NCBI RefSeq assembly: GCF_014696435.1
Contig: NZ_JACJQG010000038.1
Location: 22,278 to 86,277 of the forward strand
DNA from: Calothrix anomala FACHB-343
GTDB taxonomy: Bacteria > Cyanobacteriota > Cyanobacteriia > Cyanobacteriales > Nostocaceae
Direction: 5' to 3'
DNA: 64,000 nucleotides
Shown: in pieces, positions 1 to 64,000 of the stretch
Numbering within the stretch: the stretch's first letter is position 1
Layout: every line of letters starts with the position of its first letter
The notes under the pieces: model-generated
Told to the model about the DNA's origin: nothing
What the model saw: the letters and a program-made list of their open reading frames with translations, nothing else
The model's database searches: none
Program-made: the position numbers and the translations under genes

Positions 1-3000
1 TTTAGTTATCTTGCCAGTGGCGAGATTTTGATAAAGATATCGCATTAATTGGCTGGTACTAGCATCATTCACTAACCACAGAGAAGCAATCACAGATTTA
101 GCGCCACTGGTAAGAAAGTAGTAGCTCAAGCCAGATACTTCAATACCTTCTTTATCTTCTCCACCCCGCGCCGTTTCACAGGCAGATAGCACTACTAGAT
201 GAATTCCACCTAAATCAGTTAAGGTTTTCACTTGGGGAATTTTGAACGGATTACCATCTCCTAAAAGTAGAAAAGAATCATCTGGGTTTTGAGAAATAAA
301 TTGAGCGTGGGTAGCAACATGTAAAATCCGATGATCGATTAGATATTTAAAAGCATCTTTGGTGAAATCTTTGTTGATTAAAGACAAACCTGGATAAATA
401 CCATTGGGATTGACTTGACTGCGGATAATGCCATTAATTTCATCTTGAACATTTGGGAGTGATTTGAAATCGCCAACCTGCTCAGATAAACCTAAAGCCA
501 GTACAGGATCGTTATCAATTTTGGGCGAAAGTCTATCGCTGGTGTCGGTTAACCCCGCAGTCAAAATTGTCGAAGTATTGAACGATTCAATTAAATATTT
601 TTTACCGTCAAACAGCGCCGCCATTGGGATGTAGCGGGTGGAACGGTCAAGAGAAAACACCAAATTCTGAATATGATTACTGTCTAACTCGGCTCGTAAC
701 GGTGCAACTAACCACTGATAAAGTTTTTGGCTGACTTTTTGTAACTCTTTGACATCTCCTGGCTGTTCCAGCAATTGCCGAAACTCCACAACTGTTGTAG
801 CTAGTTCCTTGCGTCCTACTGGTACAACTTTGCTGTTAAAAACAACTCCTTGTTTCCCGGCTTGAGTACCCCAAACCAGCCAGAGTTTATCTTCCAGCAC
901 TAAGGGATAAATTAACACCGTCTTGGGTTGGGATTGAACTACTTTTTGGGCTGCAACTGTGAGTTCTTCTTGCTGAATTTGAGCCGGATCTCTTTGGCGT
1001 TGTTGCTTGGCTAAAGCTCTGAGTTTGTCTGCTTCCTTGTTAAATTCTGCATTAGCTTGATCCCGTAAAGCTCGCAGTTGCTCGCGTTCTGAGCAATAGG
1101 GGGGTTTGCGTTCGCATTCAGTTAGTTTTAGGCCCAGATTCACCAGATTATTGTAAGGTGGAACTACACGCGATTCCACCGGAGTTAGGGGACTGCCTTG
1201 AGTTTCGCCACCTGCTCTAGTATCTCTGGTATAGTCTCGCAGTTCTTGAATTTTTAATAGTTCCAAGACTTGTTGGGCTTCGAGAACTCGTCCTTGGGAG
1301 AGTAACAAGTCAGCTAAACTGCGATAACTATTTGCCACAGTTTGAGTATATGACTCTTGCTGCTCACGGGGTAATGTACGGATATCCTGTCGGATACCTT
1401 CACGCACATTCACTGATTGTTTGTAGAAGACAATGGCTAATTCTAGTTCTTTGTGTTTTTCTAGTGTTAAGCCAATGTTAGCTAGTGTAAGTCCTTCTCC
1501 TGCGCGATCGCCGATTTCGCGAAAAATAGCCAGAGACTGCTGGAAGAACTCGATGGCTTTGGCATATTGCCCCAGGTAATTGTAAGCATTGCCCAGATTC
1601 ATCAGCGAGTTGGATTCGCCATTTTTATCGTCGATGTCGCGCATAATCACCAGAGACTGCTGGTAGAATTCGATGGCTTTGGCATATTGCCCTAGGAATA
1701 TATAATCATTGCCCAGATTCATCAACGAGGAAGCTTCGCCATTTTTATCGCCGATATCGCGCACAATCACCAGAGACTGCTGGTTAAACTCGATGGCTTT
1801 GGCATATTGCCCTAGAAATATATAAGCAGTGCCCAAATTATTCAGCGAGGAAGCTTCGCCATTTTTATCGCCGATATCGCGCACAATCACCAGAGACTGC
1901 TGGTAGAACTCGATGGCTTTAGCATATTGCCCTAGGTAATTGTAAGCATTGCCCAAATTATTCAGCGAGGAAGCTTCGCCATTTTTATCGCCAATATCGC
2001 GTCTAATCACCAGAGACTGCTGGTAGAACTCGATGGCTTTAGCATATTGCCCTACGGATCTATAAGCATTGCCCAGACCCATCAGCGAAGAGGCTTCGCC
2101 ATTTTTATCGCCGATATCACGAAAAATTACCAGAGACTGCTGTAAGAACTCGATGGCTTTGGCATATTGCCCTAGAAATATATAAGCAGTGCCCAAATTA
2201 TTCAGCGAGGAAGCTTCGCCATTTTTATCGCCAATATCGCGTCTATTCACCAGAGACTGTTGTAAGAACTCGATGGCTTTGGCATATTGCCCTAGGGATA
2301 TATAAGCATTGCCCAGATTCATCAACGAGGAAGCTTCGCTCTTTTTATCGCCGATATCGCGAAAAATTACCAGAGACATCTGTAAGAACTCGATGGCCTT
2401 GGCATATTGCCCTTGGGATTGGTCAACAGTGCCCAGATTCATCAGCGACTTAGCTTCGCCATTTTTATCGCCGATATCGCGAAAAATCACCAGAGACTGC
2501 TGGTAGAACTCGATGGCTTTGGCATATTGCCCTAGGTAATTGTAAGCATTGCCCAAATTATTCAGCGAGGAAGCTTCGCCATTTTTATCGCCGATATCGC
2601 GAAAAATTACCAGAGACTGCTGGTTAAACTCGATGGCTTTGGCATATTGCCTTAGGGATATATAAGCAGTGCCCAAATTATTCAGCGAGGAAGCTTCGCC
2701 ATTTTTATCGCCGATATCGCGCACAATCACCAGAGACTGCTGTAAGAACTCGATGGCTTTGGCATATTGCCCTAGGTAATTGTAAGCATTGCCCAGAACC
2801 ATCAGCGAGGAAGCTTCGCCATTTTTATCGCCGATATCGCGCACAATCACCAGAGACTGCTGTAAGAACTCGATGGCTTTGGCATATTGCCCTAGGGATA
2901 TATAAGCATTACCCACATTCATCAGCGAGGAAGCTTCGCCATTTTTATCGCCGATATCGCGAAAAATTACCAGAGACTGCTGGTTAAACTCGATGGCTTT

Positions 3001-3912
3001 GGCATATTGCCCTAGGGATATATAAGCATTGCCCACATTCATCAGCAACTTAGCTTCGCCATTTTTATCGCCAATATCGCGAACAATCACCAGAGACTGC
3101 TGGTAGAACTCGATGGCTTTGGCATATTGCCCCAGGTAATTGTAAGCATTGCCCACATTCATCAGCGAGGAAGCTTCGCCATTTTTATCGCCAATATCGC
3201 GAACAATCACCAGAGACTGCTGGTTAAACTCGATGGCTTTAGCATATTGCCCTAGGTAATTGTAAGCATTGCCCAGACTCATCAGCGAGGAGGCTTCGCT
3301 ATTTTTATCGCCGATATCACGAAAAATTACCAGAGACTGTTGTAAGAACTCGATGGCTTTGGCATATTGCCCTAGGTAATTGTAAGCATTGCCCAGAACC
3401 ATCAGCGAAGAGGCTTCGCCATTTTTATCGCCAATATCGCGAAAAATCACCAGAGACTGCTGGTTAAACTCGATGGCTTTGGCATATTGCCCTAGATAAT
3501 TGTAAGCATTGCCCAGATTCATCAACGACTTAGCTTCGCCATTTTTATCGCCGATATCGCGAAAAATCACCAGAGACTGCTGGTTAAACTCGATGGCTTT
3601 GGCATATTGCCCTAGGGATATATAAGCATTGCCCAGATTTCCTAGCGACTTAGCTTCGCCATTGCGATTTTTCAGTTCTCGATAAATTGCTAACGCCTGT
3701 TGCCAAGATTGAATAGCCGCTTGATATTGACTGATATAAAATTGTTGGCGTCCTTGCTGCAATAGCCTGTCAGCCTCTGCTGTTTTGTCTTGGCTCGTCT
3801 GTGCTTGTACTGAGTTAGAGAGGGGATAAACGTAAGTTAGCAACAGTGAGGGAATCAGCGCCAGCAGCAGTTGCAATGTGAATAAGCCAACCAGCTTGAG
3901 TTTGAAAGACAT
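1..3912 (-). CDS. TPR-CHAT protease, C-terminus beyond window edge
   Basis: The frame opens at ATG 3912 and runs 1304 codons to the left edge without a stop, so the gene is partial. The N-terminus looks like a Sec signal peptide (hydrophobic residues about 7-30, cleavage likely after VQA), so the protein is probably exported. It then has one diverged TPR, eighteen almost identical 40-residue TPRs (GEASSLNNLGTAYxxLGQYAKA type), a helical linker and a CHAT domain. The CHAT dyad is visible as His1202 in HVATHA and Cys1245 in LSACETA. By comparison with its paralogue at 9782-13030, about 57 residues are missing. CHAT is a caspase-like cysteine peptidase fold; its substrate here is unknown. It is the last visible gene of a leftward CHAT, CHAT, caspase series. 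Confidence 0.93.
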   Translation of the reverse strand, partial: MSFKLKLVGLFTLQLLLALIPSLLLTYVYPLSNSVQAQTSQDKTAEADRLLQQGRQQFYISQYQAAIQSWQQALAIYRELKNRNGEAKSLGNLGNAYISLGQYAKAIEFNQQSLVIFRDIGDKNGEAKSLMNLGNAYNYLGQYAKAIEFNQQSLVIFRDIGDKNGEASSLMVLGNAYNYLGQYAKAIEFLQQSLVIFRDIGDKNSEASSLMSLGNAYNYLGQYAKAIEFNQQSLVIVRDIGDKNGEASSLMNVGNAYNYLGQYAKAIEFYQQSLVIVRDIGDKNGEAKLLMNVGNAYISLGQYAKAIEFNQQSLVIFRDIGDKNGEASSLMNVGNAYISLGQYAKAIEFLQQSLVIVRDIGDKNGEASSLMVLGNAYNYLGQYAKAIEFLQQSLVIVRDIGDKNGEASSLNNLGTAYISLRQYAKAIEFNQQSLVIFRDIGDKNGEASSLNNLGNAYNYLGQYAKAIEFYQQSLVIFRDIGDKNGEAKSLMNLGTVDQSQGQYAKAIEFLQMSLVIFRDIGDKKSEASSLMNLGNAYISLGQYAKAIEFLQQSLVNRRDIGDKNGEASSLNNLGTAYIFLGQYAKAIEFLQQSLVIFRDIGDKNGEASSLMGLGNAYRSVGQYAKAIEFYQQSLVIRRDIGDKNGEASSLNNLGNAYNYLGQYAKAIEFYQQSLVIVRDIGDKNGEASSLNNLGTAYIFLGQYAKAIEFNQQSLVIVRDIGDKNGEASSLMNLGNDYIFLGQYAKAIEFYQQSLVIMRDIDDKNGESNSLMNLGNAYNYLGQYAKAIEFFQQSLAIFREIGDRAGEGLTLANIGLTLEKHKELELAIVFYKQSVNVREGIRQDIRTLPREQQESYTQTVANSYRSLADLLLSQGRVLEAQQVLELLKIQELRDYTRDTRAGGETQGSPLTPVESRVVPPYNNLVNLGLKLTECERKPPYCSEREQLRALRDQANAEFNKEADKLRALAKQQRQRDPAQIQQEELTVAAQKVVQSQPKTVLIYPLVLEDKLWLVWGTQAGKQGVVFNSKVVPVGRKELATTVVEFRQLLEQPGDVKELQKVSQKLYQWLVAPLRAELDSNHIQNLVFSLDRSTRYIPMAALFDGKKYLIESFNTSTILTAGLTDTSDRLSPKIDNDPVLALGLSEQVGDFKSLPNVQDEINGIIRSQVNPNGIYPGLSLINKDFTKDAFKYLIDHRILHVATHAQFISQNPDDSFLLLGDGNPFKIPQVKTLTDLGGIHLVVLSACETARGGEDKEGIEVSGLSYYFLTSGAKSVIASLWLVNDASTSQLMRYLYQNLATGKITK
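1498..3660 (-). repeat. 18 tandem 120-bp TPR-coding repeats
   Basis: Eighteen head-to-tail units of exactly 120 bp encode the 40-residue TPRs of the CHAT gene. Many neighbouring units are identical over long stretches, including silent positions, so they are being homogenised or recently expanded. Variation concentrates in a few codons of helix A (for example YNYLG versus YISLG). There are no spacers, so this is not a CRISPR array. Confidence 0.95.
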
Positions 3913-3928
3913 TGCATTTAATACCAAT

Positions 3929-3946
3929 AAAATTACTAGTAATTTT
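3929..3946. promoter_or_regulatory. 18-bp perfect palindrome upstream of CHAT gene
   Basis: AAAATTACTAGTAATTTT is a perfect palindrome ending 17 bp upstream of the ATG at 3912. A degenerate copy sits at the same place (7301-7318) before the second CHAT gene. Its place makes an operator or a 5' mRNA hairpin plausible; no regulator is known. Confidence 0.4.
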
Positions 3947-4008
3947 ATTTACATTATATCTTAAGTGGGCTTTAGTTGTGTTATGCTGTCGCTCACACAG
4001 TTCCTGAT

Positions 4009-7000
4009 TTACAACCCATTGCCAATAAGAATAAATGGTGCCCAGTAGTAAGGGTGACTGAGATTGCGAGAAATGCTGGCAGCTTGTCCGCTATTTCCTG
4101 GTGTAAATCTCACACTACTTCGGTCTTTGCTGTCGCTGCTTTGGTTCTTACCTGTAATTAGGGCAATCTGAGCCTCGCGGATGGCTTCAGCTTTGGTGAT
4201 GTTGCCTGATTTCAGCCGTGCATATAAAGTATCCATCAAAGTTTGAGTACCGCCATCATTCACTTCCCACAAAGAAGCAATCGAAGCTCTAACTCCTGTG
4301 CGCTGGAGTTGGTAGCCAAACCCCAGTATTTCCAAACCAGTACCCAGTTCTCCACCCAGCGCTGTTTGGCAAGCACTCAGTACCACCAGGGTAACATCGG
4401 GCAACTTCCACTCCTCAATTTCTTTGAGGTTAATCCGATTTCCATCACCCATAAGGATAAAAGAATCTTCCGGCGCACCTTTAACAAAAACAGCATGGGT
4501 TGCCATGTGAATAATGCTGTAATTTTTAATTTGGGATAAGATGGCATCCCGGTTAAAAGCTTTGTCAAAGAGTTTGGTAGTGTTAGGAATTGCTGCACCT
4601 AATCCCTCAACTTCCGTCTTCGCAAAGCGCAATCCTTGAAAGTCGTAGGTTTGACCTGCTACCTGAACACTATAGCTACCTTGTGTAAATGCTCCTGCCA
4701 AAACACGAGGAGCGTTAGTAGGTTCAGGCTCAAGTTTAGTCAATGCTAAAGCAGTCAGGTAGTTGATTTGATAGCGTTGGGTCAGCCATTGCTTACCGTC
4801 ATAGAGTGCAGCTAAGGGAATATAGCGCATTTGACCGTCAGGTGCATAGATAATTGTCTGCACATCTGCTTGTTGAAGGTCGCTTTCAATTGGCTTAATC
4901 AAATGCTCATAAAGCTTTTGGGAGGATTGCTTAACCTCAGAATTGGGATTTTGCAAATCTTGACGGAAAGTTTGAATCATTTTTTCTAGTTCCGTCCGTT
5001 TTATTGCCACCGAACGACGAATTGGTGGTTTCCCAGGGGGTAACAGCACTAATTCTAGGCGATCGTCCAAAACCAGGGTATAGAATAGGGCGATGCGTTT
5101 TCCTAAGCGCTGCAATCGGGTTTGCAGGTCTTGATAAGCGGGTAAGCTGAGATTTTGCTGTGGGGCAGTTTGTTGTATTTGTTGAGATAGAGCTACCACA
5201 GCAGGACTTTTGAGAAACTCGCTCATCTTTTGGTTAGTCTGCGCCTGGATTTTTTCAATTTCCTGAAGGCGTTGCTGTTGAGTAGGAGTGCGATTTTGCA
5301 GTTTGCGGAGGTCGGCTAGTTCAGCGCCCAGTCGAATGGATGGAGTTTGAATATCTGTATAGTCTTGTAAGATTTTTTGTTCTTGTGGGAATAACTCAAT
5401 TCCTTTTACAGTTCTCTCGTTGCCTTGTACATTGCGTAAGTAGTCCTGTAGTTCTTGAACTTTGAGCAAGTCTAGAACTTGCAATGCCTCCATTACTCTA
5501 TTTTTTTCGAGTAAGAGTGAAGCTAGATCGCGATAGTTTTGAGCAATAAGATTTCTAGTATAAGAAAATTGATCTTCGCGGGGTAATGTACGAATATCTT
5601 GCCGGATATTTTCACGCACATTCACTGACTGTTTGTAGAAAACAACTGCTAATTCTGACTGCTTTTGTTTTTCTAGTGTTAAGCCAATGTTAGCTAGTGT
5701 AAGTCCTTCTCCTTCGCGATCGCCGATATTACGTTTAATCACCAGAGACTGCTGGTAGAACTCAATGGCTTTGGCATATTGCCCTAGGAACAAGTAAGCA
5801 TTACCTAGATTATTCAGCGAGCTGGATTCGTCATTACGATCACCGATATCACGCTGAATGCTCAGAGACTGTTGGTAGAACTCGATGGCCTTAGTATATT
5901 GCCCTAGGGACAAGTAAGCACTGCCCAGACTTCCTAGGGAGTTGGATTGACCTTGAAGATTGCCGATATTGCGTTTAATAGCCAAAGACTGCTGGAAGAA
6001 CTCGATGGCTTTGGCATATTGCCCCAGGGATCTGTAAACACTGCCTAGACCCATCAGTGAAGAAGCTTCGCCATTCTTATCGCCGATATCACGCTGAATA
6101 CTCAGAGACTGCTGGAAGAACTCGATGGCTTTGGCATATTGCCCTAGGGATTTGTAAGCAGTACCCAGATTATTCAGCGAGTTAGATTCCCCATTTTTAT
6201 CGCCGATATCGCGGTAAAGGTTCAGAGACTGTTGGTAAAACTCGATAGTTTTGGCATATTGCCCTAGATAACTGTAAGCAGTGCCCAGATTTCCTAGCAA
6301 GGAAGCTTCACCATTCTTATCGCCGATATTGCGTTTAATAGCCAGAGACTGTTGGTAAAACTCGATAGTTTTGGCATATTGCCCTAGATAACTGTAAGCA
6401 TTGCCCAGATTTCCTAGCGAGGAAGCTTCGCCATTCTTATCGCCGATATCACGCTGAATGCTGAGAGACTGTTGGTAAAACTCAATGGCTTTGGCATATT
6501 GCCCTAGATAACTGTAAGCATTGCCCAGATTTCCTAGCGAGGAAGCTTCGCCATTCTTATCGCCGATATTGCGTTTAATAGCCAAAGATTGCTGGAAGAA
6601 CTCGATGGCTTTGGCATATTGCCCTAGAGATCTGTAAGCACTGCCCAGATTATTCAGCGACTTGGCTTCGCCATTCTTATTGCCGATATCGCGCTGAATG
6701 CTCAGAGACTGTTGATAAAACTCAATGGCTTTGGCATATTTTCCTAAGGAACTGTAAGCATTGCCCAGATTATTCAGCGAGTTAGATTCACCATTCTTAT
6801 CGCCGATATTGCGGTAAATGCTCAAAGACTGTTGGTAAAATTCGATGGCTTTGGCATATTGCCCTAGCAATCTATAGGCAATGCCCAGATTATTCAGCGA
6901 GTTGGATTCACCATTCTTATCGCCGATATTGCGGCAAATGCTCAGAGACTGCTGGTAAAACTCAATGGCTTTGGCATATTGCCCTAGGGAAGTGTAAGCA

Positions 7001-7284
7001 CCACCCAGATTATTTAACGATTTGGCTTCGCCTTGGTGATTTTTAAGTTCTCGATAAATTGCTAACGCCTGTTGCCAAAATTGGATAGCCGCTTGATATT
7101 GACTAATATTAAATTGTTGATTTCCTTGTTGCAAAAGCCTATTAGCCTCTGCTGTTTTGTCTTGGCTCGTCTGTGCTTGTACTGAGTTAGAGACGGAATA
7201 ACCGGAAGTTAATAGCAGTGAGTGAATAAGCGTCAGCAGCAGCTGCGATGTGAATAAGCCAACTAGCTTCCCTTTAAAAGACAT
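4009..7284 (-). CDS. TPR-CHAT protease
   Basis: This is an exported TPR-CHAT protein of 1091 residues. The frame extends to ATG 7293, but ATG 7284 matches the MSFK start of the neighbouring paralogue at 3912, so it is preferred. A signal-peptide-like segment ends near SVQA. One diverged TPR, eleven 40-residue TPRs and a degenerate one follow, then a helical linker and the CHAT domain. The putative catalytic residues are His930 (HMATHA) and Cys972 (LSACQTA). The C-terminus ends in HPYYWAPFILIGNG, as in the third CHAT gene, so the domain is complete. It lies between the truncated CHAT gene and the caspase gene, all leftward. The two neighbours share near-identical upstream sequences, which indicates tandem duplication. 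Targets are unknown. Confidence 0.93.
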   Translation of the reverse strand: MSFKGKLVGLFTSQLLLTLIHSLLLTSGYSVSNSVQAQTSQDKTAEANRLLQQGNQQFNISQYQAAIQFWQQALAIYRELKNHQGEAKSLNNLGGAYTSLGQYAKAIEFYQQSLSICRNIGDKNGESNSLNNLGIAYRLLGQYAKAIEFYQQSLSIYRNIGDKNGESNSLNNLGNAYSSLGKYAKAIEFYQQSLSIQRDIGNKNGEAKSLNNLGSAYRSLGQYAKAIEFFQQSLAIKRNIGDKNGEASSLGNLGNAYSYLGQYAKAIEFYQQSLSIQRDIGDKNGEASSLGNLGNAYSYLGQYAKTIEFYQQSLAIKRNIGDKNGEASLLGNLGTAYSYLGQYAKTIEFYQQSLNLYRDIGDKNGESNSLNNLGTAYKSLGQYAKAIEFFQQSLSIQRDIGDKNGEASSLMGLGSVYRSLGQYAKAIEFFQQSLAIKRNIGNLQGQSNSLGSLGSAYLSLGQYTKAIEFYQQSLSIQRDIGDRNDESSSLNNLGNAYLFLGQYAKAIEFYQQSLVIKRNIGDREGEGLTLANIGLTLEKQKQSELAVVFYKQSVNVRENIRQDIRTLPREDQFSYTRNLIAQNYRDLASLLLEKNRVMEALQVLDLLKVQELQDYLRNVQGNERTVKGIELFPQEQKILQDYTDIQTPSIRLGAELADLRKLQNRTPTQQQRLQEIEKIQAQTNQKMSEFLKSPAVVALSQQIQQTAPQQNLSLPAYQDLQTRLQRLGKRIALFYTLVLDDRLELVLLPPGKPPIRRSVAIKRTELEKMIQTFRQDLQNPNSEVKQSSQKLYEHLIKPIESDLQQADVQTIIYAPDGQMRYIPLAALYDGKQWLTQRYQINYLTALALTKLEPEPTNAPRVLAGAFTQGSYSVQVAGQTYDFQGLRFAKTEVEGLGAAIPNTTKLFDKAFNRDAILSQIKNYSIIHMATHAVFVKGAPEDSFILMGDGNRINLKEIEEWKLPDVTLVVLSACQTALGGELGTGLEILGFGYQLQRTGVRASIASLWEVNDGGTQTLMDTLYARLKSGNITKAEAIREAQIALITGKNQSSDSKDRSSVRFTPGNSGQAASISRNLSHPYYWAPFILIGNGL
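5713..7032 (-). repeat. 11 tandem 120-bp TPR-coding repeats
   Basis: Eleven consecutive 120-bp units encode the TPR array of the CHAT gene at 4009-7284. Units differ mainly at the end of helix B (CRNIG, QRDIG, KRNIG), in an alternating pattern that suggests duplication of two-unit blocks. Confidence 0.93.
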
Positions 7285-7300
7285 TGCATTCAATTTCAGT

Positions 7301-7318
7301 AAAATTACCGATGATTTT
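7301..7318. promoter_or_regulatory. Degenerate copy of the upstream palindrome
   Basis: This matches the palindrome at 3929-3946 but with substitutions that break perfect symmetry. The flanks (ATATATCTTAAG and GGGCTTTAGTTGTGT) are also conserved between the two loci, so the whole upstream region was duplicated with the gene. Confidence 0.4.
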
Positions 7319-7360
7319 ATCTACAATATATCTTAAGCGGGCTTTAGTTGTGTGATGCTG

Positions 7361-9652
7361 TCAGCCGATGATTTCAAACGTCATAGATAACGCCGCCATC
7401 TGTTGAACATCAAACTGGCGAATATTTTTTTTGGTTTCACCGCGAGTCCCACTAGCAAGATCATCAAGTAAACTAGCGATCGCATCTTCTGCCTTTTGAG
7501 CTACTTCACTGGCAGTTCTTTTTTCATTTTTGTGTTCCATTATCAATGCCTGTAACGGTTTCAAGGCTTTATCAATTGGTGCTGTACTCGCCACAATCAG
7601 CACCTCTACAATCCCCAATGGTTTAGTAAAAAGTAACTGTACTCCCTTCTGAATTTGAGCCTCATTTGGGATTTGTAGTGTCTCCCCTGCTGAAACCAGT
7701 GCCGCATTTTTGCCGTCACTCAACGGAAACAAAATATCAATATCCCCATCAGGACTAAAGATTAATACTCCAATATGCAAATCGCGTTCTTCTCGATTTT
7801 TAACTGAGATTTGTACGGGTTTGTCAATCTCAATCTGAGCAATCGACTGAGTTTGAGATTTTACCGTTGGCGGAATTCTTGGAGATTGACTTTTACCCCC
7901 ACGCACTGTAAATGACTCTGCTAGCAAAGATTGAGTATTAGCAGTTGTAAGACTAGCAACAACATTTAACCGAGATGAACTGGTATTGAGTGTAAGTTTG
8001 ATCAATCGGGCTGCTAGCAATAACTTAAATTTTGTCTGTAGCCGATTGACTGCTGCATCAATACTTTCATCTGCTACATCAAAGGAGCCAGGAATCGGCT
8101 CCAATCCCACCGAGAATAACCCAATACTATTTACAGGTGGTAAATCTGCGATCGCTCTTTTCTCTAAATCCTGGCGGTAGGCTGGGAGCATTTTACCCAA
8201 AATGTAATGTACCTCCTGCTCTAGTAAAGGTACTACTTCAATTCGTGGGAGCGCTTGCAATGCTTGTTTTGAGGCTTCACTGTCGAGTGATTTATCTAAC
8301 CCAATCTTTAATTTAAGATTACTAGGAATTACCCGGACTTGTTCTTGCAAGGCTGTTCCTGGAGCAATTTTGGCTGCGGAATTAGTTTGCAGTAAGCCAG
8401 TTGCATTCAGGCGATCGCGTGATTCAATTTTTACAGTACCTTGTGTTTGTCCGCGATCGTCCACAACAGTGAATATTGCCCCTTTACCCAAAGCTTCTAT
8501 AACTTGCGGTTCTGCACCAGTCAGTAGAAGTTTGACAGCATTTCCCTTGACTTCAGTAATCACAGCCTCTGCTGCTGGTTTCTGCATTGGGGCAAAATAC
8601 ATTGGCTGCTGATCGTCAGTGCTATCGGACTTTACCTCAATGCCTGGCTTTTGCCCACGAGAATTTTGTCCAGTTTTCAGAAATTGCTCAGTTTTAGCAG
8701 CCGCAGCTATAACTACTTTACCCATTGCCTGATTGCTGGTTAACTGCCAAAGCTGTCGAGTTAGCGCATAAGTAAACACACCTGCATGAACATCAGGCGC
8801 AAATGTTACATCAGCCGCTTCCTGATTGCGCTGTGCCGCAAAGATAGCTGCGCCGTTGACCAGATTCTTTCTCCGTCCCTCAATCCATTTTTCTTTGGAG
8901 ATGTCCAGGTCTTTGAGCCAGCGTTGCTGATAATCTAGTTCTTCTTGGCTTGATTCTAATTGCGTCGTTTGGGTATCGCCTCGCAATTCTACATGACCAG
9001 GGCGCGACCTGATAATCAAATTTCCCCGCACTCCACCGCCAGCGTAGCAACTATCGAGAATGAATGTAACGTTTTTAGTTTTGCGACCAAGCGCTGACCG
9101 GAGTAGAAAGATTGTACCTGCTGTAATATCATTAACTTCACCACCGTTGTTGGGATAGCCAGGAGGTAAATCTGCGTCAAAAGGAACTATGGTTCCGTTC
9201 AGCTTATCTGTGAATACCTGATTGGGATCAATCACATTCGAGCCATGTCCTGAGTAGTGAAAGACTACTACATCATCTGGCGACTTCACCCATTGAATTA
9301 GGTGCTGCTTAAAGTTTTCCAGAATGTTTTGACGAGTTGCTTGGCGATCCGGCAACACCAGAACATCATCTGGATGAAAACCAAAGCGATGAATTAACAG
9401 TTCTCGCTGAAGCTCCACATCAGTTACAGCCCCTTTTAACCGATACCATAATCCTCGCTTTTTAAAATCTTCGTCACTAGTTCCAGGGTATTCATTAATG
9501 CCCACCAACAGCGCCCGTTTACGGCGTGTATCCTGTGCGATAACCTTGCCGTAATTCCAAGCCGCTTGCTGTATACCCAGTTGATTGATACCCACAATTG
9601 TCAGGGATGCACCTAGCGATTGTAGAAACTGGCGACGCTTAATGGAAGACAT
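7361..9652 (-). CDS. Caspase-family (C14) protein with Tat leader and C-terminal DUF4384-like region
   Basis: This 763-residue protein starts with a twin-arginine-type leader (KRRQFLQSLG, then a hydrophobic stretch to about residue 30), suggesting export in folded form. Residues about 45-350 form a caspase-like domain with His136 in FHYSGHG and Cys202 in ILDSCYAGG, the C14 dyad. A region around residues 640-700 (IGVLIFSPDGDIDILFP) resembles DUF4384-type domains often attached to bacterial caspases. It is probably an Arg/Lys-directed orthocaspase, though the specificity is not shown. It is divergent from the CHAT gene at 9782 across 129 bp and lies upstream of two CHAT genes. A protease-cascade or cell-death role is an inference. 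Confidence 0.92.
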   Translation of the reverse strand: MSSIKRRQFLQSLGASLTIVGINQLGIQQAAWNYGKVIAQDTRRKRALLVGINEYPGTSDEDFKKRGLWYRLKGAVTDVELQRELLIHRFGFHPDDVLVLPDRQATRQNILENFKQHLIQWVKSPDDVVVFHYSGHGSNVIDPNQVFTDKLNGTIVPFDADLPPGYPNNGGEVNDITAGTIFLLRSALGRKTKNVTFILDSCYAGGGVRGNLIIRSRPGHVELRGDTQTTQLESSQEELDYQQRWLKDLDISKEKWIEGRRKNLVNGAAIFAAQRNQEAADVTFAPDVHAGVFTYALTRQLWQLTSNQAMGKVVIAAAAKTEQFLKTGQNSRGQKPGIEVKSDSTDDQQPMYFAPMQKPAAEAVITEVKGNAVKLLLTGAEPQVIEALGKGAIFTVVDDRGQTQGTVKIESRDRLNATGLLQTNSAAKIAPGTALQEQVRVIPSNLKLKIGLDKSLDSEASKQALQALPRIEVVPLLEQEVHYILGKMLPAYRQDLEKRAIADLPPVNSIGLFSVGLEPIPGSFDVADESIDAAVNRLQTKFKLLLAARLIKLTLNTSSSRLNVVASLTTANTQSLLAESFTVRGGKSQSPRIPPTVKSQTQSIAQIEIDKPVQISVKNREERDLHIGVLIFSPDGDIDILFPLSDGKNAALVSAGETLQIPNEAQIQKGVQLLFTKPLGIVEVLIVASTAPIDKALKPLQALIMEHKNEKRTASEVAQKAEDAIASLLDDLASGTRGETKKNIRQFDVQQMAALSMTFEIIG

Positions 9653-9781
9653 ACTTCACTCTCTCAAACCTAAATTAAGGATTAAACGGTATCTCAAAAT
9701 ACAGATTGCCATACTCTCAAGTCTCCCATCCTGGCAATGCATTAGGTAAAATCTTCAGTAATATCCCCAATTTTAACTGTA
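9653..9781. promoter_or_regulatory. Divergent intergenic region, caspase/CHAT
   Basis: These 129 bp separate the divergently read caspase gene and third CHAT gene and must hold both promoters. A TAATAT hexamer near 9760 could be a -10 element for the rightward gene. I see no convincing -35 element and no Shine-Dalgarno before ATG 9782. Confidence 0.3.
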
Positions 9782-12700
9782 ATGTCCTTGCACCTCAGAC
9801 TAGTTAGCTGGATCGCGCCACCTCTACTGCTGGTGTTTTTTCCCTACTTGTTACCCATTCACACTTACATACTCTCTACGCCAGCACAAGCACAGACCAG
9901 CCAAAACCGTAAAGCAGAAGCAGACAAACTTTTCCAACAAGGAATTCAACAATTTAATACAAGTCAATTTGAGGCAGCTCTTCAGTCTTGGCAACAAGCG
10001 CTCAAACTGTATCAACAAATCAAAGACCGCCAAAGTGAAGGAGCCGCTCTGGGCAATCTGGGACTTGCTTACTCGTCTTTGGGCAACTATGCCAAAGCCA
10101 TTGAATATCAACAGCAAGATTTAGCGATCGCCAGAGAAATCAAAGACCGCCAAAGTGAAGGAGCCGCTCTGGGCAATCTGGGACTTGCTTACTTTTCTTT
10201 GGGCAACTATGCCAAAGCCATTGAATATGGACAACAAGATTTAGCGATCGCCCGAGAAATCAAAGACCGCCAAGGTGAAGGTCAGGCTCTGGGGAATCTG
10301 GGAATTGCTTACTCTAATTTGGGCAACTATGCCAAAGCCATTGAATATGGACAACAAGATTTAGCGATCGCCCGAGAAATCAAAGACCGCCAAAGCGAGG
10401 GTATAGCTCTGGGCAATCTGGGACTTGCTTACTCTAATTTGGGCAACTATGCCAAAGCCATCGAGTATCAACAGCAATGGTTAGCGATCGCCCGAGAAAT
10501 CAAAGACCGCCAAAGCGAGGGTATAGCTCTGGGCAATCTGGGACTTGCTTACTCGTCTTTGGGCAACTATGCCAAAGCCATCGAGTATCAACAGCAATGG
10601 TTAGCGATCGCCCGAGAAATCAAAGACCGCCAAAGCGAGGGAGCCGCTCTAGGGAATCTCGGAATTAATTACTCCAATTTGGGCAACTATGCTAAAGCCA
10701 TTGAGTATGCAGAGCAATACTTAGCGATCACCCGAGAAATCAAAGACCGCCAAAGTGAGGGAGGCGCTCTGGGCAATCTCGGAATTGATTACTCCAATTT
10801 GGGCAACTATGCTAAAGCCATTGAGTATGCAGAGCAACACTTAGCGATCGCCCGAGAAATCAAAGACCGCCAAGGCGAGGGTAAAGCTCTGGGCAATCTG
10901 GGAAATGCTTACTACAATTTGGGCAACTATGCTAAAGCCATTGAGTATGCAGAGCAAGTATTAGCAATCGCCCGAGAAATCAAAGACCGCCAAAGCGAGG
11001 GTAAGGTTCTGGGCAATCTCGGACTTGCTTACTACGGTTTGGAAAACTATGCTCAAGCCATTGAGTATGCAGAGCAATGGTTAGCGATCGCCCGAGAAAT
11101 CAAAGACCACCAAAGCGAGGGTAAGGCTCTGGGCAATCTCGGACTTGCTTACTTGTATTTGGGCAACTATGCTAAAGCCATTGAGTATGCAGAGCAATAC
11201 TTAGCGATCACCCAAGAAATTAAAGACCGCCAAGGCGAGGGTAAGGCTCTGGGCAATCTCGGACTTGCTTACTTGTATTTGGGCAACTATGCTAAAGCCA
11301 TTGAGTATGCAGAGCAATACTTAGCGATCACCCGAGAAATCAAAGACCGCGAAAGCGAGGGTGAGGCTCTCAATAATATTGCCTTGTCGCTAGAAAAACA
11401 GGAAGAACCAGAATTAGCTATTGTCTTCTACAAGCAATCAGTCAATGTGCGAGAGAGCATCCGTAACGACATTCGCACATTACCCCGTGAGCAACAAGAG
11501 TCCTACACCCAGACTGTAGCAGATACCTATCGCCGTTTAGCTGACTTGCTACTCTCCCAAGGACGACTACTAGAAGCTCAACAAGTCCTAGAATTATTAA
11601 AAATTCAAGAATTACGCGACTTTACCCGTAATGCTAGAGCAGGTGGTGAAACCTCTGGTATTGCCTTAGCCCGCATTGAAGAAGAAATCCTCAATAAATA
11701 CGGCACTCTAATTGTCTTTGGGCAACAGGTTTACGAATGCGAGCAGAAAAAATGTAATACCCTCAGCCAACTACGAGATCAGCTCGATGTCTTGACGCAA
11801 AAATTTCAGCAAGACGCTAATGCTTTTCGTAAAACTCTGCAAGACCGACTTGCCAAAGACCCCGCACTCCTCGAACCCGAACAACTCCGCAGTACTGCTG
11901 CCAAAATTGTCACGACCCAACCAGGTACAATCCTCATTTATCCCTTGGTTTTGAAAGACAAAATTCGGATTCTTTTAGCTAGTAGAGCCGGAGAAAAGGG
12001 AGTAGTCTTCCGCAGCTTTGAAACACCTGTTGACCAACAACAACTCTGGAAAACGGTAAACCAATTTAGAACCCAACTATCCAACCGTGACGATGAGACA
12101 GCCATCAAAACCACAAGTCAACAATTATATAAATGGTTGATCCAACCCTTAGAAAAGGAAATTAAAAATTCTAATGTCCATCATTTAGTCTTTTCCCTTG
12201 ACCGTTCTACTCGCTACATTCCAATGGCAGCCCTATTCGATGGGCAAAAATATTTAATTGAGCGTTATGCAGTTTCCACAGTTTTGAATGCTGGTTTAAC
12301 AGATGCTAAAGACCGCCTACCAAAAAATAAGCAAGAGGTTCGTGTTTTAGCAATGGGAGTCTCGAAAGCTTTTCCAGGATTTAATGCTTTATCTTATGTC
12401 CCAGATGAATTAGCCACAATCATTCAGCAGTCTGGAAAAGCACAACAAGGGATTTTTCCAGGCTCAGAGTTTCTCAATGAAAATTTTACTTTTAATTCTT
12501 TACGCGACAATCTCACAGGTAATAAAGTTTTGCACCTAGCTACCCACGCTAAATTTGAATCTGGTCGTCCAGAAAATTCTTACCTGCTTTCTGGTAGCGG
12601 TGATAAATTAACCGTTGATAAAATTCAAACATTAGGCAACTACATGGCAGATACTCATTTAGTTGTACTTTCTGCTTGTGAAACCGCTTTGGGTGGAGTA

Positions 12701-13030
12701 GATGCTGATGGCTTAGAAATGTCTGGTATGAGTTTTTACTTTCTTACCAATGGCGCTAAATCTGTGATTGCCTCACTTTGGCTAGTTAACGATGCCAGCA
12801 CCAGCCAACTCATGCAGCGATTTTACCAGAATCTTTCTACAGGTCAGATGACCAAAACAGAAGCTCTGCGACAAGCGCAACTGGCTATGCTCAAAAGCAA
12901 CAGCCAGGGCAATAACAGCAATCGTAGTAGTGTTAATTATAAATTGGGGCAAGGTGAACAATCTATTTCCCGTAATCTTAATCATCCCTACTACTGGGCA
13001 CCGTTCATCCTCATTGGCAATGGGTGGTAG
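9782..13030 (+). CDS. TPR-CHAT protease
   Basis: This 1082-residue protein has a signal-peptide-like N-terminus ending near TPAQA. One diverged TPR follows, then eleven 40-residue TPRs (LGNLGLAYxxLGNYAKAIEY type), a degenerate TPR (ALNNIALSLEKQ), a helical linker and a complete CHAT domain. The putative catalytic pair is His922 (HLATHA) and Cys966 (LSACETA). It is related to the two CHAT genes on its left, but its TPR consensus differs (REIKDRQ instead of RDIGDKN), so it is an older paralogue. It is read away from the caspase gene. The protein is probably exported; ligand and substrate are unknown. Confidence 0.93.
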   Translation: MSLHLRLVSWIAPPLLLVFFPYLLPIHTYILSTPAQAQTSQNRKAEADKLFQQGIQQFNTSQFEAALQSWQQALKLYQQIKDRQSEGAALGNLGLAYSSLGNYAKAIEYQQQDLAIAREIKDRQSEGAALGNLGLAYFSLGNYAKAIEYGQQDLAIAREIKDRQGEGQALGNLGIAYSNLGNYAKAIEYGQQDLAIAREIKDRQSEGIALGNLGLAYSNLGNYAKAIEYQQQWLAIAREIKDRQSEGIALGNLGLAYSSLGNYAKAIEYQQQWLAIAREIKDRQSEGAALGNLGINYSNLGNYAKAIEYAEQYLAITREIKDRQSEGGALGNLGIDYSNLGNYAKAIEYAEQHLAIAREIKDRQGEGKALGNLGNAYYNLGNYAKAIEYAEQVLAIAREIKDRQSEGKVLGNLGLAYYGLENYAQAIEYAEQWLAIAREIKDHQSEGKALGNLGLAYLYLGNYAKAIEYAEQYLAITQEIKDRQGEGKALGNLGLAYLYLGNYAKAIEYAEQYLAITREIKDRESEGEALNNIALSLEKQEEPELAIVFYKQSVNVRESIRNDIRTLPREQQESYTQTVADTYRRLADLLLSQGRLLEAQQVLELLKIQELRDFTRNARAGGETSGIALARIEEEILNKYGTLIVFGQQVYECEQKKCNTLSQLRDQLDVLTQKFQQDANAFRKTLQDRLAKDPALLEPEQLRSTAAKIVTTQPGTILIYPLVLKDKIRILLASRAGEKGVVFRSFETPVDQQQLWKTVNQFRTQLSNRDDETAIKTTSQQLYKWLIQPLEKEIKNSNVHHLVFSLDRSTRYIPMAALFDGQKYLIERYAVSTVLNAGLTDAKDRLPKNKQEVRVLAMGVSKAFPGFNALSYVPDELATIIQQSGKAQQGIFPGSEFLNENFTFNSLRDNLTGNKVLHLATHAKFESGRPENSYLLSGSGDKLTVDKIQTLGNYMADTHLVVLSACETALGGVDADGLEMSGMSFYFLTNGAKSVIASLWLVNDASTSQLMQRFYQNLSTGQMTKTEALRQAQLAMLKSNSQGNNSNRSSVNYKLGQGEQSISRNLNHPYYWAPFILIGNGW
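10034..11353 (+). repeat. 11 tandem 120-bp TPR-coding repeats
   Basis: Eleven 120-bp units encode the TPR array of the third CHAT gene. Most units contain a HIP1 octamer (GCGATCGC) at the codons for the LAIA part of helix B, so the HIP1 sites recur every 120 bp. Confidence 0.93.
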
Positions 13031-13163
13031 AGTCAAGTTTCTTCCTCTGTGACAATTTTGCGATCGCTTTTTTGCGTAGGCTTGCAGGGTGAGAAAGAAA
13101 ATTAGCGATCGCTGCTTTAATTGCTGGTCAAACCAAAGAAAATAACCTTATGGCTAGCCAATT

Positions 13164-13358
13164 TCAATTACTTTGGTCTTGCTGCTCCAACGCCACATTG
13201 AAAATTACTGTAAAACTAACGTTTGGAATCAGTCGGTTTAAAACTTGTAGATGAGCTTCCGCATCACTGCGACGACGAAAACGGCCTACAATCCTGTGCT
13301 GCATATCAGGAAAAAGCCGAATAATACACCAAGGATTGAGCTTTTCAGAATAAGTCAT
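13164..13358 (-). CDS. Small conserved-looking hypothetical protein
   Basis: The 64-residue product (start MTYSEKLNPWCIIRLFP) has a basic RFRRRSDAEAHLQVLNRLIP segment followed by a beta-like hydrophobic stretch. The start ATG 13358 is preceded by a purine-rich AGGAGA, a good Shine-Dalgarno, which supports real expression. It resembles small proteins of unknown function common in cyanobacteria, but I cannot assign a family. It lies in the accessory region, downstream of a terminator-like hairpin. Confidence 0.6.
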   Translation of the reverse strand: MTYSEKLNPWCIIRLFPDMQHRIVGRFRRRSDAEAHLQVLNRLIPNVSFTVIFNVALEQQDQSN

Positions 13359-13388
13359 AGAATTCTCCTGGTCATATTTGTACTTTCC

Positions 13389-13423
13389 AAGACAAAAGCC
13401 AGCCTACTGTGATGGTGGCTGGC
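13389..13423 (-). terminator. Rho-independent-type terminator
   Basis: Read leftward, arms GCCAGCC (13417-13423) and GGCTGGC (13398-13404) pair across a 12-nt loop and are followed by TTTTGTCTT. The hairpin lies just downstream of the HTH gene ending at 13462, as expected for a terminator. Confidence 0.6.
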
Positions 13424-13461
13424 AGAAAATATCAGAATGATATTGAAATTGGGTTTAAGTC

Positions 13462-13764
13462 CTACTCACTCTTGTCCGGGAAACAAAGCTTCTGCAAAAG
13501 TTCTTCGGGAATCTCCTCAAAATGTTCAAGCAAAAAGTTCATCAGAGCAAGGTGGCGTAAATCAGTAGGCATGGGGCGGCGGTAGTTGCGTCCCCTAGAA
13601 AACCAGCGCCGAACAGTGGAAAGTGAGCGAGAGCAGATTTGAGCAATTTCTTCGTAATTTACCTGCCACTTGGAGTAAAACTGCTTGGGAGTCATCCCTA
13701 ACTGACAGTAACTGTAGAGTTTAATCAAATCTTGCTCTCGTTGCTTCAATGGATGAGGATTCAT
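13462..13764 (-). CDS. Helix-turn-helix protein
   Basis: This 100-residue protein has a central helix-turn-helix-like segment (YEEIAQICSRSLSTVRRWFSRG, about residues 35-57), so it is probably a DNA-binding regulator. The rest is charged and helical, without membrane segments. Its ATG overlaps the stop codon of the upstream gene (13761) by four bases, so the pair is translationally coupled. A terminator-like hairpin follows. The partner and target are unknown. Its place next to transposition genes would fit a role in an accessory element, but this is inference. Confidence 0.65.
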   Translation of the reverse strand: MNPHPLKQREQDLIKLYSYCQLGMTPKQFYSKWQVNYEEIAQICSRSLSTVRRWFSRGRNYRRPMPTDLRHLALMNFLLEHFEEIPEELLQKLCFPDKSE

Positions 13765-14318
13765 AAGGTTGATTCCTCGTTAAGTGGTTCCAAATCCTCT
13801 TCCCAAGCAATATCAGCAGATGTCCAAGCAGCACTGGGACTGTCTTTGCTCAACCAAATCAGGTAACACCATGCCCAGGAGCAACGATGTGAAGCATAGC
13901 TATAAAATCGACCAATGACAATACCCCAGTCAGTATCACTTTCAGCAGAGAGCCAACGCAAGCGATCGCCATATAAAAAGCGCGGTGTCTTCGCTATATC
14001 CGGGAAATTGGCTGGAAGCTCAATGGATGCGTCTGGGAATTTTAGATTAATCAAGCCAGGGACTACATCCTGGTTAATATGTCGGATGAGATTGAGATAA
14101 TCAGCAATCAATTTACCATCGATGCTACCAGTCAACTGAGAAATTAGAATTGCTGCTAACGTTTCTATTTCTTGCTGCTTGAGTTGCATCCAAGTGCTAT
14201 CAAAGTCAGCATCAGAGTAGTTGCTGAGTTTTGCCAGTAATTCTGTGATACCGAAATCATCTAGAGCTTGTTGATAAGCTCTGTGTTGATCTGTTTTGTA
14301 GCTAACAGGCTTTAACAT
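13761..14318 (-). CDS. Hypothetical protein, coupled to HTH gene
   Basis: The 185-residue product is acidic and shows no domain I recognise. The middle has a basic PRFLYGDRLRWL segment and a tryptophan-rich part (CSWAWCYLIWLSKDSPSAAW). It has no signal peptide or clear membrane helix. It is first in a two-gene unit with the HTH gene (four-base ATGA overlap). Its leader holds a hairpin (14347-14386) whose stem sequence is shared with the terminator after the second gene. Function not assigned. Confidence 0.6.
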   Translation of the reverse strand: MLKPVSYKTDQHRAYQQALDDFGITELLAKLSNYSDADFDSTWMQLKQQEIETLAAILISQLTGSIDGKLIADYLNLIRHINQDVVPGLINLKFPDASIELPANFPDIAKTPRFLYGDRLRWLSAESDTDWGIVIGRFYSYASHRCSWAWCYLIWLSKDSPSAAWTSADIAWEEDLEPLNEESTL

Positions 14319-14346
14319 GGGAAATGTCTCCTGTGATAGGGGGCCG

Positions 14347-14386
14347 AAAGCCAGCGTCGTCTCTGAGAAAGTTGATGGCTGGCTTT
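14347..14386. promoter_or_regulatory. Hairpin in leader of two-gene unit
   Basis: AAAGCCAGC (14347-14355) pairs with GCTGGCTTT (14378-14386) across 22 bases. Read rightward it is followed by TTGACTT. The stem core GCCAGC/GCTGGC also forms the terminator at 13389-13423, so the two-gene unit is bracketed by related hairpins. Confidence 0.45.
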
Positions 14387-14444
14387 TGACTTATAAGTAA
14401 TTATACGCAATTTTAGTGTGTTTTTGTGTTAATTTATGTATTTA

Positions 14445-14469
14445 TGTGTGTTTAATATAAAAACACACA
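14445..14469. promoter_or_regulatory. Inverted repeat, likely operator of the RHH gene
   Basis: TGTGTGTTT (14445-14453) and AAACACACA (14461-14469) are perfect inverted arms with a 7-bp AT spacer. They lie 21 bp before the ATG of the ribbon-helix-helix gene. A further half-site-like TGTGTTTTTGTGTT precedes them (14417-14430). RHH proteins commonly bind such tandem or inverted half-sites and repress themselves. Confidence 0.45.
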
Positions 14470-14489
14470 ATAGCGCTTATGATAATCAC

Positions 14490-14666
14490 ATGGGAAAAGT
14501 AACAGTGACTCTTTACATGGAAGAAGAAGACAAAGAAGCTCTGCAACAACTTGCAGATGCAGAGGAGCGTTCTTTGTCTCAAATGGCGGTGTTAATTCTG
14601 AAACGAGCGATTAGAAAAGCGCAGGATGAAGGACAAATCCTTTCAGATCGAGGGAAAGGCCAATAA
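14490..14666 (+). CDS. Ribbon-helix-helix (CopG/Arc-like) DNA-binding protein
   Basis: ATG 14490 gives a 58-residue protein whose start MGKVTVTLYMEEED fits the RHH beta strand. Helices follow (EDKEALQQLADAEERSLSQMAVLILKRAI). The frame also opens at 14436, but that extension runs through the inverted repeat at 14445-14469, which looks like an operator, so the later start is preferred. RHH proteins act as dimeric repressors or as antitoxins. No toxin-like frame follows directly, so a transposon or plasmid-type regulator is as likely. It is the only rightward gene between the CHAT gene at 13030 and the helicase remnant at 44532. Confidence 0.7.
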   Translation: MGKVTVTLYMEEEDKEALQQLADAEERSLSQMAVLILKRAIRKAQDEGQILSDRGKGQ

Positions 14667-14746
14667 TGGAATCATGCAGTATATGAGGTATTGATCTATG
14701 TTCAAAGCGTGACCTTAATTTTGCCTTCTGCATCCTCATCTGTACT

Positions 14747-16672
14747 CTACTGGTTGAAAGAGTCCAAAGCAGTTGCGATCGCTTCCTTGACTAAAAGCAA
14801 CTCTCTTGTGTTTGGGCGTAAACCTGCTCGGCGTACCAATTGCCACCTTTGGGGAACAATCTTTTCTTGGCGGAAATAATCTGCTGCCCATTGAACTCTT
14901 CTAACAGCGAATTCTTCTCGGCTTTCACTCAGTTCAGCTAGAACTTTTGCTGTTTTTGGGAGCCTTTTGAGATGTCTTTTAACCCATGCACTGGCAGGAT
15001 GAGGAAGGGAGTTAGCGATCGCTGTTTTGCTAATCCAAGTGGGGCGGTTCTTATCTTGTTTCAACCGCTGTACTACCTCCTTGACAGTTTCGATTGTTTG
15101 CTCATCTCTACTATCCCAATCCACATCTGGAGTGCCATTGTTTGTTTTTGGTGATGGTAAATGCTCCTTTAACCACTCCCGGTCATAGTTATATAACTGA
15201 CTATAAATTGCTGGAGCTTTACTTCGTAATCGGGTTCTTCCCATGCCTGGATTTGCTCTCATTAATTTCAACCATTTTTTTCGGGACGATTGAATAACAT
15301 CTTTGTTGAGATTCAGTGCCTTTTTACGAGGCTGGAGAGAGGGGCATAATTCTGTTGCTGTAGCCTTAGTATTGGGTCGTGGGAAATTCAACTGCAATCT
15401 ACTTGCTTGACGTAGAACTGTTTTAAACTCAACTCCAAGATGGTGACCCATCTGCTTGAGGGTCAAAGATGAATCTTCCCAAAGAGCTTTCAAAGATTCT
15501 TCCCATACAGAACCATAAAACTTGACCTTGGAGTATCGGAAACTATCTTCTGGCGATCTATCAGGGCCACTTCGACAATAGACAAAACCACAGATACAGC
15601 TAAAAGTTCCTACAGGTTTAAAATTCTTTTGATTATATGTAATTTGACATTCTTTAACTTGCAGTTTTTTGTAGTGTTTGCATACGGGATTCAAGCATGG
15701 CCAAGGAGCAAGACCAAATGGAGGTAGCGCTTCTTGTAGCTCAAAGAATTCTTTGGTCGTATAGCCCAAAAACTGGATAAGTAGGAGATGACGTAAGGGA
15801 TGGTGAACCCTTTGTGGAAAGCGCACTAATTGGGCGAGCCAGTGATCGCGAATCTGTTCATCAAGTGGGCATTGAACCCTATCTAAAACTCCCAAAGGAT
15901 AGTGATTTTTGAATGCTTTCAATAATTCCTGAATACGAATTCTGCCTGCGTAAGTTACCCACTGTGGATTTCTCATCACTAAAGATTGGTACCTCTTATG
16001 TAAGCTCTCCAAACCAATAACGATGTGGCAATGGTTTAAAAGCCAGTCTACCTCTCTAGCTATGCTCAACAGAACTTTGTGAATAGGATTCAAAGAGTCT
16101 ATTCGGTAAGGCGATACTACTTGGGATGACTGTTCTGCCGAAATAAATTCATATATACGTCTACGATTGTGCGTTAATACACTACTGTTCTCTAAAAAAA
16201 CTTCATGAATAGGGCAGACTTCAACACCAGGTAGTTGATGAAGACGATGCCAGTAGCATTCACCAAATTGCTTCCTATCATCTTCTATGCATAAAGGACA
16301 AAAGCGCAGATGCTCAGGCATCTCAATAATGCCAGCCACAATTCCTAGCCTTGCATGAATTTTCGAGCCATTATCCCCACCCATATCTTCCTGAATCAGA
16401 TGAAGTCTTTCAGGGGGTAGAAAAGGCCTGTAAAAAGGTAATAGGGTGTGATTATCTATGAAATATTCAACTGTATAGCCTGAGTTAGGAGGTAAGCCAG
16501 CAATAAGTTTATTCAGCTTACTTGGTAAATCAAAAATTGCGATCGCGCTTTTTGTTTGAAATAGATCCACAACTATTGACTTCTGACTAGGGTACTGTAG
16601 TCTATTTTGAAATCGAGCGCAAATACTGTAGAGCAATTCATCTGGGTAAGGTTCGGGAAATAAACCAAGCAT
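14747..16672 (-). CDS. tnsD: TnsD/TniQ-family target selector, second copy
   Basis: The product is a 641-residue TnsD-like protein, the size of target-site-binding TnsD rather than short TniQ. The TniQ domain is at the N-terminus (MLGLFPEPYPDELLYSICAR). Its zinc-binding motif is Cys125-x2-Cys128 with Cys153-x2-His156 and a conserved YWHRLHQ between them. The C-terminal half is basic and should bind the attachment site. The frame opens at TTG 16693, but ATG 16672 has GAGG six bases upstream and matches the start of its paralogue, so it was chosen. It is last in the tns operon. It is clearly homologous to the 662-residue TnsD upstream but diverged in the C-terminal half, which suggests two different targets. 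Confidence 0.92.
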   Translation of the reverse strand: MLGLFPEPYPDELLYSICARFQNRLQYPSQKSIVVDLFQTKSAIAIFDLPSKLNKLIAGLPPNSGYTVEYFIDNHTLLPFYRPFLPPERLHLIQEDMGGDNGSKIHARLGIVAGIIEMPEHLRFCPLCIEDDRKQFGECYWHRLHQLPGVEVCPIHEVFLENSSVLTHNRRRIYEFISAEQSSQVVSPYRIDSLNPIHKVLLSIAREVDWLLNHCHIVIGLESLHKRYQSLVMRNPQWVTYAGRIRIQELLKAFKNHYPLGVLDRVQCPLDEQIRDHWLAQLVRFPQRVHHPLRHLLLIQFLGYTTKEFFELQEALPPFGLAPWPCLNPVCKHYKKLQVKECQITYNQKNFKPVGTFSCICGFVYCRSGPDRSPEDSFRYSKVKFYGSVWEESLKALWEDSSLTLKQMGHHLGVEFKTVLRQASRLQLNFPRPNTKATATELCPSLQPRKKALNLNKDVIQSSRKKWLKLMRANPGMGRTRLRSKAPAIYSQLYNYDREWLKEHLPSPKTNNGTPDVDWDSRDEQTIETVKEVVQRLKQDKNRPTWISKTAIANSLPHPASAWVKRHLKRLPKTAKVLAELSESREEFAVRRVQWAADYFRQEKIVPQRWQLVRRAGLRPNTRELLLVKEAIATALDSFNQ

Positions 16673-16720
16673 TATGTCCTCTTTTGATATCAAAATTAGG
16701 GAACAATACGTTGTGATTTC

Positions 16721-18709
16721 TTAACTGTGAAAGTATTTTTTAATGATTGACTCTCCTCTGTGCCACCTATCTATGGGACTGAGTAATGCTAGAGCTTCTA
16801 AAGCAGCATCAATAGCATCTTTAACCTGCGGTACCTCTTTAAAATCATAAACACAAGCTAAAATCACAAGTTGAGACCATGCAGGACTTATATTCTCTTG
16901 ATGAAAACACTCAGCAGCCCATTTAACCTTGCGAACTGCAAACTCCTCACAAGTTTCAACTACCTCAGTCAAAGCTTGTTTTGTTTTCGGTAACTTATGA
17001 AGGTTGTGCTGAATCTGTCCTCTTTTATCTAAATGTTTACAAATCGCCCCTTTAGTTACTTTCTGTGGTCGTCCTGCTTGGCTTTTAATCTGCAAAGCTG
17101 ATAACCTAACAGCATTTTCCAGTTCTGCATCACGATTTTCCCAGTCTACAACACGTTTTACTCCACCGCATTTAGCCAATGGAAGGTGGGCTTTCAACCA
17201 TTCAGTATCGTACCTGCGGAGCCATAAATAAGTACTAGGAAATTCTTTCATAAGTTTTCTTCTTCCAAATTCTGGCTTCTCTTCTCGGATAGAAAGCCAA
17301 TTTCTTCGGTAAGTTTCTAACTCGTCTGATGTTGGTACTTTTTTAGTTTTGGCTTTACGATTGATAAATTTATTCTTGCGAGTAGATTCTCCTGTTGGCC
17401 CTAAGCGAGGAAATTTTAAGTCTAGTACAGCACCATGTTTGATAATTGCTCGTTCTTCAACTCCCAACTGGCGTGTCATTTCTATCCAAGTCACTGAAGA
17501 GTCTTCCCATAAATTCTTCAAGGCCAATTCCCATACTGAACCATAAGACTTAATCCTCGTAATTTTAAATTCATCTTCTGGATATTTATCAGGGCCTCTA
17601 CGGCTGTATACAAAACCACAACTACAACTGAATATACCAATTGGTCTTTGTGACTCCCAACTATTCTTAGTAATTTTGCATTCTTTGATTACCAATTGAT
17701 TGTAGTGTTCGCTAACTTTATTTAGACAAGGCCAAGGCCCATCTCCAAAGGGTTTCTTAGGTATGGGTATTTGAAAGAATTGCTCGATTGTGTATCCTAA
17801 AAATTGGATTAGCAATAAGTGACGTATGGGGTGATGTGCTTGGTTTTGCTTCAAATCTTTAATTATGCAGGATAACCAATTACTATCCTTTTCTTCATCT
17901 ACCTCAGCTTGTAATTCCTTCAAAAAGCTAAGTGAGTAATAATCGTTAAACGCTTTTTTGAGTTTTTTTACATGTACATGATAAGTGTTATAAGCAGCGA
18001 ATTCATGTTCAGCCAGTAAAAATCCATAGCGCTCTTTCAGCAAATTAAAACCAGGATTAAAGTTCTTTTGATTTAATAACCAAACTACATCCTTAGCTAT
18101 ATTCAATAAATCTGTGTGGTGTGGTTGTGATAAATCTAAACAACGTGGTGGTATGGTTGTTAGATTTTCTTCTGCTGCAAATAATTTATAGCTATGAATT
18201 TGATTCCGTGCGGCTACTGTGCTATCTTCTAAAAAAACCACATGAGTAGGACAAACCTCGACACCTGATATTTGATGAAGCCGATGCCAATATGTTTCAC
18301 CGAACTGCGTCCTATCTTCTTCTGCACATAAAGGACAAAATCGTAGAAAGTTTGGTGAACGAATTATACTGGGTGAGATGCCTGATGATTGATGGATTCC
18401 TCGCTGATTACTTCTTTCCATATTTTCACGGATAATCTCAACTCGCTCTGTGGGTAGAAAGGGAGAATAGAAAGGCAGTAATGTATGATTATTTATCAGT
18501 ATGTCAACAGTATATAGATGTCCTTTTGGTAAAACCGAAACAAGGTGATTCAAATGCCTTGGTAAATCGATAGTTAGTTTAGCTCCCCAAGTTCCACATA
18601 ATTCTTGTGTTGTTAAGCAAGTGTTTGGATATTGCGTTCTATCAGAAAAACGCGCACATATACTGTAAAGTAATTCATCAGGATATGGATCTGGAAAAAA
18701 AGCAATCAT
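16721..18709 (-). CDS. tnsD: TnsD/TniQ-family target selector, first copy
   Basis: This 662-residue protein begins MIAFFPDPYPDELLYSICAR. It has the TniQ domain with Cys125, Cys128, Cys153 and His156 as probable zinc ligands, followed by a CSCGFVY segment that may bind a second zinc. The long, lysine-rich C-terminal half is the likely site-specific DNA-binding part. In Tn7, TnsD binds a chromosomal site and recruits TnsC. The ATG overlaps the tnsC stop by four bases. Which site it recognises cannot be read from the protein; the ruvC 3' end is a candidate if 45242-45307 is the element's right end. Confidence 0.93.
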   Translation of the reverse strand: MIAFFPDPYPDELLYSICARFSDRTQYPNTCLTTQELCGTWGAKLTIDLPRHLNHLVSVLPKGHLYTVDILINNHTLLPFYSPFLPTERVEIIRENMERSNQRGIHQSSGISPSIIRSPNFLRFCPLCAEEDRTQFGETYWHRLHQISGVEVCPTHVVFLEDSTVAARNQIHSYKLFAAEENLTTIPPRCLDLSQPHHTDLLNIAKDVVWLLNQKNFNPGFNLLKERYGFLLAEHEFAAYNTYHVHVKKLKKAFNDYYSLSFLKELQAEVDEEKDSNWLSCIIKDLKQNQAHHPIRHLLLIQFLGYTIEQFFQIPIPKKPFGDGPWPCLNKVSEHYNQLVIKECKITKNSWESQRPIGIFSCSCGFVYSRRGPDKYPEDEFKITRIKSYGSVWELALKNLWEDSSVTWIEMTRQLGVEERAIIKHGAVLDLKFPRLGPTGESTRKNKFINRKAKTKKVPTSDELETYRRNWLSIREEKPEFGRRKLMKEFPSTYLWLRRYDTEWLKAHLPLAKCGGVKRVVDWENRDAELENAVRLSALQIKSQAGRPQKVTKGAICKHLDKRGQIQHNLHKLPKTKQALTEVVETCEEFAVRKVKWAAECFHQENISPAWSQLVILACVYDFKEVPQVKDAIDAALEALALLSPIDRWHRGESIIKKYFHS

Positions 18710-20304
18710 TTTTCTATCTCCTCTAGAAGATATTCAGTAGCAGAGCGGATATATCCTTTTTGCTTAAGAGCTTCATATGCAACCATACCTTTTTCTACCC
18801 CAGTAGAAATAATGTCTCTTAAGCTATTTTTATCTGAAATAGTTTTACTGATATGATATTTCTTTTTTAAACTCTTATTTTGAGCGATATTTATAGGTTC
18901 TTCAGAAATTGCCTTGACTTCTGGCTGGGAAGGATTATTTGCCATATTTTGAGTATCAGTATTGGTATCCTCACTATTTGTTATATTTTTATTAACTAGA
19001 GGTGAGGAATTGATTTTACCTACAATTTTTAAATTATTTTTCATCTCCTCTATCAAAGATAGATAATTTATTGGGTAAACATCTTCTATATTTTTCAGTG
19101 ATTGAATATTACCTGTTTTTAAAGCTAACAAAATTGGTTGTGCTAAACGAAGACTATCCTGTGCAACAGACCTAATGATACTTTCAGTAATAACTTCTTT
19201 TTCTGTTGTTATTGCTCTTACTTGTGCCAGCATATAAACTTTGACAGCAAAGTCAGTGATACCTTGAGTAACTTCATACAAAGCATGACAAATTTTTGGG
19301 TTTGGCAAACATGATCTCCGAACAAATTGGTATCGCCAAAGTGATTCAACAAATAAATCCCAAACCTCATCCTCCGCCATTCTGTCCCAAACTAAATCTC
19401 CTTGACCACTACCTCTACGAGTTTGTCGAAACTCGCCACTCAAAACAGACATAGCTTTATAAGTCCCAACTAAAACCACAGGAATGCCAATTGTGTTGAC
19501 AAGTTGAACAAAGAAATTGAGCATTTTTTTATAACCACCGCTTTTAGCTTCGTTAAGATGCTGAATTTCATCTATTACTAAAACTCCAATACAGTGTAGT
19601 GAAGCTATACGAGCCATAAAGGGTATTAACTCATCAACTGTGCGTTTACTTCCTCCGTAGTGTTTAGAGTAGTGTGTTCCCAGCAGGTCATCAATTGCGT
19701 GAAAAAAGTTAAGGCACAGACCTTTAATTGAGCCATCAAAAGGGCAATCAAGTTTCAGCCAAACAATTTGCATGAGAGTGAAATTTCGATTGCGATATTG
19801 GCTGTGAACAATTACTTGGGGATAGAGTGAAAGAATAGCTTCAATAGCAGTTGTTTTACCAACACCACTAATACCAATTATTGTGAAACCTGTAGCTGTT
19901 GAGCGCAGATGGTTTTTAGGCACAGCCTCAGGATTCAAATTATCTATCCGCTGTTGAAAATCTCTCCAAAAATCTGCTGTTAAAGGATTGCGTGCCTGAT
20001 AGCCTGCTCGAATCATTCGTGAAAACCGCTGCTCCAAGTCTAAATGGATTGGTAATGGTTCAAAGAATTGGAGTACGTTCTGTACTAGATGTAGACGTAG
20101 GTGATTTGGTAGTAATCGCTCTTCCTCAGCATATTGAGGATAACGTGCTAGAAAGTTCATAGCTTCTTCTTCCGATAATATTGAGGGCAAAGCCTCGATA
20201 AGTGGATTGTCGCGGTAGCTGGCAATTAATGGGTCACGGTATGAAGCTGGTACGATCTGTCCCTTACCAACTAAAAGTGACGGTACGGAATTATTACTTG
20301 TCAT
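18706..20304 (-). CDS. tnsC: TnsC AAA+ transposition regulator
   Basis: TnsC is the ATP-dependent adaptor between target selector and transposase. From ATG 20304 the product has 532 residues, with Walker A GISGVGKT (144-151) and Walker B VLVIDEI (241-247), in the AAA_22-like arrangement of TnsC. The C-terminal 150 residues are low in complexity and lysine-rich, like TnsC tails that contact TnsA. The frame opens upstream at 20343, but ATG 20304 gives the usual short overlap (11 bases) with the tnsB end. It is followed by tnsD with a four-base overlap. Confidence 0.93.
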   Translation of the reverse strand: MTSNNSVPSLLVGKGQIVPASYRDPLIASYRDNPLIEALPSILSEEEAMNFLARYPQYAEEERLLPNHLRLHLVQNVLQFFEPLPIHLDLEQRFSRMIRAGYQARNPLTADFWRDFQQRIDNLNPEAVPKNHLRSTATGFTIIGISGVGKTTAIEAILSLYPQVIVHSQYRNRNFTLMQIVWLKLDCPFDGSIKGLCLNFFHAIDDLLGTHYSKHYGGSKRTVDELIPFMARIASLHCIGVLVIDEIQHLNEAKSGGYKKMLNFFVQLVNTIGIPVVLVGTYKAMSVLSGEFRQTRRGSGQGDLVWDRMAEDEVWDLFVESLWRYQFVRRSCLPNPKICHALYEVTQGITDFAVKVYMLAQVRAITTEKEVITESIIRSVAQDSLRLAQPILLALKTGNIQSLKNIEDVYPINYLSLIEEMKNNLKIVGKINSSPLVNKNITNSEDTNTDTQNMANNPSQPEVKAISEEPINIAQNKSLKKKYHISKTISDKNSLRDIISTGVEKGMVAYEALKQKGYIRSATEYLLEEIEK

Positions 20305-22489
20305 TGTTCCAATTTTTCTCCCGAAGTTTGCGTAATTTATCAACAGGTTTTGGTGGAGCTACATAGCCTTCGTCATCCTCTTCTGGTTCAATGGCTGAAG
20401 GCATTGAAATTACTTTCCCTGATTGATCGGAAGTTTCTTTAACTCCTAGTTGCCATGCTTGTGATTCTCGTTCGTTCTCACGCTCCAACTTGCGATTGTC
20501 TCGAATGCTTTGGAGGCGTGATCGTTTACTCTGTCCAGTAAGTGCTTTCTCAGTCTGCTCTTTAGCTTCAGCAACAATTTTGTCTATTTGCGCATGGAAA
20601 TTTGCTTTTGCTTGGTATTGGCGAGTTTTAGCTGATTCTTTGGCTTGTTTTTGTAGTTCAAAGTAATCAATGGCTTCATACCAGTCTCGGTGCTGAAATG
20701 TCTTCTGAGTTTCAATAAGTTGGCAAGACTCTAATTTTCTACTGTCATCAAGGCGTAAGTAGATTATTTCAAGCTTCCGAGGATCGTAGGCAATAGGAAT
20801 TTTCCACCTGCCATTGACTCTAGCTTTGACAAACCACTGTTCCCGTAGAGCTAATTCGCATGTGTAGTATAGGCCTTTATAGTAGATACCTTGATGAGTC
20901 ACAGAAGCCTCATCTGTTGGTAGCAGATTTAAGCGCACAATATCAGGTGCTATTTGGCGCAGATGACCACTCCGATTTTGGACTCCCCAGTACCAGAGGT
21001 CGATTGGGTATGGGTCAACATATTCTTGGATCATGAAATCGTCCATTCGATACCAGTCCATCCGGGTGTCTGTATTATGCTCAAGAATGCAAGTGATTAT
21101 CAGTTGCCGAAACTGCCGAAGGTCTAAACTTGCTTCCAGCCGATAGTCACGGTCACCTCTTTCTCTTTTTCGATAGACTGCTCCAGGCATCCAACGAATC
21201 ATCTTGTCATTACTGAGACGGAAATTTCTCTCCACAATGCCTTTCCAGTCGGCTCTGTATGGAGGTGTATTAGATACCCTTATGTTGAGAGCGTTTACCA
21301 GATTATCAGCGTTGTAACCTTCGAGTTCACCTCTATCCGCGAGGATGGCTTCAGGAAGGTGATGACTAGGCCAATCACTTTCATTAATGTCAATGTCATA
21401 CTCTTTGCAAAAAGCTACCTTATCAGTAGCAACATTTTCGAGAGCTAACATAGCACCTAACCAACTCGGGCCTTCTAGGCTTACGCTAAATCCTACTATG
21501 AGTCGGCTAAAAGTATCGATGACAAAGTAAATGACAGGACGACCAATAATACGGTTTCTGTCTAAGGAACTAACTAAGTAAATGTCGCCGATAGTAGCAT
21601 CAATTTGATAGACTGACCCTGGCCCATAGGCCATCTGTGTTGAATCTCCAAGTACAGATCTGTGGCGTAAATTGAATCGACGCTTACCTTCACGCGAAAT
21701 TTTTTCTTGAGTTATGTCTCTTTCTTTTTCATACCAATATCGGAACTGAGCAAATGTGGGAAGCTGAGTAGCCGGCGGTAGCATGGGAACTAATACCCCA
21801 TTCCGCATTTCATAGCCTTGATGAAAAAACTTTTCCAATGTCAGTTGAAATGCATCTTTTAAAGTTCTTCCTTGACGATTTTCATAAAATGCTTTAATAC
21901 CGCGATGAAAGCATTTCTTCATTTCATCGTCAACGTTGACTCCAATGGGCATCTCCATTGCTTTTGACAGCTTACTTGGACGACCACGCTTACAATTAGA
22001 AGGCTTCCTTTCTTTACCCTTTGCACCACATCTATCAAAGACAGGAAGAAGGGCATTTTTCATTTGTCCTCCTTGCCAGTAACGACGCAAATAATTGTAA
22101 ATAGTCTTTTTTATGCAACCTGTGCGTTCGGCTGTAGCTTCTACAAGCGGGCCACGATCGCGGGGATTAAACATTAGCTCAGTATTTCTCTCAACAAGTG
22201 GGCCAATGACTTCCCATGCCCGATCCCTACGATTGAGGTGATTCTGTGAAATTGAATTTTCCGGACGAAGCAACCCAGCGTATGGATCAACTTCAAGGAT
22301 GCGAATTTCTCTAGAAGCGATCGCTGTTTCTAATTCCTTAGATTTTTGCCATTTTGGAAGAGCTTTTGAGTTATTAATCTCAATGGTCACCACATCTGTA
22401 CCAGACGGATCAATCCAAAGTACGCGCTCGATATAAATTTCACTATCGGTATTTTGCCACTCCAGCAGCATATTTACAAAAAGACTCAT
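20294..22489 (-). CDS. tnsB: TnsB DDE transposase
   Basis: TnsB cuts and joins the 3' ends of the element. The 731-residue product has N-terminal helix-turn-helix regions for end binding (NRRDRAWEVIGPLVE to IYNYLRRYW). An rve-type catalytic core follows, with Asp297 (YQIDATIGD), Asp385 (ILADRGE) and Glu420 (GIVERNF) as the DDE triad. The C-terminal part is a beta-barrel region and a charged coiled tail. ATG 22489 shares ATGA with the tnsA stop, so this start is preferred to 22501. In Tn7-like ends TnsB binds repeats of about 20 bp; a matching pattern is seen at 45242-45301. Confidence 0.94.
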   Translation of the reverse strand: MSLFVNMLLEWQNTDSEIYIERVLWIDPSGTDVVTIEINNSKALPKWQKSKELETAIASREIRILEVDPYAGLLRPENSISQNHLNRRDRAWEVIGPLVERNTELMFNPRDRGPLVEATAERTGCIKKTIYNYLRRYWQGGQMKNALLPVFDRCGAKGKERKPSNCKRGRPSKLSKAMEMPIGVNVDDEMKKCFHRGIKAFYENRQGRTLKDAFQLTLEKFFHQGYEMRNGVLVPMLPPATQLPTFAQFRYWYEKERDITQEKISREGKRRFNLRHRSVLGDSTQMAYGPGSVYQIDATIGDIYLVSSLDRNRIIGRPVIYFVIDTFSRLIVGFSVSLEGPSWLGAMLALENVATDKVAFCKEYDIDINESDWPSHHLPEAILADRGELEGYNADNLVNALNIRVSNTPPYRADWKGIVERNFRLSNDKMIRWMPGAVYRKRERGDRDYRLEASLDLRQFRQLIITCILEHNTDTRMDWYRMDDFMIQEYVDPYPIDLWYWGVQNRSGHLRQIAPDIVRLNLLPTDEASVTHQGIYYKGLYYTCELALREQWFVKARVNGRWKIPIAYDPRKLEIIYLRLDDSRKLESCQLIETQKTFQHRDWYEAIDYFELQKQAKESAKTRQYQAKANFHAQIDKIVAEAKEQTEKALTGQSKRSRLQSIRDNRKLERENERESQAWQLGVKETSDQSGKVISMPSAIEPEEDDEGYVAPPKPVDKLRKLREKNWNNDK

Positions 22490-23328
22490 CCTACACTCCA
22501 TAATCCCTGTGACTGCACCAGTGGGTTGGCTAGAAGAACTAGAGGCTGACTAGGTTTAATTGGTTGATTCATGTCAACCACCCACTGCCGATTGGCAATA
22601 AGATGACGAGCAACAGAAAGCCCCATACCTGGCTCTAGACCCAGTTTGTCATCACAATTAGCAGCTATTTTTGCTAGTGACTCTTTACCTTCTGCTACTC
22701 CCAGTGTTAAGGCTGTTGCAATTCGACGAATATCAGATTCTGACAGGGGTGACAGGTCTTCAAGGTTGAGGAAAGGGTGTAGCCAATGAACATTTCTGGC
22801 GAATGTTTCAGGAATTTCATTTTCAGTGACAATTCCCCAATTAATCTCTCTGGAATGCCAGTATTGACGCTCAATTTCTAACTTTTGGATTGTGCGTTCT
22901 GATTGCAAATCTTTTGCAGACCTAAGCGTGCGGATTTGTTCGGTAACTCCAATATTTTGGCGGACAGTGATACAGAAGTCCGCGACCATCACTAAGGGTT
23001 CTTGAGTTTTTGGATCTTTGGGATGAGGTATACCGCTCTGTTCTGCGATCGCTAGTGTTTCTTCTAGAGGTAGTAGAGGATACTGCTCTCGAATATCACA
23101 AACAATAGACGACCAATCCAGTAGATAAAAATAGTTCAGTTCAAAATTGCTGTGTAAGTGATGAACTCGATTGGTTTTCCAACCTTTGATTCTGCTAGCA
23201 AGACCTTGAGATGCTACATCTTGAATCAAAAGCCAGGGTTGGTACTCAGAACCTCTACCCTGCCCACGACCTTCTTTAAGATATCTATCAATAACTATCT
23301 GATTTGCTGTTCTTTTGCGTTTAGCCAT
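22486..23328 (-). CDS. tnsA: TnsA endonuclease
   Basis: TnsA cuts the 5' ends, giving cut-and-paste transposition with TnsB. ATG 23328 has GGAGG five bases upstream and is preferred to the TTG at 23346; the product has 280 residues, close to Tn7 TnsA. Candidate catalytic residues of the restriction-type nuclease fold are Glu63 (SNFELNY), Asp117 (VADFCI) and Lys139 (SAKDLQ). The C-terminal half (IERQYWHSREINWGIVTENEIP) is the typical TnsA wing region that contacts TnsC. A separate, intact tnsA means simple insertions rather than cointegrates are expected. It is first in the operon. Confidence 0.93.
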   Translation of the reverse strand: MAKRKRTANQIVIDRYLKEGRGQGRGSEYQPWLLIQDVASQGLASRIKGWKTNRVHHLHSNFELNYFYLLDWSSIVCDIREQYPLLPLEETLAIAEQSGIPHPKDPKTQEPLVMVADFCITVRQNIGVTEQIRTLRSAKDLQSERTIQKLEIERQYWHSREINWGIVTENEIPETFARNVHWLHPFLNLEDLSPLSESDIRRIATALTLGVAEGKESLAKIAANCDDKLGLEPGMGLSVARHLIANRQWVVDMNQPIKPSQPLVLLANPLVQSQGLWSVG

Positions 23329-23470
23329 TCCCGCCTCCCAATTCAATTACTAGGGTTATTCTTCAGACTGGTTTTTACACACATGTTGCGGTTGCAGTGC
23401 TACCCACAGCGTCAACTGCATTTTGCCTATGCTACAAGTTCTGAAGTGGAAGGCTACTCAATGGCTTTCT

Positions 23471-24181
23471 TCAAACAGATGCTAAAAATTTTTTAATTTT
23501 GTTGAGTTGCTCTTCATTCAAAACTTGTTTGAATTTTTCCGCCACCATCTCCTTTTGTTCTGGCAAGGCGGTCATAAGTAATGCTACAAGTTCGATGAAA
23601 TCCTCCTGTTTAAAGGTTTTTTTCAGCTTAGTTGCTGCCCGATGAGGATCTACAAAAACTGTTACTTGCTTAGTTCTCAATCCAGCTTGAACCATAGCAG
23701 CATTGACAGTTAACTCACCAGCCAGAACTTTAGCGTGTAACTCTGGATTTTTCCTACGCAACTGGCGTAGTCCAGCTTGCTTGCTAGTACCAGAAGGTCT
23801 CTCTGGTTGTTCGTAACTGTGTATATCATCAACATTTTTTTGGTAATTGTCAATCCTTGGATTTTTTTCTGGTGCTCCAGGTTCTCTCTGGACAGCTCGA
23901 TCAAGGAGATCCAGAAGCAATGGGTCATGATCAGACAATCGCCAAAGTGTATCAAAATCTGTCCCTAGTCCTGCGGGTGGAGGAGTTTGGATAAAATCTA
24001 CAAAAGACTCAAATCTCACAACTTCCCCAGTTTCTGGGATAATTCGTTCTTGCCATAACTCTTCTTCCAGGACTTGGTGAAGCAGTTGCGGCACGTTACT
24101 CAGTTCTATAACTCCTTCCATCAGCGCTGAGTGAAGTAAGGTAACAATTTGATTTGTATCTAATGGGTTTCCGTTGGACAT
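23471..24181 (-). CDS. Hypothetical protein upstream of tnsA
   Basis: This 236-residue protein has an acidic N-terminal half and a motif at about residues 140-175 (LRRKNPELHAKVLAGELTVNAAMVQAGLR). The motif resembles a short helical module found in many bacterial proteins of unknown role, and it may be HTH-like. The basic C-terminus (KLKKTFKQEDF) is followed by a helical tail. It is read in the same direction as the tns operon, 142 bp upstream of tnsA, so it could be a regulator or accessory protein of the element. No family could be assigned with confidence. Confidence 0.6.
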   Translation of the reverse strand: MSNGNPLDTNQIVTLLHSALMEGVIELSNVPQLLHQVLEEELWQERIIPETGEVVRFESFVDFIQTPPPAGLGTDFDTLWRLSDHDPLLLDLLDRAVQREPGAPEKNPRIDNYQKNVDDIHSYEQPERPSGTSKQAGLRQLRRKNPELHAKVLAGELTVNAAMVQAGLRTKQVTVFVDPHRAATKLKKTFKQEDFIELVALLMTALPEQKEMVAEKFKQVLNEEQLNKIKKFLASV

Positions 24182-24429
24182 GTCAATTTCTGCTATTTTT
24201 TGAAGACTCTATTCATCTTCGCAATAGCTAAAAATTTAAGCTCACTTAGTCCTTTCTCAATTGCTACCTAAATCACATTTGACTGCTGATATCAAAAATA
24301 TTCAATTTTGCATAACTAGAGGCAAAGGTTGGGGTGATGACTCAGTATGGCAAAATCATAAGGTAGTTTCTGGAGTGCCAGATTTGATAGTACTACCGTT
24401 AGTGGGAATGAAGAGAAGTGCTGTAAAGA
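24182..24429. other. Intergenic region with possible coding remnant
   Basis: This 248-bp gap separates the Tn7-like block from the defence operon. A short rightward frame at about 24290-24446 (SGVPDLIVLPLVG) looks slightly protein-like but has no start signal and no family I recognise. No terminal repeats like those at 45242 were found here. Confidence 0.3.
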
Positions 24430-25896
24430 TTAAAGCACACCAATAGCATTAAATTTGTCCAGCTTTAATTTTGCCCACTGATCATTAGGCACAACCTTTG
24501 CATATGCACGTAAAAAAGCAATTGCTTTCCCTGCATCTCTCATTTGCTCGAAAACCATAACAAGACGCTTAAGGATGGCGGGATGGTTTGGGTGCTGGCG
24601 GTTCAACAATAACAAAATCTTTGCAGCATCCTCGTACCTTGCCAGTAAACCTAGCAGTGAAGCTTTCTTCAGTAGTAAATCTGGCAAATCGCCTTCAATT
24701 ACTAAACACTTTTCTACCATTCCAAAAGCTTGAGGAATCTGCCGAGTTTGTATATAGGCAGTTAAGGTGATACGACAAAGGTCGCGGCCTACAGGAGACT
24801 CAACATTTAAAAAATATGGATGTGCTTCAATATCTCTTAAGCAGTCAAAAAACCTTCCGTCTCTGTATGCTGCGGTGATCATTAGTAAGAAAGCATGGGG
24901 GTCAGAGCTACTTGCAAACTCTGAGTGCGCCACATTTTTTGCTTGAGAGTACGCTCCAGCTTCTAACAAGCGCAAAGCCTGAGTTGACCAATCTTCTGAA
25001 GGCTGTTGCCGAGGTGGCAAGATACGAATTGGTTGGTAATCGATTTGGGCACGCGCAACCCGTTTAAATGCGATCGCCATTTCTGAGAGTGATTCCCAGC
25101 GTTCTACTGGCTCAAGGGCAAGGCAACGCAAAATAAAATGCTCTAAAGCAGGCGAAACTGAGGAGTTAATCTCACGAGGACGAGGAAAAGGTGTATGCCG
25201 AGCAACTTGGCTAAGAGTATCGTGAGGCAATCGGGCTGTTACTAGATGGTAAATTAAAACACCTAAGCTGTAGATGTCTGCTTTAAACAGAGATTCAGCA
25301 CTACGTCCTTTGACACTTGAGCCAACTATTTCAGGTGCTGAGTAAAGAATTGTTCCACCATTTTCGCGGGTTCTAGCATATATATCATCAGGTAACACAC
25401 TGCATCCAAAATCAGTCAATTTGACCTGATCTCCAGAGACAAGAATATTTTGGGGTTTAATATCCCCGTGGGACATTCCCAGTCGGTGGAGATGTTCTAT
25501 TCCAGCTAAAACTTGTTGGTAAATATCGAGAATTCGCTTGTAACTAGCAACAAATCCTTGCTCTCCCTTATCCAGTAACTGAGATAAGGTCAGGCTAGGG
25601 AAATATTCCATTTCAATGACGTACCATTCACGCTCAGGAGGTACTCGTCCCATCCAAAAGACTTGAATAACGTTGGGATGAAGTTCTGCTCCCACCAAGG
25701 CTGAACCCTCGGCAAGTTCTTCATTGGTTGCACTTTGCTCTTTTGGTATTTTTACCGCCACAATTTGATTATCTTCTAGGCGTTGCGATCGCCAAACCCA
25801 ACCATAAGAACCATCGCCTAAACATTCGAGCAGTTCATAGCGATCGCCTAACCGCCGATCTGGGCGTGGAATAAAAAATTTAGATTTGCGACTCAT
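24430..25896 (-). CDS. Ser/Thr protein kinase with TPR-like tail
   Basis: Residues about 18-275 form a Hanks-type kinase: glycine loop LGDGSYGWV, Lys49 in VAVKIP, catalytic loop HGDIKPQN with Asp145 and Asn150, DFG at 162-164, and SAPE. The catalytic loop has His-Gly-Asp in place of His-Arg-Asp, so it belongs to the non-RD type, often regulated without activation-loop phosphorylation. Residues about 290-488 are helical repeats of TPR type, probably for partner binding. There is no membrane segment, so it is cytosolic. It is last in the fifteen-gene operon; its ATG overlaps the preceding stop. Kinases also occur in Pgl/BREX- and MADS-type defence systems, so a signalling role in infection sensing is likely but inferred. 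Confidence 0.9.
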   Translation of the reverse strand: MSRKSKFFIPRPDRRLGDRYELLECLGDGSYGWVWRSQRLEDNQIVAVKIPKEQSATNEELAEGSALVGAELHPNVIQVFWMGRVPPEREWYVIEMEYFPSLTLSQLLDKGEQGFVASYKRILDIYQQVLAGIEHLHRLGMSHGDIKPQNILVSGDQVKLTDFGCSVLPDDIYARTRENGGTILYSAPEIVGSSVKGRSAESLFKADIYSLGVLIYHLVTARLPHDTLSQVARHTPFPRPREINSSVSPALEHFILRCLALEPVERWESLSEMAIAFKRVARAQIDYQPIRILPPRQQPSEDWSTQALRLLEAGAYSQAKNVAHSEFASSSDPHAFLLMITAAYRDGRFFDCLRDIEAHPYFLNVESPVGRDLCRITLTAYIQTRQIPQAFGMVEKCLVIEGDLPDLLLKKASLLGLLARYEDAAKILLLLNRQHPNHPAILKRLVMVFEQMRDAGKAIAFLRAYAKVVPNDQWAKLKLDKFNAIGVL

Positions 25897-26486
25897 CAGT
25901 TTTCTCGCAGAATAATGTCCGATAGGTACAATAGATTTTTGCTGTTTTCTCTCATGACGAATTCAAGCAGTACAAACTGACCCTTATTGGCTCCTCTGAC
26001 TCTTTCTTTTGCTTGAGTTTCAAATCCTTCTTTAATAATTTTCAGCAAATTTGTGTGATTGGGGGATGAAACAGTTGTTTTTCTCCAGTAAGCCAACAAT
26101 AAGAGTTCTGCTGTCTCGCTCCAACGGTGCTGTGCCAGCAGTAGGTTTTTCGCTTTATCCTCTAATTTCCACTGTTCGTTCTTGTTGCTGTAACGCTCAA
26201 ATTCAGCAATTAAAAAAGGTGAATGACTAATTTTGTCGAACCAAACCGCATCTGAACGCACATCATCCCCAATATGAGCGTAATTGCCTTGTTTAAAAGC
26301 TGGAACCTCTGCAACTCCCACATAGCCTAGACGATTGCCCAGTAAGGCTAAAAAGGTTGTTCCTAGGCTGTGAATTGATAAACCAAAATCTGGAAATCCC
26401 CAGTTATTAGTCCAGATTGGTAGCAGTTCTTGAGCCGTTGTCAAATTTTGCAGTTCTGTCATGGTGTGTTCAAGGGAATTAGCCAT
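25896..26486 (-). CDS. Unknown protein, possible nuclease-like
   Basis: This 196-residue protein is not recognised. The segment DAVWFDKISHSPFLIAEFERY (about 79-99) has the spacing of an Asp then Glu-x-Glu seen in some PD-(D/E)XK-like nucleases, but a following Lys motif is not convincing. It has no signal or membrane segment. It overlaps the HerA gene by eight bases and the kinase gene by one base, so it is tightly coupled to both. A DNA-processing or kinase-partner role is possible. Confidence 0.6.
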   Translation of the reverse strand: MANSLEHTMTELQNLTTAQELLPIWTNNWGFPDFGLSIHSLGTTFLALLGNRLGYVGVAEVPAFKQGNYAHIGDDVRSDAVWFDKISHSPFLIAEFERYSNKNEQWKLEDKAKNLLLAQHRWSETAELLLLAYWRKTTVSSPNHTNLLKIIKEGFETQAKERVRGANKGQFVLLEFVMRENSKNLLYLSDIILREN

Positions 26487-28164
26487 TAAATCTTCCCCAG
26501 AGATTTAAAACTTCTGGTGATTGCCCACCATGAACAAGTGCCTTAGTACCAATTTTGACTAATAGTGGTGCAGGAATTGAGCGTCCGCAAATCAATGCTT
26601 CCCCAGTAGAAAGGCTGGGTAATTCCTCAATGTCAGCTTTGCTCACCATATCCGAAGTTTTAGTAATAAACCTCTGGTCATCTGGGTTTTTCAAGCGCAT
26701 CGCAATTAAAGTATTGCATTGGGACGTAACATCAGAATCTAGTTTTGAAGGACGCTGGCTAACAATGGCAAACCCCACCCCAAATTTGCGTCCCTCACTG
26801 GCAATTTTCTTAATAATGCGGTGGCTTACTGCTGCTTCTCCTGCGGGTGCAAAGTTGTGTCCTTCTTCGTAAACTAAAAAACAAGGACGAATGCGGTCTG
26901 TTTTACTTGCAGCAGCGCGGAGAATTTCACTAGAAATTAAGGCTGTAATAATTTGTTTTGCTGTATCGCTTAAACCTTGTAAGTCAATTACTACAAGTCT
27001 GCCGCGTTTATCACTGGGTCGTCCTACCATATCATATATATCTGTAGGTCGTGCTAGGGCTGCGGAGTAAAAACTTTGGGCTTCATTCAAGACCCGTGAT
27101 AGCTTCATAGAAGCAACTGCTGCACTACGACTATTAAGGGCGGTAGCCTCAGCAGAACTTAGTTCTTCCCACTCACGTAACTTTTCTATGCCATCTCCCA
27201 GGTAGTACCGTAAAGAGTTAATATCTCTAGGTTCGGTAGTTTCCTGAATTTTCCAGTAACGAATAGCTACATCAAGAACACGCTGTTGTGGCTCTGTTAA
27301 ACCAGGAAGAATTTCGGTCACATCATCCATTTCAAAGCGGTCAAATTGCAGAGCTAGTTCTTTATTTTTCCCTGCATATTTTTCCCGAAATGAAGGATTT
27401 TGGGGCGTGTAAACTACTATTCCCGCACCAGCTTCAATTAATCGCTTAAAGTTTTCTTGGATTTCGGGAATAGTTTTGCGATCGCGGGGGTCATCAAGAT
27501 TGTTAAAGTCAAGGTTGAATTGCAAATTGCCACCTTGCAAAGCACGGCCATATTCGCCGTGAGGGTCAAATACAACAACTGTGCCATTATTAAGGGTGAC
27601 AATACGCTCAATAATCCGGCCGACCGTGTAAGATTTACCAGAACCTGTCATAGCTAAGACTGCCAGATGTTCTGTAACCAGGCGGTTAACGTCTAAATAT
27701 ACAGGAACAATATTCTCGCCAGATTCATAACCTACTAAGTTGCCTATATGTAAACTGGTTTGTTCATCAAATTCGTAGAATGAGCTAAGAAATTGATAGT
27801 CTACAGTTTCCACTTTTGCACCAGGGTCAAGCGCACGGCGAGGGATTTTGATTTGACCAGTGTATGAGTCTTTGTAACCAACAAGTTCTAGTTTGGCAGC
27901 TACTCGTTCTCCTGTAATTTGTGCGCCAGGTAGTAGCTCTAAATCTGTGAGCGATTGCCCCATCTCTGAGTTATAGAGAACATTGGTGCGGATAATACTA
28001 TTAATTCTCCCTAAAACATTAATTTCTGGCTCCTCTTGGCATTCTTGGTGACGGATGCGAACAAATTCGCCGCGTCTACCAGCAAAGGATGAGGAAAGAA
28101 TCATTGTTAGGTTGTTGGGATCACCAGTGTTACCTACTAATTTCCCTAGAATTTGATGTTTCAT
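26479..28164 (-). CDS. herA: HerA-type hexameric DNA translocase
   Basis: This 561-residue ATPase has an N-terminal HAS-barrel-like region (1-150), Walker A MTGSGKS (172-178) and Walker B FLVYEEGHNF (428-437), with an RPSKLD motif after it. This is the HerA/FtsK-like arrangement. HerA pumps DNA through a hexameric ring and works with the nuclease NurA, which is encoded directly upstream here (18-bp gap). In archaea the pair resects DNA ends; in bacteria HerA often belongs to defence modules. The gene is embedded in an operon with methylase and kinase genes, so a restriction role is likely. Confidence 0.9.
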   Translation of the reverse strand: MKHQILGKLVGNTGDPNNLTMILSSSFAGRRGEFVRIRHQECQEEPEINVLGRINSIIRTNVLYNSEMGQSLTDLELLPGAQITGERVAAKLELVGYKDSYTGQIKIPRRALDPGAKVETVDYQFLSSFYEFDEQTSLHIGNLVGYESGENIVPVYLDVNRLVTEHLAVLAMTGSGKSYTVGRIIERIVTLNNGTVVVFDPHGEYGRALQGGNLQFNLDFNNLDDPRDRKTIPEIQENFKRLIEAGAGIVVYTPQNPSFREKYAGKNKELALQFDRFEMDDVTEILPGLTEPQQRVLDVAIRYWKIQETTEPRDINSLRYYLGDGIEKLREWEELSSAEATALNSRSAAVASMKLSRVLNEAQSFYSAALARPTDIYDMVGRPSDKRGRLVVIDLQGLSDTAKQIITALISSEILRAAASKTDRIRPCFLVYEEGHNFAPAGEAAVSHRIIKKIASEGRKFGVGFAIVSQRPSKLDSDVTSQCNTLIAMRLKNPDDQRFITKTSDMVSKADIEELPSLSTGEALICGRSIPAPLLVKIGTKALVHGGQSPEVLNLWGRFNG

Positions 28165-28182
28165 TGCTATTTGTGCAGATAA

Positions 28183-29346
28183 TTAAACAAAATCATCTAA
28201 ATCTGATAGCCATAAATCCTCAACTTCACGCCGTTTAATTTCTACTTGTAGGCTTTGGCTGTAATATTCGAGGAAATTATCTAAAGCGTTTTGTTCTCGT
28301 TCTGCCAACTGGATTGGTAAAGGTGCGGCTTGTGACCCACCAGTTAGTGTGAGTGCCATGATTTGAGAACAAATTCTGTCTAAGTTTTTTTGGTTCCAGT
28401 GAGGTTCATCCCCAATTAACTGGAGTAATTGCGGAGTATTTGTTTGTGCCGCTTTGAAATGATAACCAAGCACTCCTAATGAAGTGACATCGCTGGGTTC
28501 CATGCGAGGTGTTTGTACACTCATACGGAAAGCTGCGGTGCGCGTGTAACTGTTGAGAATGCCGTAAATAAAACGTCTTTCACCAATGCCTGCGATCGCG
28601 TCTTCTGATCCGATAATTTGATGAGTTAGATTTACATCAACTCCCTCATTATTCAGTATGTGTTTGCGTCCCTCGGCTGTGCGTAAGTCTTGTTGGGCAA
28701 TATGAACTATGGCACCGTAACGCTCTGATGCTAAACCCACAACAGCAGTACCATTAGGATTCCAAGGCTGAAGTTTTTCGCGGTGCTTTGACCAGAAATT
28801 AGAAATTGCCTGAATTGCACTATCAAAAGCAGCGCGATAACTTGCGTAACTTTCTGCTTCTCGTAGCGGAACCATGCTCCGGTCTAGCACCAGAGGACAA
28901 TCGAGCAAAATCAGGTCATAGGGATTTTCCGATCGCATTGCCCGGTCTGCCATCTCGTAAGCCTGACGCACACCAATAAGCTGCAACCGTTTTGACTGAT
29001 TTTCATAGTTGATATCATCTAGTTCGCAAGTGCTATCCTGACCAACTGTGGATATTACATTGTCATCAACAGCTAAATCGACACGAACCGCAGCCGCAGC
29101 ATATAGAAAACCCCCGATGGTTTTTGTAGTTGTGGCTTTAGTAGATATTCCAGCTACGCGAACATTTAAGGGATTAGGGCGGTCAACTGAACGTACTAAG
29201 CCTGCTTGGAAGAATAGGGGGGCGACACGTTCAATATCTCTAATTTGCTTTAATATGCGACCAACGGTTCCTGGCAGGTTAATCTGTGATTGAATAGCCA
29301 GAGTTTGTACCAGCGATCGCCCCTGTGTGTTAAATGTTAGTGTCAT
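28183..29346 (-). CDS. nurA: NurA-domain nuclease
   Basis: This 387-residue protein has the NurA layout: an early acidic motif (VRVDLAVDD, about 89-97), a second one (YDLILLDCPLVLDRS, about 143-157) and a late helical region. NurA is an Mn-dependent 5'-3' exonuclease and endonuclease stimulated by HerA. The HerA gene follows after 18 bp, and the upstream gene overlaps by four bases, so all are one transcript. It is the best candidate for the DNA-degrading effector of this operon. NurA assignment rests on motifs and the HerA neighbour. Confidence 0.8.
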   Translation of the reverse strand: MTLTFNTQGRSLVQTLAIQSQINLPGTVGRILKQIRDIERVAPLFFQAGLVRSVDRPNPLNVRVAGISTKATTTKTIGGFLYAAAAVRVDLAVDDNVISTVGQDSTCELDDINYENQSKRLQLIGVRQAYEMADRAMRSENPYDLILLDCPLVLDRSMVPLREAESYASYRAAFDSAIQAISNFWSKHREKLQPWNPNGTAVVGLASERYGAIVHIAQQDLRTAEGRKHILNNEGVDVNLTHQIIGSEDAIAGIGERRFIYGILNSYTRTAAFRMSVQTPRMEPSDVTSLGVLGYHFKAAQTNTPQLLQLIGDEPHWNQKNLDRICSQIMALTLTGGSQAAPLPIQLAEREQNALDNFLEYYSQSLQVEIKRREVEDLWLSDLDDFV

Positions 29347-30167
29347 CTGGCTAATGCCTCCAGTTCTTCTGCATAAGCTAAATAGGGACTTTGACGAATT
29401 ACATCTATGCCGCTTTCTGTTAACTGAACTCCCTTCACCAACCCCTGAGATTGCAAATCGCCTAAACAGGTTTGGGCTGTGTTTCTATCTAGAGAAAAAA
29501 TAGTTGAACTTTGTAATGCCGTTAGTGCTGTTGCTGCATCAACAAATTTTTGTGAGACTAAGTGAAGCATGACTATAACGTGTTCTTCTTTTAGTTGAAA
29601 TGAAGTTTGGTCTACAGCTTGGTTCTCAACCGGTTGACCAGCCAAACTGTGTAATGTCTCTAGCCATTTTTGCAATTCTTGTTCTTTGTCAAGAACGGCT
29701 AAAGACCATATTGGTAGACAGGTGATAGCAAAAATTCCAGAGTGGGGATGCTTGCGATAGTAAGCAGTATTGATGCTCATGTCTTCCCAAGCACCACCAA
29801 TTTCACTGGCAATTTGTAATTGTCCTTGCAGCTCATAATCTACTTCTGGAGCTAGCGCTTTAACTAGCGGTGAATCTTGTTGTGGTTTGACACCGGAACG
29901 CCGCCTTATTTCCCAGTTACAGGGAATAGAAGATTTTTTGGTTTCAAAGGGAGGAATTAACAATAATGTTCTTCCTGGTTCCTGTGACCAGTTGTACCAG
30001 TCTTTTTCTTGTGATTCAGCAGCTTCTTGAAAATCAATGCCAAACATTAGGCACAAACCAAAAGATGGTAGTTGATTTTCAACAAGTTGAGCAGCAATCA
30101 CATTTTGTAAAATGCGCTGGCGGCGATGGGTTGCTAGAGTCCCGACTAACCAGATGCTGGTATTCAT
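29343..30167 (-). CDS. Unknown protein with C-terminal winged-helix-like region
   Basis: This 274-residue protein is not recognised. The C-terminal 70 residues (LSSTIFSLDRNTAQTCLGDLQSQGLVKG-type pattern) look like a winged helix. The N-terminus (MNTSIWLVGTLATHRRQRILQNVIAAQL) has a hydrophobic strand followed by a basic helix. It sits between the large ATPase and NurA, with four-base overlaps on both sides, and is preceded by GGAGG inside the ATPase gene. An adaptor between ATPase and nuclease is a reasonable guess only. Confidence 0.65.
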   Translation of the reverse strand: MNTSIWLVGTLATHRRQRILQNVIAAQLVENQLPSFGLCLMFGIDFQEAAESQEKDWYNWSQEPGRTLLLIPPFETKKSSIPCNWEIRRRSGVKPQQDSPLVKALAPEVDYELQGQLQIASEIGGAWEDMSINTAYYRKHPHSGIFAITCLPIWSLAVLDKEQELQKWLETLHSLAGQPVENQAVDQTSFQLKEEHVIVMLHLVSQKFVDAATALTALQSSTIFSLDRNTAQTCLGDLQSQGLVKGVQLTESGIDVIRQSPYLAYAEELEALAR

Positions 30168-33100
30168 AATGTTTTTCCTCCTAGCCGATAGGTGCGAACG
30201 AGGAAGCCTTGATTAACCAGCTTATCTGCTTCATCTGCTGTTAATTGGGGGTCACTTCCTGAGTTAATGGCGGTAATAATGTGTTGCCATCGTTCAAAGT
30301 AAATGCCTGTAGTATCAAGGATTTCTGCTGCTGTTTGTAAGAATTTTTCACGGTGTTGTTCTTTGAGTGCGATCGCATCCTTTAAACTTCCTGTTGCTTC
30401 TAACTCTGCCAGAGTTAATGGATTAAACAAAGGTTTCCCTTGTATTTGTAGTAAAGCATTCACACTCTGTTCTGTGGATTGCAGGCTGGTGTCATTTAAG
30501 AGTTGCTTGTAATAACGTGTAATTGCGTTCTCTAAAGTGGTAATGTCGCCTAAGAGAACATCTAATCTGTTTTTTGCTTCTTTTGGAAGTTCAACGGCTA
30601 CATCCATTAACGGTTTGAAGTTACCCAGTTTTGCTGGTTTATCATAGATGGAGTCATTCCGAAGACGTTCGGCTTTTTCTTCTTGGATGTCGAGCAAAGC
30701 GTCTTCAACCAAACTAGGTTGATTTGATAATTTGCTAATTGGTGGTAAATTCTGAGGGTAATCGAAATTTCCAGGCACATTATCTAGTGCAGTTTGCAAT
30801 TTTTGCAGCCTATTTTTGACATCATCAAATCTGCTTTTGATTTGTTCATAGGCTTGTTTAGTGCGACGGAATCCGCTCACAATTGACCCGTCTATTTCTC
30901 CTAAAGGAGTTAATTTTTGAATGCTGAGGTCAATACCTACTTCTCGTCCTAGCTGTGATAACTTTTCAGTAGCTTCAGCAACTTTTAAATCTTTGAGATA
31001 CTGGCCAAGGGTATCTACTTCCGTTAACTGTTGGCGACCTGTACTGCCTTGGGGAGGGCTAGAGTGCAATGCTCCATTTAAAATACCACGAATTTTTTCT
31101 AAAGTTAGAGTAAACAAAGATGTAGGAAAGTAAGTTATTTCTTGAACTTCTACCTTCATTTCTTCTTTGAGTAAATCAATGCGATCGCAAATTATTTCTG
31201 CAACATCCTGTACTTGTTTGGCGAAAATTTCAGCGCGGCGAATGCGTTCCCATAAGGGTTTTGAATCATCCTCAAAATTGAGGGTTTTAATGTTGTAATC
31301 CGATTGCAGGCTTTCGTACTCATCCCGCAAATAAACAGAACTAATATTTTGCAGTAATGATAGACGATGCTTTGCTGCTGTAATCAGAATGTTTTGTTGA
31401 TTTTCAAAATCAGTAGCATGAGAGTATTGATTGATTTCATCTGCTTCTAATGCCGATAAAGACTTTTTAGCTTCTGCGATTTTTGCTTTAGCCTGTCTAG
31501 TTTTTGAACCTATATAGGAACTGTTTAAAGGCGCAAAAAAATCACGTACTTTTCCTTCACCAAAAACTAGTTCCATATCTTGAACTATTTTTGGGTAGTC
31601 ATTCTGTAACCAGTTTTCAGCTTCGTTAATGAGATTGCCTAACTCACTATGAGTTTTCAGGCTATATTTTTTATCTTTACCGCCTGTAACATCTGGGTCA
31701 ATTTTGGCAACCTCTAGCTCACAGGCTAAAGCCATCCAATCAATGAAAATATCTTTGGGTTTTGCACCTTCCCATATATAACCCCAAAACCATTCTTTTT
31801 CTGCTACTTCTAAAGTCCAAACCCAGTTTTTTTCCTGTAATAGACGGCCAATAATTTTTTTCATAAAAGGTGGAAATACTGCAATAGCTGCATCATCTAA
31901 CCCATCAAATAGCCAAGCACGCTCTTTTGGTTCATAGCCTTGTTTTTGGGCTTTAGGAGTAATTCCCAATTTGCTCAAAACAGCTACTAATTTTTCTAAA
32001 TCTATGCCACTGCTGCGGTCTAAGCGTATTACTTGAGGTGAATTTTGTTCTATCAGTAAATAACGCCAAGCCTTAAATAATAATTCTTTCTCGTCATCTT
32101 TTAATTTACCGCTAGGACGAAGCGGAAAAGCGATCGCACCTTGTTCATGTAGTTTTCTCCGCCATTTGTGAACTTCTTGCATTAAAGGGCGAGATAAAGA
32201 TAAAATCCGGTTATAAAATGCTGTGGTAAAACCTTGAATATCTATTTTGAACCCCAGAAAAGCTGAAGTAGAGATTCCGATTTGATGCAGTACAAATTCT
32301 TCGCTATCTGATAGCTGATAAAGTAACAGGTATTGGTGGGCATTTTTGAGAACATCTGTTGAGGGTTTAGCAAAAAGATCAACCAAAGCACGGGAAGATG
32401 TAAAAGCTAAAATAGGGGTTCGCCCTTCCTGAATAAACTGTGTTGCTGCTTGGCTACACAGTAGCTCTAGTTCTTCTTCATTGTTTACCCAAGCCAAAAT
32501 CAGTCTACCTTGAGGATGCAGCTTGAGTGCATCACAACTCATCAGCCCTCCATTTTTTCCGCTAGGAGTAGTAATTGCTACAACATATTTTAGCCCTGAG
32601 CTAACGGGGTTGTAGTTCCAGTTCTCATCTAAAAGACGCATCGCTCCTGTAAGAATTTGGATAGCTTTGTCAGAGCGAGATTGCGGCTCAAGCTGCTTTA
32701 TTGCTTTTTCGTGAGCATTATTAAAGTCTGGATCTCGAAAAATCAGAGAGTTGCGGCTCTGTTTGCGATAACGCAAATTCAGCCGTCCTAACATAGCAAT
32801 ACTGGGGCCGATATGTGTTGCTTGGGATTCTTCTAAGTCTTGTTCACCTATGAGATTTCGCCACAACGCCCGTGCGGCATCTTCAGCCGCAGCATGGGGA
32901 TAGAGTAAGCTGACTAATTGAACAAAATCATTTCTTCGTAGAGGAATTAAAAGATTGTATTTACCCTGGTTATTCTGGCTATTGCGGCTTTCGTGAATAG
33001 CGTAGGTGCTGAGGTTAGCTAATAGTTGTTTCAGGTCGAGGGGCTGATCTACACCGTTTAATTTCCAAGTGCTGAGATCGCGAGTAAACTTGCCTTCTCT

Positions 33101-34492
33101 TAGAGCTTTAGTGCAATCGACTTCATCCCAATCTACCCGACGATAGCGCAAAGCGATCGCTTCATCATACTCATTCACGCCTGTTAACAGAGCATTCAGT
33201 TCTTCTGGTAGCCATTGTGTCAAAGGTATTGGTAATTGCCCGTAGAGTAACTTTTGGGCTGCTGGTAAATAAGCTTTATCGATTTTCAGTTCATTAATAG
33301 CGTTATGGTCTAGGATGTATTGGCTAATGCGGTTAGATTTTGTCACCGCATCATCAAAAAGTTCCGCAACTGTTGGCGGATCTGCTTGATTGTGGGAAGT
33401 AGGTTTGTTTTGTCCTGCGTTAATCCGAAGGCGGCGATCGCGTAGAATTTGATCTACGTTAGCCATGATCACATTAAACCAGCCAAAGTTACCTCCACTC
33501 ATAGCGTAAGCAGCTTCAACTAAGCCGTCAGGATAAGTTTCGCTTAAACGTCCTCGTTGTTTCAGTAAGTCTACAAAATCGCTAACATCAGCAAAAGCAT
33601 TCTGTGAAAGTTCTACTATTTCAAACCTTCGTGCTGTGGATTGAATCTCTCGCAGTTCATCGCCAATAGCTGGAGAACATAAAGCTACGTATCGCAACCA
33701 AGGTAATTTACGCCGGGGGTCTTCTTCTTTAATGGCTTTCCCCATCAGTTTAATCGCCCGTCCGTCTAAGTGCTTAATATCTTCATCTTCTAAGCCGTAG
33801 GTAGCAGCTTCGGCAGCAGTTTCTAGTTCATCAAGGGCAATTAATATATATTTGATTCCAAATTGGCTTAAGTAATCGTAAGCAGCTTGGCAGAGATTTG
33901 TTACTAAATACGGGTCTTCATACAAAGTTTCATCAGAGTAATTTTTATCAACTTCCAGTGCTGCTGCTAGTTTACTTTCCTCAAAACCTTTCACAATTAA
34001 GCGGTCGTAGGCTTCCTTCGCAATACTGGCTTGAATTGAATTATCAAATGTACTTTTAGCTAAGGGTAAAAGGGCTTTATACAAACCATAGCCAAACCAG
34101 TTGTCAACGTTATGATATTCATTAGCAATTTGGCTATAGCGGATGTAAAGACCAAGGTATTGTTCGCGGTCTGCGTCATCATTAAAAAGTTTGGCATTAA
34201 TTAAAGACCCTGCTGGGTCGCGTACTACCCAACCAGGGGAAGTATCGTTAATTTGGCTGATGAGTTCATAGGCGAGACGAGATTTACCTACACCCCATTG
34301 GGCGATAATGGCAAAAACATGAGCGAAGCGTTCATCTTCTTGATCTATGAGATGGATAAAATGCTGGAATTTATAGAAGAAATCTCCTTGTCCAACAATG
34401 GGATGAGTTAAAGGATAGGAAGAAATACCAGTAGCAGCCCAGTGATAGGATGCAATTGTTTGATTATTATTTAATAATTCTGAATTATCCAT
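30164..34492 (-). CDS. Very large P-loop ATPase with coiled coils
   Basis: From ATG 34492 the protein has 1442-1443 residues; the frame opens three codons earlier at TTG 34501. Walker A is QWGVGKS (about residues 65-71) and Walker B is ILIALDE (about 217-223), as in STAND/AAA-type ATPases. The middle part holds several unrecognised globular regions. Residues about 1000-1400 are rich in heptad-like helices (long coiled coils). Size and build recall the large ATPases of BREX/Pgl systems (BrxC/PglY), but no partner PglZ is encoded nearby. It is coupled by ATGA to the next gene. Probably a DNA-binding or sensing ATPase of the defence complex. Confidence 0.85.
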   Translation of the reverse strand: MDNSELLNNNQTIASYHWAATGISSYPLTHPIVGQGDFFYKFQHFIHLIDQEDERFAHVFAIIAQWGVGKSRLAYELISQINDTSPGWVVRDPAGSLINAKLFNDDADREQYLGLYIRYSQIANEYHNVDNWFGYGLYKALLPLAKSTFDNSIQASIAKEAYDRLIVKGFEESKLAAALEVDKNYSDETLYEDPYLVTNLCQAAYDYLSQFGIKYILIALDELETAAEAATYGLEDEDIKHLDGRAIKLMGKAIKEEDPRRKLPWLRYVALCSPAIGDELREIQSTARRFEIVELSQNAFADVSDFVDLLKQRGRLSETYPDGLVEAAYAMSGGNFGWFNVIMANVDQILRDRRLRINAGQNKPTSHNQADPPTVAELFDDAVTKSNRISQYILDHNAINELKIDKAYLPAAQKLLYGQLPIPLTQWLPEELNALLTGVNEYDEAIALRYRRVDWDEVDCTKALREGKFTRDLSTWKLNGVDQPLDLKQLLANLSTYAIHESRNSQNNQGKYNLLIPLRRNDFVQLVSLLYPHAAAEDAARALWRNLIGEQDLEESQATHIGPSIAMLGRLNLRYRKQSRNSLIFRDPDFNNAHEKAIKQLEPQSRSDKAIQILTGAMRLLDENWNYNPVSSGLKYVVAITTPSGKNGGLMSCDALKLHPQGRLILAWVNNEEELELLCSQAATQFIQEGRTPILAFTSSRALVDLFAKPSTDVLKNAHQYLLLYQLSDSEEFVLHQIGISTSAFLGFKIDIQGFTTAFYNRILSLSRPLMQEVHKWRRKLHEQGAIAFPLRPSGKLKDDEKELLFKAWRYLLIEQNSPQVIRLDRSSGIDLEKLVAVLSKLGITPKAQKQGYEPKERAWLFDGLDDAAIAVFPPFMKKIIGRLLQEKNWVWTLEVAEKEWFWGYIWEGAKPKDIFIDWMALACELEVAKIDPDVTGGKDKKYSLKTHSELGNLINEAENWLQNDYPKIVQDMELVFGEGKVRDFFAPLNSSYIGSKTRQAKAKIAEAKKSLSALEADEINQYSHATDFENQQNILITAAKHRLSLLQNISSVYLRDEYESLQSDYNIKTLNFEDDSKPLWERIRRAEIFAKQVQDVAEIICDRIDLLKEEMKVEVQEITYFPTSLFTLTLEKIRGILNGALHSSPPQGSTGRQQLTEVDTLGQYLKDLKVAEATEKLSQLGREVGIDLSIQKLTPLGEIDGSIVSGFRRTKQAYEQIKSRFDDVKNRLQKLQTALDNVPGNFDYPQNLPPISKLSNQPSLVEDALLDIQEEKAERLRNDSIYDKPAKLGNFKPLMDVAVELPKEAKNRLDVLLGDITTLENAITRYYKQLLNDTSLQSTEQSVNALLQIQGKPLFNPLTLAELEATGSLKDAIALKEQHREKFLQTAAEILDTTGIYFERWQHIITAINSGSDPQLTADEADKLVNQGFLVRTYRLGGKTL

Positions 34493-34563
34493 ACTTTTCA
34501 ATTCATTACCAATAGATTTTGTAATTAGTTAAGCCAGTATTTTTTATGTTTAATTTATTATTT

Positions 34564-35832
34564 TTATTCTCCAATATTAGTATTTTCATCCATAATAAAA
34601 TCAATGGTTTCTCTAATCTCAGGTGCAGCATTGATTATCTTTATTTTTTTATATGCTGCCATACCATATTGACGAATCGGAGTAGCTAATAAAGCATTCA
34701 AAAAGCTATGAGGGGCAGAAATAATATCATCAAAGTCTATTGTTAAAGACTTTCCCTCAGCAATTGCAGGCATAAGTTTTTCATCTCTAATACGAATTGC
34801 TGTCATCTTATCCTCAGCATATTTACCAAAATAATTACGTACATTGATATAAAAATTTGTCTTGGCTTCGATATTAGAAGCTTCGGAAAGCTCTTGCGTG
34901 GCTGCTGAACGAAACTCAGACATCATCCTTTGTAGATTGATATCCTGCGAAATACCTAGTTTAATAGTGACGTAGACTAATGTACCTGGCCAGTATGATT
35001 CTATTTTTCTTCCCGTTACATCAGTTGGTGAAATATGTACAACTCCATCACCAGAAACAATGTGCATATCGGCATGAAGTTTACGAATAATATTACTTGA
35101 AATATATAAGCCAATACCAGCATTATTTTTAGCTTGATATGGGTTGTTTTTAAAAAAAGTACCGGAAACTTGAGGCTTCAAAGCTTTTTTAATAGCTGAT
35201 ACATTATCATCAATTTCCGGATAAACTTGCCGGAGATGTTTTTTAATACCAATTCCAAGGTCAGCTATAATAAAAGATATTTCATCTTTTTCTCTATACC
35301 AAGAAAACTGTATTATTGATGGAATGTCGGGGTTGTGTCCATGTTCTAAAGTATTGTATAGTAATTCTGAGAGAACATAACGTAGAGTTTTTTCATACTC
35401 AACATCAAATCCATGAGTATAGCTTTCAGCTTTTTCTAAAGCTGTTCTAAAATCTAAGCTATTCCTAATGGCGAAAAGAGGCTTAGAATTGTGACTAATA
35501 AAATTATCTTCAGGTGATTCAAAAACATAAAATAAACCATTCGCACCCATCATCCGCCACATTTTTGATGCGCCTTTACTCTGCCATTTATCTACATTGT
35601 CATAATAAAATTTCACCTTACATCCATTAGTTCTTAAGTGCCAAACATAAAGTACAAATAATGACAAAGCTTGATAATTAGCTCTTAAACACTGGCTAAA
35701 GTCTATTAAAACATCTTGATTTTTTAACTTCCAGTCAAATATAGATAAAACTCTATTAAAGTCATATGTCCCATGATAAGTAAATGCCAAACTATAAGGA
35801 AGATTAATGATAAATTCTTCTGATTTATACAT
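34564..35832 (-). CDS. STAS-GHKL ATPase-STAS protein
   Basis: In this 422-residue protein, residues 1-110 look like a STAS-like domain (VLIDFSQCLRANYQALSLF). Residues about 130-295 are a GHKL ATPase with N-box ELLYNTLEHG (156-165), G1 DLGIG (191-195) and G2 NAGIGLY (237-243). Residues about 320-415 resemble the STAS-like DUF4325 family. No dimerisation/phosphoacceptor helix is present, so it is not an ordinary sensor kinase and is closer to anti-sigma-factor kinases. It lies two bases after the preceding stop, in a defence operon that also holds a Ser/Thr kinase. A partner-switch regulator is the likely role. Confidence 0.8.
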   Translation of the reverse strand: MYKSEEFIINLPYSLAFTYHGTYDFNRVLSIFDWKLKNQDVLIDFSQCLRANYQALSLFVLYVWHLRTNGCKVKFYYDNVDKWQSKGASKMWRMMGANGLFYVFESPEDNFISHNSKPLFAIRNSLDFRTALEKAESYTHGFDVEYEKTLRYVLSELLYNTLEHGHNPDIPSIIQFSWYREKDEISFIIADLGIGIKKHLRQVYPEIDDNVSAIKKALKPQVSGTFFKNNPYQAKNNAGIGLYISSNIIRKLHADMHIVSGDGVVHISPTDVTGRKIESYWPGTLVYVTIKLGISQDINLQRMMSEFRSAATQELSEASNIEAKTNFYINVRNYFGKYAEDKMTAIRIRDEKLMPAIAEGKSLTIDFDDIISAPHSFLNALLATPIRQYGMAAYKKIKIINAAPEIRETIDFIMDENTNIGE

Positions 35833-35834
35833 AG

Positions 35835-36893
35835 TTAATTAATAGGTTTAAAAACTTGAAATAAAGTGTCAAATTCTGGGTGAATACTCCAGTTAACTAA
35901 TTTGCGTTGTCTGTCGCCAAATAGTCCTCTGCCATGTCTTGCTTGCCCTGGTTCGGCGGCGTGTAGTTCAATTGCGCCTTTTGTCAAAGCTGCACCCAGC
36001 AATTCATCCATCCATTTTTCAAAGCTACTGCCAGTTTCTAAAACTGAGGCGATCGCAGTTTTTTCAGCCAGCGATCGCATAACAGGTTCAACGGGCGAAA
36101 ATCCGCGAATATCGGCGTAGGTGCTGGTAGCAGACTGAAGTTGAGTGCTGGGAGAATTAGCGAATGGCGATAAAATAGCTATTTCTGGTTGTTGTGCTAA
36201 ATATGACGGTAAAATTAATTGCCCATTTCGCAGCCAACCCATGCTATCAAGTAGATATAACGGTGCTTTTAATGATGTTAGAGATAATTTATTTTCTGTA
36301 AATTTAAGATTTATGTTGTAGCTATTATTGCTTTTAATTTTAGTATTTTTACTTTGGTTGTTTTGTAGCAGAGGGCTAGAAGCTGAAGTCAGCCAAGCAC
36401 CAAGGCTGGCGTTTTCTATATCTTTTGTCCAATTTGAGGATGTAGAATTTACCTGAATGGGTTTGTGCCAATGAATCAGTCGCCAATCGCCTAAAGTCAG
36501 GTGCAGCAGTAGAACACGTAACCAAACACTCCATTGCAATAAATGAACGGCTAGGGCTTCGAGGGTTTTTTGGGTGTCGTTGTCGCGCCAGAGGTTGAGG
36601 AGTAATTCGGCTTGTTCAGATAATTTCCAGTTTTTACTGTCGGGGATTTGTTCTAAAAAGCCCACACCAAGGATTTTGGTGGGTTTATTTGTCCTGTCCA
36701 ACCCAAAAAGACCGGGAGTGCTGCGGCGGGAAATTGTATTGGTAAGATGTTGTTCCCAGGTTGACCAGTAACCGGAGAATGTGGTTGTTTCTGACTTTGC
36801 CAGAATAGCTAATGCCCGTAACCAAGCTTCTGGGTCGCGGGGTTCTGACCAGAAGGAGGGAGGCACAAGTAGGATTGACATTTTCTGGCTCAT
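35835..36893 (-). CDS. Unknown protein of defence operon
   Basis: This 352-residue protein is not recognised. It has tryptophan-rich helical stretches in the first half (AVHLLQWSVWLRVLLLHLTLGDWRLIHW, about 134-161) and a low-complexity asparagine-rich patch. The C-terminus ends in DRQRKLVNWSIHPEFDTLFQV. The RQR...IHPEF ending recurs in the 407-residue product of the gene just upstream, so the two may be distant relatives or share a binding motif. Its ATG overlaps the upstream stop by four bases. Confidence 0.65.
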   Translation of the reverse strand: MSQKMSILLVPPSFWSEPRDPEAWLRALAILAKSETTTFSGYWSTWEQHLTNTISRRSTPGLFGLDRTNKPTKILGVGFLEQIPDSKNWKLSEQAELLLNLWRDNDTQKTLEALAVHLLQWSVWLRVLLLHLTLGDWRLIHWHKPIQVNSTSSNWTKDIENASLGAWLTSASSPLLQNNQSKNTKIKSNNSYNINLKFTENKLSLTSLKAPLYLLDSMGWLRNGQLILPSYLAQQPEIAILSPFANSPSTQLQSATSTYADIRGFSPVEPVMRSLAEKTAIASVLETGSSFEKWMDELLGAALTKGAIELHAAEPGQARHGRGLFGDRQRKLVNWSIHPEFDTLFQVFKPIN

Positions 36894-38113
36894 GTGCTAA
36901 TAACCTCCAACAGCGCAGTATTGCCAGTAGTAGCAAGTTTTTCTTTCACCCAGCGATCGCAGGTATTGCGAATCGCAGAGGTGATATGATTACTCAGGCG
37001 AATAAAAGATTTACTGCCTAAGACGCGATAGCAGCTATCAGAAAACTCCGGGTGAATGACGTAACCAGAACGTTGTCTACTTGTACCAGTTTGGAAACGC
37101 CAAACTTTCTGATGCAATAAGTTTTTAATCAAGGGTGCAAGTTGGTTATCAAGTTCTGTTGTGGATAAGTTGGGTGTAATTATGTCAACTCCTAGCTGAT
37201 TTAAGACCAGCAGTAGTAGTTCAGCAAGGCTACCGCAAATCACCTCTTCCCCAAGCGGCGTAGTAATGACTACTAGCACTTGGGTAGGTTCGTAAAATTG
37301 GGAAAGTTGGCTTGATTCAAGTTCTAGAGATAATTTGCCAGAGATGCGTTCTGCTGCCCAGGCTTCTTGTGTAAAAACAATCTGTGCTAAAAGAAACAAC
37401 CAAGGGCGGTAAAGTACCCAGCGCATGATAGCTTGGTCTGGGGTGTCTTCGGTTTTGATTTCCGCAGGGGTTAATTCTCCGCATTCACCAAATAGCACCG
37501 AGGAATTTTGAGTGAGTAATTTAGGGCTTTCCGCAGTGGGTAAACGCAGCAACCGTCCCCGCACCCAATTAATCCCAGGGTTGAGGGGGTTGATATCTGG
37601 GAGAGAATTTGCAGGTGTTCCCTGTTTTCCTTCTACTAAGGAGGCGGTAGCACCGAAGACGCGCAGCAATTTTGGTGTAGCTTGGGCTTGTTCGGCTGGG
37701 ACTTCAAAAATGATGCGTTCTATTTCGGAGTATTTGGTAGCGGTGAGGGCTGCTTGGGGCAATAATTTCAGTAATGTTTCAGCAGCTTGTCCCAAGGTGG
37801 TGATAGCTTCGCAAAGTCCTTGAGTATCCCGTCTTGTACCTAGTTCTTGCAGTCGGGCGGCGATAATTTTACCCCAGGCTTGGCGGATTTCTGGTTCGCA
37901 ACTGAGGAGTGCGGCGACTGTTTCCGAGAGGCTGGGTAAGGTTTGCAATAATTTAACAGTAGTGGGGGTAGCGACAGCGCGGTTAGTATTGGCGGATGTT
38001 GTCCACAGTCCCAGAGTTTCACCTGTTTTCAAGGGGCTAATGTCTGTAGTGGGGGCTTCGCCTGTTGTCAGAAATTCTTCTAGGGCGCGGATGGTAGAAG
38101 TGGAAACATTCAT
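36890..38113 (-). CDS. Unknown protein of defence operon
   Basis: This 407-residue protein is largely helical and not recognised. The first half is alanine- and leucine-rich (LLKLLPQAALTATKYSEIERI region). A middle region has a YRPWLFLLAQIVF stretch, and the C-terminal part holds SRQRSGYVIHPEFSDSCYRV, similar to the end of the following gene's product. It lies ten bases after the toxin gene and is coupled to the 352-residue gene by ATGA. No membrane anchor is certain. Confidence 0.65.
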   Translation of the reverse strand: MNVSTSTIRALEEFLTTGEAPTTDISPLKTGETLGLWTTSANTNRAVATPTTVKLLQTLPSLSETVAALLSCEPEIRQAWGKIIAARLQELGTRRDTQGLCEAITTLGQAAETLLKLLPQAALTATKYSEIERIIFEVPAEQAQATPKLLRVFGATASLVEGKQGTPANSLPDINPLNPGINWVRGRLLRLPTAESPKLLTQNSSVLFGECGELTPAEIKTEDTPDQAIMRWVLYRPWLFLLAQIVFTQEAWAAERISGKLSLELESSQLSQFYEPTQVLVVITTPLGEEVICGSLAELLLLVLNQLGVDIITPNLSTTELDNQLAPLIKNLLHQKVWRFQTGTSRQRSGYVIHPEFSDSCYRVLGSKSFIRLSNHITSAIRNTCDRWVKEKLATTGNTALLEVIST

Positions 38114-38122
38114 GTTCTCAAG

Positions 38123-38551
38123 TTAGATGGGGTTGGGATTCCAAAACTCAAGGTCGCTAAAGCTGCCAAAGTCTCGATAATTAATTGTCCATACAGGACA
38201 TTTACGTTTACGCGCAGCCCAAATCACCGTTGCATCTTCTAAGCTTCCTTGCCAATTGGGAATAGTGGTTAGTAAGGAGCAGATTTCGAGTAAGTCTACT
38301 TCGTTAATGGGGATGAGGTGTAAGCTTTCTACCATGATGTTAAGACTGGCTTGGGCTGTCGTGGGGTTGGTTGTGTGTAGCAACCATTTATACACTTCAA
38401 ACAAAATAGGAATGGGAATATAAACTCTGACATTTGCTTGAGTCAGTTGTTCAAAACCGCTTGTGCATTCTGCGTGTTGGGGGTCTTTGGCGTATAACAG
38501 GGCGATTAAGGGGCCAGCATCAATTACAAGTTGGGAAAGGGGCGTTAGCAT
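38123..38551 (-). CDS. PIN-domain toxin (VapC-like)
   Basis: This 142-residue PIN-domain protein has LVIDAGPLIALL with Asp11, a conserved Glu in LFEVYKWL, and an acidic pair in SLEDATVIWAA followed by TINYRDF. PIN domains are Mg-dependent ribonucleases, and VapC toxins cleave tRNA or rRNA. The gene overlaps the upstream RHH antitoxin gene by seven bases, the usual VapBC order. It sits inside the defence operon between an HsdS gene and unknown genes. It may stabilise the island or act as an abortive effector. Confidence 0.85.
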   Translation of the reverse strand: MLTPLSQLVIDAGPLIALLYAKDPQHAECTSGFEQLTQANVRVYIPIPILFEVYKWLLHTTNPTTAQASLNIMVESLHLIPINEVDLLEICSLLTTIPNWQGSLEDATVIWAARKRKCPVWTINYRDFGSFSDLEFWNPNPI

Positions 38552-38772
38552 GGATTAATGATATCTATCGAGTCTTCAGGGTTATTGCTGGCATTTGTGG
38601 GAGATTCGCTGACAATTCCGGCTAAGTTAAGCAGTTTAGACAAGTTTTTGTTAGTCAGTTTTTCTTCTAGTGCTTCTTGAATGAGGCTATCTAAGGTTTG
38701 GTTGGGATTATCTTTTAAGTATTGCTCTAGTTGTTGGGCTAGGGTATCAGGTAGGTTGATTGTGCATTTCAT
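38545..38772 (-). CDS. Ribbon-helix-helix antitoxin (VapB-like)
   Basis: The 75-residue product starts MKCTINLPDTLAQQLEQYL, a ribbon-helix-helix strand and helix. A helix with a conserved leucine pattern (LDSLIQEALEEKL) and an acidic tail that could wrap the toxin follow. It is directly followed by the PIN-domain toxin with a seven-base overlap. Together they form a type II toxin-antitoxin pair. A 59-bp gap from the upstream HsdS gene may hold its own promoter. Confidence 0.8.
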   Translation of the reverse strand: MKCTINLPDTLAQQLEQYLKDNPNQTLDSLIQEALEEKLTNKNLSKLLNLAGIVSESPTNASNNPEDSIDIINPC

Positions 38773-38831
38773 AGATTTGGGGGATAGGGAATGGGTGATT
38801 TTTCTGTGATTCTCTGTTTTGAATTTAAAAT

Positions 38832-40361
38832 TTATTCGCCTTGTTCATCAGCGTATAATTGGTCAATTGTTTGATAGATAAGGTCTAAGTCGGGAAATAA
38901 GGGTGGTTCGTCTTTGATGTCGTAGCCTTTGCGGGTGAGGCGTGAGAGGATGGCTTTGTCTGGTTCTCTGTCGCCTTTTTGTAGTGCTTCTTGGGCTATT
39001 TTGAGTTCGTCTTCGGTAAGTTTGCCTTCAATGAGGGCTTCGACTAGGAGTTTAGCGGCGGTGGTGAGACATATTGACAAATCTTCTCCTATGAACTTGA
39101 TTAACCACCGTTTACCTTGTTCCTCAACTATCTCGTCTGGATATTGGGGAACTAATGTAGAAATTGCAATATCATCATCAATTGCTGGATAAGAACCGCC
39201 TGCGTTCCATCGCATTAGCTGCTGTGTAGCAGCATCAGAACGAAGCCAACAGTGATAAAAAACTGTTTCGGCTTTTGATTTGAACCTTAGTACAGAAAAG
39301 CCAGTAGAAGCAACTATGGGAAAATCTAAATCTACATCTGGCACTAAGGCAATATTTTTGCGGTTTGGGCGAACAGTTGATACTAATACATCCCAAGGTT
39401 TAACTAATAATTTTGCACGAGAAGGAGCCTCTTTTGTAAATAATATTTTTGGCGCAATTGAACCATTACTTAAATTAATTTCTCCAATCTCAAGGTAGTA
39501 AAAAATATGAGAACTTTTATTCCATGTCTTTTTAACTTGATTAGCTAATTTAGAAAGAGGTATAGCTCTATTTCTATACAATACTTCTTTAAGATTTATG
39601 TGGGCAGGATCATAAAAAGCTGTATCCAATCTTTCGGGATGAATGATTTCTGATTTTGTTCTATATGAACGATACATTCCAACTTTTTCCTCATTCCAAT
39701 AAGGAATTGAGAAAAACTGTTTAACTTCTGTTTCTATTTTCTGCGATCGCTCTCTCAACCTCTCCGCCAACCTCACCTTATCCCCTATGTAGGTTTCAGC
39801 TTGTTTATCAACTTTAGGTAACAGGACAGTCTTAGTATCACTTACTCCTAAATACTGAATAATACTTCCAAGAGAGCGTCTTACAAGCTGCCGCCTTCCA
39901 TATCCTGAAAATAAAAAAGCAGCGATAAAATCAATATCAAATTTGCCGTTAGGTCGTAAAGCAATGATGTGTTGAGTAATATTAGCTTTTGGTATATTTT
40001 CAGGTATTTTACAAATTTTTTCTCCTACACTAGCTTTTACAATTAGTAAATCACCTGGTAGAACTTCTGAAGCTTTTAATTCTGCATGAACAGACGGATG
40101 AAGATAAGCCATACCGCTAAAGTCAACTTGCATAGCCCCAATATTACTGATTCGGAAAAGTGGTATTATTCCTTTATCCAAATACAGTGAACTAGGAAGC
40201 TTTGAGCCAAAAGGTCCTACAAAAAAACGTCCTGCTTTACCAAGATATTCTGATCCAAATTCCTCTAAACGATCCTCATCGCTAAGGTATTGAGGATGAT
40301 AGTATTCTGGATCAAGTCGTTCAGTTACTAAGCGACGGGCTTTTACTCGATTTTTGTGCAT
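38832..40361 (-). CDS. Type I-like DNA specificity subunit (HsdS)
   Basis: The product of about 509 residues has two target-recognition halves. Each starts with an ERLDPEYYHPQY- or ERLDTAFYDPAH-like line and ends near helices, as in HsdS-type or BREX-type recognition proteins. It should direct the methylase to a bipartite DNA site. ATG 40361 lies eight bases after GAGGGG and is preferred to GTG 40370. It follows the methylase gene directly. No HsdR gene is present in the window, so cutting must be by another protein. Confidence 0.82.
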   Translation of the reverse strand: MHKNRVKARRLVTERLDPEYYHPQYLSDEDRLEEFGSEYLGKAGRFFVGPFGSKLPSSLYLDKGIIPLFRISNIGAMQVDFSGMAYLHPSVHAELKASEVLPGDLLIVKASVGEKICKIPENIPKANITQHIIALRPNGKFDIDFIAAFLFSGYGRRQLVRRSLGSIIQYLGVSDTKTVLLPKVDKQAETYIGDKVRLAERLRERSQKIETEVKQFFSIPYWNEEKVGMYRSYRTKSEIIHPERLDTAFYDPAHINLKEVLYRNRAIPLSKLANQVKKTWNKSSHIFYYLEIGEINLSNGSIAPKILFTKEAPSRAKLLVKPWDVLVSTVRPNRKNIALVPDVDLDFPIVASTGFSVLRFKSKAETVFYHCWLRSDAATQQLMRWNAGGSYPAIDDDIAISTLVPQYPDEIVEEQGKRWLIKFIGEDLSICLTTAAKLLVEALIEGKLTEDELKIAQEALQKGDREPDKAILSRLTRKGYDIKDEPPLFPDLDLIYQTIDQLYADEQGE

Positions 40362-40362
40362 T

Positions 40363-42393
40363 CTATTCACCCCTCACATAAGCCCCAACAATAGCCGCCA
40401 AATCATTTGTTACACCAGTACTGTAATCTTCCACATTATTCTTAACCAAATACCCCAAAGTATCTGCCACCGCCATAAACACATCCGGCTGTGGTACATC
40501 CTGAAAACGCTGTGGATCTTGTTCCCTTGCTTGACGTTTTTGTAAATATAAAATACTCGTTTTCGCACCAGTTCCCGACAACTTAAACGTATCCGATGGC
40601 AAACTAATTACCGCCTTAACTATCGCCTTCCCACCATGAAATTGACCCGTCGCCTCATCTTTTGTACCCATAATGTACTCACGCACATATTTGTCCCCAG
40701 AGTTACAAAGCACCCCATCAGGTAATACGATTAATAACCTTCCTCCCGGTTTCAGCATTTGTAAACAACGGTCAATAAATAAAACTGCTGGGTCAATACT
40801 CGCAGATACAGGCTTCCATAAACCCTTACTATCCGGCTTTCCACCCATCGCCAACCCAGACACAGAAGGCTCATAAGTATAAGTTCCCGCTTTCTTGGGA
40901 TTCTCTACTAAATCAGAGCGAAACAGTTGTAAAATCTTTTCTCTCGCTTCCTCATAACTTTTTTTAGCCTTTTCCTGACCCTTGCTAAACTTCGGCGTAC
41001 CAAAAGGCGGGTTAGTACAAATCAAGTCATAGCTACAGGGTTTAAATTGGGCAGTAATTAACGAGTCATAGGTACGAAAAATTTTTGCTTTTGGCGCACC
41101 CAACAACGCCATATTTACCCGCGCCAACGTCACCATATCTTGGGAATTATCCGCACCAATAAAACTGTACTGGCACATATCCTGAAACAGCTTGTCACGA
41201 CGCACATCTTCAGAAGTTTCCTTACCCAATATTTCTAGTAACGCCCGTTCTAAATAGCCCATCGCCACTGCACCAAACCCGTAACTTCCACAAGCAGGGT
41301 CACAAAAGCGAAAAAGTGGCTTCCCCTCTTCATCCCGCGCTGTTAAAAGTTCCGGCGTTTCTTCTTTAATATCGTGAAAAGCAATAGCCAACATCGCCTG
41401 TTTTACAGGTGCAGGAGTCAAATATACTCCCATCCCTTCCGGTTTAAACTTAGCCCGCAGAAATACATCTAACAACCGCCCCAGCACATCCGCCGCAATA
41501 TCTGCTAATGTACCTTGGGTTTTCACCACCTGATCATAATTATTAGTAACAGCCCCCAAATTTTGAATTAAATCTAGTAAGGTTTCATAGTTGCGGGGTT
41601 GTCCTAGTCGCAGGTGAGTTTGTTCATCAAAAATTGCGTGAGACTCGCCATTATCATCTGTCACCACATAGTCAGCGTGAGATTTAAAGTGGTCAAATGC
41701 CGCCTGAATTTGTGCTACTGCTTTTTTACCCTGTTTTTTAATGTAAGCAACGTTAAAAATTTGATTTAAATTCAGCGTTTGGTTGTCGTGCTGAAATTCT
41801 AAATTAGAACCTTCATGATGCAAGCGGAAAGATTCTAAAAACAGGATTTTTGTAACTTCCCGGATAATGTCATTAGAACTAGAAATGTTATCCCGAACAT
41901 TTTGATAAACCTGTTCATGAAACTCATCAAACCCCCGCATTAAACGGTCATACATCTTCATTGACCACCGATAAGTCGGGTCAGCCTTGATGCGTTTATA
42001 TTCGTTAATTTCTTTGAGTGTCGGGAGACGGTCAATTTCGTAAGCCGGAAAGCTTAATTCAAAGCATGTTTTATGTTCCCCATCACTAACCACAGCAAAC
42101 TGGGGAAACTCGTCTTCCTTAGTATCAGCAGGTGGTAAGGTATAGGATTTTTGTTGAACGTATTCTGCATTTGCTTTATCCCAGTTTCCCGGTGCTAATG
42201 CTAATAGGAAAATACGCGGTGTTTCCACCCCCTGATACTGTCCCCAAACAATAGCTGCGGCTTCCTCATCCGCCGAACTTGTCAGCGTGATTAACTTGTC
42301 AAAACCAGCAGATTTATATTGTTGGCACAGAGTCGCTAATATCTCTTGCACACCTGAAGATTCTTGTTTTCCTTCCGTTTTTGTCTTTGCCAT
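40363..42393 (-). CDS. N6-adenine DNA methyltransferase (HsdM-like)
   Basis: This 676-residue class I N6-adenine methylase has the cofactor site FCDPACGSYGFG (363-374) and the catalytic NPPF (461-464). The N-terminal 300 residues are a helical HsdM-type region and the C-terminal part ends in NDLAAIVGAYVRG. It transfers methyl groups from S-adenosylmethionine to adenine, presumably to mark self DNA. Its stop is followed within two bases by the start of an HsdS-type gene, and a second HsdS-like gene lies upstream. It is longer than usual for stand-alone HsdM. Confidence 0.93.
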   Translation of the reverse strand: MAKTKTEGKQESSGVQEILATLCQQYKSAGFDKLITLTSSADEEAAAIVWGQYQGVETPRIFLLALAPGNWDKANAEYVQQKSYTLPPADTKEDEFPQFAVVSDGEHKTCFELSFPAYEIDRLPTLKEINEYKRIKADPTYRWSMKMYDRLMRGFDEFHEQVYQNVRDNISSSNDIIREVTKILFLESFRLHHEGSNLEFQHDNQTLNLNQIFNVAYIKKQGKKAVAQIQAAFDHFKSHADYVVTDDNGESHAIFDEQTHLRLGQPRNYETLLDLIQNLGAVTNNYDQVVKTQGTLADIAADVLGRLLDVFLRAKFKPEGMGVYLTPAPVKQAMLAIAFHDIKEETPELLTARDEEGKPLFRFCDPACGSYGFGAVAMGYLERALLEILGKETSEDVRRDKLFQDMCQYSFIGADNSQDMVTLARVNMALLGAPKAKIFRTYDSLITAQFKPCSYDLICTNPPFGTPKFSKGQEKAKKSYEEAREKILQLFRSDLVENPKKAGTYTYEPSVSGLAMGGKPDSKGLWKPVSASIDPAVLFIDRCLQMLKPGGRLLIVLPDGVLCNSGDKYVREYIMGTKDEATGQFHGGKAIVKAVISLPSDTFKLSGTGAKTSILYLQKRQAREQDPQRFQDVPQPDVFMAVADTLGYLVKNNVEDYSTGVTNDLAAIVGAYVRGE

Positions 42394-42411
42394 ATCCCTG
42401 ATTTTTTTAAA

Positions 42412-42810
42412 TTAACCATTGTAGCGAATGAGTCCAGGCCCGAAAACTTCCAACGCAGGAGTTTCTTTTGCCAAAGCTTTGATTTGTGCCTCTGTAGTAA
42501 TAAACTTTCCTGGTAACTTGCGGCGAATTTCCGCAGCCGATATTGGTTTACTAGTATTAGAATTGACCACTTGAATAATCGCTTCTACCAGTTCTTCTTT
42601 CTCAGTTCGTTTACCTAACTTCACCAGTGGTAAATCCTGTGATATAGTGTCAAATTCAACCCCATCCATACAAGCAAGGAAAAGGTGAACCTGTGCCTCT
42701 GACCAATTGCTACCAGAATTTTTAGCCAGTTCACATACCTTAGTTAGCGGTAAGTTTTCGCGCTTTAATGCAGTGGTGATTTCTTCATAAATTGCTGGTG
42801 TCATACCCAT
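42412..42810 (-). CDS. Small protein with winged-helix-like end, next to methylase
   Basis: This 132-residue protein is not recognised. The last 60 residues (SAAEIRRKLPGKFITTEAQIKALAKE) look like a winged helix and the N-terminus is helical. It lies between the second HsdS-like gene and the methylase gene, 18 bp before the latter. It could be a regulator or a small subunit of the methylase complex. Confidence 0.65.
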   Translation of the reverse strand: MGMTPAIYEEITTALKRENLPLTKVCELAKNSGSNWSEAQVHLFLACMDGVEFDTISQDLPLVKLGKRTEKEELVEAIIQVVNSNTSKPISAAEIRRKLPGKFITTEAQIKALAKETPALEVFGPGLIRYNG

Positions 42811-42868
42811 CTAAAACCCTGGTAATAGAGTAAACGCCCCATTCCCTGTTCCCCGTTCCCCGTTCCCT

Positions 42869-44266
42869 TCATTGATGAACTTCCTCAAACAAAGTCTGTG
42901 CATAATTCCAAATAACTTGCCATTGTTCGTTTAACTCTCGCTGTCGCTGGTGATGGCGACGTAATAATTTTTCCCATCGCTGGCGGAGTTCTAAAGGTAC
43001 ATTGGGAACAGTCAAGCGCGGAATATTTGCAGGATGGGTAAACTGTTGTACAGTTCCCATTGCCATTGCTTCTAACTGAGTACGAATAGCAGTAGTATTT
43101 AACACCAATGCCCAAGCCCCCGGCGTTTCCTTAAACCGTAACCGTTCTAAATGGTCAGTAACATAAATTTTGGTAGACAGTGCTTCATTAATAAAAGCCA
43201 CACGCGGGTTACTCACCAAAGTTGACAGCAATACTTCCCCAGAGGTGAGAGGTTGACGATAAACACGATTAGGTGCAGGCGATGATCGCTCATTTTCTGT
43301 TTCCTCTGGTTGTGAGAAACTTAAATCTGTCCGAATATCGCTTAACCGCAAATAACGCCCCTGTTGCAGAACATCACCATGTAGGCGACTTCTCTCAATC
43401 TCATCTACTGAAAGCAGTTTTGCTAAAGAAACCCATCCTAAATGCTGTTTTAACTGGTGCAGTCGATGAGAAAGCTGGACATGATTAGGCAATAAAGAAT
43501 CATCTATAGAATCAGCCGGAAAAAACCGCCCAGTCGATAATGAATTATTAGAAACTGGCTGCGACTCATCTAATTGTTTCTCTTCATCAGCCACATAAGC
43601 TTCAACTTCAGCCAGCAAGCGCATTAGGGACTCGTTATTCTCCAAAATATCGTCGTTACAATCCCACACTTTCCCCTGAAGTAAACTTGCGTCCTCTATT
43701 GGCGGTAAAGGGAGATGCAGATTAGACAGCACCTTTAAACTGACACGAGGCAAAGTAGCTGCCCCTTGGCGATGAAGTAGATAAGCCTCATAAGGTTTTT
43801 GATTCAAACAAAGTGCCACCCACACAGCAAAAGGATATTTAACACCCCTAATCAAAATGCAGTTTGCATCGACTGGGTGACGGGGTAGCCGAGAAGTTAC
43901 CACCGCCGCCCGCACAGGTGGAATTTTATTCAGCACCACATCCCCTGGTTGAACACACCATTCCGCCTCAATTGTTGGTTTTTCCCATTGTTCAGCATTC
44001 AGGCGAAACTGCATACAATCCAAGTTTGCCTGACGGTAGATAGGGGTTTTCTCAATCCTGCGATCATAAGTATCCGTCCAAGATTGTGTACTTACCCGCC
44101 AACCTTCAAGACAGTTACCAATCTCGCCAATTGCCTTACGGGAAATCCGCCCACGAAAAATCTGTGCGGCTGTGCAGTATAATTCAGCACTCCAGCAATC
44201 TTCTTCATGCAGGATTTCCCATGTAATTCGAGTATGGGGTGGTGCTTTCAATTTCCTTACCTCCAC
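42869..44266 (-). CDS. Second DNA specificity-like subunit
   Basis: This product of about 465 residues resembles an HsdS-type recognition protein. There are two similar halves, each with a region around VQPGDVVLNKIPPVRAAVV or LTSGEVLLSTLVSNPRVAFI and helical spacers, the usual TRD-plus-coil plan. The frame opens at GTG 44266; a GGAGGT in the first codons could instead serve TTG 44251, so the start is uncertain. It appears to be the first gene of the fifteen-gene operon. Two different S-like proteins with one methylase suggest either two target sites or a paired recognition complex. Confidence 0.75.
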   Translation of the reverse strand: MEVRKLKAPPHTRITWEILHEEDCWSAELYCTAAQIFRGRISRKAIGEIGNCLEGWRVSTQSWTDTYDRRIEKTPIYRQANLDCMQFRLNAEQWEKPTIEAEWCVQPGDVVLNKIPPVRAAVVTSRLPRHPVDANCILIRGVKYPFAVWVALCLNQKPYEAYLLHRQGAATLPRVSLKVLSNLHLPLPPIEDASLLQGKVWDCNDDILENNESLMRLLAEVEAYVADEEKQLDESQPVSNNSLSTGRFFPADSIDDSLLPNHVQLSHRLHQLKQHLGWVSLAKLLSVDEIERSRLHGDVLQQGRYLRLSDIRTDLSFSQPEETENERSSPAPNRVYRQPLTSGEVLLSTLVSNPRVAFINEALSTKIYVTDHLERLRFKETPGAWALVLNTTAIRTQLEAMAMGTVQQFTHPANIPRLTVPNVPLELRQRWEKLLRRHHQRQRELNEQWQVIWNYAQTLFEEVHQ

Positions 44267-44531
44267 TACTGCAAATTGGCTCTTGAATTTGCCTCAAGGC
44301 AACAAATTTATCCTCCAACTGACAAGGTTAAGGTGCTGTGGAGGAATGCCGTCTTAATGAGTTATGCGTGCCAACCTATACCTAATTTTTGTATGAATGC
44401 TAATATAGCATCTTCAATCCCAGAAAATCAAATTAAAGTTTTTGTGAGTACACATGGATGAAATTCTGGATGTGCTATTCTCAAAAAAACAATCAGCAAT
44501 CACCTGTTAGCCATGAAATTATCGAAGGAAC

Positions 44532-44792
44532 GTGGAGAAAGTCCTACAGAGTTTCAGTGGGCTGTATTTGGTTGTTCACTCTGAGCGTCAATCACGGCGT
44601 AGCAATCCAGGTGAAGTAAAAATTATTGAGCAGATTCTGGCTGCGGGTAGTCAACTTGGTAAAAGCTCTGTTGGCATTGTGACTCCCTACTGCGCTCAGA
44701 GAACTTTACTTAAAACTAGCCGGGAAAACTACTATGGCGACATTATTGATGTCGTTGACACCGTGGAAAAACTGCAAGGAGGAGAGCGTTAA
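44532..44792 (+). pseudogene. Fragment of SF1 (Dna2/Upf1-like) helicase C-terminus
   Basis: The 86-residue frame carries HSERQSRRSNPGE, VGIVTPYCAQRTLL and VDTVEKLQGGER, which match the C-terminal AAA_12 part of superfamily 1B helicases. The N-terminal ATPase half is missing: a stop lies just upstream at 44514. The frame also ends right after the QGGER motif, where such proteins normally continue. It is best read as a remnant of a larger gene broken by insertion or deletion. It is rightward, opposite to the defence operon. Confidence 0.7.
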
Positions 44793-45241
44793 GTTAGATT
44801 ATTAGCATTTACTTGGTAGTGTGACTCCATACCTAAATAAACTATCCAAGCTTCCCAAGTATTAATGAAGTTTTGACTCAGTTCAGTAATCAAAAATTTT
44901 TCCTAAGAAAGCAACCGCTATTTTTTTGTAATCTAGGATACATTATTTTTTTAACTACGCTGTTGGAGAAGTTGGTATTTATGATTTGTATTTATGATCA
45001 AAAAATGACATTTTATTTGAGTTTCTGAATATGAAAAATTATTAATTTTATTTAAACTTATACTTTTATAAGTTTTACTTATAAAAGTATTATTACTCGC
45101 TTATACTTACTTATGCTCTTGGCAATTACCTTTGGAAAACTTTGCGATTTACTAAAATTTTTAGCTCATCCTTTTGAAATTCCAGCAAATCCATTTCTTC
45201 CAGATAGGACAAGAGGCGCTGGAGTACAGATGTGCCAGTTG
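44793..45241. other. AT-rich intergenic DNA with a perfect hairpin
   Basis: No gene was seen. A perfect 14-bp hairpin with a 3-nt loop (ATACTTTTATAAGT at 45060-45073, its complement at 45077-45090) is the main structure. The stretch links the helicase fragment to the repeat block at 45242. Confidence 0.5.
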
Positions 45242-45307
45242 GTTTCCAACTTTATTCTCTAGTTTCCAAGTTTATTATTCAGTTTCCGACTTTATTCTCG
45301 TTATACA
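45242..45307 (+). mobile_element. Candidate right end of the Tn7-like element
   Basis: Three direct repeats start at 45242, 45262 and 45282, exactly 20 bp apart, with consensus GTTTCCRASTTTATT. They are followed by TTATACA ending at 45307, so from outside the end reads TGTATAA followed by repeats. Tn7-like ends start with TGT and carry TnsB-binding repeats of about this size. The end lies four bases from the ruvC stop codon; Tn7 itself inserts just after a conserved gene. No matching inverted copy was found in the window, so the assignment is tentative. Confidence 0.45.
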
Positions 45308-45310
45308 AGA

Positions 45311-45802
45311 TTAAATCTGAAACCAAGCCGTTAAAGCTACTGCCAAAGCATCCGCCGCATCATCTGGTTTAGGAATTTCCTCTAAATCTAACTCCCTAGC
45401 CACAGCCTCTTGCACTTCATATTTTTCAGCATTACCATATCCCGTTAACGCTTGTTTGATTTGAGCAGGAGTAAATTCGACATAGGGAAGACGGCGCTGT
45501 GCTAAGACTAACATGAGTACACCCCTAGCTTGTGCAACCAAAATAGTACTTGACATACGATAGAAGAATAACTTCTCAATCGCCACTAAGTCAGGTTGCA
45601 ACTCCTCTATCAGGGTGTGTAAATCGTCAAATAAAGTACACAAGCGTTGTCCCATTTCCGCAGATGCAGGCGTACTAATCACGCCAAAATCGAGCATTTG
45701 CACGCTTGTGTCTTGGATCTTGGCTGGATTTTGTTTGCAGGTAATTACTCCAAATCCTAAAATCGCCAGTCCTGGATCTAATCCTAAAATGCGTTTTTCC
45801 AT
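45311..45802 (-). CDS. ruvC: Holliday junction resolvase RuvC
   Basis: RuvC cuts Holliday junctions in recombination together with RuvAB. The 163-residue product shows the RNase H-like fold signature LGLDPG with Asp9, Glu76 in AIEKLFF, and Asp148 and Asp151 in [10 protein letters not shown], the four-acid active site. The length is typical. It is the first core gene to the right of the accessory island, and its 3' end faces the candidate transposon end with only three bases between them. It is divergent from yvcK. Confidence 0.96.
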
Positions 45803-45972
45803 TCAATTTACTTTGACTACACAGGTGTTTTTGACTGGGGATGCTGGCAACTTTAATAACTTACTCCAAGTCTAAGGAAATGAAAAATTTTCATCAGTCT
45901 ATGCTTGCTGTTTCAAGCAGGTAGTGTACATTTTCTGTTAATTATTGTTTGTCCCACTGCTTTGAATCAGGT

Positions 45973-47343
45973 ATGTCAATGGTTTTTTTTAGACAAGCCC
46001 TCCACGCGCTGCAACAGCAGTCGCGCCGGCGTACTCCCTATCGAGTTAACCAGTGGTTCAAGTGGTTATCTCCTGGACTATCCATCAAACGTTGGTTACT
46101 CATTAGTGTTGGTGGCGTACTACTGGCGAGTCTGGGGTTGGCTATTTGGATTAAGCTGACCCCGATTTTTTGGACAATAGAATTGCTGAGAGGGTTTTTA
46201 GGATTCATCACTAACATCTTACCCAACTATATCAGCGGCCCTTTAGTCCTGCTGTTTGGCTTGCTGTTGCTACTTTGGGGACAAACTCGTACAGTAGGCT
46301 CAATTACTAAGGTACTTAGACCGGAAGGCGAAGAAGAACTGATTGATGTTCTGTTAGCCCATCATCGCTTGTACCGAGGGCCGAAAATTGTCGTGATTGG
46401 TGGTGGTACAGGTCTTTCTACTTTGCTGCGGGGGCTAAAAACCTACAGTGCGAATATTACAGCGATTGTGACTGTCGCTGATGATGGTGGATCTTCTGGG
46501 CGGTTGCGTCAAGAATTTGGTGTATTACCACCAGGAGATATTCGTAACTGTTTAGCTGCACTTGCAGATGAAGAAAAATTACTCACAGAATTATTTCAAT
46601 ACCGCTTTCGGGCTGGAGATGGGTTAAGCGGTCATAGTTTTGGGAATTTATTTTTAACAGCGATGACGGAAATTACTGGGGATTTGGAAAGGGCTGTTGC
46701 AGCTAGTTCCAAAGTTCTCGCAGTCAGGGGACAAGTTTTACCAGCTACCCTCAGTGATGTGCGTCTTTGGGCAGAATTGGCGGATGGTCGGCGGATTGAA
46801 GGGGAATCGAGTATTCCCAAAGCAGGGGGTAAAATTGTCAAACTGGGCTGCATTCCCGCTAATCCCCCAGCTTTACCGGCAGCTTTAAAAGCAATTAAAG
46901 AAGCAGATTATATTATTATTGGCCCCGGCAGTCTTTATACTAGTTTAATTCCTAATTTATTAGTCCCAGAAATTGCTGATGCGATCGCTCAATCCAAAGC
47001 CCCCCGCATTTATGTCTGCAATATTATGACTCAACCGGGAGAAACTGAAGGTTATACTGTTGCCGATCATATTCGCGCTATTGATGCGGCTACTTCTCAT
47101 CGTAAGTTATTTGATGCTGTACTAGTACATAAAAAATCCCCCTCAGCTAAATCACTGATTCGCTACGCCCAACAAAATTCTCACCCTGTGTTTTTAGATA
47201 GAGAAGCTGTGACTTTGTTAGGGCGAAGAATTGTCCCAGCTAATGTGTTATTTGAAGATGAGACTGGTTATGTCCGTCACAATCCTCAAAAACTAGCAAA
47301 AGTGTTATTTCGCTGGTACAGTGGTGCGCATCATGGGAAATGA
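45973..47343 (+). CDS. yvcK: YvcK/CofD-like protein with membrane anchor
   Basis: ATG 45973 ([10 protein letters not shown]) is preferred to the TTG at 45949 because it starts the conserved basic N-terminus; the product has 456 residues. Two membrane helices (about 45-65 and 85-115) precede the YvcK domain. That domain starts [19 protein letters not shown], with [14 protein letters not shown] and the [12 protein letters not shown] motif. YvcK proteins bind UDP-sugars and affect carbon metabolism and cell wall growth. The membrane region is usual in cyanobacteria. It overlaps tsaE by 11 bases, so both form one unit. Confidence 0.93.
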
Positions 47344-47833
47344 AATCAAGATTTCGTTAAAAAATGCGGAAGCTACGGTGAATTTAGGTATAAGTTTGGG
47401 TCAATGTCTGGATGCTGGGATTGTAATTTTGCTTGCTGGTGATTTAGGCGCGGGTAAAACTACCTTAGTCCAAGGTATTGGTAAAGGTTTGGGGATTAGC
47501 GAACCGATTGTGAGTCCGACTTTTACCATCGTTAATGAGTACACAGAAGGAAGGCTTCCCCTTTACCATTTGGATTTATACCGCTTAGAACCACAGGAAG
47601 TTGCTGATTTAAATTTAGAATCTTATTGGGAAGGTTTTGAAGTTACACCGGGAATTGTTGCTATCGAATGGGCGGAAAGAATGCCCTACCAGCCAGATAA
47701 TTATTTAACGGTCAATTTGATTTATGGGAATGAGGGCGATCGCCAAGCTAAAATAACTGCATTTAATCATTCTCTTAGCCAGATAATCGCCGCGATTACT
47801 CCTGAAAGTCAGGATGCTGAATGGGAAAAATAG
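47333..47833 (+). CDS. tsaE: tRNA threonylcarbamoyladenosine ATPase TsaE
   Basis: TsaE is the ATPase that supports the TsaBD complex in making t6A37 in tRNAs. The product has Walker [11 protein letters not shown], the [10 protein letters not shown] motif and HLDLYRL, all typical, followed by [13 protein letters not shown] 47333 is chosen over the GTG at 47321; it gives 166 residues. The gene overlaps the end of yvcK. Confidence 0.95.
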
Positions 47834-47842
47834 AGTTATAGC

Positions 47843-48152
47843 TGTTGACAGTTGACTGTTGACAGTTGACAGACTTAAAAGCCTTTTATTGTCAGGGTTT
47901 TATCTTAGGTTGATGTCCTAATCTATCTGGCTACAGCTATATTTCCGCAATGGGCTATCTGCCGCTACCACGTTCATCAGTTGCATTCATTAACATAATT
48001 TTCTTAATCTCTCCGATTGTTATCAAATAGGTAAAAAACCAAATACCGAATGTTAGTTTTCAATCAAATCCTTTATTGCTGATGAATCATCAGCTAATAG
48101 CAATTGCAAAGAGTTATTGACAGTCAACAGTCAACAGTCAACAGTCAACAGC
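47843..48152. repeat. Inverted pair of STRR heptamer arrays
   Basis: GTTGACA/GTTGACT heptamers at 47843-47872 face a complementary array (AGTCAAC) at 48118-48152, with 245 bp between. The arms can pair in a long hairpin. The inner segment shows no gene. Such short tandem repeats are typical of heterocystous cyanobacteria. Confidence 0.8.
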
Positions 48153-49056
48153 CAATACCGATATTTTTCACAACTGAAATAAGATTGCAATAGATGGATC
48201 TTGGCTAATACCTCACCAAACTACACATCTGTTTTCTTGTTTTCCTAAATTGTGATTAGCAATTACTAGGTGTTATCAGTCCAGACAATCTAGCAAGATT
48301 TCTTGGCAGGATTGTGCTGATTTTTTTCGGCAAATATTGCTAAAATGCTCGGATTTTATGGCACTGTACTGTTTCATCCTGAAATTACTTTGATAATTGG
48401 GATGTTTGTTTTTGGTGAAACACTTTTGGGTCATTCCTATGCAAATTTGCCAATCAGTAATAGTTTATCTGGCTGTATTTTCCCGATACAACAAGTAATT
48501 TTGTTCAACCACAGATCTTATTGCTGTGTAAATTAAGCATATATAGACTTGTATTTCTCTGCAAACAGAGTTTTTACAGAATAAATTTAAATTTATTTAT
48601 CCAAAGTATTTTCTTACATTACGGCAGTATAAGAATATAAATACCTACATTTCCCCAGTTAAACGCCCAAAATTATAAATTTTCTACATTTTCGTCAGCA
48701 CTACAACTTATATTGGTACTAATTTTTTACGTACAAGTTCATTGTTTATACAGATAAATATCAGGTTGAGCGGTTCGGAGTCAGAATAAATTAATCAATG
48801 ATTCTATTTATAAAAGATATTTTTATACTAGGAATATCGATAAAAGATCAATAATTATCAAATTTAGCCAGGGAAACCTCTATCAATCCATTTTTTATCT
48901 GCTTTGTTTCAGGTATAAGTTAGAGTCTATCTTAAACATAAATAACTTGGATACATAAAGGTTAAGATAAACACGCAAAAATATCGTATAAATACGAGAT
49001 TGGCGGCAAAATAGTTTGATAATTAAACTTTATCAAGATATTTTTCCGTAGATATA
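48153..49056. other. Long AT-rich intergenic region
   Basis: About 900 bp between the STRR pair and the patatin gene. A rightward 63-codon frame at 48345-48536 has no family match and no clear Shine-Dalgarno, and is probably not a gene. The rest is AT-rich, with several TAAATA/ATTTAT stretches and no clear repeat. Confidence 0.5.
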
Positions 49057-50238
49057 CTAATTAATGGCGATAAAAGATGCGATCGCCTGTTTGACCTTCG
49101 GCCCTAAATCATTTCTGGTAGAGTAAGCATGGCCTTGCTCGATAAATGCAGCAGTTGCTTCTATCAAATTTTGAATTACATCTGGGTTAGCATCATCTAT
49201 TTCTTCGCTCACTTTTCTACCTGTATACTGGTTTGTGCGCTCATGAGGTTTTAAGAGGATGCGAGTATCTTTAGCTGTTTCTCCTGGTTTCGCCTTAAAT
49301 CTCTCATTTAAGTCAAATTGCAACCGTAAATAGCGTTTTGATTCATAGCCACCCATCAGTTGACGGCAAATCGTGCTATCAATCTCAGATGTAGGCTCCA
49401 TAAATACATCAGTAATATGTTGCGCCCATTCCAAAGGCTTCCATTGATGTATTTGCTCAAATTGGTAAGGTTCGCCAGTTTGTCCGGTTCCAATTGAGAG
49501 AATGGAGATGTCTTCCATCTGCAGGTTTTCTAGCTTATATTTGCGCTTTGTTTCCGGAGAAACCAATAAATCTGAACATTGACTAATGCGCATCGCCAAA
49601 CTCAGTGCGGCTAAAGCGGGATTATTCGCCGATACCCCACCATCTATATGGGGAAACACCCAATCACCAAATTTTTCTTTATTGACAGGCTCTAATTTAT
49701 ACGGGGGAAAATACGTAGGAGCGGATGCAGAAGCTACACATATTTGCCACAGGTAGCATTCATCGTACCAACGGTAGCCTAAATCTGGATGACAATTAGT
49801 AAAAAATGTAGTGTTGCGATATAGGGTATCGTAAGCCAGAATCAAAATTATCGGACTATCAATATCTTTGATTCTCTTATATCCCAATTTTTCGATTAAG
49901 ACATCGATTAAGCCATCATGAGTATATTTACTGGCTGAAAATGCTTCGAGAATTGGCTGAATAAATGCGGGAAACTTATGATAGCGGTGTTTGCGTTTGA
50001 GGGGAAATATTCGCTGACCTTCGTTGATGTATAAATCAATCAATTCTGTAGTAGTTTTACCTACAGCCAGTCCAGCAGCGAGAATTGAACCTGTAGAAGT
50101 ACCTGCAATCAAGTCAAAATACTGATTTAAAGTCTGACCTTTCTGCTTTTTTACCTGTTTTTCAACTTCTTGGAGAATTCTGGCGGAAATTACTCCCCGC
50201 ATCCCACCACCATCTAAACTGAGGATTTTGAATGTCAT
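49057..50238 (-). CDS. Patatin-like phospholipase
   Basis: The start ATG 50238 (MTFKILSLDGGGMRG) is preferred to the TTG at 50265; the product has 393 residues. Patatin motifs are complete: oxyanion hole DGGGMRG (9-15), nucleophile elbow GTSTG with Ser48, and the dyad Asp199 in HIDGGVSANNP. Such enzymes cleave acyl chains from membrane lipids. Some relatives (CapV) are phage-defence effectors, but no nucleotide cyclase is encoded beside it, so a housekeeping lipase is likelier. It is separated from pyrC by a hairpin. Confidence 0.93.
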   Translation of the reverse strand: MTFKILSLDGGGMRGVISARILQEVEKQVKKQKGQTLNQYFDLIAGTSTGSILAAGLAVGKTTTELIDLYINEGQRIFPLKRKHRYHKFPAFIQPILEAFSASKYTHDGLIDVLIEKLGYKRIKDIDSPIILILAYDTLYRNTTFFTNCHPDLGYRWYDECYLWQICVASASAPTYFPPYKLEPVNKEKFGDWVFPHIDGGVSANNPALAALSLAMRISQCSDLLVSPETKRKYKLENLQMEDISILSIGTGQTGEPYQFEQIHQWKPLEWAQHITDVFMEPTSEIDSTICRQLMGGYESKRYLRLQFDLNERFKAKPGETAKDTRILLKPHERTNQYTGRKVSEEIDDANPDVIQNLIEATAAFIEQGHAYSTRNDLGPKVKQAIASFIAIN

Positions 50239-50266
50239 ATTGATTAGTCCAAAGTCAATCGTCAAT

Positions 50267-50313
50267 GGTCAATCGTCAACAGATGAGAGATTCTTGACTG
50301 CTGACGATTGACC
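50267..50313. repeat. STRR-derived hairpin
   Basis: GGTCAATCGTCA (50267-50278) pairs with TGACGATTGACC (50302-50313); both arms are built from GTCAATC-type heptamers. It lies between pyrC and the patatin gene and could end the pyrC transcript. Confidence 0.6.
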
Positions 50314-50374
50314 AAACACTTAGAAGTGTAACGATTTACAGTTGTATGCTAAGTAAGTTGAAAATTAAGATGGA

Positions 50375-51694
50375 CTACAAGAAAGTTAAAACTTGACCTC
50401 GGACTGCGGTATTTAATTTACCTTTGTCATAGACAATTTCCCCACCAACAATAGTTGTTACAGCCCAGCCTGTCAAATTCCAACCTTCAAAAGGACTCCA
50501 ACCACATTTAGTTAAAAGTTCTTCCCGGAGGACTGGGCGGTAAGTATCTAAATCTACCAGCACTAGATCGGCATCATAACCGGGTGCGATCGCTCCTTTG
50601 TTGGGAATACCATAAGCTACAGCGACAGCTTTGGACATCCAATGCACAACTTGAGCAACTGTACATTTTCCTTCTTTAGCAGCAGTTAACATCACCGCTA
50701 GGGAAGTTTCTACGCCAGGCATACCAGAGGGACTGTTAGGATATGTTTGAGCTTTTTCGGCTAAGGTATGGGGCGCGTGATCTGTGGCGATAAAGTCAAT
50801 AACGCCATCACGTAAAGCTTGCCATAAAACTTCATTATCATGGGGCGATCGCAACGGCGGATTCATTTGCGCTAGAGTGCCAATTGTCTCATAGGCGCTG
50901 GTATTTAAAACTAAATGCTGTGGTGTTACCTCGGCGGTTACCCAACTAGGTTTATCTTGACGCAGTAACTCGGCTTCTTCGGCTGTAGACATGTGGAGAA
51001 TATGCAAGCGTCGCTGATATTTTTTAGACAGCTTTAATGCGAGTTTAGTTGCTAATAATGCCGCTTCGTTATCTTGAATTTGGGAGTGAATCGCCGGATC
51101 GTGAATTCCCGCAAATTCTTGACGACGTTGATTAATTCTCGCTTGGTCTTCCGCATGAACCGCAATTAAGCGATCTCCTTGGGAAAATATTGCCTCTAAA
51201 GCTGCATCTTGGTCAACTAGTAGCTGACCGTGCATTGACCCCATGAAGATTTTAATGCCTGGTGTCGGTTTGGCGGTGAGTAAATCTGGCAGATTATCTG
51301 CTGTTGCCCCGATAAAAAAGCCATAATTAACTAAGCACTTATTGGAGGCACGTAGTAGTTTATCGTCTAAAGCTTCTTGGTTAATTGTCAACGGACGAGT
51401 GTTGGGCATTTCCAAAAAGGAAGTTACGCCACCTTTAGCACAAGCACAACTGGCTGTAAACAAATCTTCCTTGTGTTCTAACCCAGGTTCGCGGAAATGC
51501 ACTTGAGGATCGATGACTCCTGGCAACAATGTTAAGCCAGTCGCGTCAATTTCACTAGTAGCTGTGTTTGTGGAAATTTCTGGTGCAACTTCGACTATTT
51601 GGCGATCGCGCGTCAGCACATCCCCAACCATTAATTCCCCATTGGGTAAAATTATTTGGGCATGGCGAATCAGTAAACTTTTTGCAGATGACAT
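50375..51694 (-). CDS. pyrC: Dihydroorotase-like protein
   Basis: This 439-residue protein has the class I dihydroorotase plan: VIDPQVHFREPG (61-72), GIKIFMGSM with the possible carbamylated Lys, HILHMSTAEEA, and ATDHAPHT. It would close carbamoyl aspartate to dihydroorotate in pyrimidine synthesis. The usual metal motif His-x-His is Gln64-x-His66 here, so one metal ligand is changed. It may therefore be a variant enzyme or an inactive relative that partners with aspartate transcarbamoylase. It is divergent from lepB. The gene symbol follows the family name. Confidence 0.85.
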   Translation of the reverse strand: MSSAKSLLIRHAQIILPNGELMVGDVLTRDRQIVEVAPEISTNTATSEIDATGLTLLPGVIDPQVHFREPGLEHKEDLFTASCACAKGGVTSFLEMPNTRPLTINQEALDDKLLRASNKCLVNYGFFIGATADNLPDLLTAKPTPGIKIFMGSMHGQLLVDQDAALEAIFSQGDRLIAVHAEDQARINQRRQEFAGIHDPAIHSQIQDNEAALLATKLALKLSKKYQRRLHILHMSTAEEAELLRQDKPSWVTAEVTPQHLVLNTSAYETIGTLAQMNPPLRSPHDNEVLWQALRDGVIDFIATDHAPHTLAEKAQTYPNSPSGMPGVETSLAVMLTAAKEGKCTVAQVVHWMSKAVAVAYGIPNKGAIAPGYDADLVLVDLDTYRPVLREELLTKCGWSPFEGWNLTGWAVTTIVGGEIVYDKGKLNTAVRGQVLTFL

Positions 51695-51946
51695 GGAGTT
51701 AACAATATTGGCGATAGAGGACTATGCATCACAGAGAACTATCTTTTTAGGTTAAACTTGGTTGCACTCTTAGTAGTCAATTTTTGCCGCAGTTTAAAAA
51801 AAAGTTTATTGTATCTATGTATATTTCTGTCACCATGACAACATAAATACCAAATCAGAGTTCTGCGGTTAAAATTCATAAATATAGTTCATAGTTCCCC
51901 CTTGGTAATTTAATTACCTGCATCTTTTCGTTACTTCAGCAATTTC

Positions 51947-52585
51947 ATGCAAAATCAAGTGTCTGATAAAAATTCTAGTCAACAACCCGATCATTCCTGG
52001 ATTGGAGAGCTAGGTAGAACGGTTATATTAAGCATAGTTCTAGCCTTAGGAATTCGTACTTTTGTTGCCGAAGCTCGTTGGATTCCTTCGGGATCTATGG
52101 AACCCACCCTGCATGGTACTCCAAACCAGTGGGAGGCAGACAAGATAATTGTAGATAAATTGAAGTACAAGTTTTCTCAGCCACAGCGAGGGGACATCGT
52201 AGTCTTTTCGCCCACAGACGAGTTAAAAAGAGAACAATATCACGATGCCTTCATTAAACGCATCATTGGTTTACCTGGGGAAAAAGTAGAACTGAGAGAT
52301 GGCAAAGTCTATATCAATAACAAACCCCTACCAGAAGATAACTATCTCAAAAACCAACGTACAGTAATTGACGTTTGTACCTCAGGTGCGCAAGTACCCT
52401 TCTTAGCAAAACCCCAAACCATACCCCCCAACTCATATTTGGTGCTTGGCGATAACCGTAACAGTAGCTATGACAGTCGCTGCTGGGGTGTTGTCCCGCA
52501 ACAAAATATTATTGGTCGTGCTGTGCTACGATTCTGGCCTCTCAATCAAGTTGGTGGTCTAGATAAATCACCGTTATATCCATAG
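51947..52585 (+). CDS. lepB: Signal peptidase I
   Basis: This 212-residue protein has one N-terminal membrane helix (about 24-40). The catalytic Ser50 is in SGSMEPTL and the general base Lys104 in FIKRIIGLPGE; GDNRNSSYDSRCWG closes the active site. It removes signal peptides after Sec or Tat export, at the plasma or thylakoid membrane. The exported CHAT and caspase proteins of this window would be among possible substrates. Nothing unusual is seen. Confidence 0.96.
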   Translation: MQNQVSDKNSSQQPDHSWIGELGRTVILSIVLALGIRTFVAEARWIPSGSMEPTLHGTPNQWEADKIIVDKLKYKFSQPQRGDIVVFSPTDELKREQYHDAFIKRIIGLPGEKVELRDGKVYINNKPLPEDNYLKNQRTVIDVCTSGAQVPFLAKPQTIPPNSYLVLGDNRNSSYDSRCWGVVPQQNIIGRAVLRFWPLNQVGGLDKSPLYP

Positions 52586-52661
52586 AATTAACAGCGTATT
52601 GTTAAAGTTAAGTTTGGTTTGTAGTCAGCAGTTGCTTGCTGATTACGAACTAGCTGGGAAA

Positions 52662-52703
52662 TGGGCATTGGGCATTGGGCATTGGGCATTGGGCATTGGG
52701 CAT
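52662..52703 (+). repeat. Six TGGGCAT heptamers
   Basis: Six perfect tandem copies of TGGGCAT. This is a second STRR family, distinct from the TRTTGAC array that follows 63 bp later. Confidence 0.9.
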
Positions 52704-52765
52704 GGGAAAGATAGATTTTCATACTTGGTTGTGGGTTTTCCCATGAAGGACTTTCTCGGAAATAC

Positions 52766-52842
52766 TATTGACTGTTGACTATTGACTATTGACTATTGAC
52801 TGTTGACTATTGACTGTTGACTATTGACTATTGACTATTGAC
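52766..52842 (+). repeat. Eleven TRTTGAC heptamers
   Basis: Eleven tandem heptamers, mostly TATTGAC with three TGTTGAC, end 26 bp before the MOSC gene start. This is the longest single STRR array of the window. Confidence 0.92.
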
Positions 52843-52868
52843 TTCATCAAACTTAAATACTCTGTAGA

Positions 52869-53654
52869 ATGCCATACTTAGCCAAGATTGTTCTCTACCC
52901 CATTAAGTCGTTGGATGGTGTTGAAGTTGAGAAGGCGAGAGTTCTCCCTAGTGGAAGCCTAGAGTGCGATCGCGAATTGGCAATTTTTGATGAAAATGGC
53001 AATTTTGTTAATGGTAAACGCCATGCCAAAATTCATTTATTGCGCACAGAATTTGCACTGGCGCAAAGAACTATATCTGTGCAACTTCCTGGTGGCGATT
53101 CACCAATCAATTTTCATTTAGATAGTGAAAGACAGGCGCTAGAAGCAATTTTCAGCGATTTTTTTGGCTTTAAAGTCACATTAGAGCAAAATTTGCAGAT
53201 GGGCTTTCCTGACGATCGCAACTGTTCGGGGCCGACTGTAATTAGTACAGCAACTTTAGAAGCAGTGGCTTCTTGGTTTCCAGATATGAATGTGGGGCAA
53301 ATGCGGCGGCGATTACGGGCTAATATTGAAATTGGCGGCGTCCCGGCGTTTTGGGAAGACCAATTATTTAGCAATAATAGCGATATCGCTGTTTCTTTTC
53401 GCATTGGCGATGTCTGCTTTTTGGGAATTCAGCCTTGTCAGCGCTGTGTAGTTCCCACTCGTAATCCTGATTCTGGTAAAGCTGATAGTAATTTTCAAAA
53501 AATCTTTGTCCAGCAGCGACAAGCCACTTTACCAGATTGGGCGGCTTTATCCCGATTTAATCATTTTTATAAATTAAGTATTAATACTAGGCTAGCTGAA
53601 CTCTCAACTGCTAAAACTTTACAAGTTGGCGATGAAGTCGTAATACTAACATAA
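52869..53654 (+). CDS. MOSC-domain protein
   Basis: This 261-residue protein has an N-terminal MOSC beta-barrel (YPIKSLDGVEVEKARVLPSGSLECDRELAIFD) and a C-terminal MOSC domain with the conserved Cys in GIQPCQRCVVPTRNPDSG. MOSC proteins handle molybdenum-cofactor-linked sulfur or reduce N-hydroxylated compounds with the cofactor. Cytosolic and complete. The start lies just after an STRR array, with no good Shine-Dalgarno. Confidence 0.92.
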   Translation: MPYLAKIVLYPIKSLDGVEVEKARVLPSGSLECDRELAIFDENGNFVNGKRHAKIHLLRTEFALAQRTISVQLPGGDSPINFHLDSERQALEAIFSDFFGFKVTLEQNLQMGFPDDRNCSGPTVISTATLEAVASWFPDMNVGQMRRRLRANIEIGGVPAFWEDQLFSNNSDIAVSFRIGDVCFLGIQPCQRCVVPTRNPDSGKADSNFQKIFVQQRQATLPDWAALSRFNHFYKLSINTRLAELSTAKTLQVGDEVVILT

Positions 53655-53683
53655 TGTTTGTAATTTTTCTTAAAGAAAAAAAG

Positions 53684-53720
53684 TAAACGGTAAAAATATC
53701 GCAAATTTCTTTACCGTTTA
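53684..53720. terminator. Stem-loop after MOSC gene
   Basis: TAAACGGTAAA (53684-53694) pairs perfectly with TTTACCGTTTA (53710-53720) across 15 bases, 30 bp after the MOSC stop. No T-run follows, so termination is possible but not certain. Confidence 0.45.
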
Positions 53721-54212
53721 ATCGCCTAAATTATCTAGTATTTTTCCCAGTTTTGTAATTGAATATGTATGATTGTTTGCCAAGAACTAGAAATTTAGAC
53801 ACTAGTTACGGTAGCGGTAAACAATTGAAAATTCCCTATAGACTCTGGTGTCGATTGTAACAGTTAATCTTGGCTGGCATACTGTAGTTAATTAGTTAAA
53901 TTTAAACCAATATAGATGCCATTCCGAATCAGTGTAAACCGATATTTTGCACTACTCAGAGAAAATATGCCTCAGCATATTCCCGTAAAATTCAACAAAT
54001 TAGCCTATTAAAAGCAAACTCTAAGATTAAGTTGAGGAGGCACAGAGTTAGCCTAGAAATTATATTAACCCAAAGACTGCTATCTTTTATACAAGATTAG
54101 ACAGAATGCAAAGTATGTCTTGCACTTGAAGATAGTAGTAATTCTGATATTTTTTGTATTTTATTTGACATGCAATCCCCAAATGTAGCAAGGGGTACAA
54201 AATCTCACAACA
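53721..54212. other. Intergenic region before hybrid histidine kinase
   Basis: About 490 bp without a gene or clear repeat. It should hold the promoter of the signalling unit, but no convincing -10/-35 pair or operator was seen. Confidence 0.4.
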
Positions 54213-57119
54213 ATGTTATCTAAACTTCAGTCTGTTAAATGTCTCAACCTGGTAGTTGAGAGAACTTCTATCAATATGATGCGCCGCAAATATGTTGTAA
54301 TTATGCCGATTGTGTTGCAATTTTGGGGAACTGTTGGGATTTTCGGCTCTCTTTCAGTTCACAATGCACAAGCTGGACAAAATTTAGCAACTCAGTTAGA
54401 GAGTGAAATCTGCGATCGCATCGACAAATACCTTGGTAAATACCTGAAAACCCCCCAACCAATCGATCAACTAGGTTTGCTGAGTGTTTCTGACTTACAA
54501 GCAGCCAAAAATTATCTGTGGGAACAAATGCAAGTTTGGCAGATTGGCGATCGCTATTTTACCCACCCCCAAGGGGAATTGATTGCCATTGAACAGCTAA
54601 ATCGGGGTGCTTTATTGATGCCAGCAGTTTCCCGAGTCCAGGGTATGAGTACACTTTATGTTTATGCTACCAATAGCTCAGTAAAACGCCGCTATTTCCA
54701 GAAGGTTAACAATCGCCATGAATTGAGGATGAATTGGTTGATTGTCGGATTTATTCACAAAGCCAACTGGCTAAAACAACTTAAACCACTCCAAAACATT
54801 AACTTGTTATCCCTTGTTGCCTTTTTAATAGTGGCGCAATTTGCGATCGCGATTACCTGGTTAACGATCAAGTTAATTATGCAACTCAATAAATCTTCTA
54901 AGACAGCGACAAACAAGACTGACTCAGAAACAGTGGTAAATAATGAATTAAATCAACTTAATATCTCTGAAAATCATCCACATAGTGAACCGCAGAAAAG
55001 TTACACAGTTTTACCAAAAAAATCTCCAGCCTTAAACAGAGTTTTATCTGTCAATCAAAATCCAGCATCTATATTTTTGACTGCAATTCCTCAAGGGAAA
55101 AACTTGACGAAAACAGCAAGCGATCGGGAAGATATGCATCGTCTTGACCAGCAAATTTTTTCCCAACAATTCACCACATCATCACGGGTAACATTAGCAG
55201 CCTTTAAACAAATGTATCTCAACGAAAACGAAGCAAAAGACCAAGATATAGACAAAAAGCAATTTGTCTTTAAATACGGGCTTCCCGGAGCAAAGGCGCT
55301 ACCAGGACAAAGTTTTAGAGTTAAAGAAATAGGAGTACGCCAGCCAGAAAAAACAATCCTAATTGAAGCCTTAAAAATGCCCATATATGACGAATTGCGC
55401 AATATGAAAGACGAGGTACATAACTCGCAAGAAGTAAATCAACAGCAAAAAAATGACAAAGTACTCACCCAATACAATCGCCTCCTAGAATCGCAAGTTA
55501 GAAAGCGAACTCAAGAACTTTTAAAAGTTATTCAACAACTGCAAACAACCCAAAAACAGCTAATTCAATCCCAAAAAATTGCTGCTAGGGGTAGATTAGC
55601 AGCAGAACGAGCAAACCGGGCGAAAAGTAAATTTTTGGCAAATATGAGTCATGAATTACGGACTCCACTCAATGCCATTTTAGGTTTTACCCAAGTCATG
55701 AATAATGACAATTCTTTATCGGCGGAAAATAAAGAGAATTTGGCGATTATTAATCGGGCAGGCGAGCATCTTTTAAATTTAATCAATGACATTTTAGAAA
55801 TGTCGAAAATCGAAGCGGGTAAAACTAGCTTGAATATCAAAAGTTTCGATTTAATTCGGCTGTTGACAAGCTTAGAAGAAATGTTTGCTTTGCGGGCTGC
55901 GGCTAAAGATTTACGCCTAGTCTTTGAATATGCGCCGAATCTTCCCCGATATGTGCAAACCGATGAAAGCAAACTACGCCAGATTTTACTTAATCTCTTG
56001 GGCAATGCGATCAAGTTTACTCGTAAAGGCAACGTCATTGTCAGAGTCAGTGGCGGAACCCTGGAAGATCGCGATCTTCGGCTTTACTTTGAAGTCGAAG
56101 ATACTGGCCCGGGAATCGATCCGCAAGAAATTCATTTGTTATTTGAAGCGTTTGGACAAACCGAAACCGGGAGACAATCGCAACAAGGAACCGGACTAGG
56201 CTTAACCATTAGCCGCAAATATATCCAAATGTTGGGTGGAGATATTACAGTTACTAGTAATCCGGGTGAGGGTAGTAAATTTACCTTTGATATTCAAATT
56301 AGCCCAGCTTGTACTAGCGAAATTCAAAATCAGCAAAATAAACAGAAAATTCTTGGTTTAGCAGCAAATCAAGGCGAATACCGTATTTTAGTAGTTGACG
56401 ATGTCAAAGAAAGTCGGCTGGTGTTAGTGAAAATGCTGACAGCTATCGGATTTATTGTTCAAGAAGCTACAAATGGCCAAGAAGCGATCGCTCAATCTTT
56501 AGCATGGAAACCACACTTGATTTTCATGGATATGCGAATGCCGATTATGGATGGCTACGAAGCTACAAAAGCTATTAAAAAACAAATCCAAATAGGGTAT
56601 AAAGAAAAGAACTTCACACCCAAATTAGGAAACCTAACTAACCAGCTAACTGACCAATTATTAACTATCCCCGGATTTACTAATCGGGAAACTAGCCATG
56701 TACCAATTATTGTTGCCTTAACTGCCAGCGCTTTTGAGGAAGAAAGACAGAAAATTTTGTCAATCGGTTGCGACGATTTTATTCGTAAACCATTTACTCA
56801 AGAAGTATTACTAGAAAAAATCAGCGAACATCTGGGTGTAAAATATGTCAGCCCAGACGAGACTGTAAATCCAGCCGCTAGTCAAGAAACAGACATATTT
56901 CCCAGTGAAGCGGAAGTTATCTGGCATTTATCACAAATGCCCCAGCCTTGGTTAACAAATATCCGTCATGCCGCAGCTAGCTGTAGCGATGACATGATTT
57001 TAGAGTTGCTTGCCCAATTACCTCCAGAACAAAGCCAAATTTTCCGGGTTTTGGGAGAATTAGCACACAACTATCAGTTTGAAAAAATTATGGAATTGAC
57101 TAGAACAAAAGCAGAATGA
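54213..57119 (+). CDS. Hybrid histidine kinase with CTD response regulator
   Basis: The 968-residue product (start could also be ATG 54276 or 54279, which gives a cleaner N-terminal membrane segment) has a hydrophobic N-terminus. A periplasmic-sized region follows, then a membrane helix near residues 195-225, a long linker and a coiled coil. HisKA has its His in MSHELRTPLN (about 479). HATPase_c has DTGPGI and GTGLGLTIS, and a receiver domain has Asp in FMDMRMPIMDG (about 772). A C-terminal helical part follows. The signal is unknown. Its stop overlaps the start of the GGDEF-EAL gene by four bases, so both are one operon. Confidence 0.93.
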   Translation: MLSKLQSVKCLNLVVERTSINMMRRKYVVIMPIVLQFWGTVGIFGSLSVHNAQAGQNLATQLESEICDRIDKYLGKYLKTPQPIDQLGLLSVSDLQAAKNYLWEQMQVWQIGDRYFTHPQGELIAIEQLNRGALLMPAVSRVQGMSTLYVYATNSSVKRRYFQKVNNRHELRMNWLIVGFIHKANWLKQLKPLQNINLLSLVAFLIVAQFAIAITWLTIKLIMQLNKSSKTATNKTDSETVVNNELNQLNISENHPHSEPQKSYTVLPKKSPALNRVLSVNQNPASIFLTAIPQGKNLTKTASDREDMHRLDQQIFSQQFTTSSRVTLAAFKQMYLNENEAKDQDIDKKQFVFKYGLPGAKALPGQSFRVKEIGVRQPEKTILIEALKMPIYDELRNMKDEVHNSQEVNQQQKNDKVLTQYNRLLESQVRKRTQELLKVIQQLQTTQKQLIQSQKIAARGRLAAERANRAKSKFLANMSHELRTPLNAILGFTQVMNNDNSLSAENKENLAIINRAGEHLLNLINDILEMSKIEAGKTSLNIKSFDLIRLLTSLEEMFALRAAAKDLRLVFEYAPNLPRYVQTDESKLRQILLNLLGNAIKFTRKGNVIVRVSGGTLEDRDLRLYFEVEDTGPGIDPQEIHLLFEAFGQTETGRQSQQGTGLGLTISRKYIQMLGGDITVTSNPGEGSKFTFDIQISPACTSEIQNQQNKQKILGLAANQGEYRILVVDDVKESRLVLVKMLTAIGFIVQEATNGQEAIAQSLAWKPHLIFMDMRMPIMDGYEATKAIKKQIQIGYKEKNFTPKLGNLTNQLTDQLLTIPGFTNRETSHVPIIVALTASAFEEERQKILSIGCDDFIRKPFTQEVLLEKISEHLGVKYVSPDETVNPAASQETDIFPSEAEVIWHLSQMPQPWLTNIRHAAASCSDDMILELLAQLPPEQSQIFRVLGELAHNYQFEKIMELTRTKAE

Positions 57120-58951
57120 ACTACGAGCGGTTAGAACCAGAGAAAAAAGATATATTGCTGATTGACGATATGGCAGATAATCTGCGAGTATTATCGTCAC
57201 TGCTGACTAGAGAAGGGTATAACGTTCGCAAAGCTTTAAATTGGCAAATGGCTTTGACTGCTTGTCAAACCGTATTACCAGACTTGATTTTACTAGACAT
57301 TATGATGCCGGAAGTTGATGGCTATGAAGTCTGTCAGCGTTTAAAGGCTTGGGATGTAACGGCACATATTCCCGTAATTTTTATTAGTGCCTTAGATGAT
57401 GTCTTTGATAAAATCAAAGCTTTTAAGGTAGGTGGTGTAGACTACATTACCAAACCTTTTGAATTGCAAGAAGTCTTAATTCGGGTACAAAATCAACTAG
57501 CGCTCAGAGCCGCACAATTAGAAATTATTAAGTTGAATGTTGAACTCGAACAAAGGGTGAAACAACGTACTTGGGAACTAGAAAAAGCGCTGCAAAAACT
57601 CCAGGGAGAAATTAATTCGCGGCAACAACTGCAAAGTAAATTACTAGATTTAGCCTTGCATGATTCCCTAACTGGATTACCGAATAGAGTGTTATTTATT
57701 CGGAGAATCGAAAATGCCCTGAATCGTGCCAAGCAACAATCTAATTATCAATTTGCGATTTTGTATTTAGACTGCGATCGCTTTAAAGTTGTCAATGATT
57801 CTTTAGGTCATTTAGTAGGCGATGAATTGCTGTTAGCTATTGCTCATCGTCTACAATCAACTTTAACGCCAATGGATACTATCGCTCGATTGGGTGGCGA
57901 TGAATTTGGTATTTTGTTAGAAAATCCCACAGATATCAATATGGTAATTGAAGTGGCAGAGCGTCTGTTGCAGCAGCTCTCACTTCCCTTCAAACTTACC
58001 AGATATGAGGTATTTATGAATGCCAGTATTGGTATTGCTTGGGGAAATAAAGATTACGATCGCCCAGAATATTTACTGCGAGACGCTGATACGGCTATGT
58101 ATCGCGCTAAAGCATTAGGTAGAGCCAGATATCATGTTTTCGATCCGATCATGTATCAAGAAGCCATCCAGCTATTAGAGATTGAAAACGATCTGCGTCG
58201 CGCCGTAGCACGGCAAGAATTTATTGTTTATTATCAACCGATTGTTTCCCTGCTTACAGGTAAAATTGCTGGCTTTGAAGCTTTAGTGCGTTGGCAACAT
58301 CCGATTCGCGGCTTAATTCTCCCAGCAGAGTTTATCCCTGTGGCGGAAGAAACCGGACTGATTACTTCAATTAACACCTGGGTATTACAGTCAGCTTGTC
58401 AACAATTACGTTTATGGCAACATCACCCAGCCATTCCCGACAGCTTGACGATTAGCGTTAACTTGAGCGCGCGGTTATTTTCTCAACCGAATTTAATGGC
58501 ACAAATTGACGAAATTCTCTATGAAACCCAAGTAAATCCCGAAAATTTAGAACTGGAAATTACCGAAACTGTGATCATGGAAAATAGTCATGCCGTGAAA
58601 ACAATTCTGCAACAGTTAAAAGAGCGAAGAATAAAGTTAGTCATGGATGATTTTGGGACGGGTTATTCTTCGTTAAGTTATTTACATAGTTTTCCTTTAA
58701 ATGCTTTAAAAATCGATAAATCTTTTGTCAAGAGAATGCAAGAAAATCAAGAAGATATGGGCTTAGTACCTGCCATGATTAACATTGCTGACTCAATGGG
58801 GATGAGAGCGATCGCAGAAGGTGTGGAAACTACGGAACAATTAGCTCAACTAAGAAGTTTAAACTGTGAATTTGCCCAAGGCTTTCTTTTTTCTAAGCCC
58901 ATAGAACAGCAATCAGTTCTGAATTTACTCACAACTGCGCCTCAATGGTGA
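57116..58951 (+). CDS. Receiver-GGDEF-EAL c-di-GMP protein
   Basis: This 611-residue protein has an N-terminal receiver domain (LIDDMADNLRVL, Asp in LILLDIMMPEVDG), a coiled linker, a GGDEF domain with intact RLGGDEFG (about 260), and an EAL domain with GFEALVRWQHP (about 387), LEITET, and DDFGTGYSSL. Both signature sites are intact, so it could make and degrade c-di-GMP. It is coupled to the hybrid kinase. Phosphotransfer from that kinase would control c-di-GMP output, probably for motility or surface growth (inference). Confidence 0.95.
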   Translation: MNYERLEPEKKDILLIDDMADNLRVLSSLLTREGYNVRKALNWQMALTACQTVLPDLILLDIMMPEVDGYEVCQRLKAWDVTAHIPVIFISALDDVFDKIKAFKVGGVDYITKPFELQEVLIRVQNQLALRAAQLEIIKLNVELEQRVKQRTWELEKALQKLQGEINSRQQLQSKLLDLALHDSLTGLPNRVLFIRRIENALNRAKQQSNYQFAILYLDCDRFKVVNDSLGHLVGDELLLAIAHRLQSTLTPMDTIARLGGDEFGILLENPTDINMVIEVAERLLQQLSLPFKLTRYEVFMNASIGIAWGNKDYDRPEYLLRDADTAMYRAKALGRARYHVFDPIMYQEAIQLLEIENDLRRAVARQEFIVYYQPIVSLLTGKIAGFEALVRWQHPIRGLILPAEFIPVAEETGLITSINTWVLQSACQQLRLWQHHPAIPDSLTISVNLSARLFSQPNLMAQIDEILYETQVNPENLELEITETVIMENSHAVKTILQQLKERRIKLVMDDFGTGYSSLSYLHSFPLNALKIDKSFVKRMQENQEDMGLVPAMINIADSMGMRAIAEGVETTEQLAQLRSLNCEFAQGFLFSKPIEQQSVLNLLTTAPQW

Positions 58952-59087
58952 ATTATTTTATTTGTTCAGTTGTCATTTGTCATTGCTGAAAAATTCTGAT
59001 TTTCATACTGTCAGTACTCAGATTTTGCGCTTTGCTGTTTGTCTTGTGTATAAATAGAATTGATCAATGTAACATGACGTATAATTC

Positions 59088-59129
59088 ATGACAAATGACC
59101 AATGATAAATGACCAATGACAAATGACCA
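59088..59129 (+). repeat. Six ATGACMA heptamers abutting a start codon
   Basis: Six tandem heptamers (ATGACAA and ATGACCA with one variant) end exactly one base before the ATG at 59130. In-frame ATGs inside the array meet TGA after five codons, so they cannot extend the gene, and the array replaces a Shine-Dalgarno region. Confidence 0.85.
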
Positions 59130-60407
59130 ATGAATTTAAATCACCACAACAATCATAAAGGGAATATTTTGGTGGTAGATGATACCCCCAATAACTTGCG
59201 TCTGCTTTCAGCTATGTTAACAGCGCAAGGTTATGAAGTGCGCAAAGCCTTAAATGGAAAAATGGCACTGACTGCTTGTCATGTAGTGTTACCAGATGTA
59301 ATTTTACTTGATATTAATATGCCAGAAATGGATGGCTATCAAGTTTGTCAACAACTCAAAAGTGACAAAATTACGGCGGAAGTCCCTGTAATTTTTATTA
59401 GTGCCTTAGATGATGTGTTAGATAAAGTTAAAGCTTTTGATGTCGGTGGGGCTGACTATATCACTAAACCGTTTCATGGTGCAGAAGTGATATTACGGAT
59501 AGAAAATCAAATTAATTTGCGCTTATTTCAACTAAAACTGCAAGAAAAAAATATATTACTCGAACAAGCTCTAGCTAATTTACAAGCGGCGCAGGTACAA
59601 CAAATTCAAAATGAAAAAATGGTAGCATTAGGGCAATTAGTAGCGGGAATTGCCCATGAAGTGAATAATCCCATTAGTTTTATCTATGGGAATTTACAAT
59701 ATGCTAATCAATATGTCCAAGATTTAATAAATATTATTAATACATATCAACAAGAATATCCGCAACCAAATCAGAAAATTGAAAAAATCCTGAAAGATTT
59801 AGATTTAAATTATGTAACTAAGGATCTGCAAACTCTCATGGGTGCTATGTATAGAGGTGCAGAGCGAATTACAGATATAGTTCTCGCATTACAAAATTTT
59901 TCTAGACATGATGAATCCTTGATGAAGCAAGTGAATATTCATCAAGGTATTGATAGCGCTTTGATTATGCTGCAACATCGATTGCGGGAAACCCAAAATC
60001 GTCCAGCAATTGATATTGTGAAAGATTACGGAAATTTACCTTTAGTTAATTGTTATGCTAGCGAACTTAACCAAGTATTTATGCATTTATTGAATAATGC
60101 CATTGATGCTTTTGATGGATGGGTGAGTCAACAAAAGCCACAAATCCAAATTAATACACAGCTAACACAGACAAAGACAGTGAAGATTGCGATCGCAGAT
60201 AATGGCCCTGGTATCGAAGAGTCATTGCGATCGCGGTTATTCGATCCATTTTTTACCACCAAACCCGTAGGTAAAGGTAGCGGGTTAGGATTATCTATTA
60301 GTTACCAAATAGTCGTGCAAAAGCATCGAGGACAGATAGCTTGTTTTTCATCACCAGGAAAAGGTGCAGAATTTTTACTAGAAATTCCCTTAGAACAATC
60401 TGAGTAA
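59130..60407 (+). CDS. Receiver-histidine kinase hybrid
   Basis: This 425-residue protein has a receiver domain (VVDDTPNNLRLL, Asp in VILLDINMPEMDG), a coiled coil, a HisKA-like domain (GIAHEVNNPISFIYGN, His about 175) and HATPase_c (DNGPGI, GSGLGLSIS). The receiver domain is very close to that of the preceding GGDEF-EAL protein, pointing to duplication. It lacks a membrane part and is probably cytosolic, receiving phosphate in a relay. Confidence 0.93.
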   Translation: MNLNHHNNHKGNILVVDDTPNNLRLLSAMLTAQGYEVRKALNGKMALTACHVVLPDVILLDINMPEMDGYQVCQQLKSDKITAEVPVIFISALDDVLDKVKAFDVGGADYITKPFHGAEVILRIENQINLRLFQLKLQEKNILLEQALANLQAAQVQQIQNEKMVALGQLVAGIAHEVNNPISFIYGNLQYANQYVQDLINIINTYQQEYPQPNQKIEKILKDLDLNYVTKDLQTLMGAMYRGAERITDIVLALQNFSRHDESLMKQVNIHQGIDSALIMLQHRLRETQNRPAIDIVKDYGNLPLVNCYASELNQVFMHLLNNAIDAFDGWVSQQKPQIQINTQLTQTKTVKIAIADNGPGIEESLRSRLFDPFFTTKPVGKGSGLGLSISYQIVVQKHRGQIACFSSPGKGAEFLLEIPLEQSE

Positions 60408-60446
60408 GCTCATGCGCATCTAAATTGCATAAATACTAATAAGGGC

Positions 60447-60502
60447 AGTCAATAGTCAATAGTCAATAGTCAACAGTCAACAGTCAATAGTCAATAGTCA
60501 AC
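60447..60502 (+). repeat. Eight AGTCAAY heptamers in a GGGC/GCCC clamp
   Basis: Eight tandem AGTCAAT/AGTCAAC heptamers are flanked by AGGGC and GCCCT, which can pair and present the array as the loop of a hairpin. The rest of the 334-bp gap to ldpA is AT-rich, with one AGGGGTT/AACCCCT inverted repeat (60689-60730) next to the ldpA start. Confidence 0.85.
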
Positions 60503-60741
60503 AGCCCTCACAATGGATTGTGTAAGGAAAATTTTGGCATTTTCAATTAAAATATGCTTATATGCATTTAATTATGGTTATATATGTATATTAAAAAATT
60601 AGAAATTTTTGATACCTGCTGTTTAATTTCTGTAACTTCAACCAAAAGCATAAAACTAACTTCAGAAAGGCTGAAATCTATGTCTAGTAGGGGTTGACAG
60701 GCAAATCTACAATTGATGAGTAAAACCCCTCAGACGTAAAA

Positions 60742-62019
60742 ATGAGGAAATTGGGATTTTTTCTCTATAAGAGACTACATTTTTCAGTCGCAGAAAAGCA
60801 TAATAGAGATGTGACTGATCTGTTTACCCCTTTACAATCCCTAAAAGAAGGTCACTGGTTCAAACTAATTTGTGGAGCCAGTTTCCAGCATCTTCCTGCA
60901 GTCAGAAGTTTAACATTAGCCTACACTTTGGCGGGCGCTGACTGTATAGATGTCGCGGCCGATCCAGCAGTGATTGCAGCTGCTCAAGATGCACTTGCAG
61001 TAGCTAAGGAGCTAGCTTTTGAGGCTCAAAAACGCGGCTTTGGTTTTAAAGGCAACTTACCATTTTTGATGGTGAGCCTGAATGATGGTGAAGACCCCCA
61101 TTTTCGCAAAGCCGAGTTTAATCCCACTGATTGTCCCCCAGACTGTCCTCGCCCCTGCGAACGGATTTGTCCAGCACAAGCGATTGTGTTTAACAGTATA
61201 AAAGATAACTACTCAGGTGTCCTAGAACAAAAGTGTTATGGCTGTGGACGTTGCATACCAATTTGCCCATATGATATAATTTATACAAGCTCATACATGT
61301 CAACGCCGGGAGCGATCGCTCCATTAGTCATGTCAACAGGAGTAGATGCTGTCGAAATTCATACACAGGTAGGGCGATTTACAGAATTTCAGCAACTATG
61401 GCAAGCAATTTCACCGTGGATAGATAAATTAAAGTTAGTAGCGATCAGCTGTCCTGACGGCGAAGGAATGATAGATTACCTTCAAGCACTATATAACCTA
61501 ATGCACCCCCGTCCTCATGCTTTAATTTGGCAGACAGACGGCCGCCCCATGAGTGGAGATATTGGCGATGGCACCACTTTAGCGGCGGTGAAATTAGGGC
61601 AAAAAGTTTTGGCAGCAAAGTTACCCGGATATGTGCAGTTAGCAGGCGGCACAAATAGCTATACCGTTACCAAGTTACAGGCAATGGGAATGCTAAACGA
61701 TTTTAGATTGCCGATTTTAGATTTTGGATTAGAAGATTCCAATTTAAAATCCAAAATCCGTCTTGGAAAGTTTGCTACGGAGGGAAACCTTCCTGGCAAC
61801 TTTCCGCAAAATCCAAAATCCAAAATTTCTGGAATAGCCTACGGTAGCTACGCCCGCGTACTGCTGTCACCAATTTTGGCACAGTTAGAAACTCAGGAGG
61901 TGAGTAAAACCAGTGTTAAGGCGACTACCCGCCTGGAAGAAGACGATATATTGCTCTGGCAGGCTGTAGAGCTTGCCCATTCTCTCGTTTCCCAGCTCAA
62001 GTCACAACAGGAGCGCTAA
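60742..62019 (+). CDS. ldpA: Light-dependent period protein LdpA
   Basis: LdpA is an iron-sulfur protein that couples redox state to the circadian clock input in cyanobacteria. The core LKEGHWFKLICGASFQHLPAVRSLTLAYTLAGADCIDVAAD is present. Two cysteine clusters for 4Fe-4S-type centres follow, CPPDCPRPCERICP and CYGCGRCIPICPYD, then the C-terminal domain. The frame opens at ATG 60742, but the first 23 residues look unlike the family; GTG 60811 (VTDLFTPLQS) is a likely alternative. A palindromic repeat inserts about 40 residues near residues 319-363. The downstream AAA/R3H gene starts 40 bp after. Confidence 0.93.
   Translation: MRKLGFFLYKRLHFSVAEKHNRDVTDLFTPLQSLKEGHWFKLICGASFQHLPAVRSLTLAYTLAGADCIDVAADPAVIAAAQDALAVAKELAFEAQKRGFGFKGNLPFLMVSLNDGEDPHFRKAEFNPTDCPPDCPRPCERICPAQAIVFNSIKDNYSGVLEQKCYGCGRCIPICPYDIIYTSSYMSTPGAIAPLVMSTGVDAVEIHTQVGRFTEFQQLWQAISPWIDKLKLVAISCPDGEGMIDYLQALYNLMHPRPHALIWQTDGRPMSGDIGDGTTLAAVKLGQKVLAAKLPGYVQLAGGTNSYTVTKLQAMGMLNDFRLPILDFGLEDSNLKSKIRLGKFATEGNLPGNFPQNPKSKISGIAYGSYARVLLSPILAQLETQEVSKTSVKATTRLEEDDILLWQAVELAHSLVSQLKSQQER
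61713..61828 (+). repeat. Palindromic repeat inside ldpA
   Basis: GATTTTAGATTTTGGATT (61713-61730) and AAATCCAAAATCCAAAATTT-type DNA (about 61809-61827) form outer arms; GGAAAGTT (61765-61772) and AACTTTCC (61798-61805) form inner arms. The same words occur in the intergenic palindrome at 63811-63864. The reading frame is kept, adding an LDFGLEDSNLKSKIRLGKF-type segment. Confidence 0.65.
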
Positions 62020-62059
62020 TCGCTCGTTCGTTATCTCGAAAAACGTCACCATAGAAAGC

Positions 62060-63799
62060 ATGACGATTACAGACGATCTCCAAAAGTTGTTAGACATTTT
62101 GCCCCAAGACCTACGACAAGTACTAGAGGATCATCCCAAAAGAGACTATTTAGTCGAAGTGGTCTTGGATCTGGGCCGTCGCCCAGAGGCTCGCTTTCCT
62201 AATCAAGCTGAGTATCTGAGCGAACAGCCTGTCACTCAAGAACAGATAGATGATTGCATTCAGCGAGTTGGAACCTTTGGCGGAGATAATCGGGCAGGAA
62301 TTGAGCAAACTTTGCACCGAATTAGCGCCATTCGCAACCGCACGGGTAAGATTATTGGCTTAACCTGTCGTGTCGGTCGGGCGGTATTCGGCACCATTGG
62401 CATGATTCGCGATTTGGTAGAAACTGGTAGATCGATTCTGATGCTGGGTCGGCCAGGAGTCGGTAAAACTACTGCCTTACGGGAAATTGCCCGGGTTTTA
62501 GCCGATGAACTCAACAAGCGCGTGGTAATTATCGACACCTCCAATGAAATCGCTGGAGATGGCGATGTTGCCCACCCTGCCATTGGTCGCGCCAGAAGAA
62601 TGCAAGTGGCTCATCCAGAACTGCAGCATCAAGTGATGATTGAAGCTGTGGAAAACCACATGCCAGAAGTCATCGTTATTGATGAAATTGGCACAGAATT
62701 GGAAGCTTTGGCAGCTCGTACCATTGCCGAACGCGGCGTACAGTTGGTAGGTACTGCCCATGGTAACCAAATCGAAAACCTGATTAAAAACCCCACCCTG
62801 TCAGATTTGGTCGGGGGTATCCAAGCGGTGACCTTAGGAGATGACGAAGCGAGACGCCGGGGCAGTCAAAAGACTGTTTTGGAACGCAAAGCCCCTCCCA
62901 CCTTTGAGATTGCTGTGGAAATGTTAGAACGGCAACGCTGGGTAGTTCACGAAAGTGTTGCAGACACGGTAGATACTCTGCTGCGGGGTCGCCAACCTAG
63001 CCCCCAAACCAGAACTGTTGATGAAAATGGCAAGGTGTCCATGACCCGCCAACTTTCAGTAGTCAACGGTCGCGGTGCGGTAAATCAAGCAGGTGGGGAA
63101 GACTCCTTTGGGAGTTCTCGTCAATCTAACGGCTGGCGTTCATCTGGGCAAATGGTAGCTTTACCACCCCCATCTCTAGAGCGGGAGAGAGTTACCGGAC
63201 GCAGTGAATTTGACCGTTTGCTAGATGAGTCGTTTAATTATACCGACACCATTGATTTTAGCGGCGGTAAAAAGCCAGGCCCCAATGGCGAAGATTTACC
63301 ACTGCACGTTTACCCCTATGGCGTCAGCCGCCATCAACTAGAGCAGGTAATTAGCGTGTTATCTTTGCCCGTGGTATTGACAAAAGACATCGATAGTGCA
63401 GATGCAATTTTGGCACTGCGATCGCATGTCAAAAACCACGCCAAATTAAGGCAAATGGCTAAAGCTCGTCATGTCCCCATTCACATGATTAAATCCAGCA
63501 CAATACCACAAATTACCCGTGGTTTGCGGCGACTGCTGAACATTGACGAGCCGGAAATCGCTGATGATCAAGAACTGCAACTGTTTTTACACAGTGGTAG
63601 CGATGACGAAATGGACGCCCTAGAAGAAGCTAGACTCGCTGTAGAGCAGATAGTCATTCCTAAAGGACAGCCAGTTGAGTTATTACCCCGTTCTCCCCAA
63701 GTCCGCAAAATGCAGCATGAGTTGGTAGAACATTATCGGCTCAAGTCTCATAGCTTTGGTGAAGAACCAAATCGCCGCTTAAGGATTTATCCGGCGTAA
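62060..63799 (+). CDS. AAA ATPase with R3H domain (ycf45-like)
   Basis: From ATG 62060 the product has 579 residues; the frame opens earlier at 61973 inside ldpA, but 62060 fits the family start MTITDDLQKLLDILP. The N-terminal part has Walker A LGRPGVGKTT and Walker B VIVIDEIG, in the secretion/SpoIIIAA-like ATPase arrangement. A linker follows, then a C-terminal R3H domain (MQHELVEHYRLKSHSFGEEPNRRLRIYP) for single-strand nucleic acid binding. Homologues are found in cyanobacteria and as ycf45 in some plastids; function unknown. Its stop is followed by palindromic repeats. Confidence 0.9.
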   Translation: MTITDDLQKLLDILPQDLRQVLEDHPKRDYLVEVVLDLGRRPEARFPNQAEYLSEQPVTQEQIDDCIQRVGTFGGDNRAGIEQTLHRISAIRNRTGKIIGLTCRVGRAVFGTIGMIRDLVETGRSILMLGRPGVGKTTALREIARVLADELNKRVVIIDTSNEIAGDGDVAHPAIGRARRMQVAHPELQHQVMIEAVENHMPEVIVIDEIGTELEALAARTIAERGVQLVGTAHGNQIENLIKNPTLSDLVGGIQAVTLGDDEARRRGSQKTVLERKAPPTFEIAVEMLERQRWVVHESVADTVDTLLRGRQPSPQTRTVDENGKVSMTRQLSVVNGRGAVNQAGGEDSFGSSRQSNGWRSSGQMVALPPPSLERERVTGRSEFDRLLDESFNYTDTIDFSGGKKPGPNGEDLPLHVYPYGVSRHQLEQVISVLSLPVVLTKDIDSADAILALRSHVKNHAKLRQMAKARHVPIHMIKSSTIPQITRGLRRLLNIDEPEIADDQELQLFLHSGSDDEMDALEEARLAVEQIVIPKGQPVELLPRSPQVRKMQHELVEHYRLKSHSFGEEPNRRLRIYPA

Positions 63800-63817
63800 T
63801 CTCAACGAATTTTAGAT

Positions 63818-63864
63818 TTTAAATTTTGGATTTTGGATGAAATATTCAAAATCCAAAATTTAAA
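63818..63864. terminator. 18-bp inverted repeat after ATPase gene
   Basis: TTTAAATTTTGGATTTTG (63818-63835) pairs perfectly with its complement at 63847-63864 across 11 bases. It lies 19 bp after the stop at 63799. Sequence words are shared with the repeat inside ldpA, so it is both a possible terminator and a member of a dispersed repeat family. Confidence 0.65.
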
Positions 63865-63923
63865 TATTGTATGGCATTGTGTGGATGGTGCTATGGGAGC
63901 ATCCCAAATGTGCAAAAACGCCC

Positions 63924-63940
63924 TCACCCTATAAGGGTGG
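63924..63940. repeat. Short hairpin CACCCT-ATA-AGGGTG
   Basis: CACCCT (63925-63930) pairs with AGGGTG (63934-63939) across ATA. It lies between two longer palindromes and is part of a repeat-rich tail. Confidence 0.5.
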
Positions 63941-63955
63941 GGCTAGAAATACGAA

Positions 63956-64000
63956 GCCTGCCTTCGCAGGCTATCAAACTTTTAGCCTGCGAAGGCAGGC
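63956..64000. repeat. 16-bp GC-rich inverted repeat at window end
   Basis: GCCTGCCTTCGCAGGC (63956-63971) and its complement (63985-64000) are perfect arms with a 13-bp spacer. Each arm also folds on itself (GCCTGC/GCAGGC). It is REP-like and may continue beyond the window. Confidence 0.75.

Follow-up and report, generated by a model that had tools for sequence, protein, structure and literature searches.

We propose, at a probability of roughly 55%, that about twelve leftward genes in Calothrix anomala FACHB-343 together encode an undescribed defence system that is associated with methylation and moves horizontally, with a HerA motor and a putative restriction step. The window, that is, the whole stretch of DNA analysed, comprised 64,000 nucleotides. 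Its positions 24430-44266 hold fifteen ORFs, all on the minus strand, whose neighbours overlap by up to 8 bases or lie up to 62 bases apart (Table 1), as expected from the original prediction of a strand-coherent run whose gene ends overlap or nearly so. As a single block of fifteen genes, the run had to be reduced: twelve form a conserved unit, while HMM searches of 38 related loci placed ORF75, ORF142 and GHKL422 outside it.

Table 1. Features of the locus and its carrier element (window coordinates)
Feature	Position	Strand	Evidence or occurrence
Second TnsD/TniQ	14747..16693	-	Pfam TnsD and TniQ above cut-off
First TnsD/TniQ	16721..18709	-	Pfam TnsD and TniQ above cut-off
TnsC-like AAA ATPase	18706..20343	-	Pfam AAA_22 and TniB above cut-off
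TnsB	20294..22501	-	Pfam Mu-transpos_C above cut-off; PADLOC TnsB
TnsA	22486..23346	-	Pfam TnsA N and C domains above cut-off
ORF236 of transposon, outside conserved system	23471..24181	-	0/38 loci
Ser/Thr protein kinase with C-terminal TPR repeats, 488 aa	24430..25896	-	Pfam Pkinase above cut-off
ORF196, PD-(D/E)XK-like candidate nuclease	25896..26486	-	
HerA-type DNA translocase, 561 aa	26479..28164	-	Pfam DUF87 9.1e-44
NurA-fold protein NurA387, 387 aa	28183..29346	-	Structural match to NurA
ORF274, core protein	29343..30167	-	31/32 long loci; DUF4350 and winged-helix-like matches, weak
Giant P-loop ATPase, 1445 aa	30164..34501	-	Walker A WGVGKSR at 69, LDELE at 223
GHKL ATPase with C-terminal STAS-like DUF4325 (GHKL422)	34564..35832	-	Pfam HATPase_c and DUF4325 above cut-off
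ORF352, core in subset	35835..36893	-	13/38 loci
ORF407, core protein	36890..38113	-	31/32 long loci; no curated family
ORF142, VapC/PIN-like	38123..38551	-	NCBIfam Mtu_PIN_fam E 0.0018, sub-cut-off; 0/38 loci
ORF75, antitoxin-like by position and size	38545..38772	-	Homologue in 1/38 loci
HsdS, diversifying specificity subunit, 512 aa	38832..40370	-	PADLOC Specificity_I 4.4e-49
HsdM-like N6-adenine DNA methyltransferase, 676 aa	40363..42393	-	Pfam N6_Mtase
ORF132, small core protein	42412..42810	-	30/32 long loci
Upstream S-like protein, 465 aa	42869..44266	-	PADLOC Specificity_I matches
Right end of Tn7-like element	45242..45307	.	Three end repeats, terminal ACA 45305-45307
Target-site duplication AGATT, 3' end of ruvC	45308..45312	.	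Second copy at left end

Relatives were retrieved via the giant ATPase, which is present in each of them by construction. Thirty-two of the 38 loci were long, the six under 19.9 kb being left out, and 30 of these 32 held all ten core genes (any S-type match in a locus counting for S), so that the block is more than a chance assembly. The relatives belong to Cyanobacteria, Acidobacteria, Proteobacteria, Verrucomicrobia and Firmicutes. Conservation of gene order, on which the original prediction had staked itself beforehand, was observed: the core order is the same across the mapped relatives. The core genes are also co-inherited, as the identity of ORF132, the methyltransferase (M), ORF407, ORF274, NurA387, HerA, ORF196 and the kinase tracks ATPase identity (rho 0.77-0.94); the longest row per locus was kept for this correlation and for the analysis of invariant residues. 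Alignments A1-A7 contained 12-32 sequences each, some near-identical rows having been removed by hand. In the ATPase tree, Acidobacteria are nested among Cyanobacteria, near-identical copies occur across several Firmicutes families, and the distribution of the block is patchy. One match (29% over 164 residues, E 1.7e-4) was discarded as probably spurious.

The methylase and the two S-like proteins had been assigned correctly. HsdM scored 68.3 bits against Pfam N6_Mtase (cut-off 20.4) and matched PADLOC MTase_I at 3.6e-250, and its NPPF motif was kept in 34/34 rows of the family alignment. The two S-like proteins are homologous to each other (hhalign, 100% probability). PADLOC results here cover the best 25 of 28 matches for HsdM, 25 of 54 for HsdS and 25 of 35 for the kinase. 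The upstream S-like gene was present in 22 of 38 relatives and was co-inherited with the core. At an ATPase identity of 60–95%, with pairs at or above 95% excluded and S defined by position, median identity was 79% for M (26 pairs), 53% for the upstream S (17 pairs) and 27% for the downstream S (27 pairs). In the comparison of close pairs, of which 15 were tabulated, five Firmicutes copies were 97–98% identical in the ATPase, 96.5–99% in M and 89–97% in the upstream S, and 26–40% in the downstream S, where variation was seen only in two blocks lying between two conserved ones. In these alignments, exchange of the downstream S, the gene next to M, falls on its two target-recognition domains, and its layout is that of a type I S subunit.

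Next to these genes of self-marking type, the original prediction had placed a translocase–nuclease pair. The translocase scored 150.6 bits against DUF87 (cut-off 23.2) and is a DUF87-family ATPase; its TGSGKS motif starts at residue 173, and TGSGKS or SGSGKS was found in 32/36 rows. NurA387, encoded by the adjoining gene, gave a clear structural match to NurA with its predicted model. By sequence, Pfam returned no NurA match for NurA387 and one weak match (E 0.037) among 32 homologues, the NurA387 profile had no match in PDB, and hhalign gave no alignment with 11 canonical cyanobacterial NurA sequences. The latter were chosen from 24 loci by their DGS pattern, so that the DGS motif is present there by selection. 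Column 65 of NurA387 carried an acidic residue in 0/32 sequences and the following Gly66 was invariant, with the column correspondence derived from strand order, not from superposition. NurA387 probably lacks the motif-I Asp of the first DGS motif, and may act as a DNA-guiding collar of HerA. HerA and the NurA fold of the predicted pair stand, while NurA as its nuclease is doubtful. A canonical NurA is encoded elsewhere in the host genome, on contig C72. For Thermococcus, HerA-NurA(D49A) is reported to be devoid of nuclease activity (PMC12977600).

ORF196 looks like a better candidate for the nuclease than NurA387. Its residues E60, D79, E95, E97 and K111 were invariant in 28/28 rows, and a PD-(D/E)XK-like fold is predicted for it. 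A Pfam scan of 28 homologues gave no family match. Neither ORF196 as a nuclease candidate nor the Tn7-like carrier described below had been noticed in the initial reading.

The giant P-loop ATPase and the Ser/Thr kinase were both as predicted. A WGxGKSR-type motif was found in 36/39 rows of the ATPase family and LDELE in 28/39; in Pfam, the protein had only a sub-threshold KAP match. Three IMG/VR contigs encode an ATPase relative. The kinase family keeps an HGDIKPQN-type loop in 34/35 rows and DFG in 35/35. No curated model in PADLOC, Pfam or NCBIfam names the giant ATPase, ORF407, ORF352, ORF274, ORF196 or ORF132. For ORF132, Pfam gave nothing above cut-off, and PADLOC and NCBIfam gave nothing at E 0.01. 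Against PDB, the matches to the profiles of ORF196, the giant ATPase, ORF274 and ORF407 were all at chance level, coiled-coil or winged-helix-like. ORF352 carries an invariant GQxxHGxGL close to its C-terminus across 12 aligned sequences.

Three genes within the run are local passengers. The predicted STAS-GHKL-STAS protein, GHKL422, has the GHKL and C-terminal STAS-like domains; no STAS domain was detected at its N-terminus. It sits as a local insertion, with ORF352 on one side and the giant ATPase on the other. The predicted toxin–antitoxin pair is represented by ORF142 and by ORF75, which had no family above cut-off in Pfam or NCBIfam. As parts of the machine, ORF75, ORF142 and GHKL422 were rejected, since HMM searches of the 38 loci found them in 1, 0 and 0, respectively.

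A Tn7-like transposon of 48.5 kb carries the block as cargo; TnsA, TnsB, TnsC, TnsD, repeated end sites and a 5-bp target duplication were all found for it. The left end lies at C77:19069, which is window position -3208 and thus outside the window. In the sister genome G783 the element is absent at this site, and a single AGATT occurs within 60 bases either side. Tn7-like elements are reported as carriers of defence genes (PMC8649781). Carriage on phages or plasmids was rejected for two annotated collections, in which the ATPase had no match.

Herein, we describe how such a system might work. We infer methylation activity, discrimination of self from non-self, an order of events, a role for the kinase and activity against phages. 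HsdM, together with the exchangeable HsdS, would methylate the chromosome of the host, the two swappable recognition domains determining the sites. Recognition of unmarked DNA would fall to the S subunits, acting with the giant ATPase and with its partners ORF407, ORF352, ORF274 and ORF132. This would license a HerA hexamer, fitted with a NurA-fold collar, to pump the foreign DNA, and ORF196 would then do most of the cutting. The kinase would either restrain the destructive part or turn it on. In its most specific form, with an exchangeable S coupled via the giant ATPase and the kinase to HerA with a dead NurA collar and with ORF196 cutting, this would be a new architecture, neither type I restriction-modification (R-M), BREX, DISARM nor MADS; we hold this form only tentatively. 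The same tentative form would have a sealed block spreading between phyla, with mainly the S recognition domains changing.

If the block were instead type I R-M with a HerA-NurA motor in place of HsdR, then the giant ATPase, the kinase and the small genes would be regulators of ordinary restriction. HsdM with a two-domain S of exchangeable recognition domains would fit this, as would the predicted absence of HsdR, which was borne out for the fifteen proteins among the PADLOC and Pfam matches listed; the sole unassigned gene above 600 aa inside the mapped blocks (739 aa) lies in L037, the most incomplete locus. In 2 relatives, the position following S is taken by DUF1016/YhcG, which is often found with type I loci. 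However, ten genes are inherited as a single block in distant phyla, so the extra genes look obligatory, and the catalytic Asp is probably missing from NurA387. We find this explanation doubtful. That the genes serve methylation-linked gene regulation or chromosome maintenance, and not defence, seems quite improbable to us. The kinase and weak winged-helix-like parts would suit such a module, but exchange of S recognition domains, patchy distribution, near-identical copies across families, toxin–antitoxin-like passengers and Tn7-like carriage are typical of defence loci.

It is unlikely that the block is a divergent MADS in which the M-S-kinase logic was kept and the remaining genes diverged past recognition. 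PADLOC matched mad2 (5.6e-16), mad5 (2.5e-18), mad6 (1.8e-45) and mad8 (1.3e-30), NCBIfam matched MADS2, MADS5 and MADS6, and the M, S and kinase profiles matched Pseudomonas MADS loci at 7e-32, 7e-55 and 4e-52. Yet the NCBIfam scores lay far under the equivalog cut-offs (112/720 bits for MADS2, 69.9/400 for MADS5 and 143.7/460 for MADS6). The fifteen proteins had no mad7 among the PADLOC matches listed, and mad7 matched 0/9 genomes carrying the block, in a search whose controls were equally blank; the model works elsewhere, matching 3/298 genomes in the genus of G001. The third of these matches, L046 (E 5e-77), had no nearby M, S or kinase homologue better than E 0.046, so only L044 and L045 were used as MADS loci. 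There, the profiles of ORF132, ORF407, ORF352, the giant ATPase, ORF274, NurA387 and ORF196 gave unconvincing matches (best E 0.18). In L044, a kinase protein of 1402 aa and a last gene of 1852 aa stand in place of the 488-aa kinase, HerA, NurA387 and ORF196. With cut-offs missed by far, no mad7 and seven core profiles unmatched, MADS membership was rejected.

As a conserved block, ten to twelve genes recur in order across five phyla, and at least six of them have no curated family name. Should its role be defence, the block would join BREX, DISARM and MADS. A 2026 review calls the restriction step of these three unknown, and its table lists DNA cleavage for DISARM (PMC12904381). With a HerA motor and a PD-(D/E)XK candidate, the effector step lends itself to direct testing, and near-identical operons differing mainly in their S recognition domains provide a natural experiment on what these domains read.

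As had been predicted, PADLOC, NCBIfam and a profile search of MADS loci gave no gene-by-gene match to MADS, Pgl/BREX or another named system. The candidate survives this comparison and that of gene order, while its gene membership and nuclease identity need correction. Among the matches listed for open-licence PMC literature, preprints being outside the scope, no title concerned this gene set. With MADS (mad1-mad8, names we take to follow gene order), the block shares an N6 methyltransferase, an S subunit and a Ser/Thr kinase as detectable homologues and, weakly, a HerA-like P-loop protein (E 5e-05 to 8e-05, profile search of MADS loci); it does not reach the Mad2, Mad5 and Mad6 equivalog scores. 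BREX/Pgl marks self by adenine methylation and contains the PglZ phosphatase and the BrxC/PglY ATPase; DISARM contains the DrmA helicase, DrmB and DrmC. The kinase matched PglW weakly (5.8e-14; NCBIfam 51.6 of 990 bits), and the only DISARM likeness was a weak DrmA match of the passenger GHKL422 (7.5e-07, residues 149-407). Among the matches listed, PglZ and BrxC/PglY (PADLOC, NCBIfam) and DrmB, DrmC and the DUF1998 helicase (PADLOC, Pfam) were unmatched, and membership in both systems was rejected on their unmatched component genes (PADLOC/NCBIfam). Shared with type I R-M are an HsdM with NPP(F/Y) and an HsdS that has two conserved blocks and whose two recognition domains are exchangeable; a second conserved S-like protein, the kinase, the giant ATPase, HerA, NurA387 and the PD-(D/E)XK candidate are not. 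The HerA family and the NurA fold are those of archaeal and Deinococcus HerA-NurA, from which NurA387 differs in its apparent loss of the motif-I Asp. TdpAB, a HerA-NurA-like complex, belongs to a DNA phosphorothioation system. The PADLOC and Pfam matches listed contain no Dnd-type synthesis gene for the block, which, unlike TdpAB, would modify DNA via an adenine methyltransferase and has many more core genes.

The block comprises 15 ORFs read leftward, as the original prediction had described it, with overlaps of at most 8 bases and gaps of at most 62 bases between neighbours. In operon order, these are an S-like protein (465 aa), ORF132, HsdM (676 aa), HsdS (512 aa), ORF75, ORF142, ORF407, ORF352, a GHKL protein (422 aa), a giant ATPase (1445 aa), ORF274, a NurA-like protein (387 aa), HerA (561 aa), ORF196 and a kinase (488 aa). 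Matches in Pfam, PADLOC and NCBIfam confirm HsdM, both S subunits, HerA and the kinase, and also identify the GHKL-DUF4325 protein. In the same collections, ORF132, ORF407, ORF352, ORF274, ORF196 and the giant ATPase had no match above curated cut-offs, and the NurA-like protein had no above-cut-off family match by sequence. Since the host encodes a separate canonical NurA (154.6 bits), the operon protein is not its housekeeping NurA.

To find relatives, peptide patterns of the giant ATPase were run against one genome per species (GTDB 220). The scan returned 38 loci, a lower bound because the search was by patterns. For each window gene an iterated HMM was built and used to search the ORFs of the 38 loci, and gene order was drawn. 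The recurring order is S, ORF132, M, S, ORF407, (ORF352), ATPase, ORF274, NurA, HerA, ORF196, kinase, and it spans Cyanobacteria, Acidobacteria, Alpha- and Gammaproteobacteria, Verrucomicrobia and Firmicutes. The maps of the 38 loci thus show the order to be kept in relatives, even beyond the Cyanobacteria to which the proposed conservation check referred. All ten core genes occur in 30 of the 32 loci longer than 19.9 kb, a tally of HMM matches that includes copies that look broken (M of only 123 aa in L015; ATPase split in L010 and L020; HerA split in L020). The exceptions are L015, without ORF132, and L037, without several core genes. In the three most distant loci (L036–L038), an S-like gene immediately follows NurA. 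The S-like gene upstream of M is present in 22/38 loci, ORF352 in 13/38 and ORF75 in 1/38; ORF142 and GHKL were matched by HMM in none of the 38. The GHKL-DUF4325 protein, seen only in the window between ORF352 and the giant ATPase, matches DrmA weakly.

The slot after S gathers passengers: a VapBC-like pair in the window, DUF1016/YhcG in L001 and L034, DUF29, DUF433 and DUF5615 in L004, and DUF4058 in L006. In L035, a Clostridium copy, NurA and HerA are separated by two genes, one DarT-like and one with a macro domain. Toxin-antitoxin-like pairs are inserted at differing places of the operon.

Close relatives of the host seldom carry the system. In a set of 148 genomes from its order, the giant ATPase was found in the host and, as a weak match over 164 residues, in one other; among 386 genomes of the phylum, the NurA profile matched the host only. 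In a quick ATPase tree, Acidobacteria fall among Cyanobacteria at forks with 93–100% support, and five Firmicutes copies, which come from four families, have almost the same ATPase. Horizontal transfer of the block is suggested, most firmly in Firmicutes, and is put no higher because the tree program warned of long branches.

Pairwise identities of ORF132, M, ORF407, ORF274, NurA, HerA, ORF196 and the kinase track that of the ATPase (rho 0.77–0.94). The S beside M tracks it least (rho 0.39 when defined by position, 0.54 in the family-defined set). For pairs with an ATPase identity of 60–95%, median identity is 27% for downstream S (27 pairs, range 21–81%), 53% for upstream S (17 pairs) and 79% for M (26 pairs). 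The five Firmicutes operons (two from Tepidanaerobacter, and one each from Herbinix, Clostridium and a Thermoanaerobacteraceae bin) are 97–98% identical in ATPase, 96.5–99% in M, 89–97% in upstream S and merely 26–40% in downstream S. In two Firmicutes pairs, DNA identity in 150-column windows is 0.79–1.0 outside S, about 0.42–0.78 inside, and recovers past it. Two blocks of downstream S vary in the five operons; the central and C-terminal blocks are 92% and 91% identical. The pattern is repeated in two Methylobacter copies (94% identity in ATPase, 27% in S) and in two Legionella species (97% and 22%); in two Psychrobacter pairs with ATPase at 97%, S is retained at 57% and 69%. By these patterns, HsdS seems to be a functional specificity subunit with two domains that is strongly driven to vary, and the S-like protein upstream has a different, more constant task.

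Genes for TnsA, TnsB, TnsC and two TnsD/TniQ proteins are found below the operon. The Tn7-like element measures 48,516 bases, starts with TGTATGG and ends with TATACA; a copy of AGATT stands at each flank. Three 18-base repeats have inverted copies with 1–2 mismatches 48.4 kb off, outside the window. The insertion is at the very 3' end of ruvC, which may be an attachment site for one of the two TnsD proteins. The distance from ruvC to the left-flank gene is 48.8 kb here, ~550 bases in the sister genome G783, ~590 in genus-mate G787 and 2.2 kb in genus-mate G789; in the other five genus-mates the two are far apart or on separate contigs. G783 has the right flank and a single AGATT at the site, and 320 bases of its left flank can be aligned (score 555 vs a shuffled maximum of 35). 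The junction is not simply two flanks joined, because ~210 further bases, without counterpart at the element's left end, intervene between this alignment and AGATT. This stretch is a second small rearrangement at the ruvC site. Also aboard the Tn7-like element are a caspase-like gene and two TPR-CHAT genes, which may form another conflict module, one based on proteases.

Coordinates of features (window positions unless a locus is named)
Feature	Position	Remark
Operon, 15 ORFs	44266-24430	leftward
GHKL-DUF4325 gene	34564-35832	
TPR-CHAT genes	4009-7293, 9782-13030	
Caspase-like gene	7361-9652	
Possible conflict module	4009-13030	
Short ORF	44532-44792	plus strand; by eye, looks like end of broken superfamily-1 helicase, cargo remnant
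18-base repeats	45242-45299	
AGATT	45308-45312	
ruvC	45311-45802	
Adjacent ORFs	59130-60407, 60742-62019	425 aa each; possibly tandem duplication
Canonical NurA	G000:C72:86249-87067	host genome
DarT-like and macro-domain genes	L035:16010-18085	Clostridium copy
Site region	L079, C1:6928300-6929000	G783

From this observed anatomy, we infer an activity, an order of events and a defence role. The chromosome is most likely marked by M together with the variable S. The giant ATPase and its partners would help to detect unmarked DNA, whereupon a HerA motor with a NurA-fold collar would drive it to the putative PD-(D/E)XK protein ORF196, a step that the kinase may control. We rate the block as a putative methylation-associated multi-gene defence. 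For ORF132, ORF407, ORF352, ORF274, ORF196 and the giant ATPase, the curated models of PADLOC 2.0.0, Pfam and NCBIfam 20.0 supply no name, and among the papers listed by full-text searches of open-licence PMC articles none was seen to describe the gene set.

Among named systems, MADS was compared directly. The PADLOC mad7 model gave three matches in 298 genomes of one genus (that of genome G001), and the two strong ones were taken as MADS loci (L044 and L045, Pseudomonas). From first gene to last they encode a methyltransferase, proteins of 445 and 235 aa, S, a 1402-aa protein, mad7 (557 aa) and an 1852-aa protein, with mad names given by order. Window profiles matched these loci for M (7e-32), S (7e-55) and kinase (4e-52), with a further, weak match for HerA (5e-05 to 8e-05); the upstream-S profile matched the same gene as the S profile. 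The remaining seven window-family profiles found nothing in the MADS loci better than E 0.18, and against the NCBIfam MADS models the scores fell 3.2- to 6.4-fold short of the cut-offs. Membership of MADS was therefore rejected, in keeping with the earlier failure to match it gene by gene: the M-S-kinase module is common to both systems, whereas the rest differs. Tdp is another HerA-NurA pair linked to DNA modification, and the predicted model of the NurA-like protein matches it in fold. By analogy, Tdp is the nearest working model for the block.
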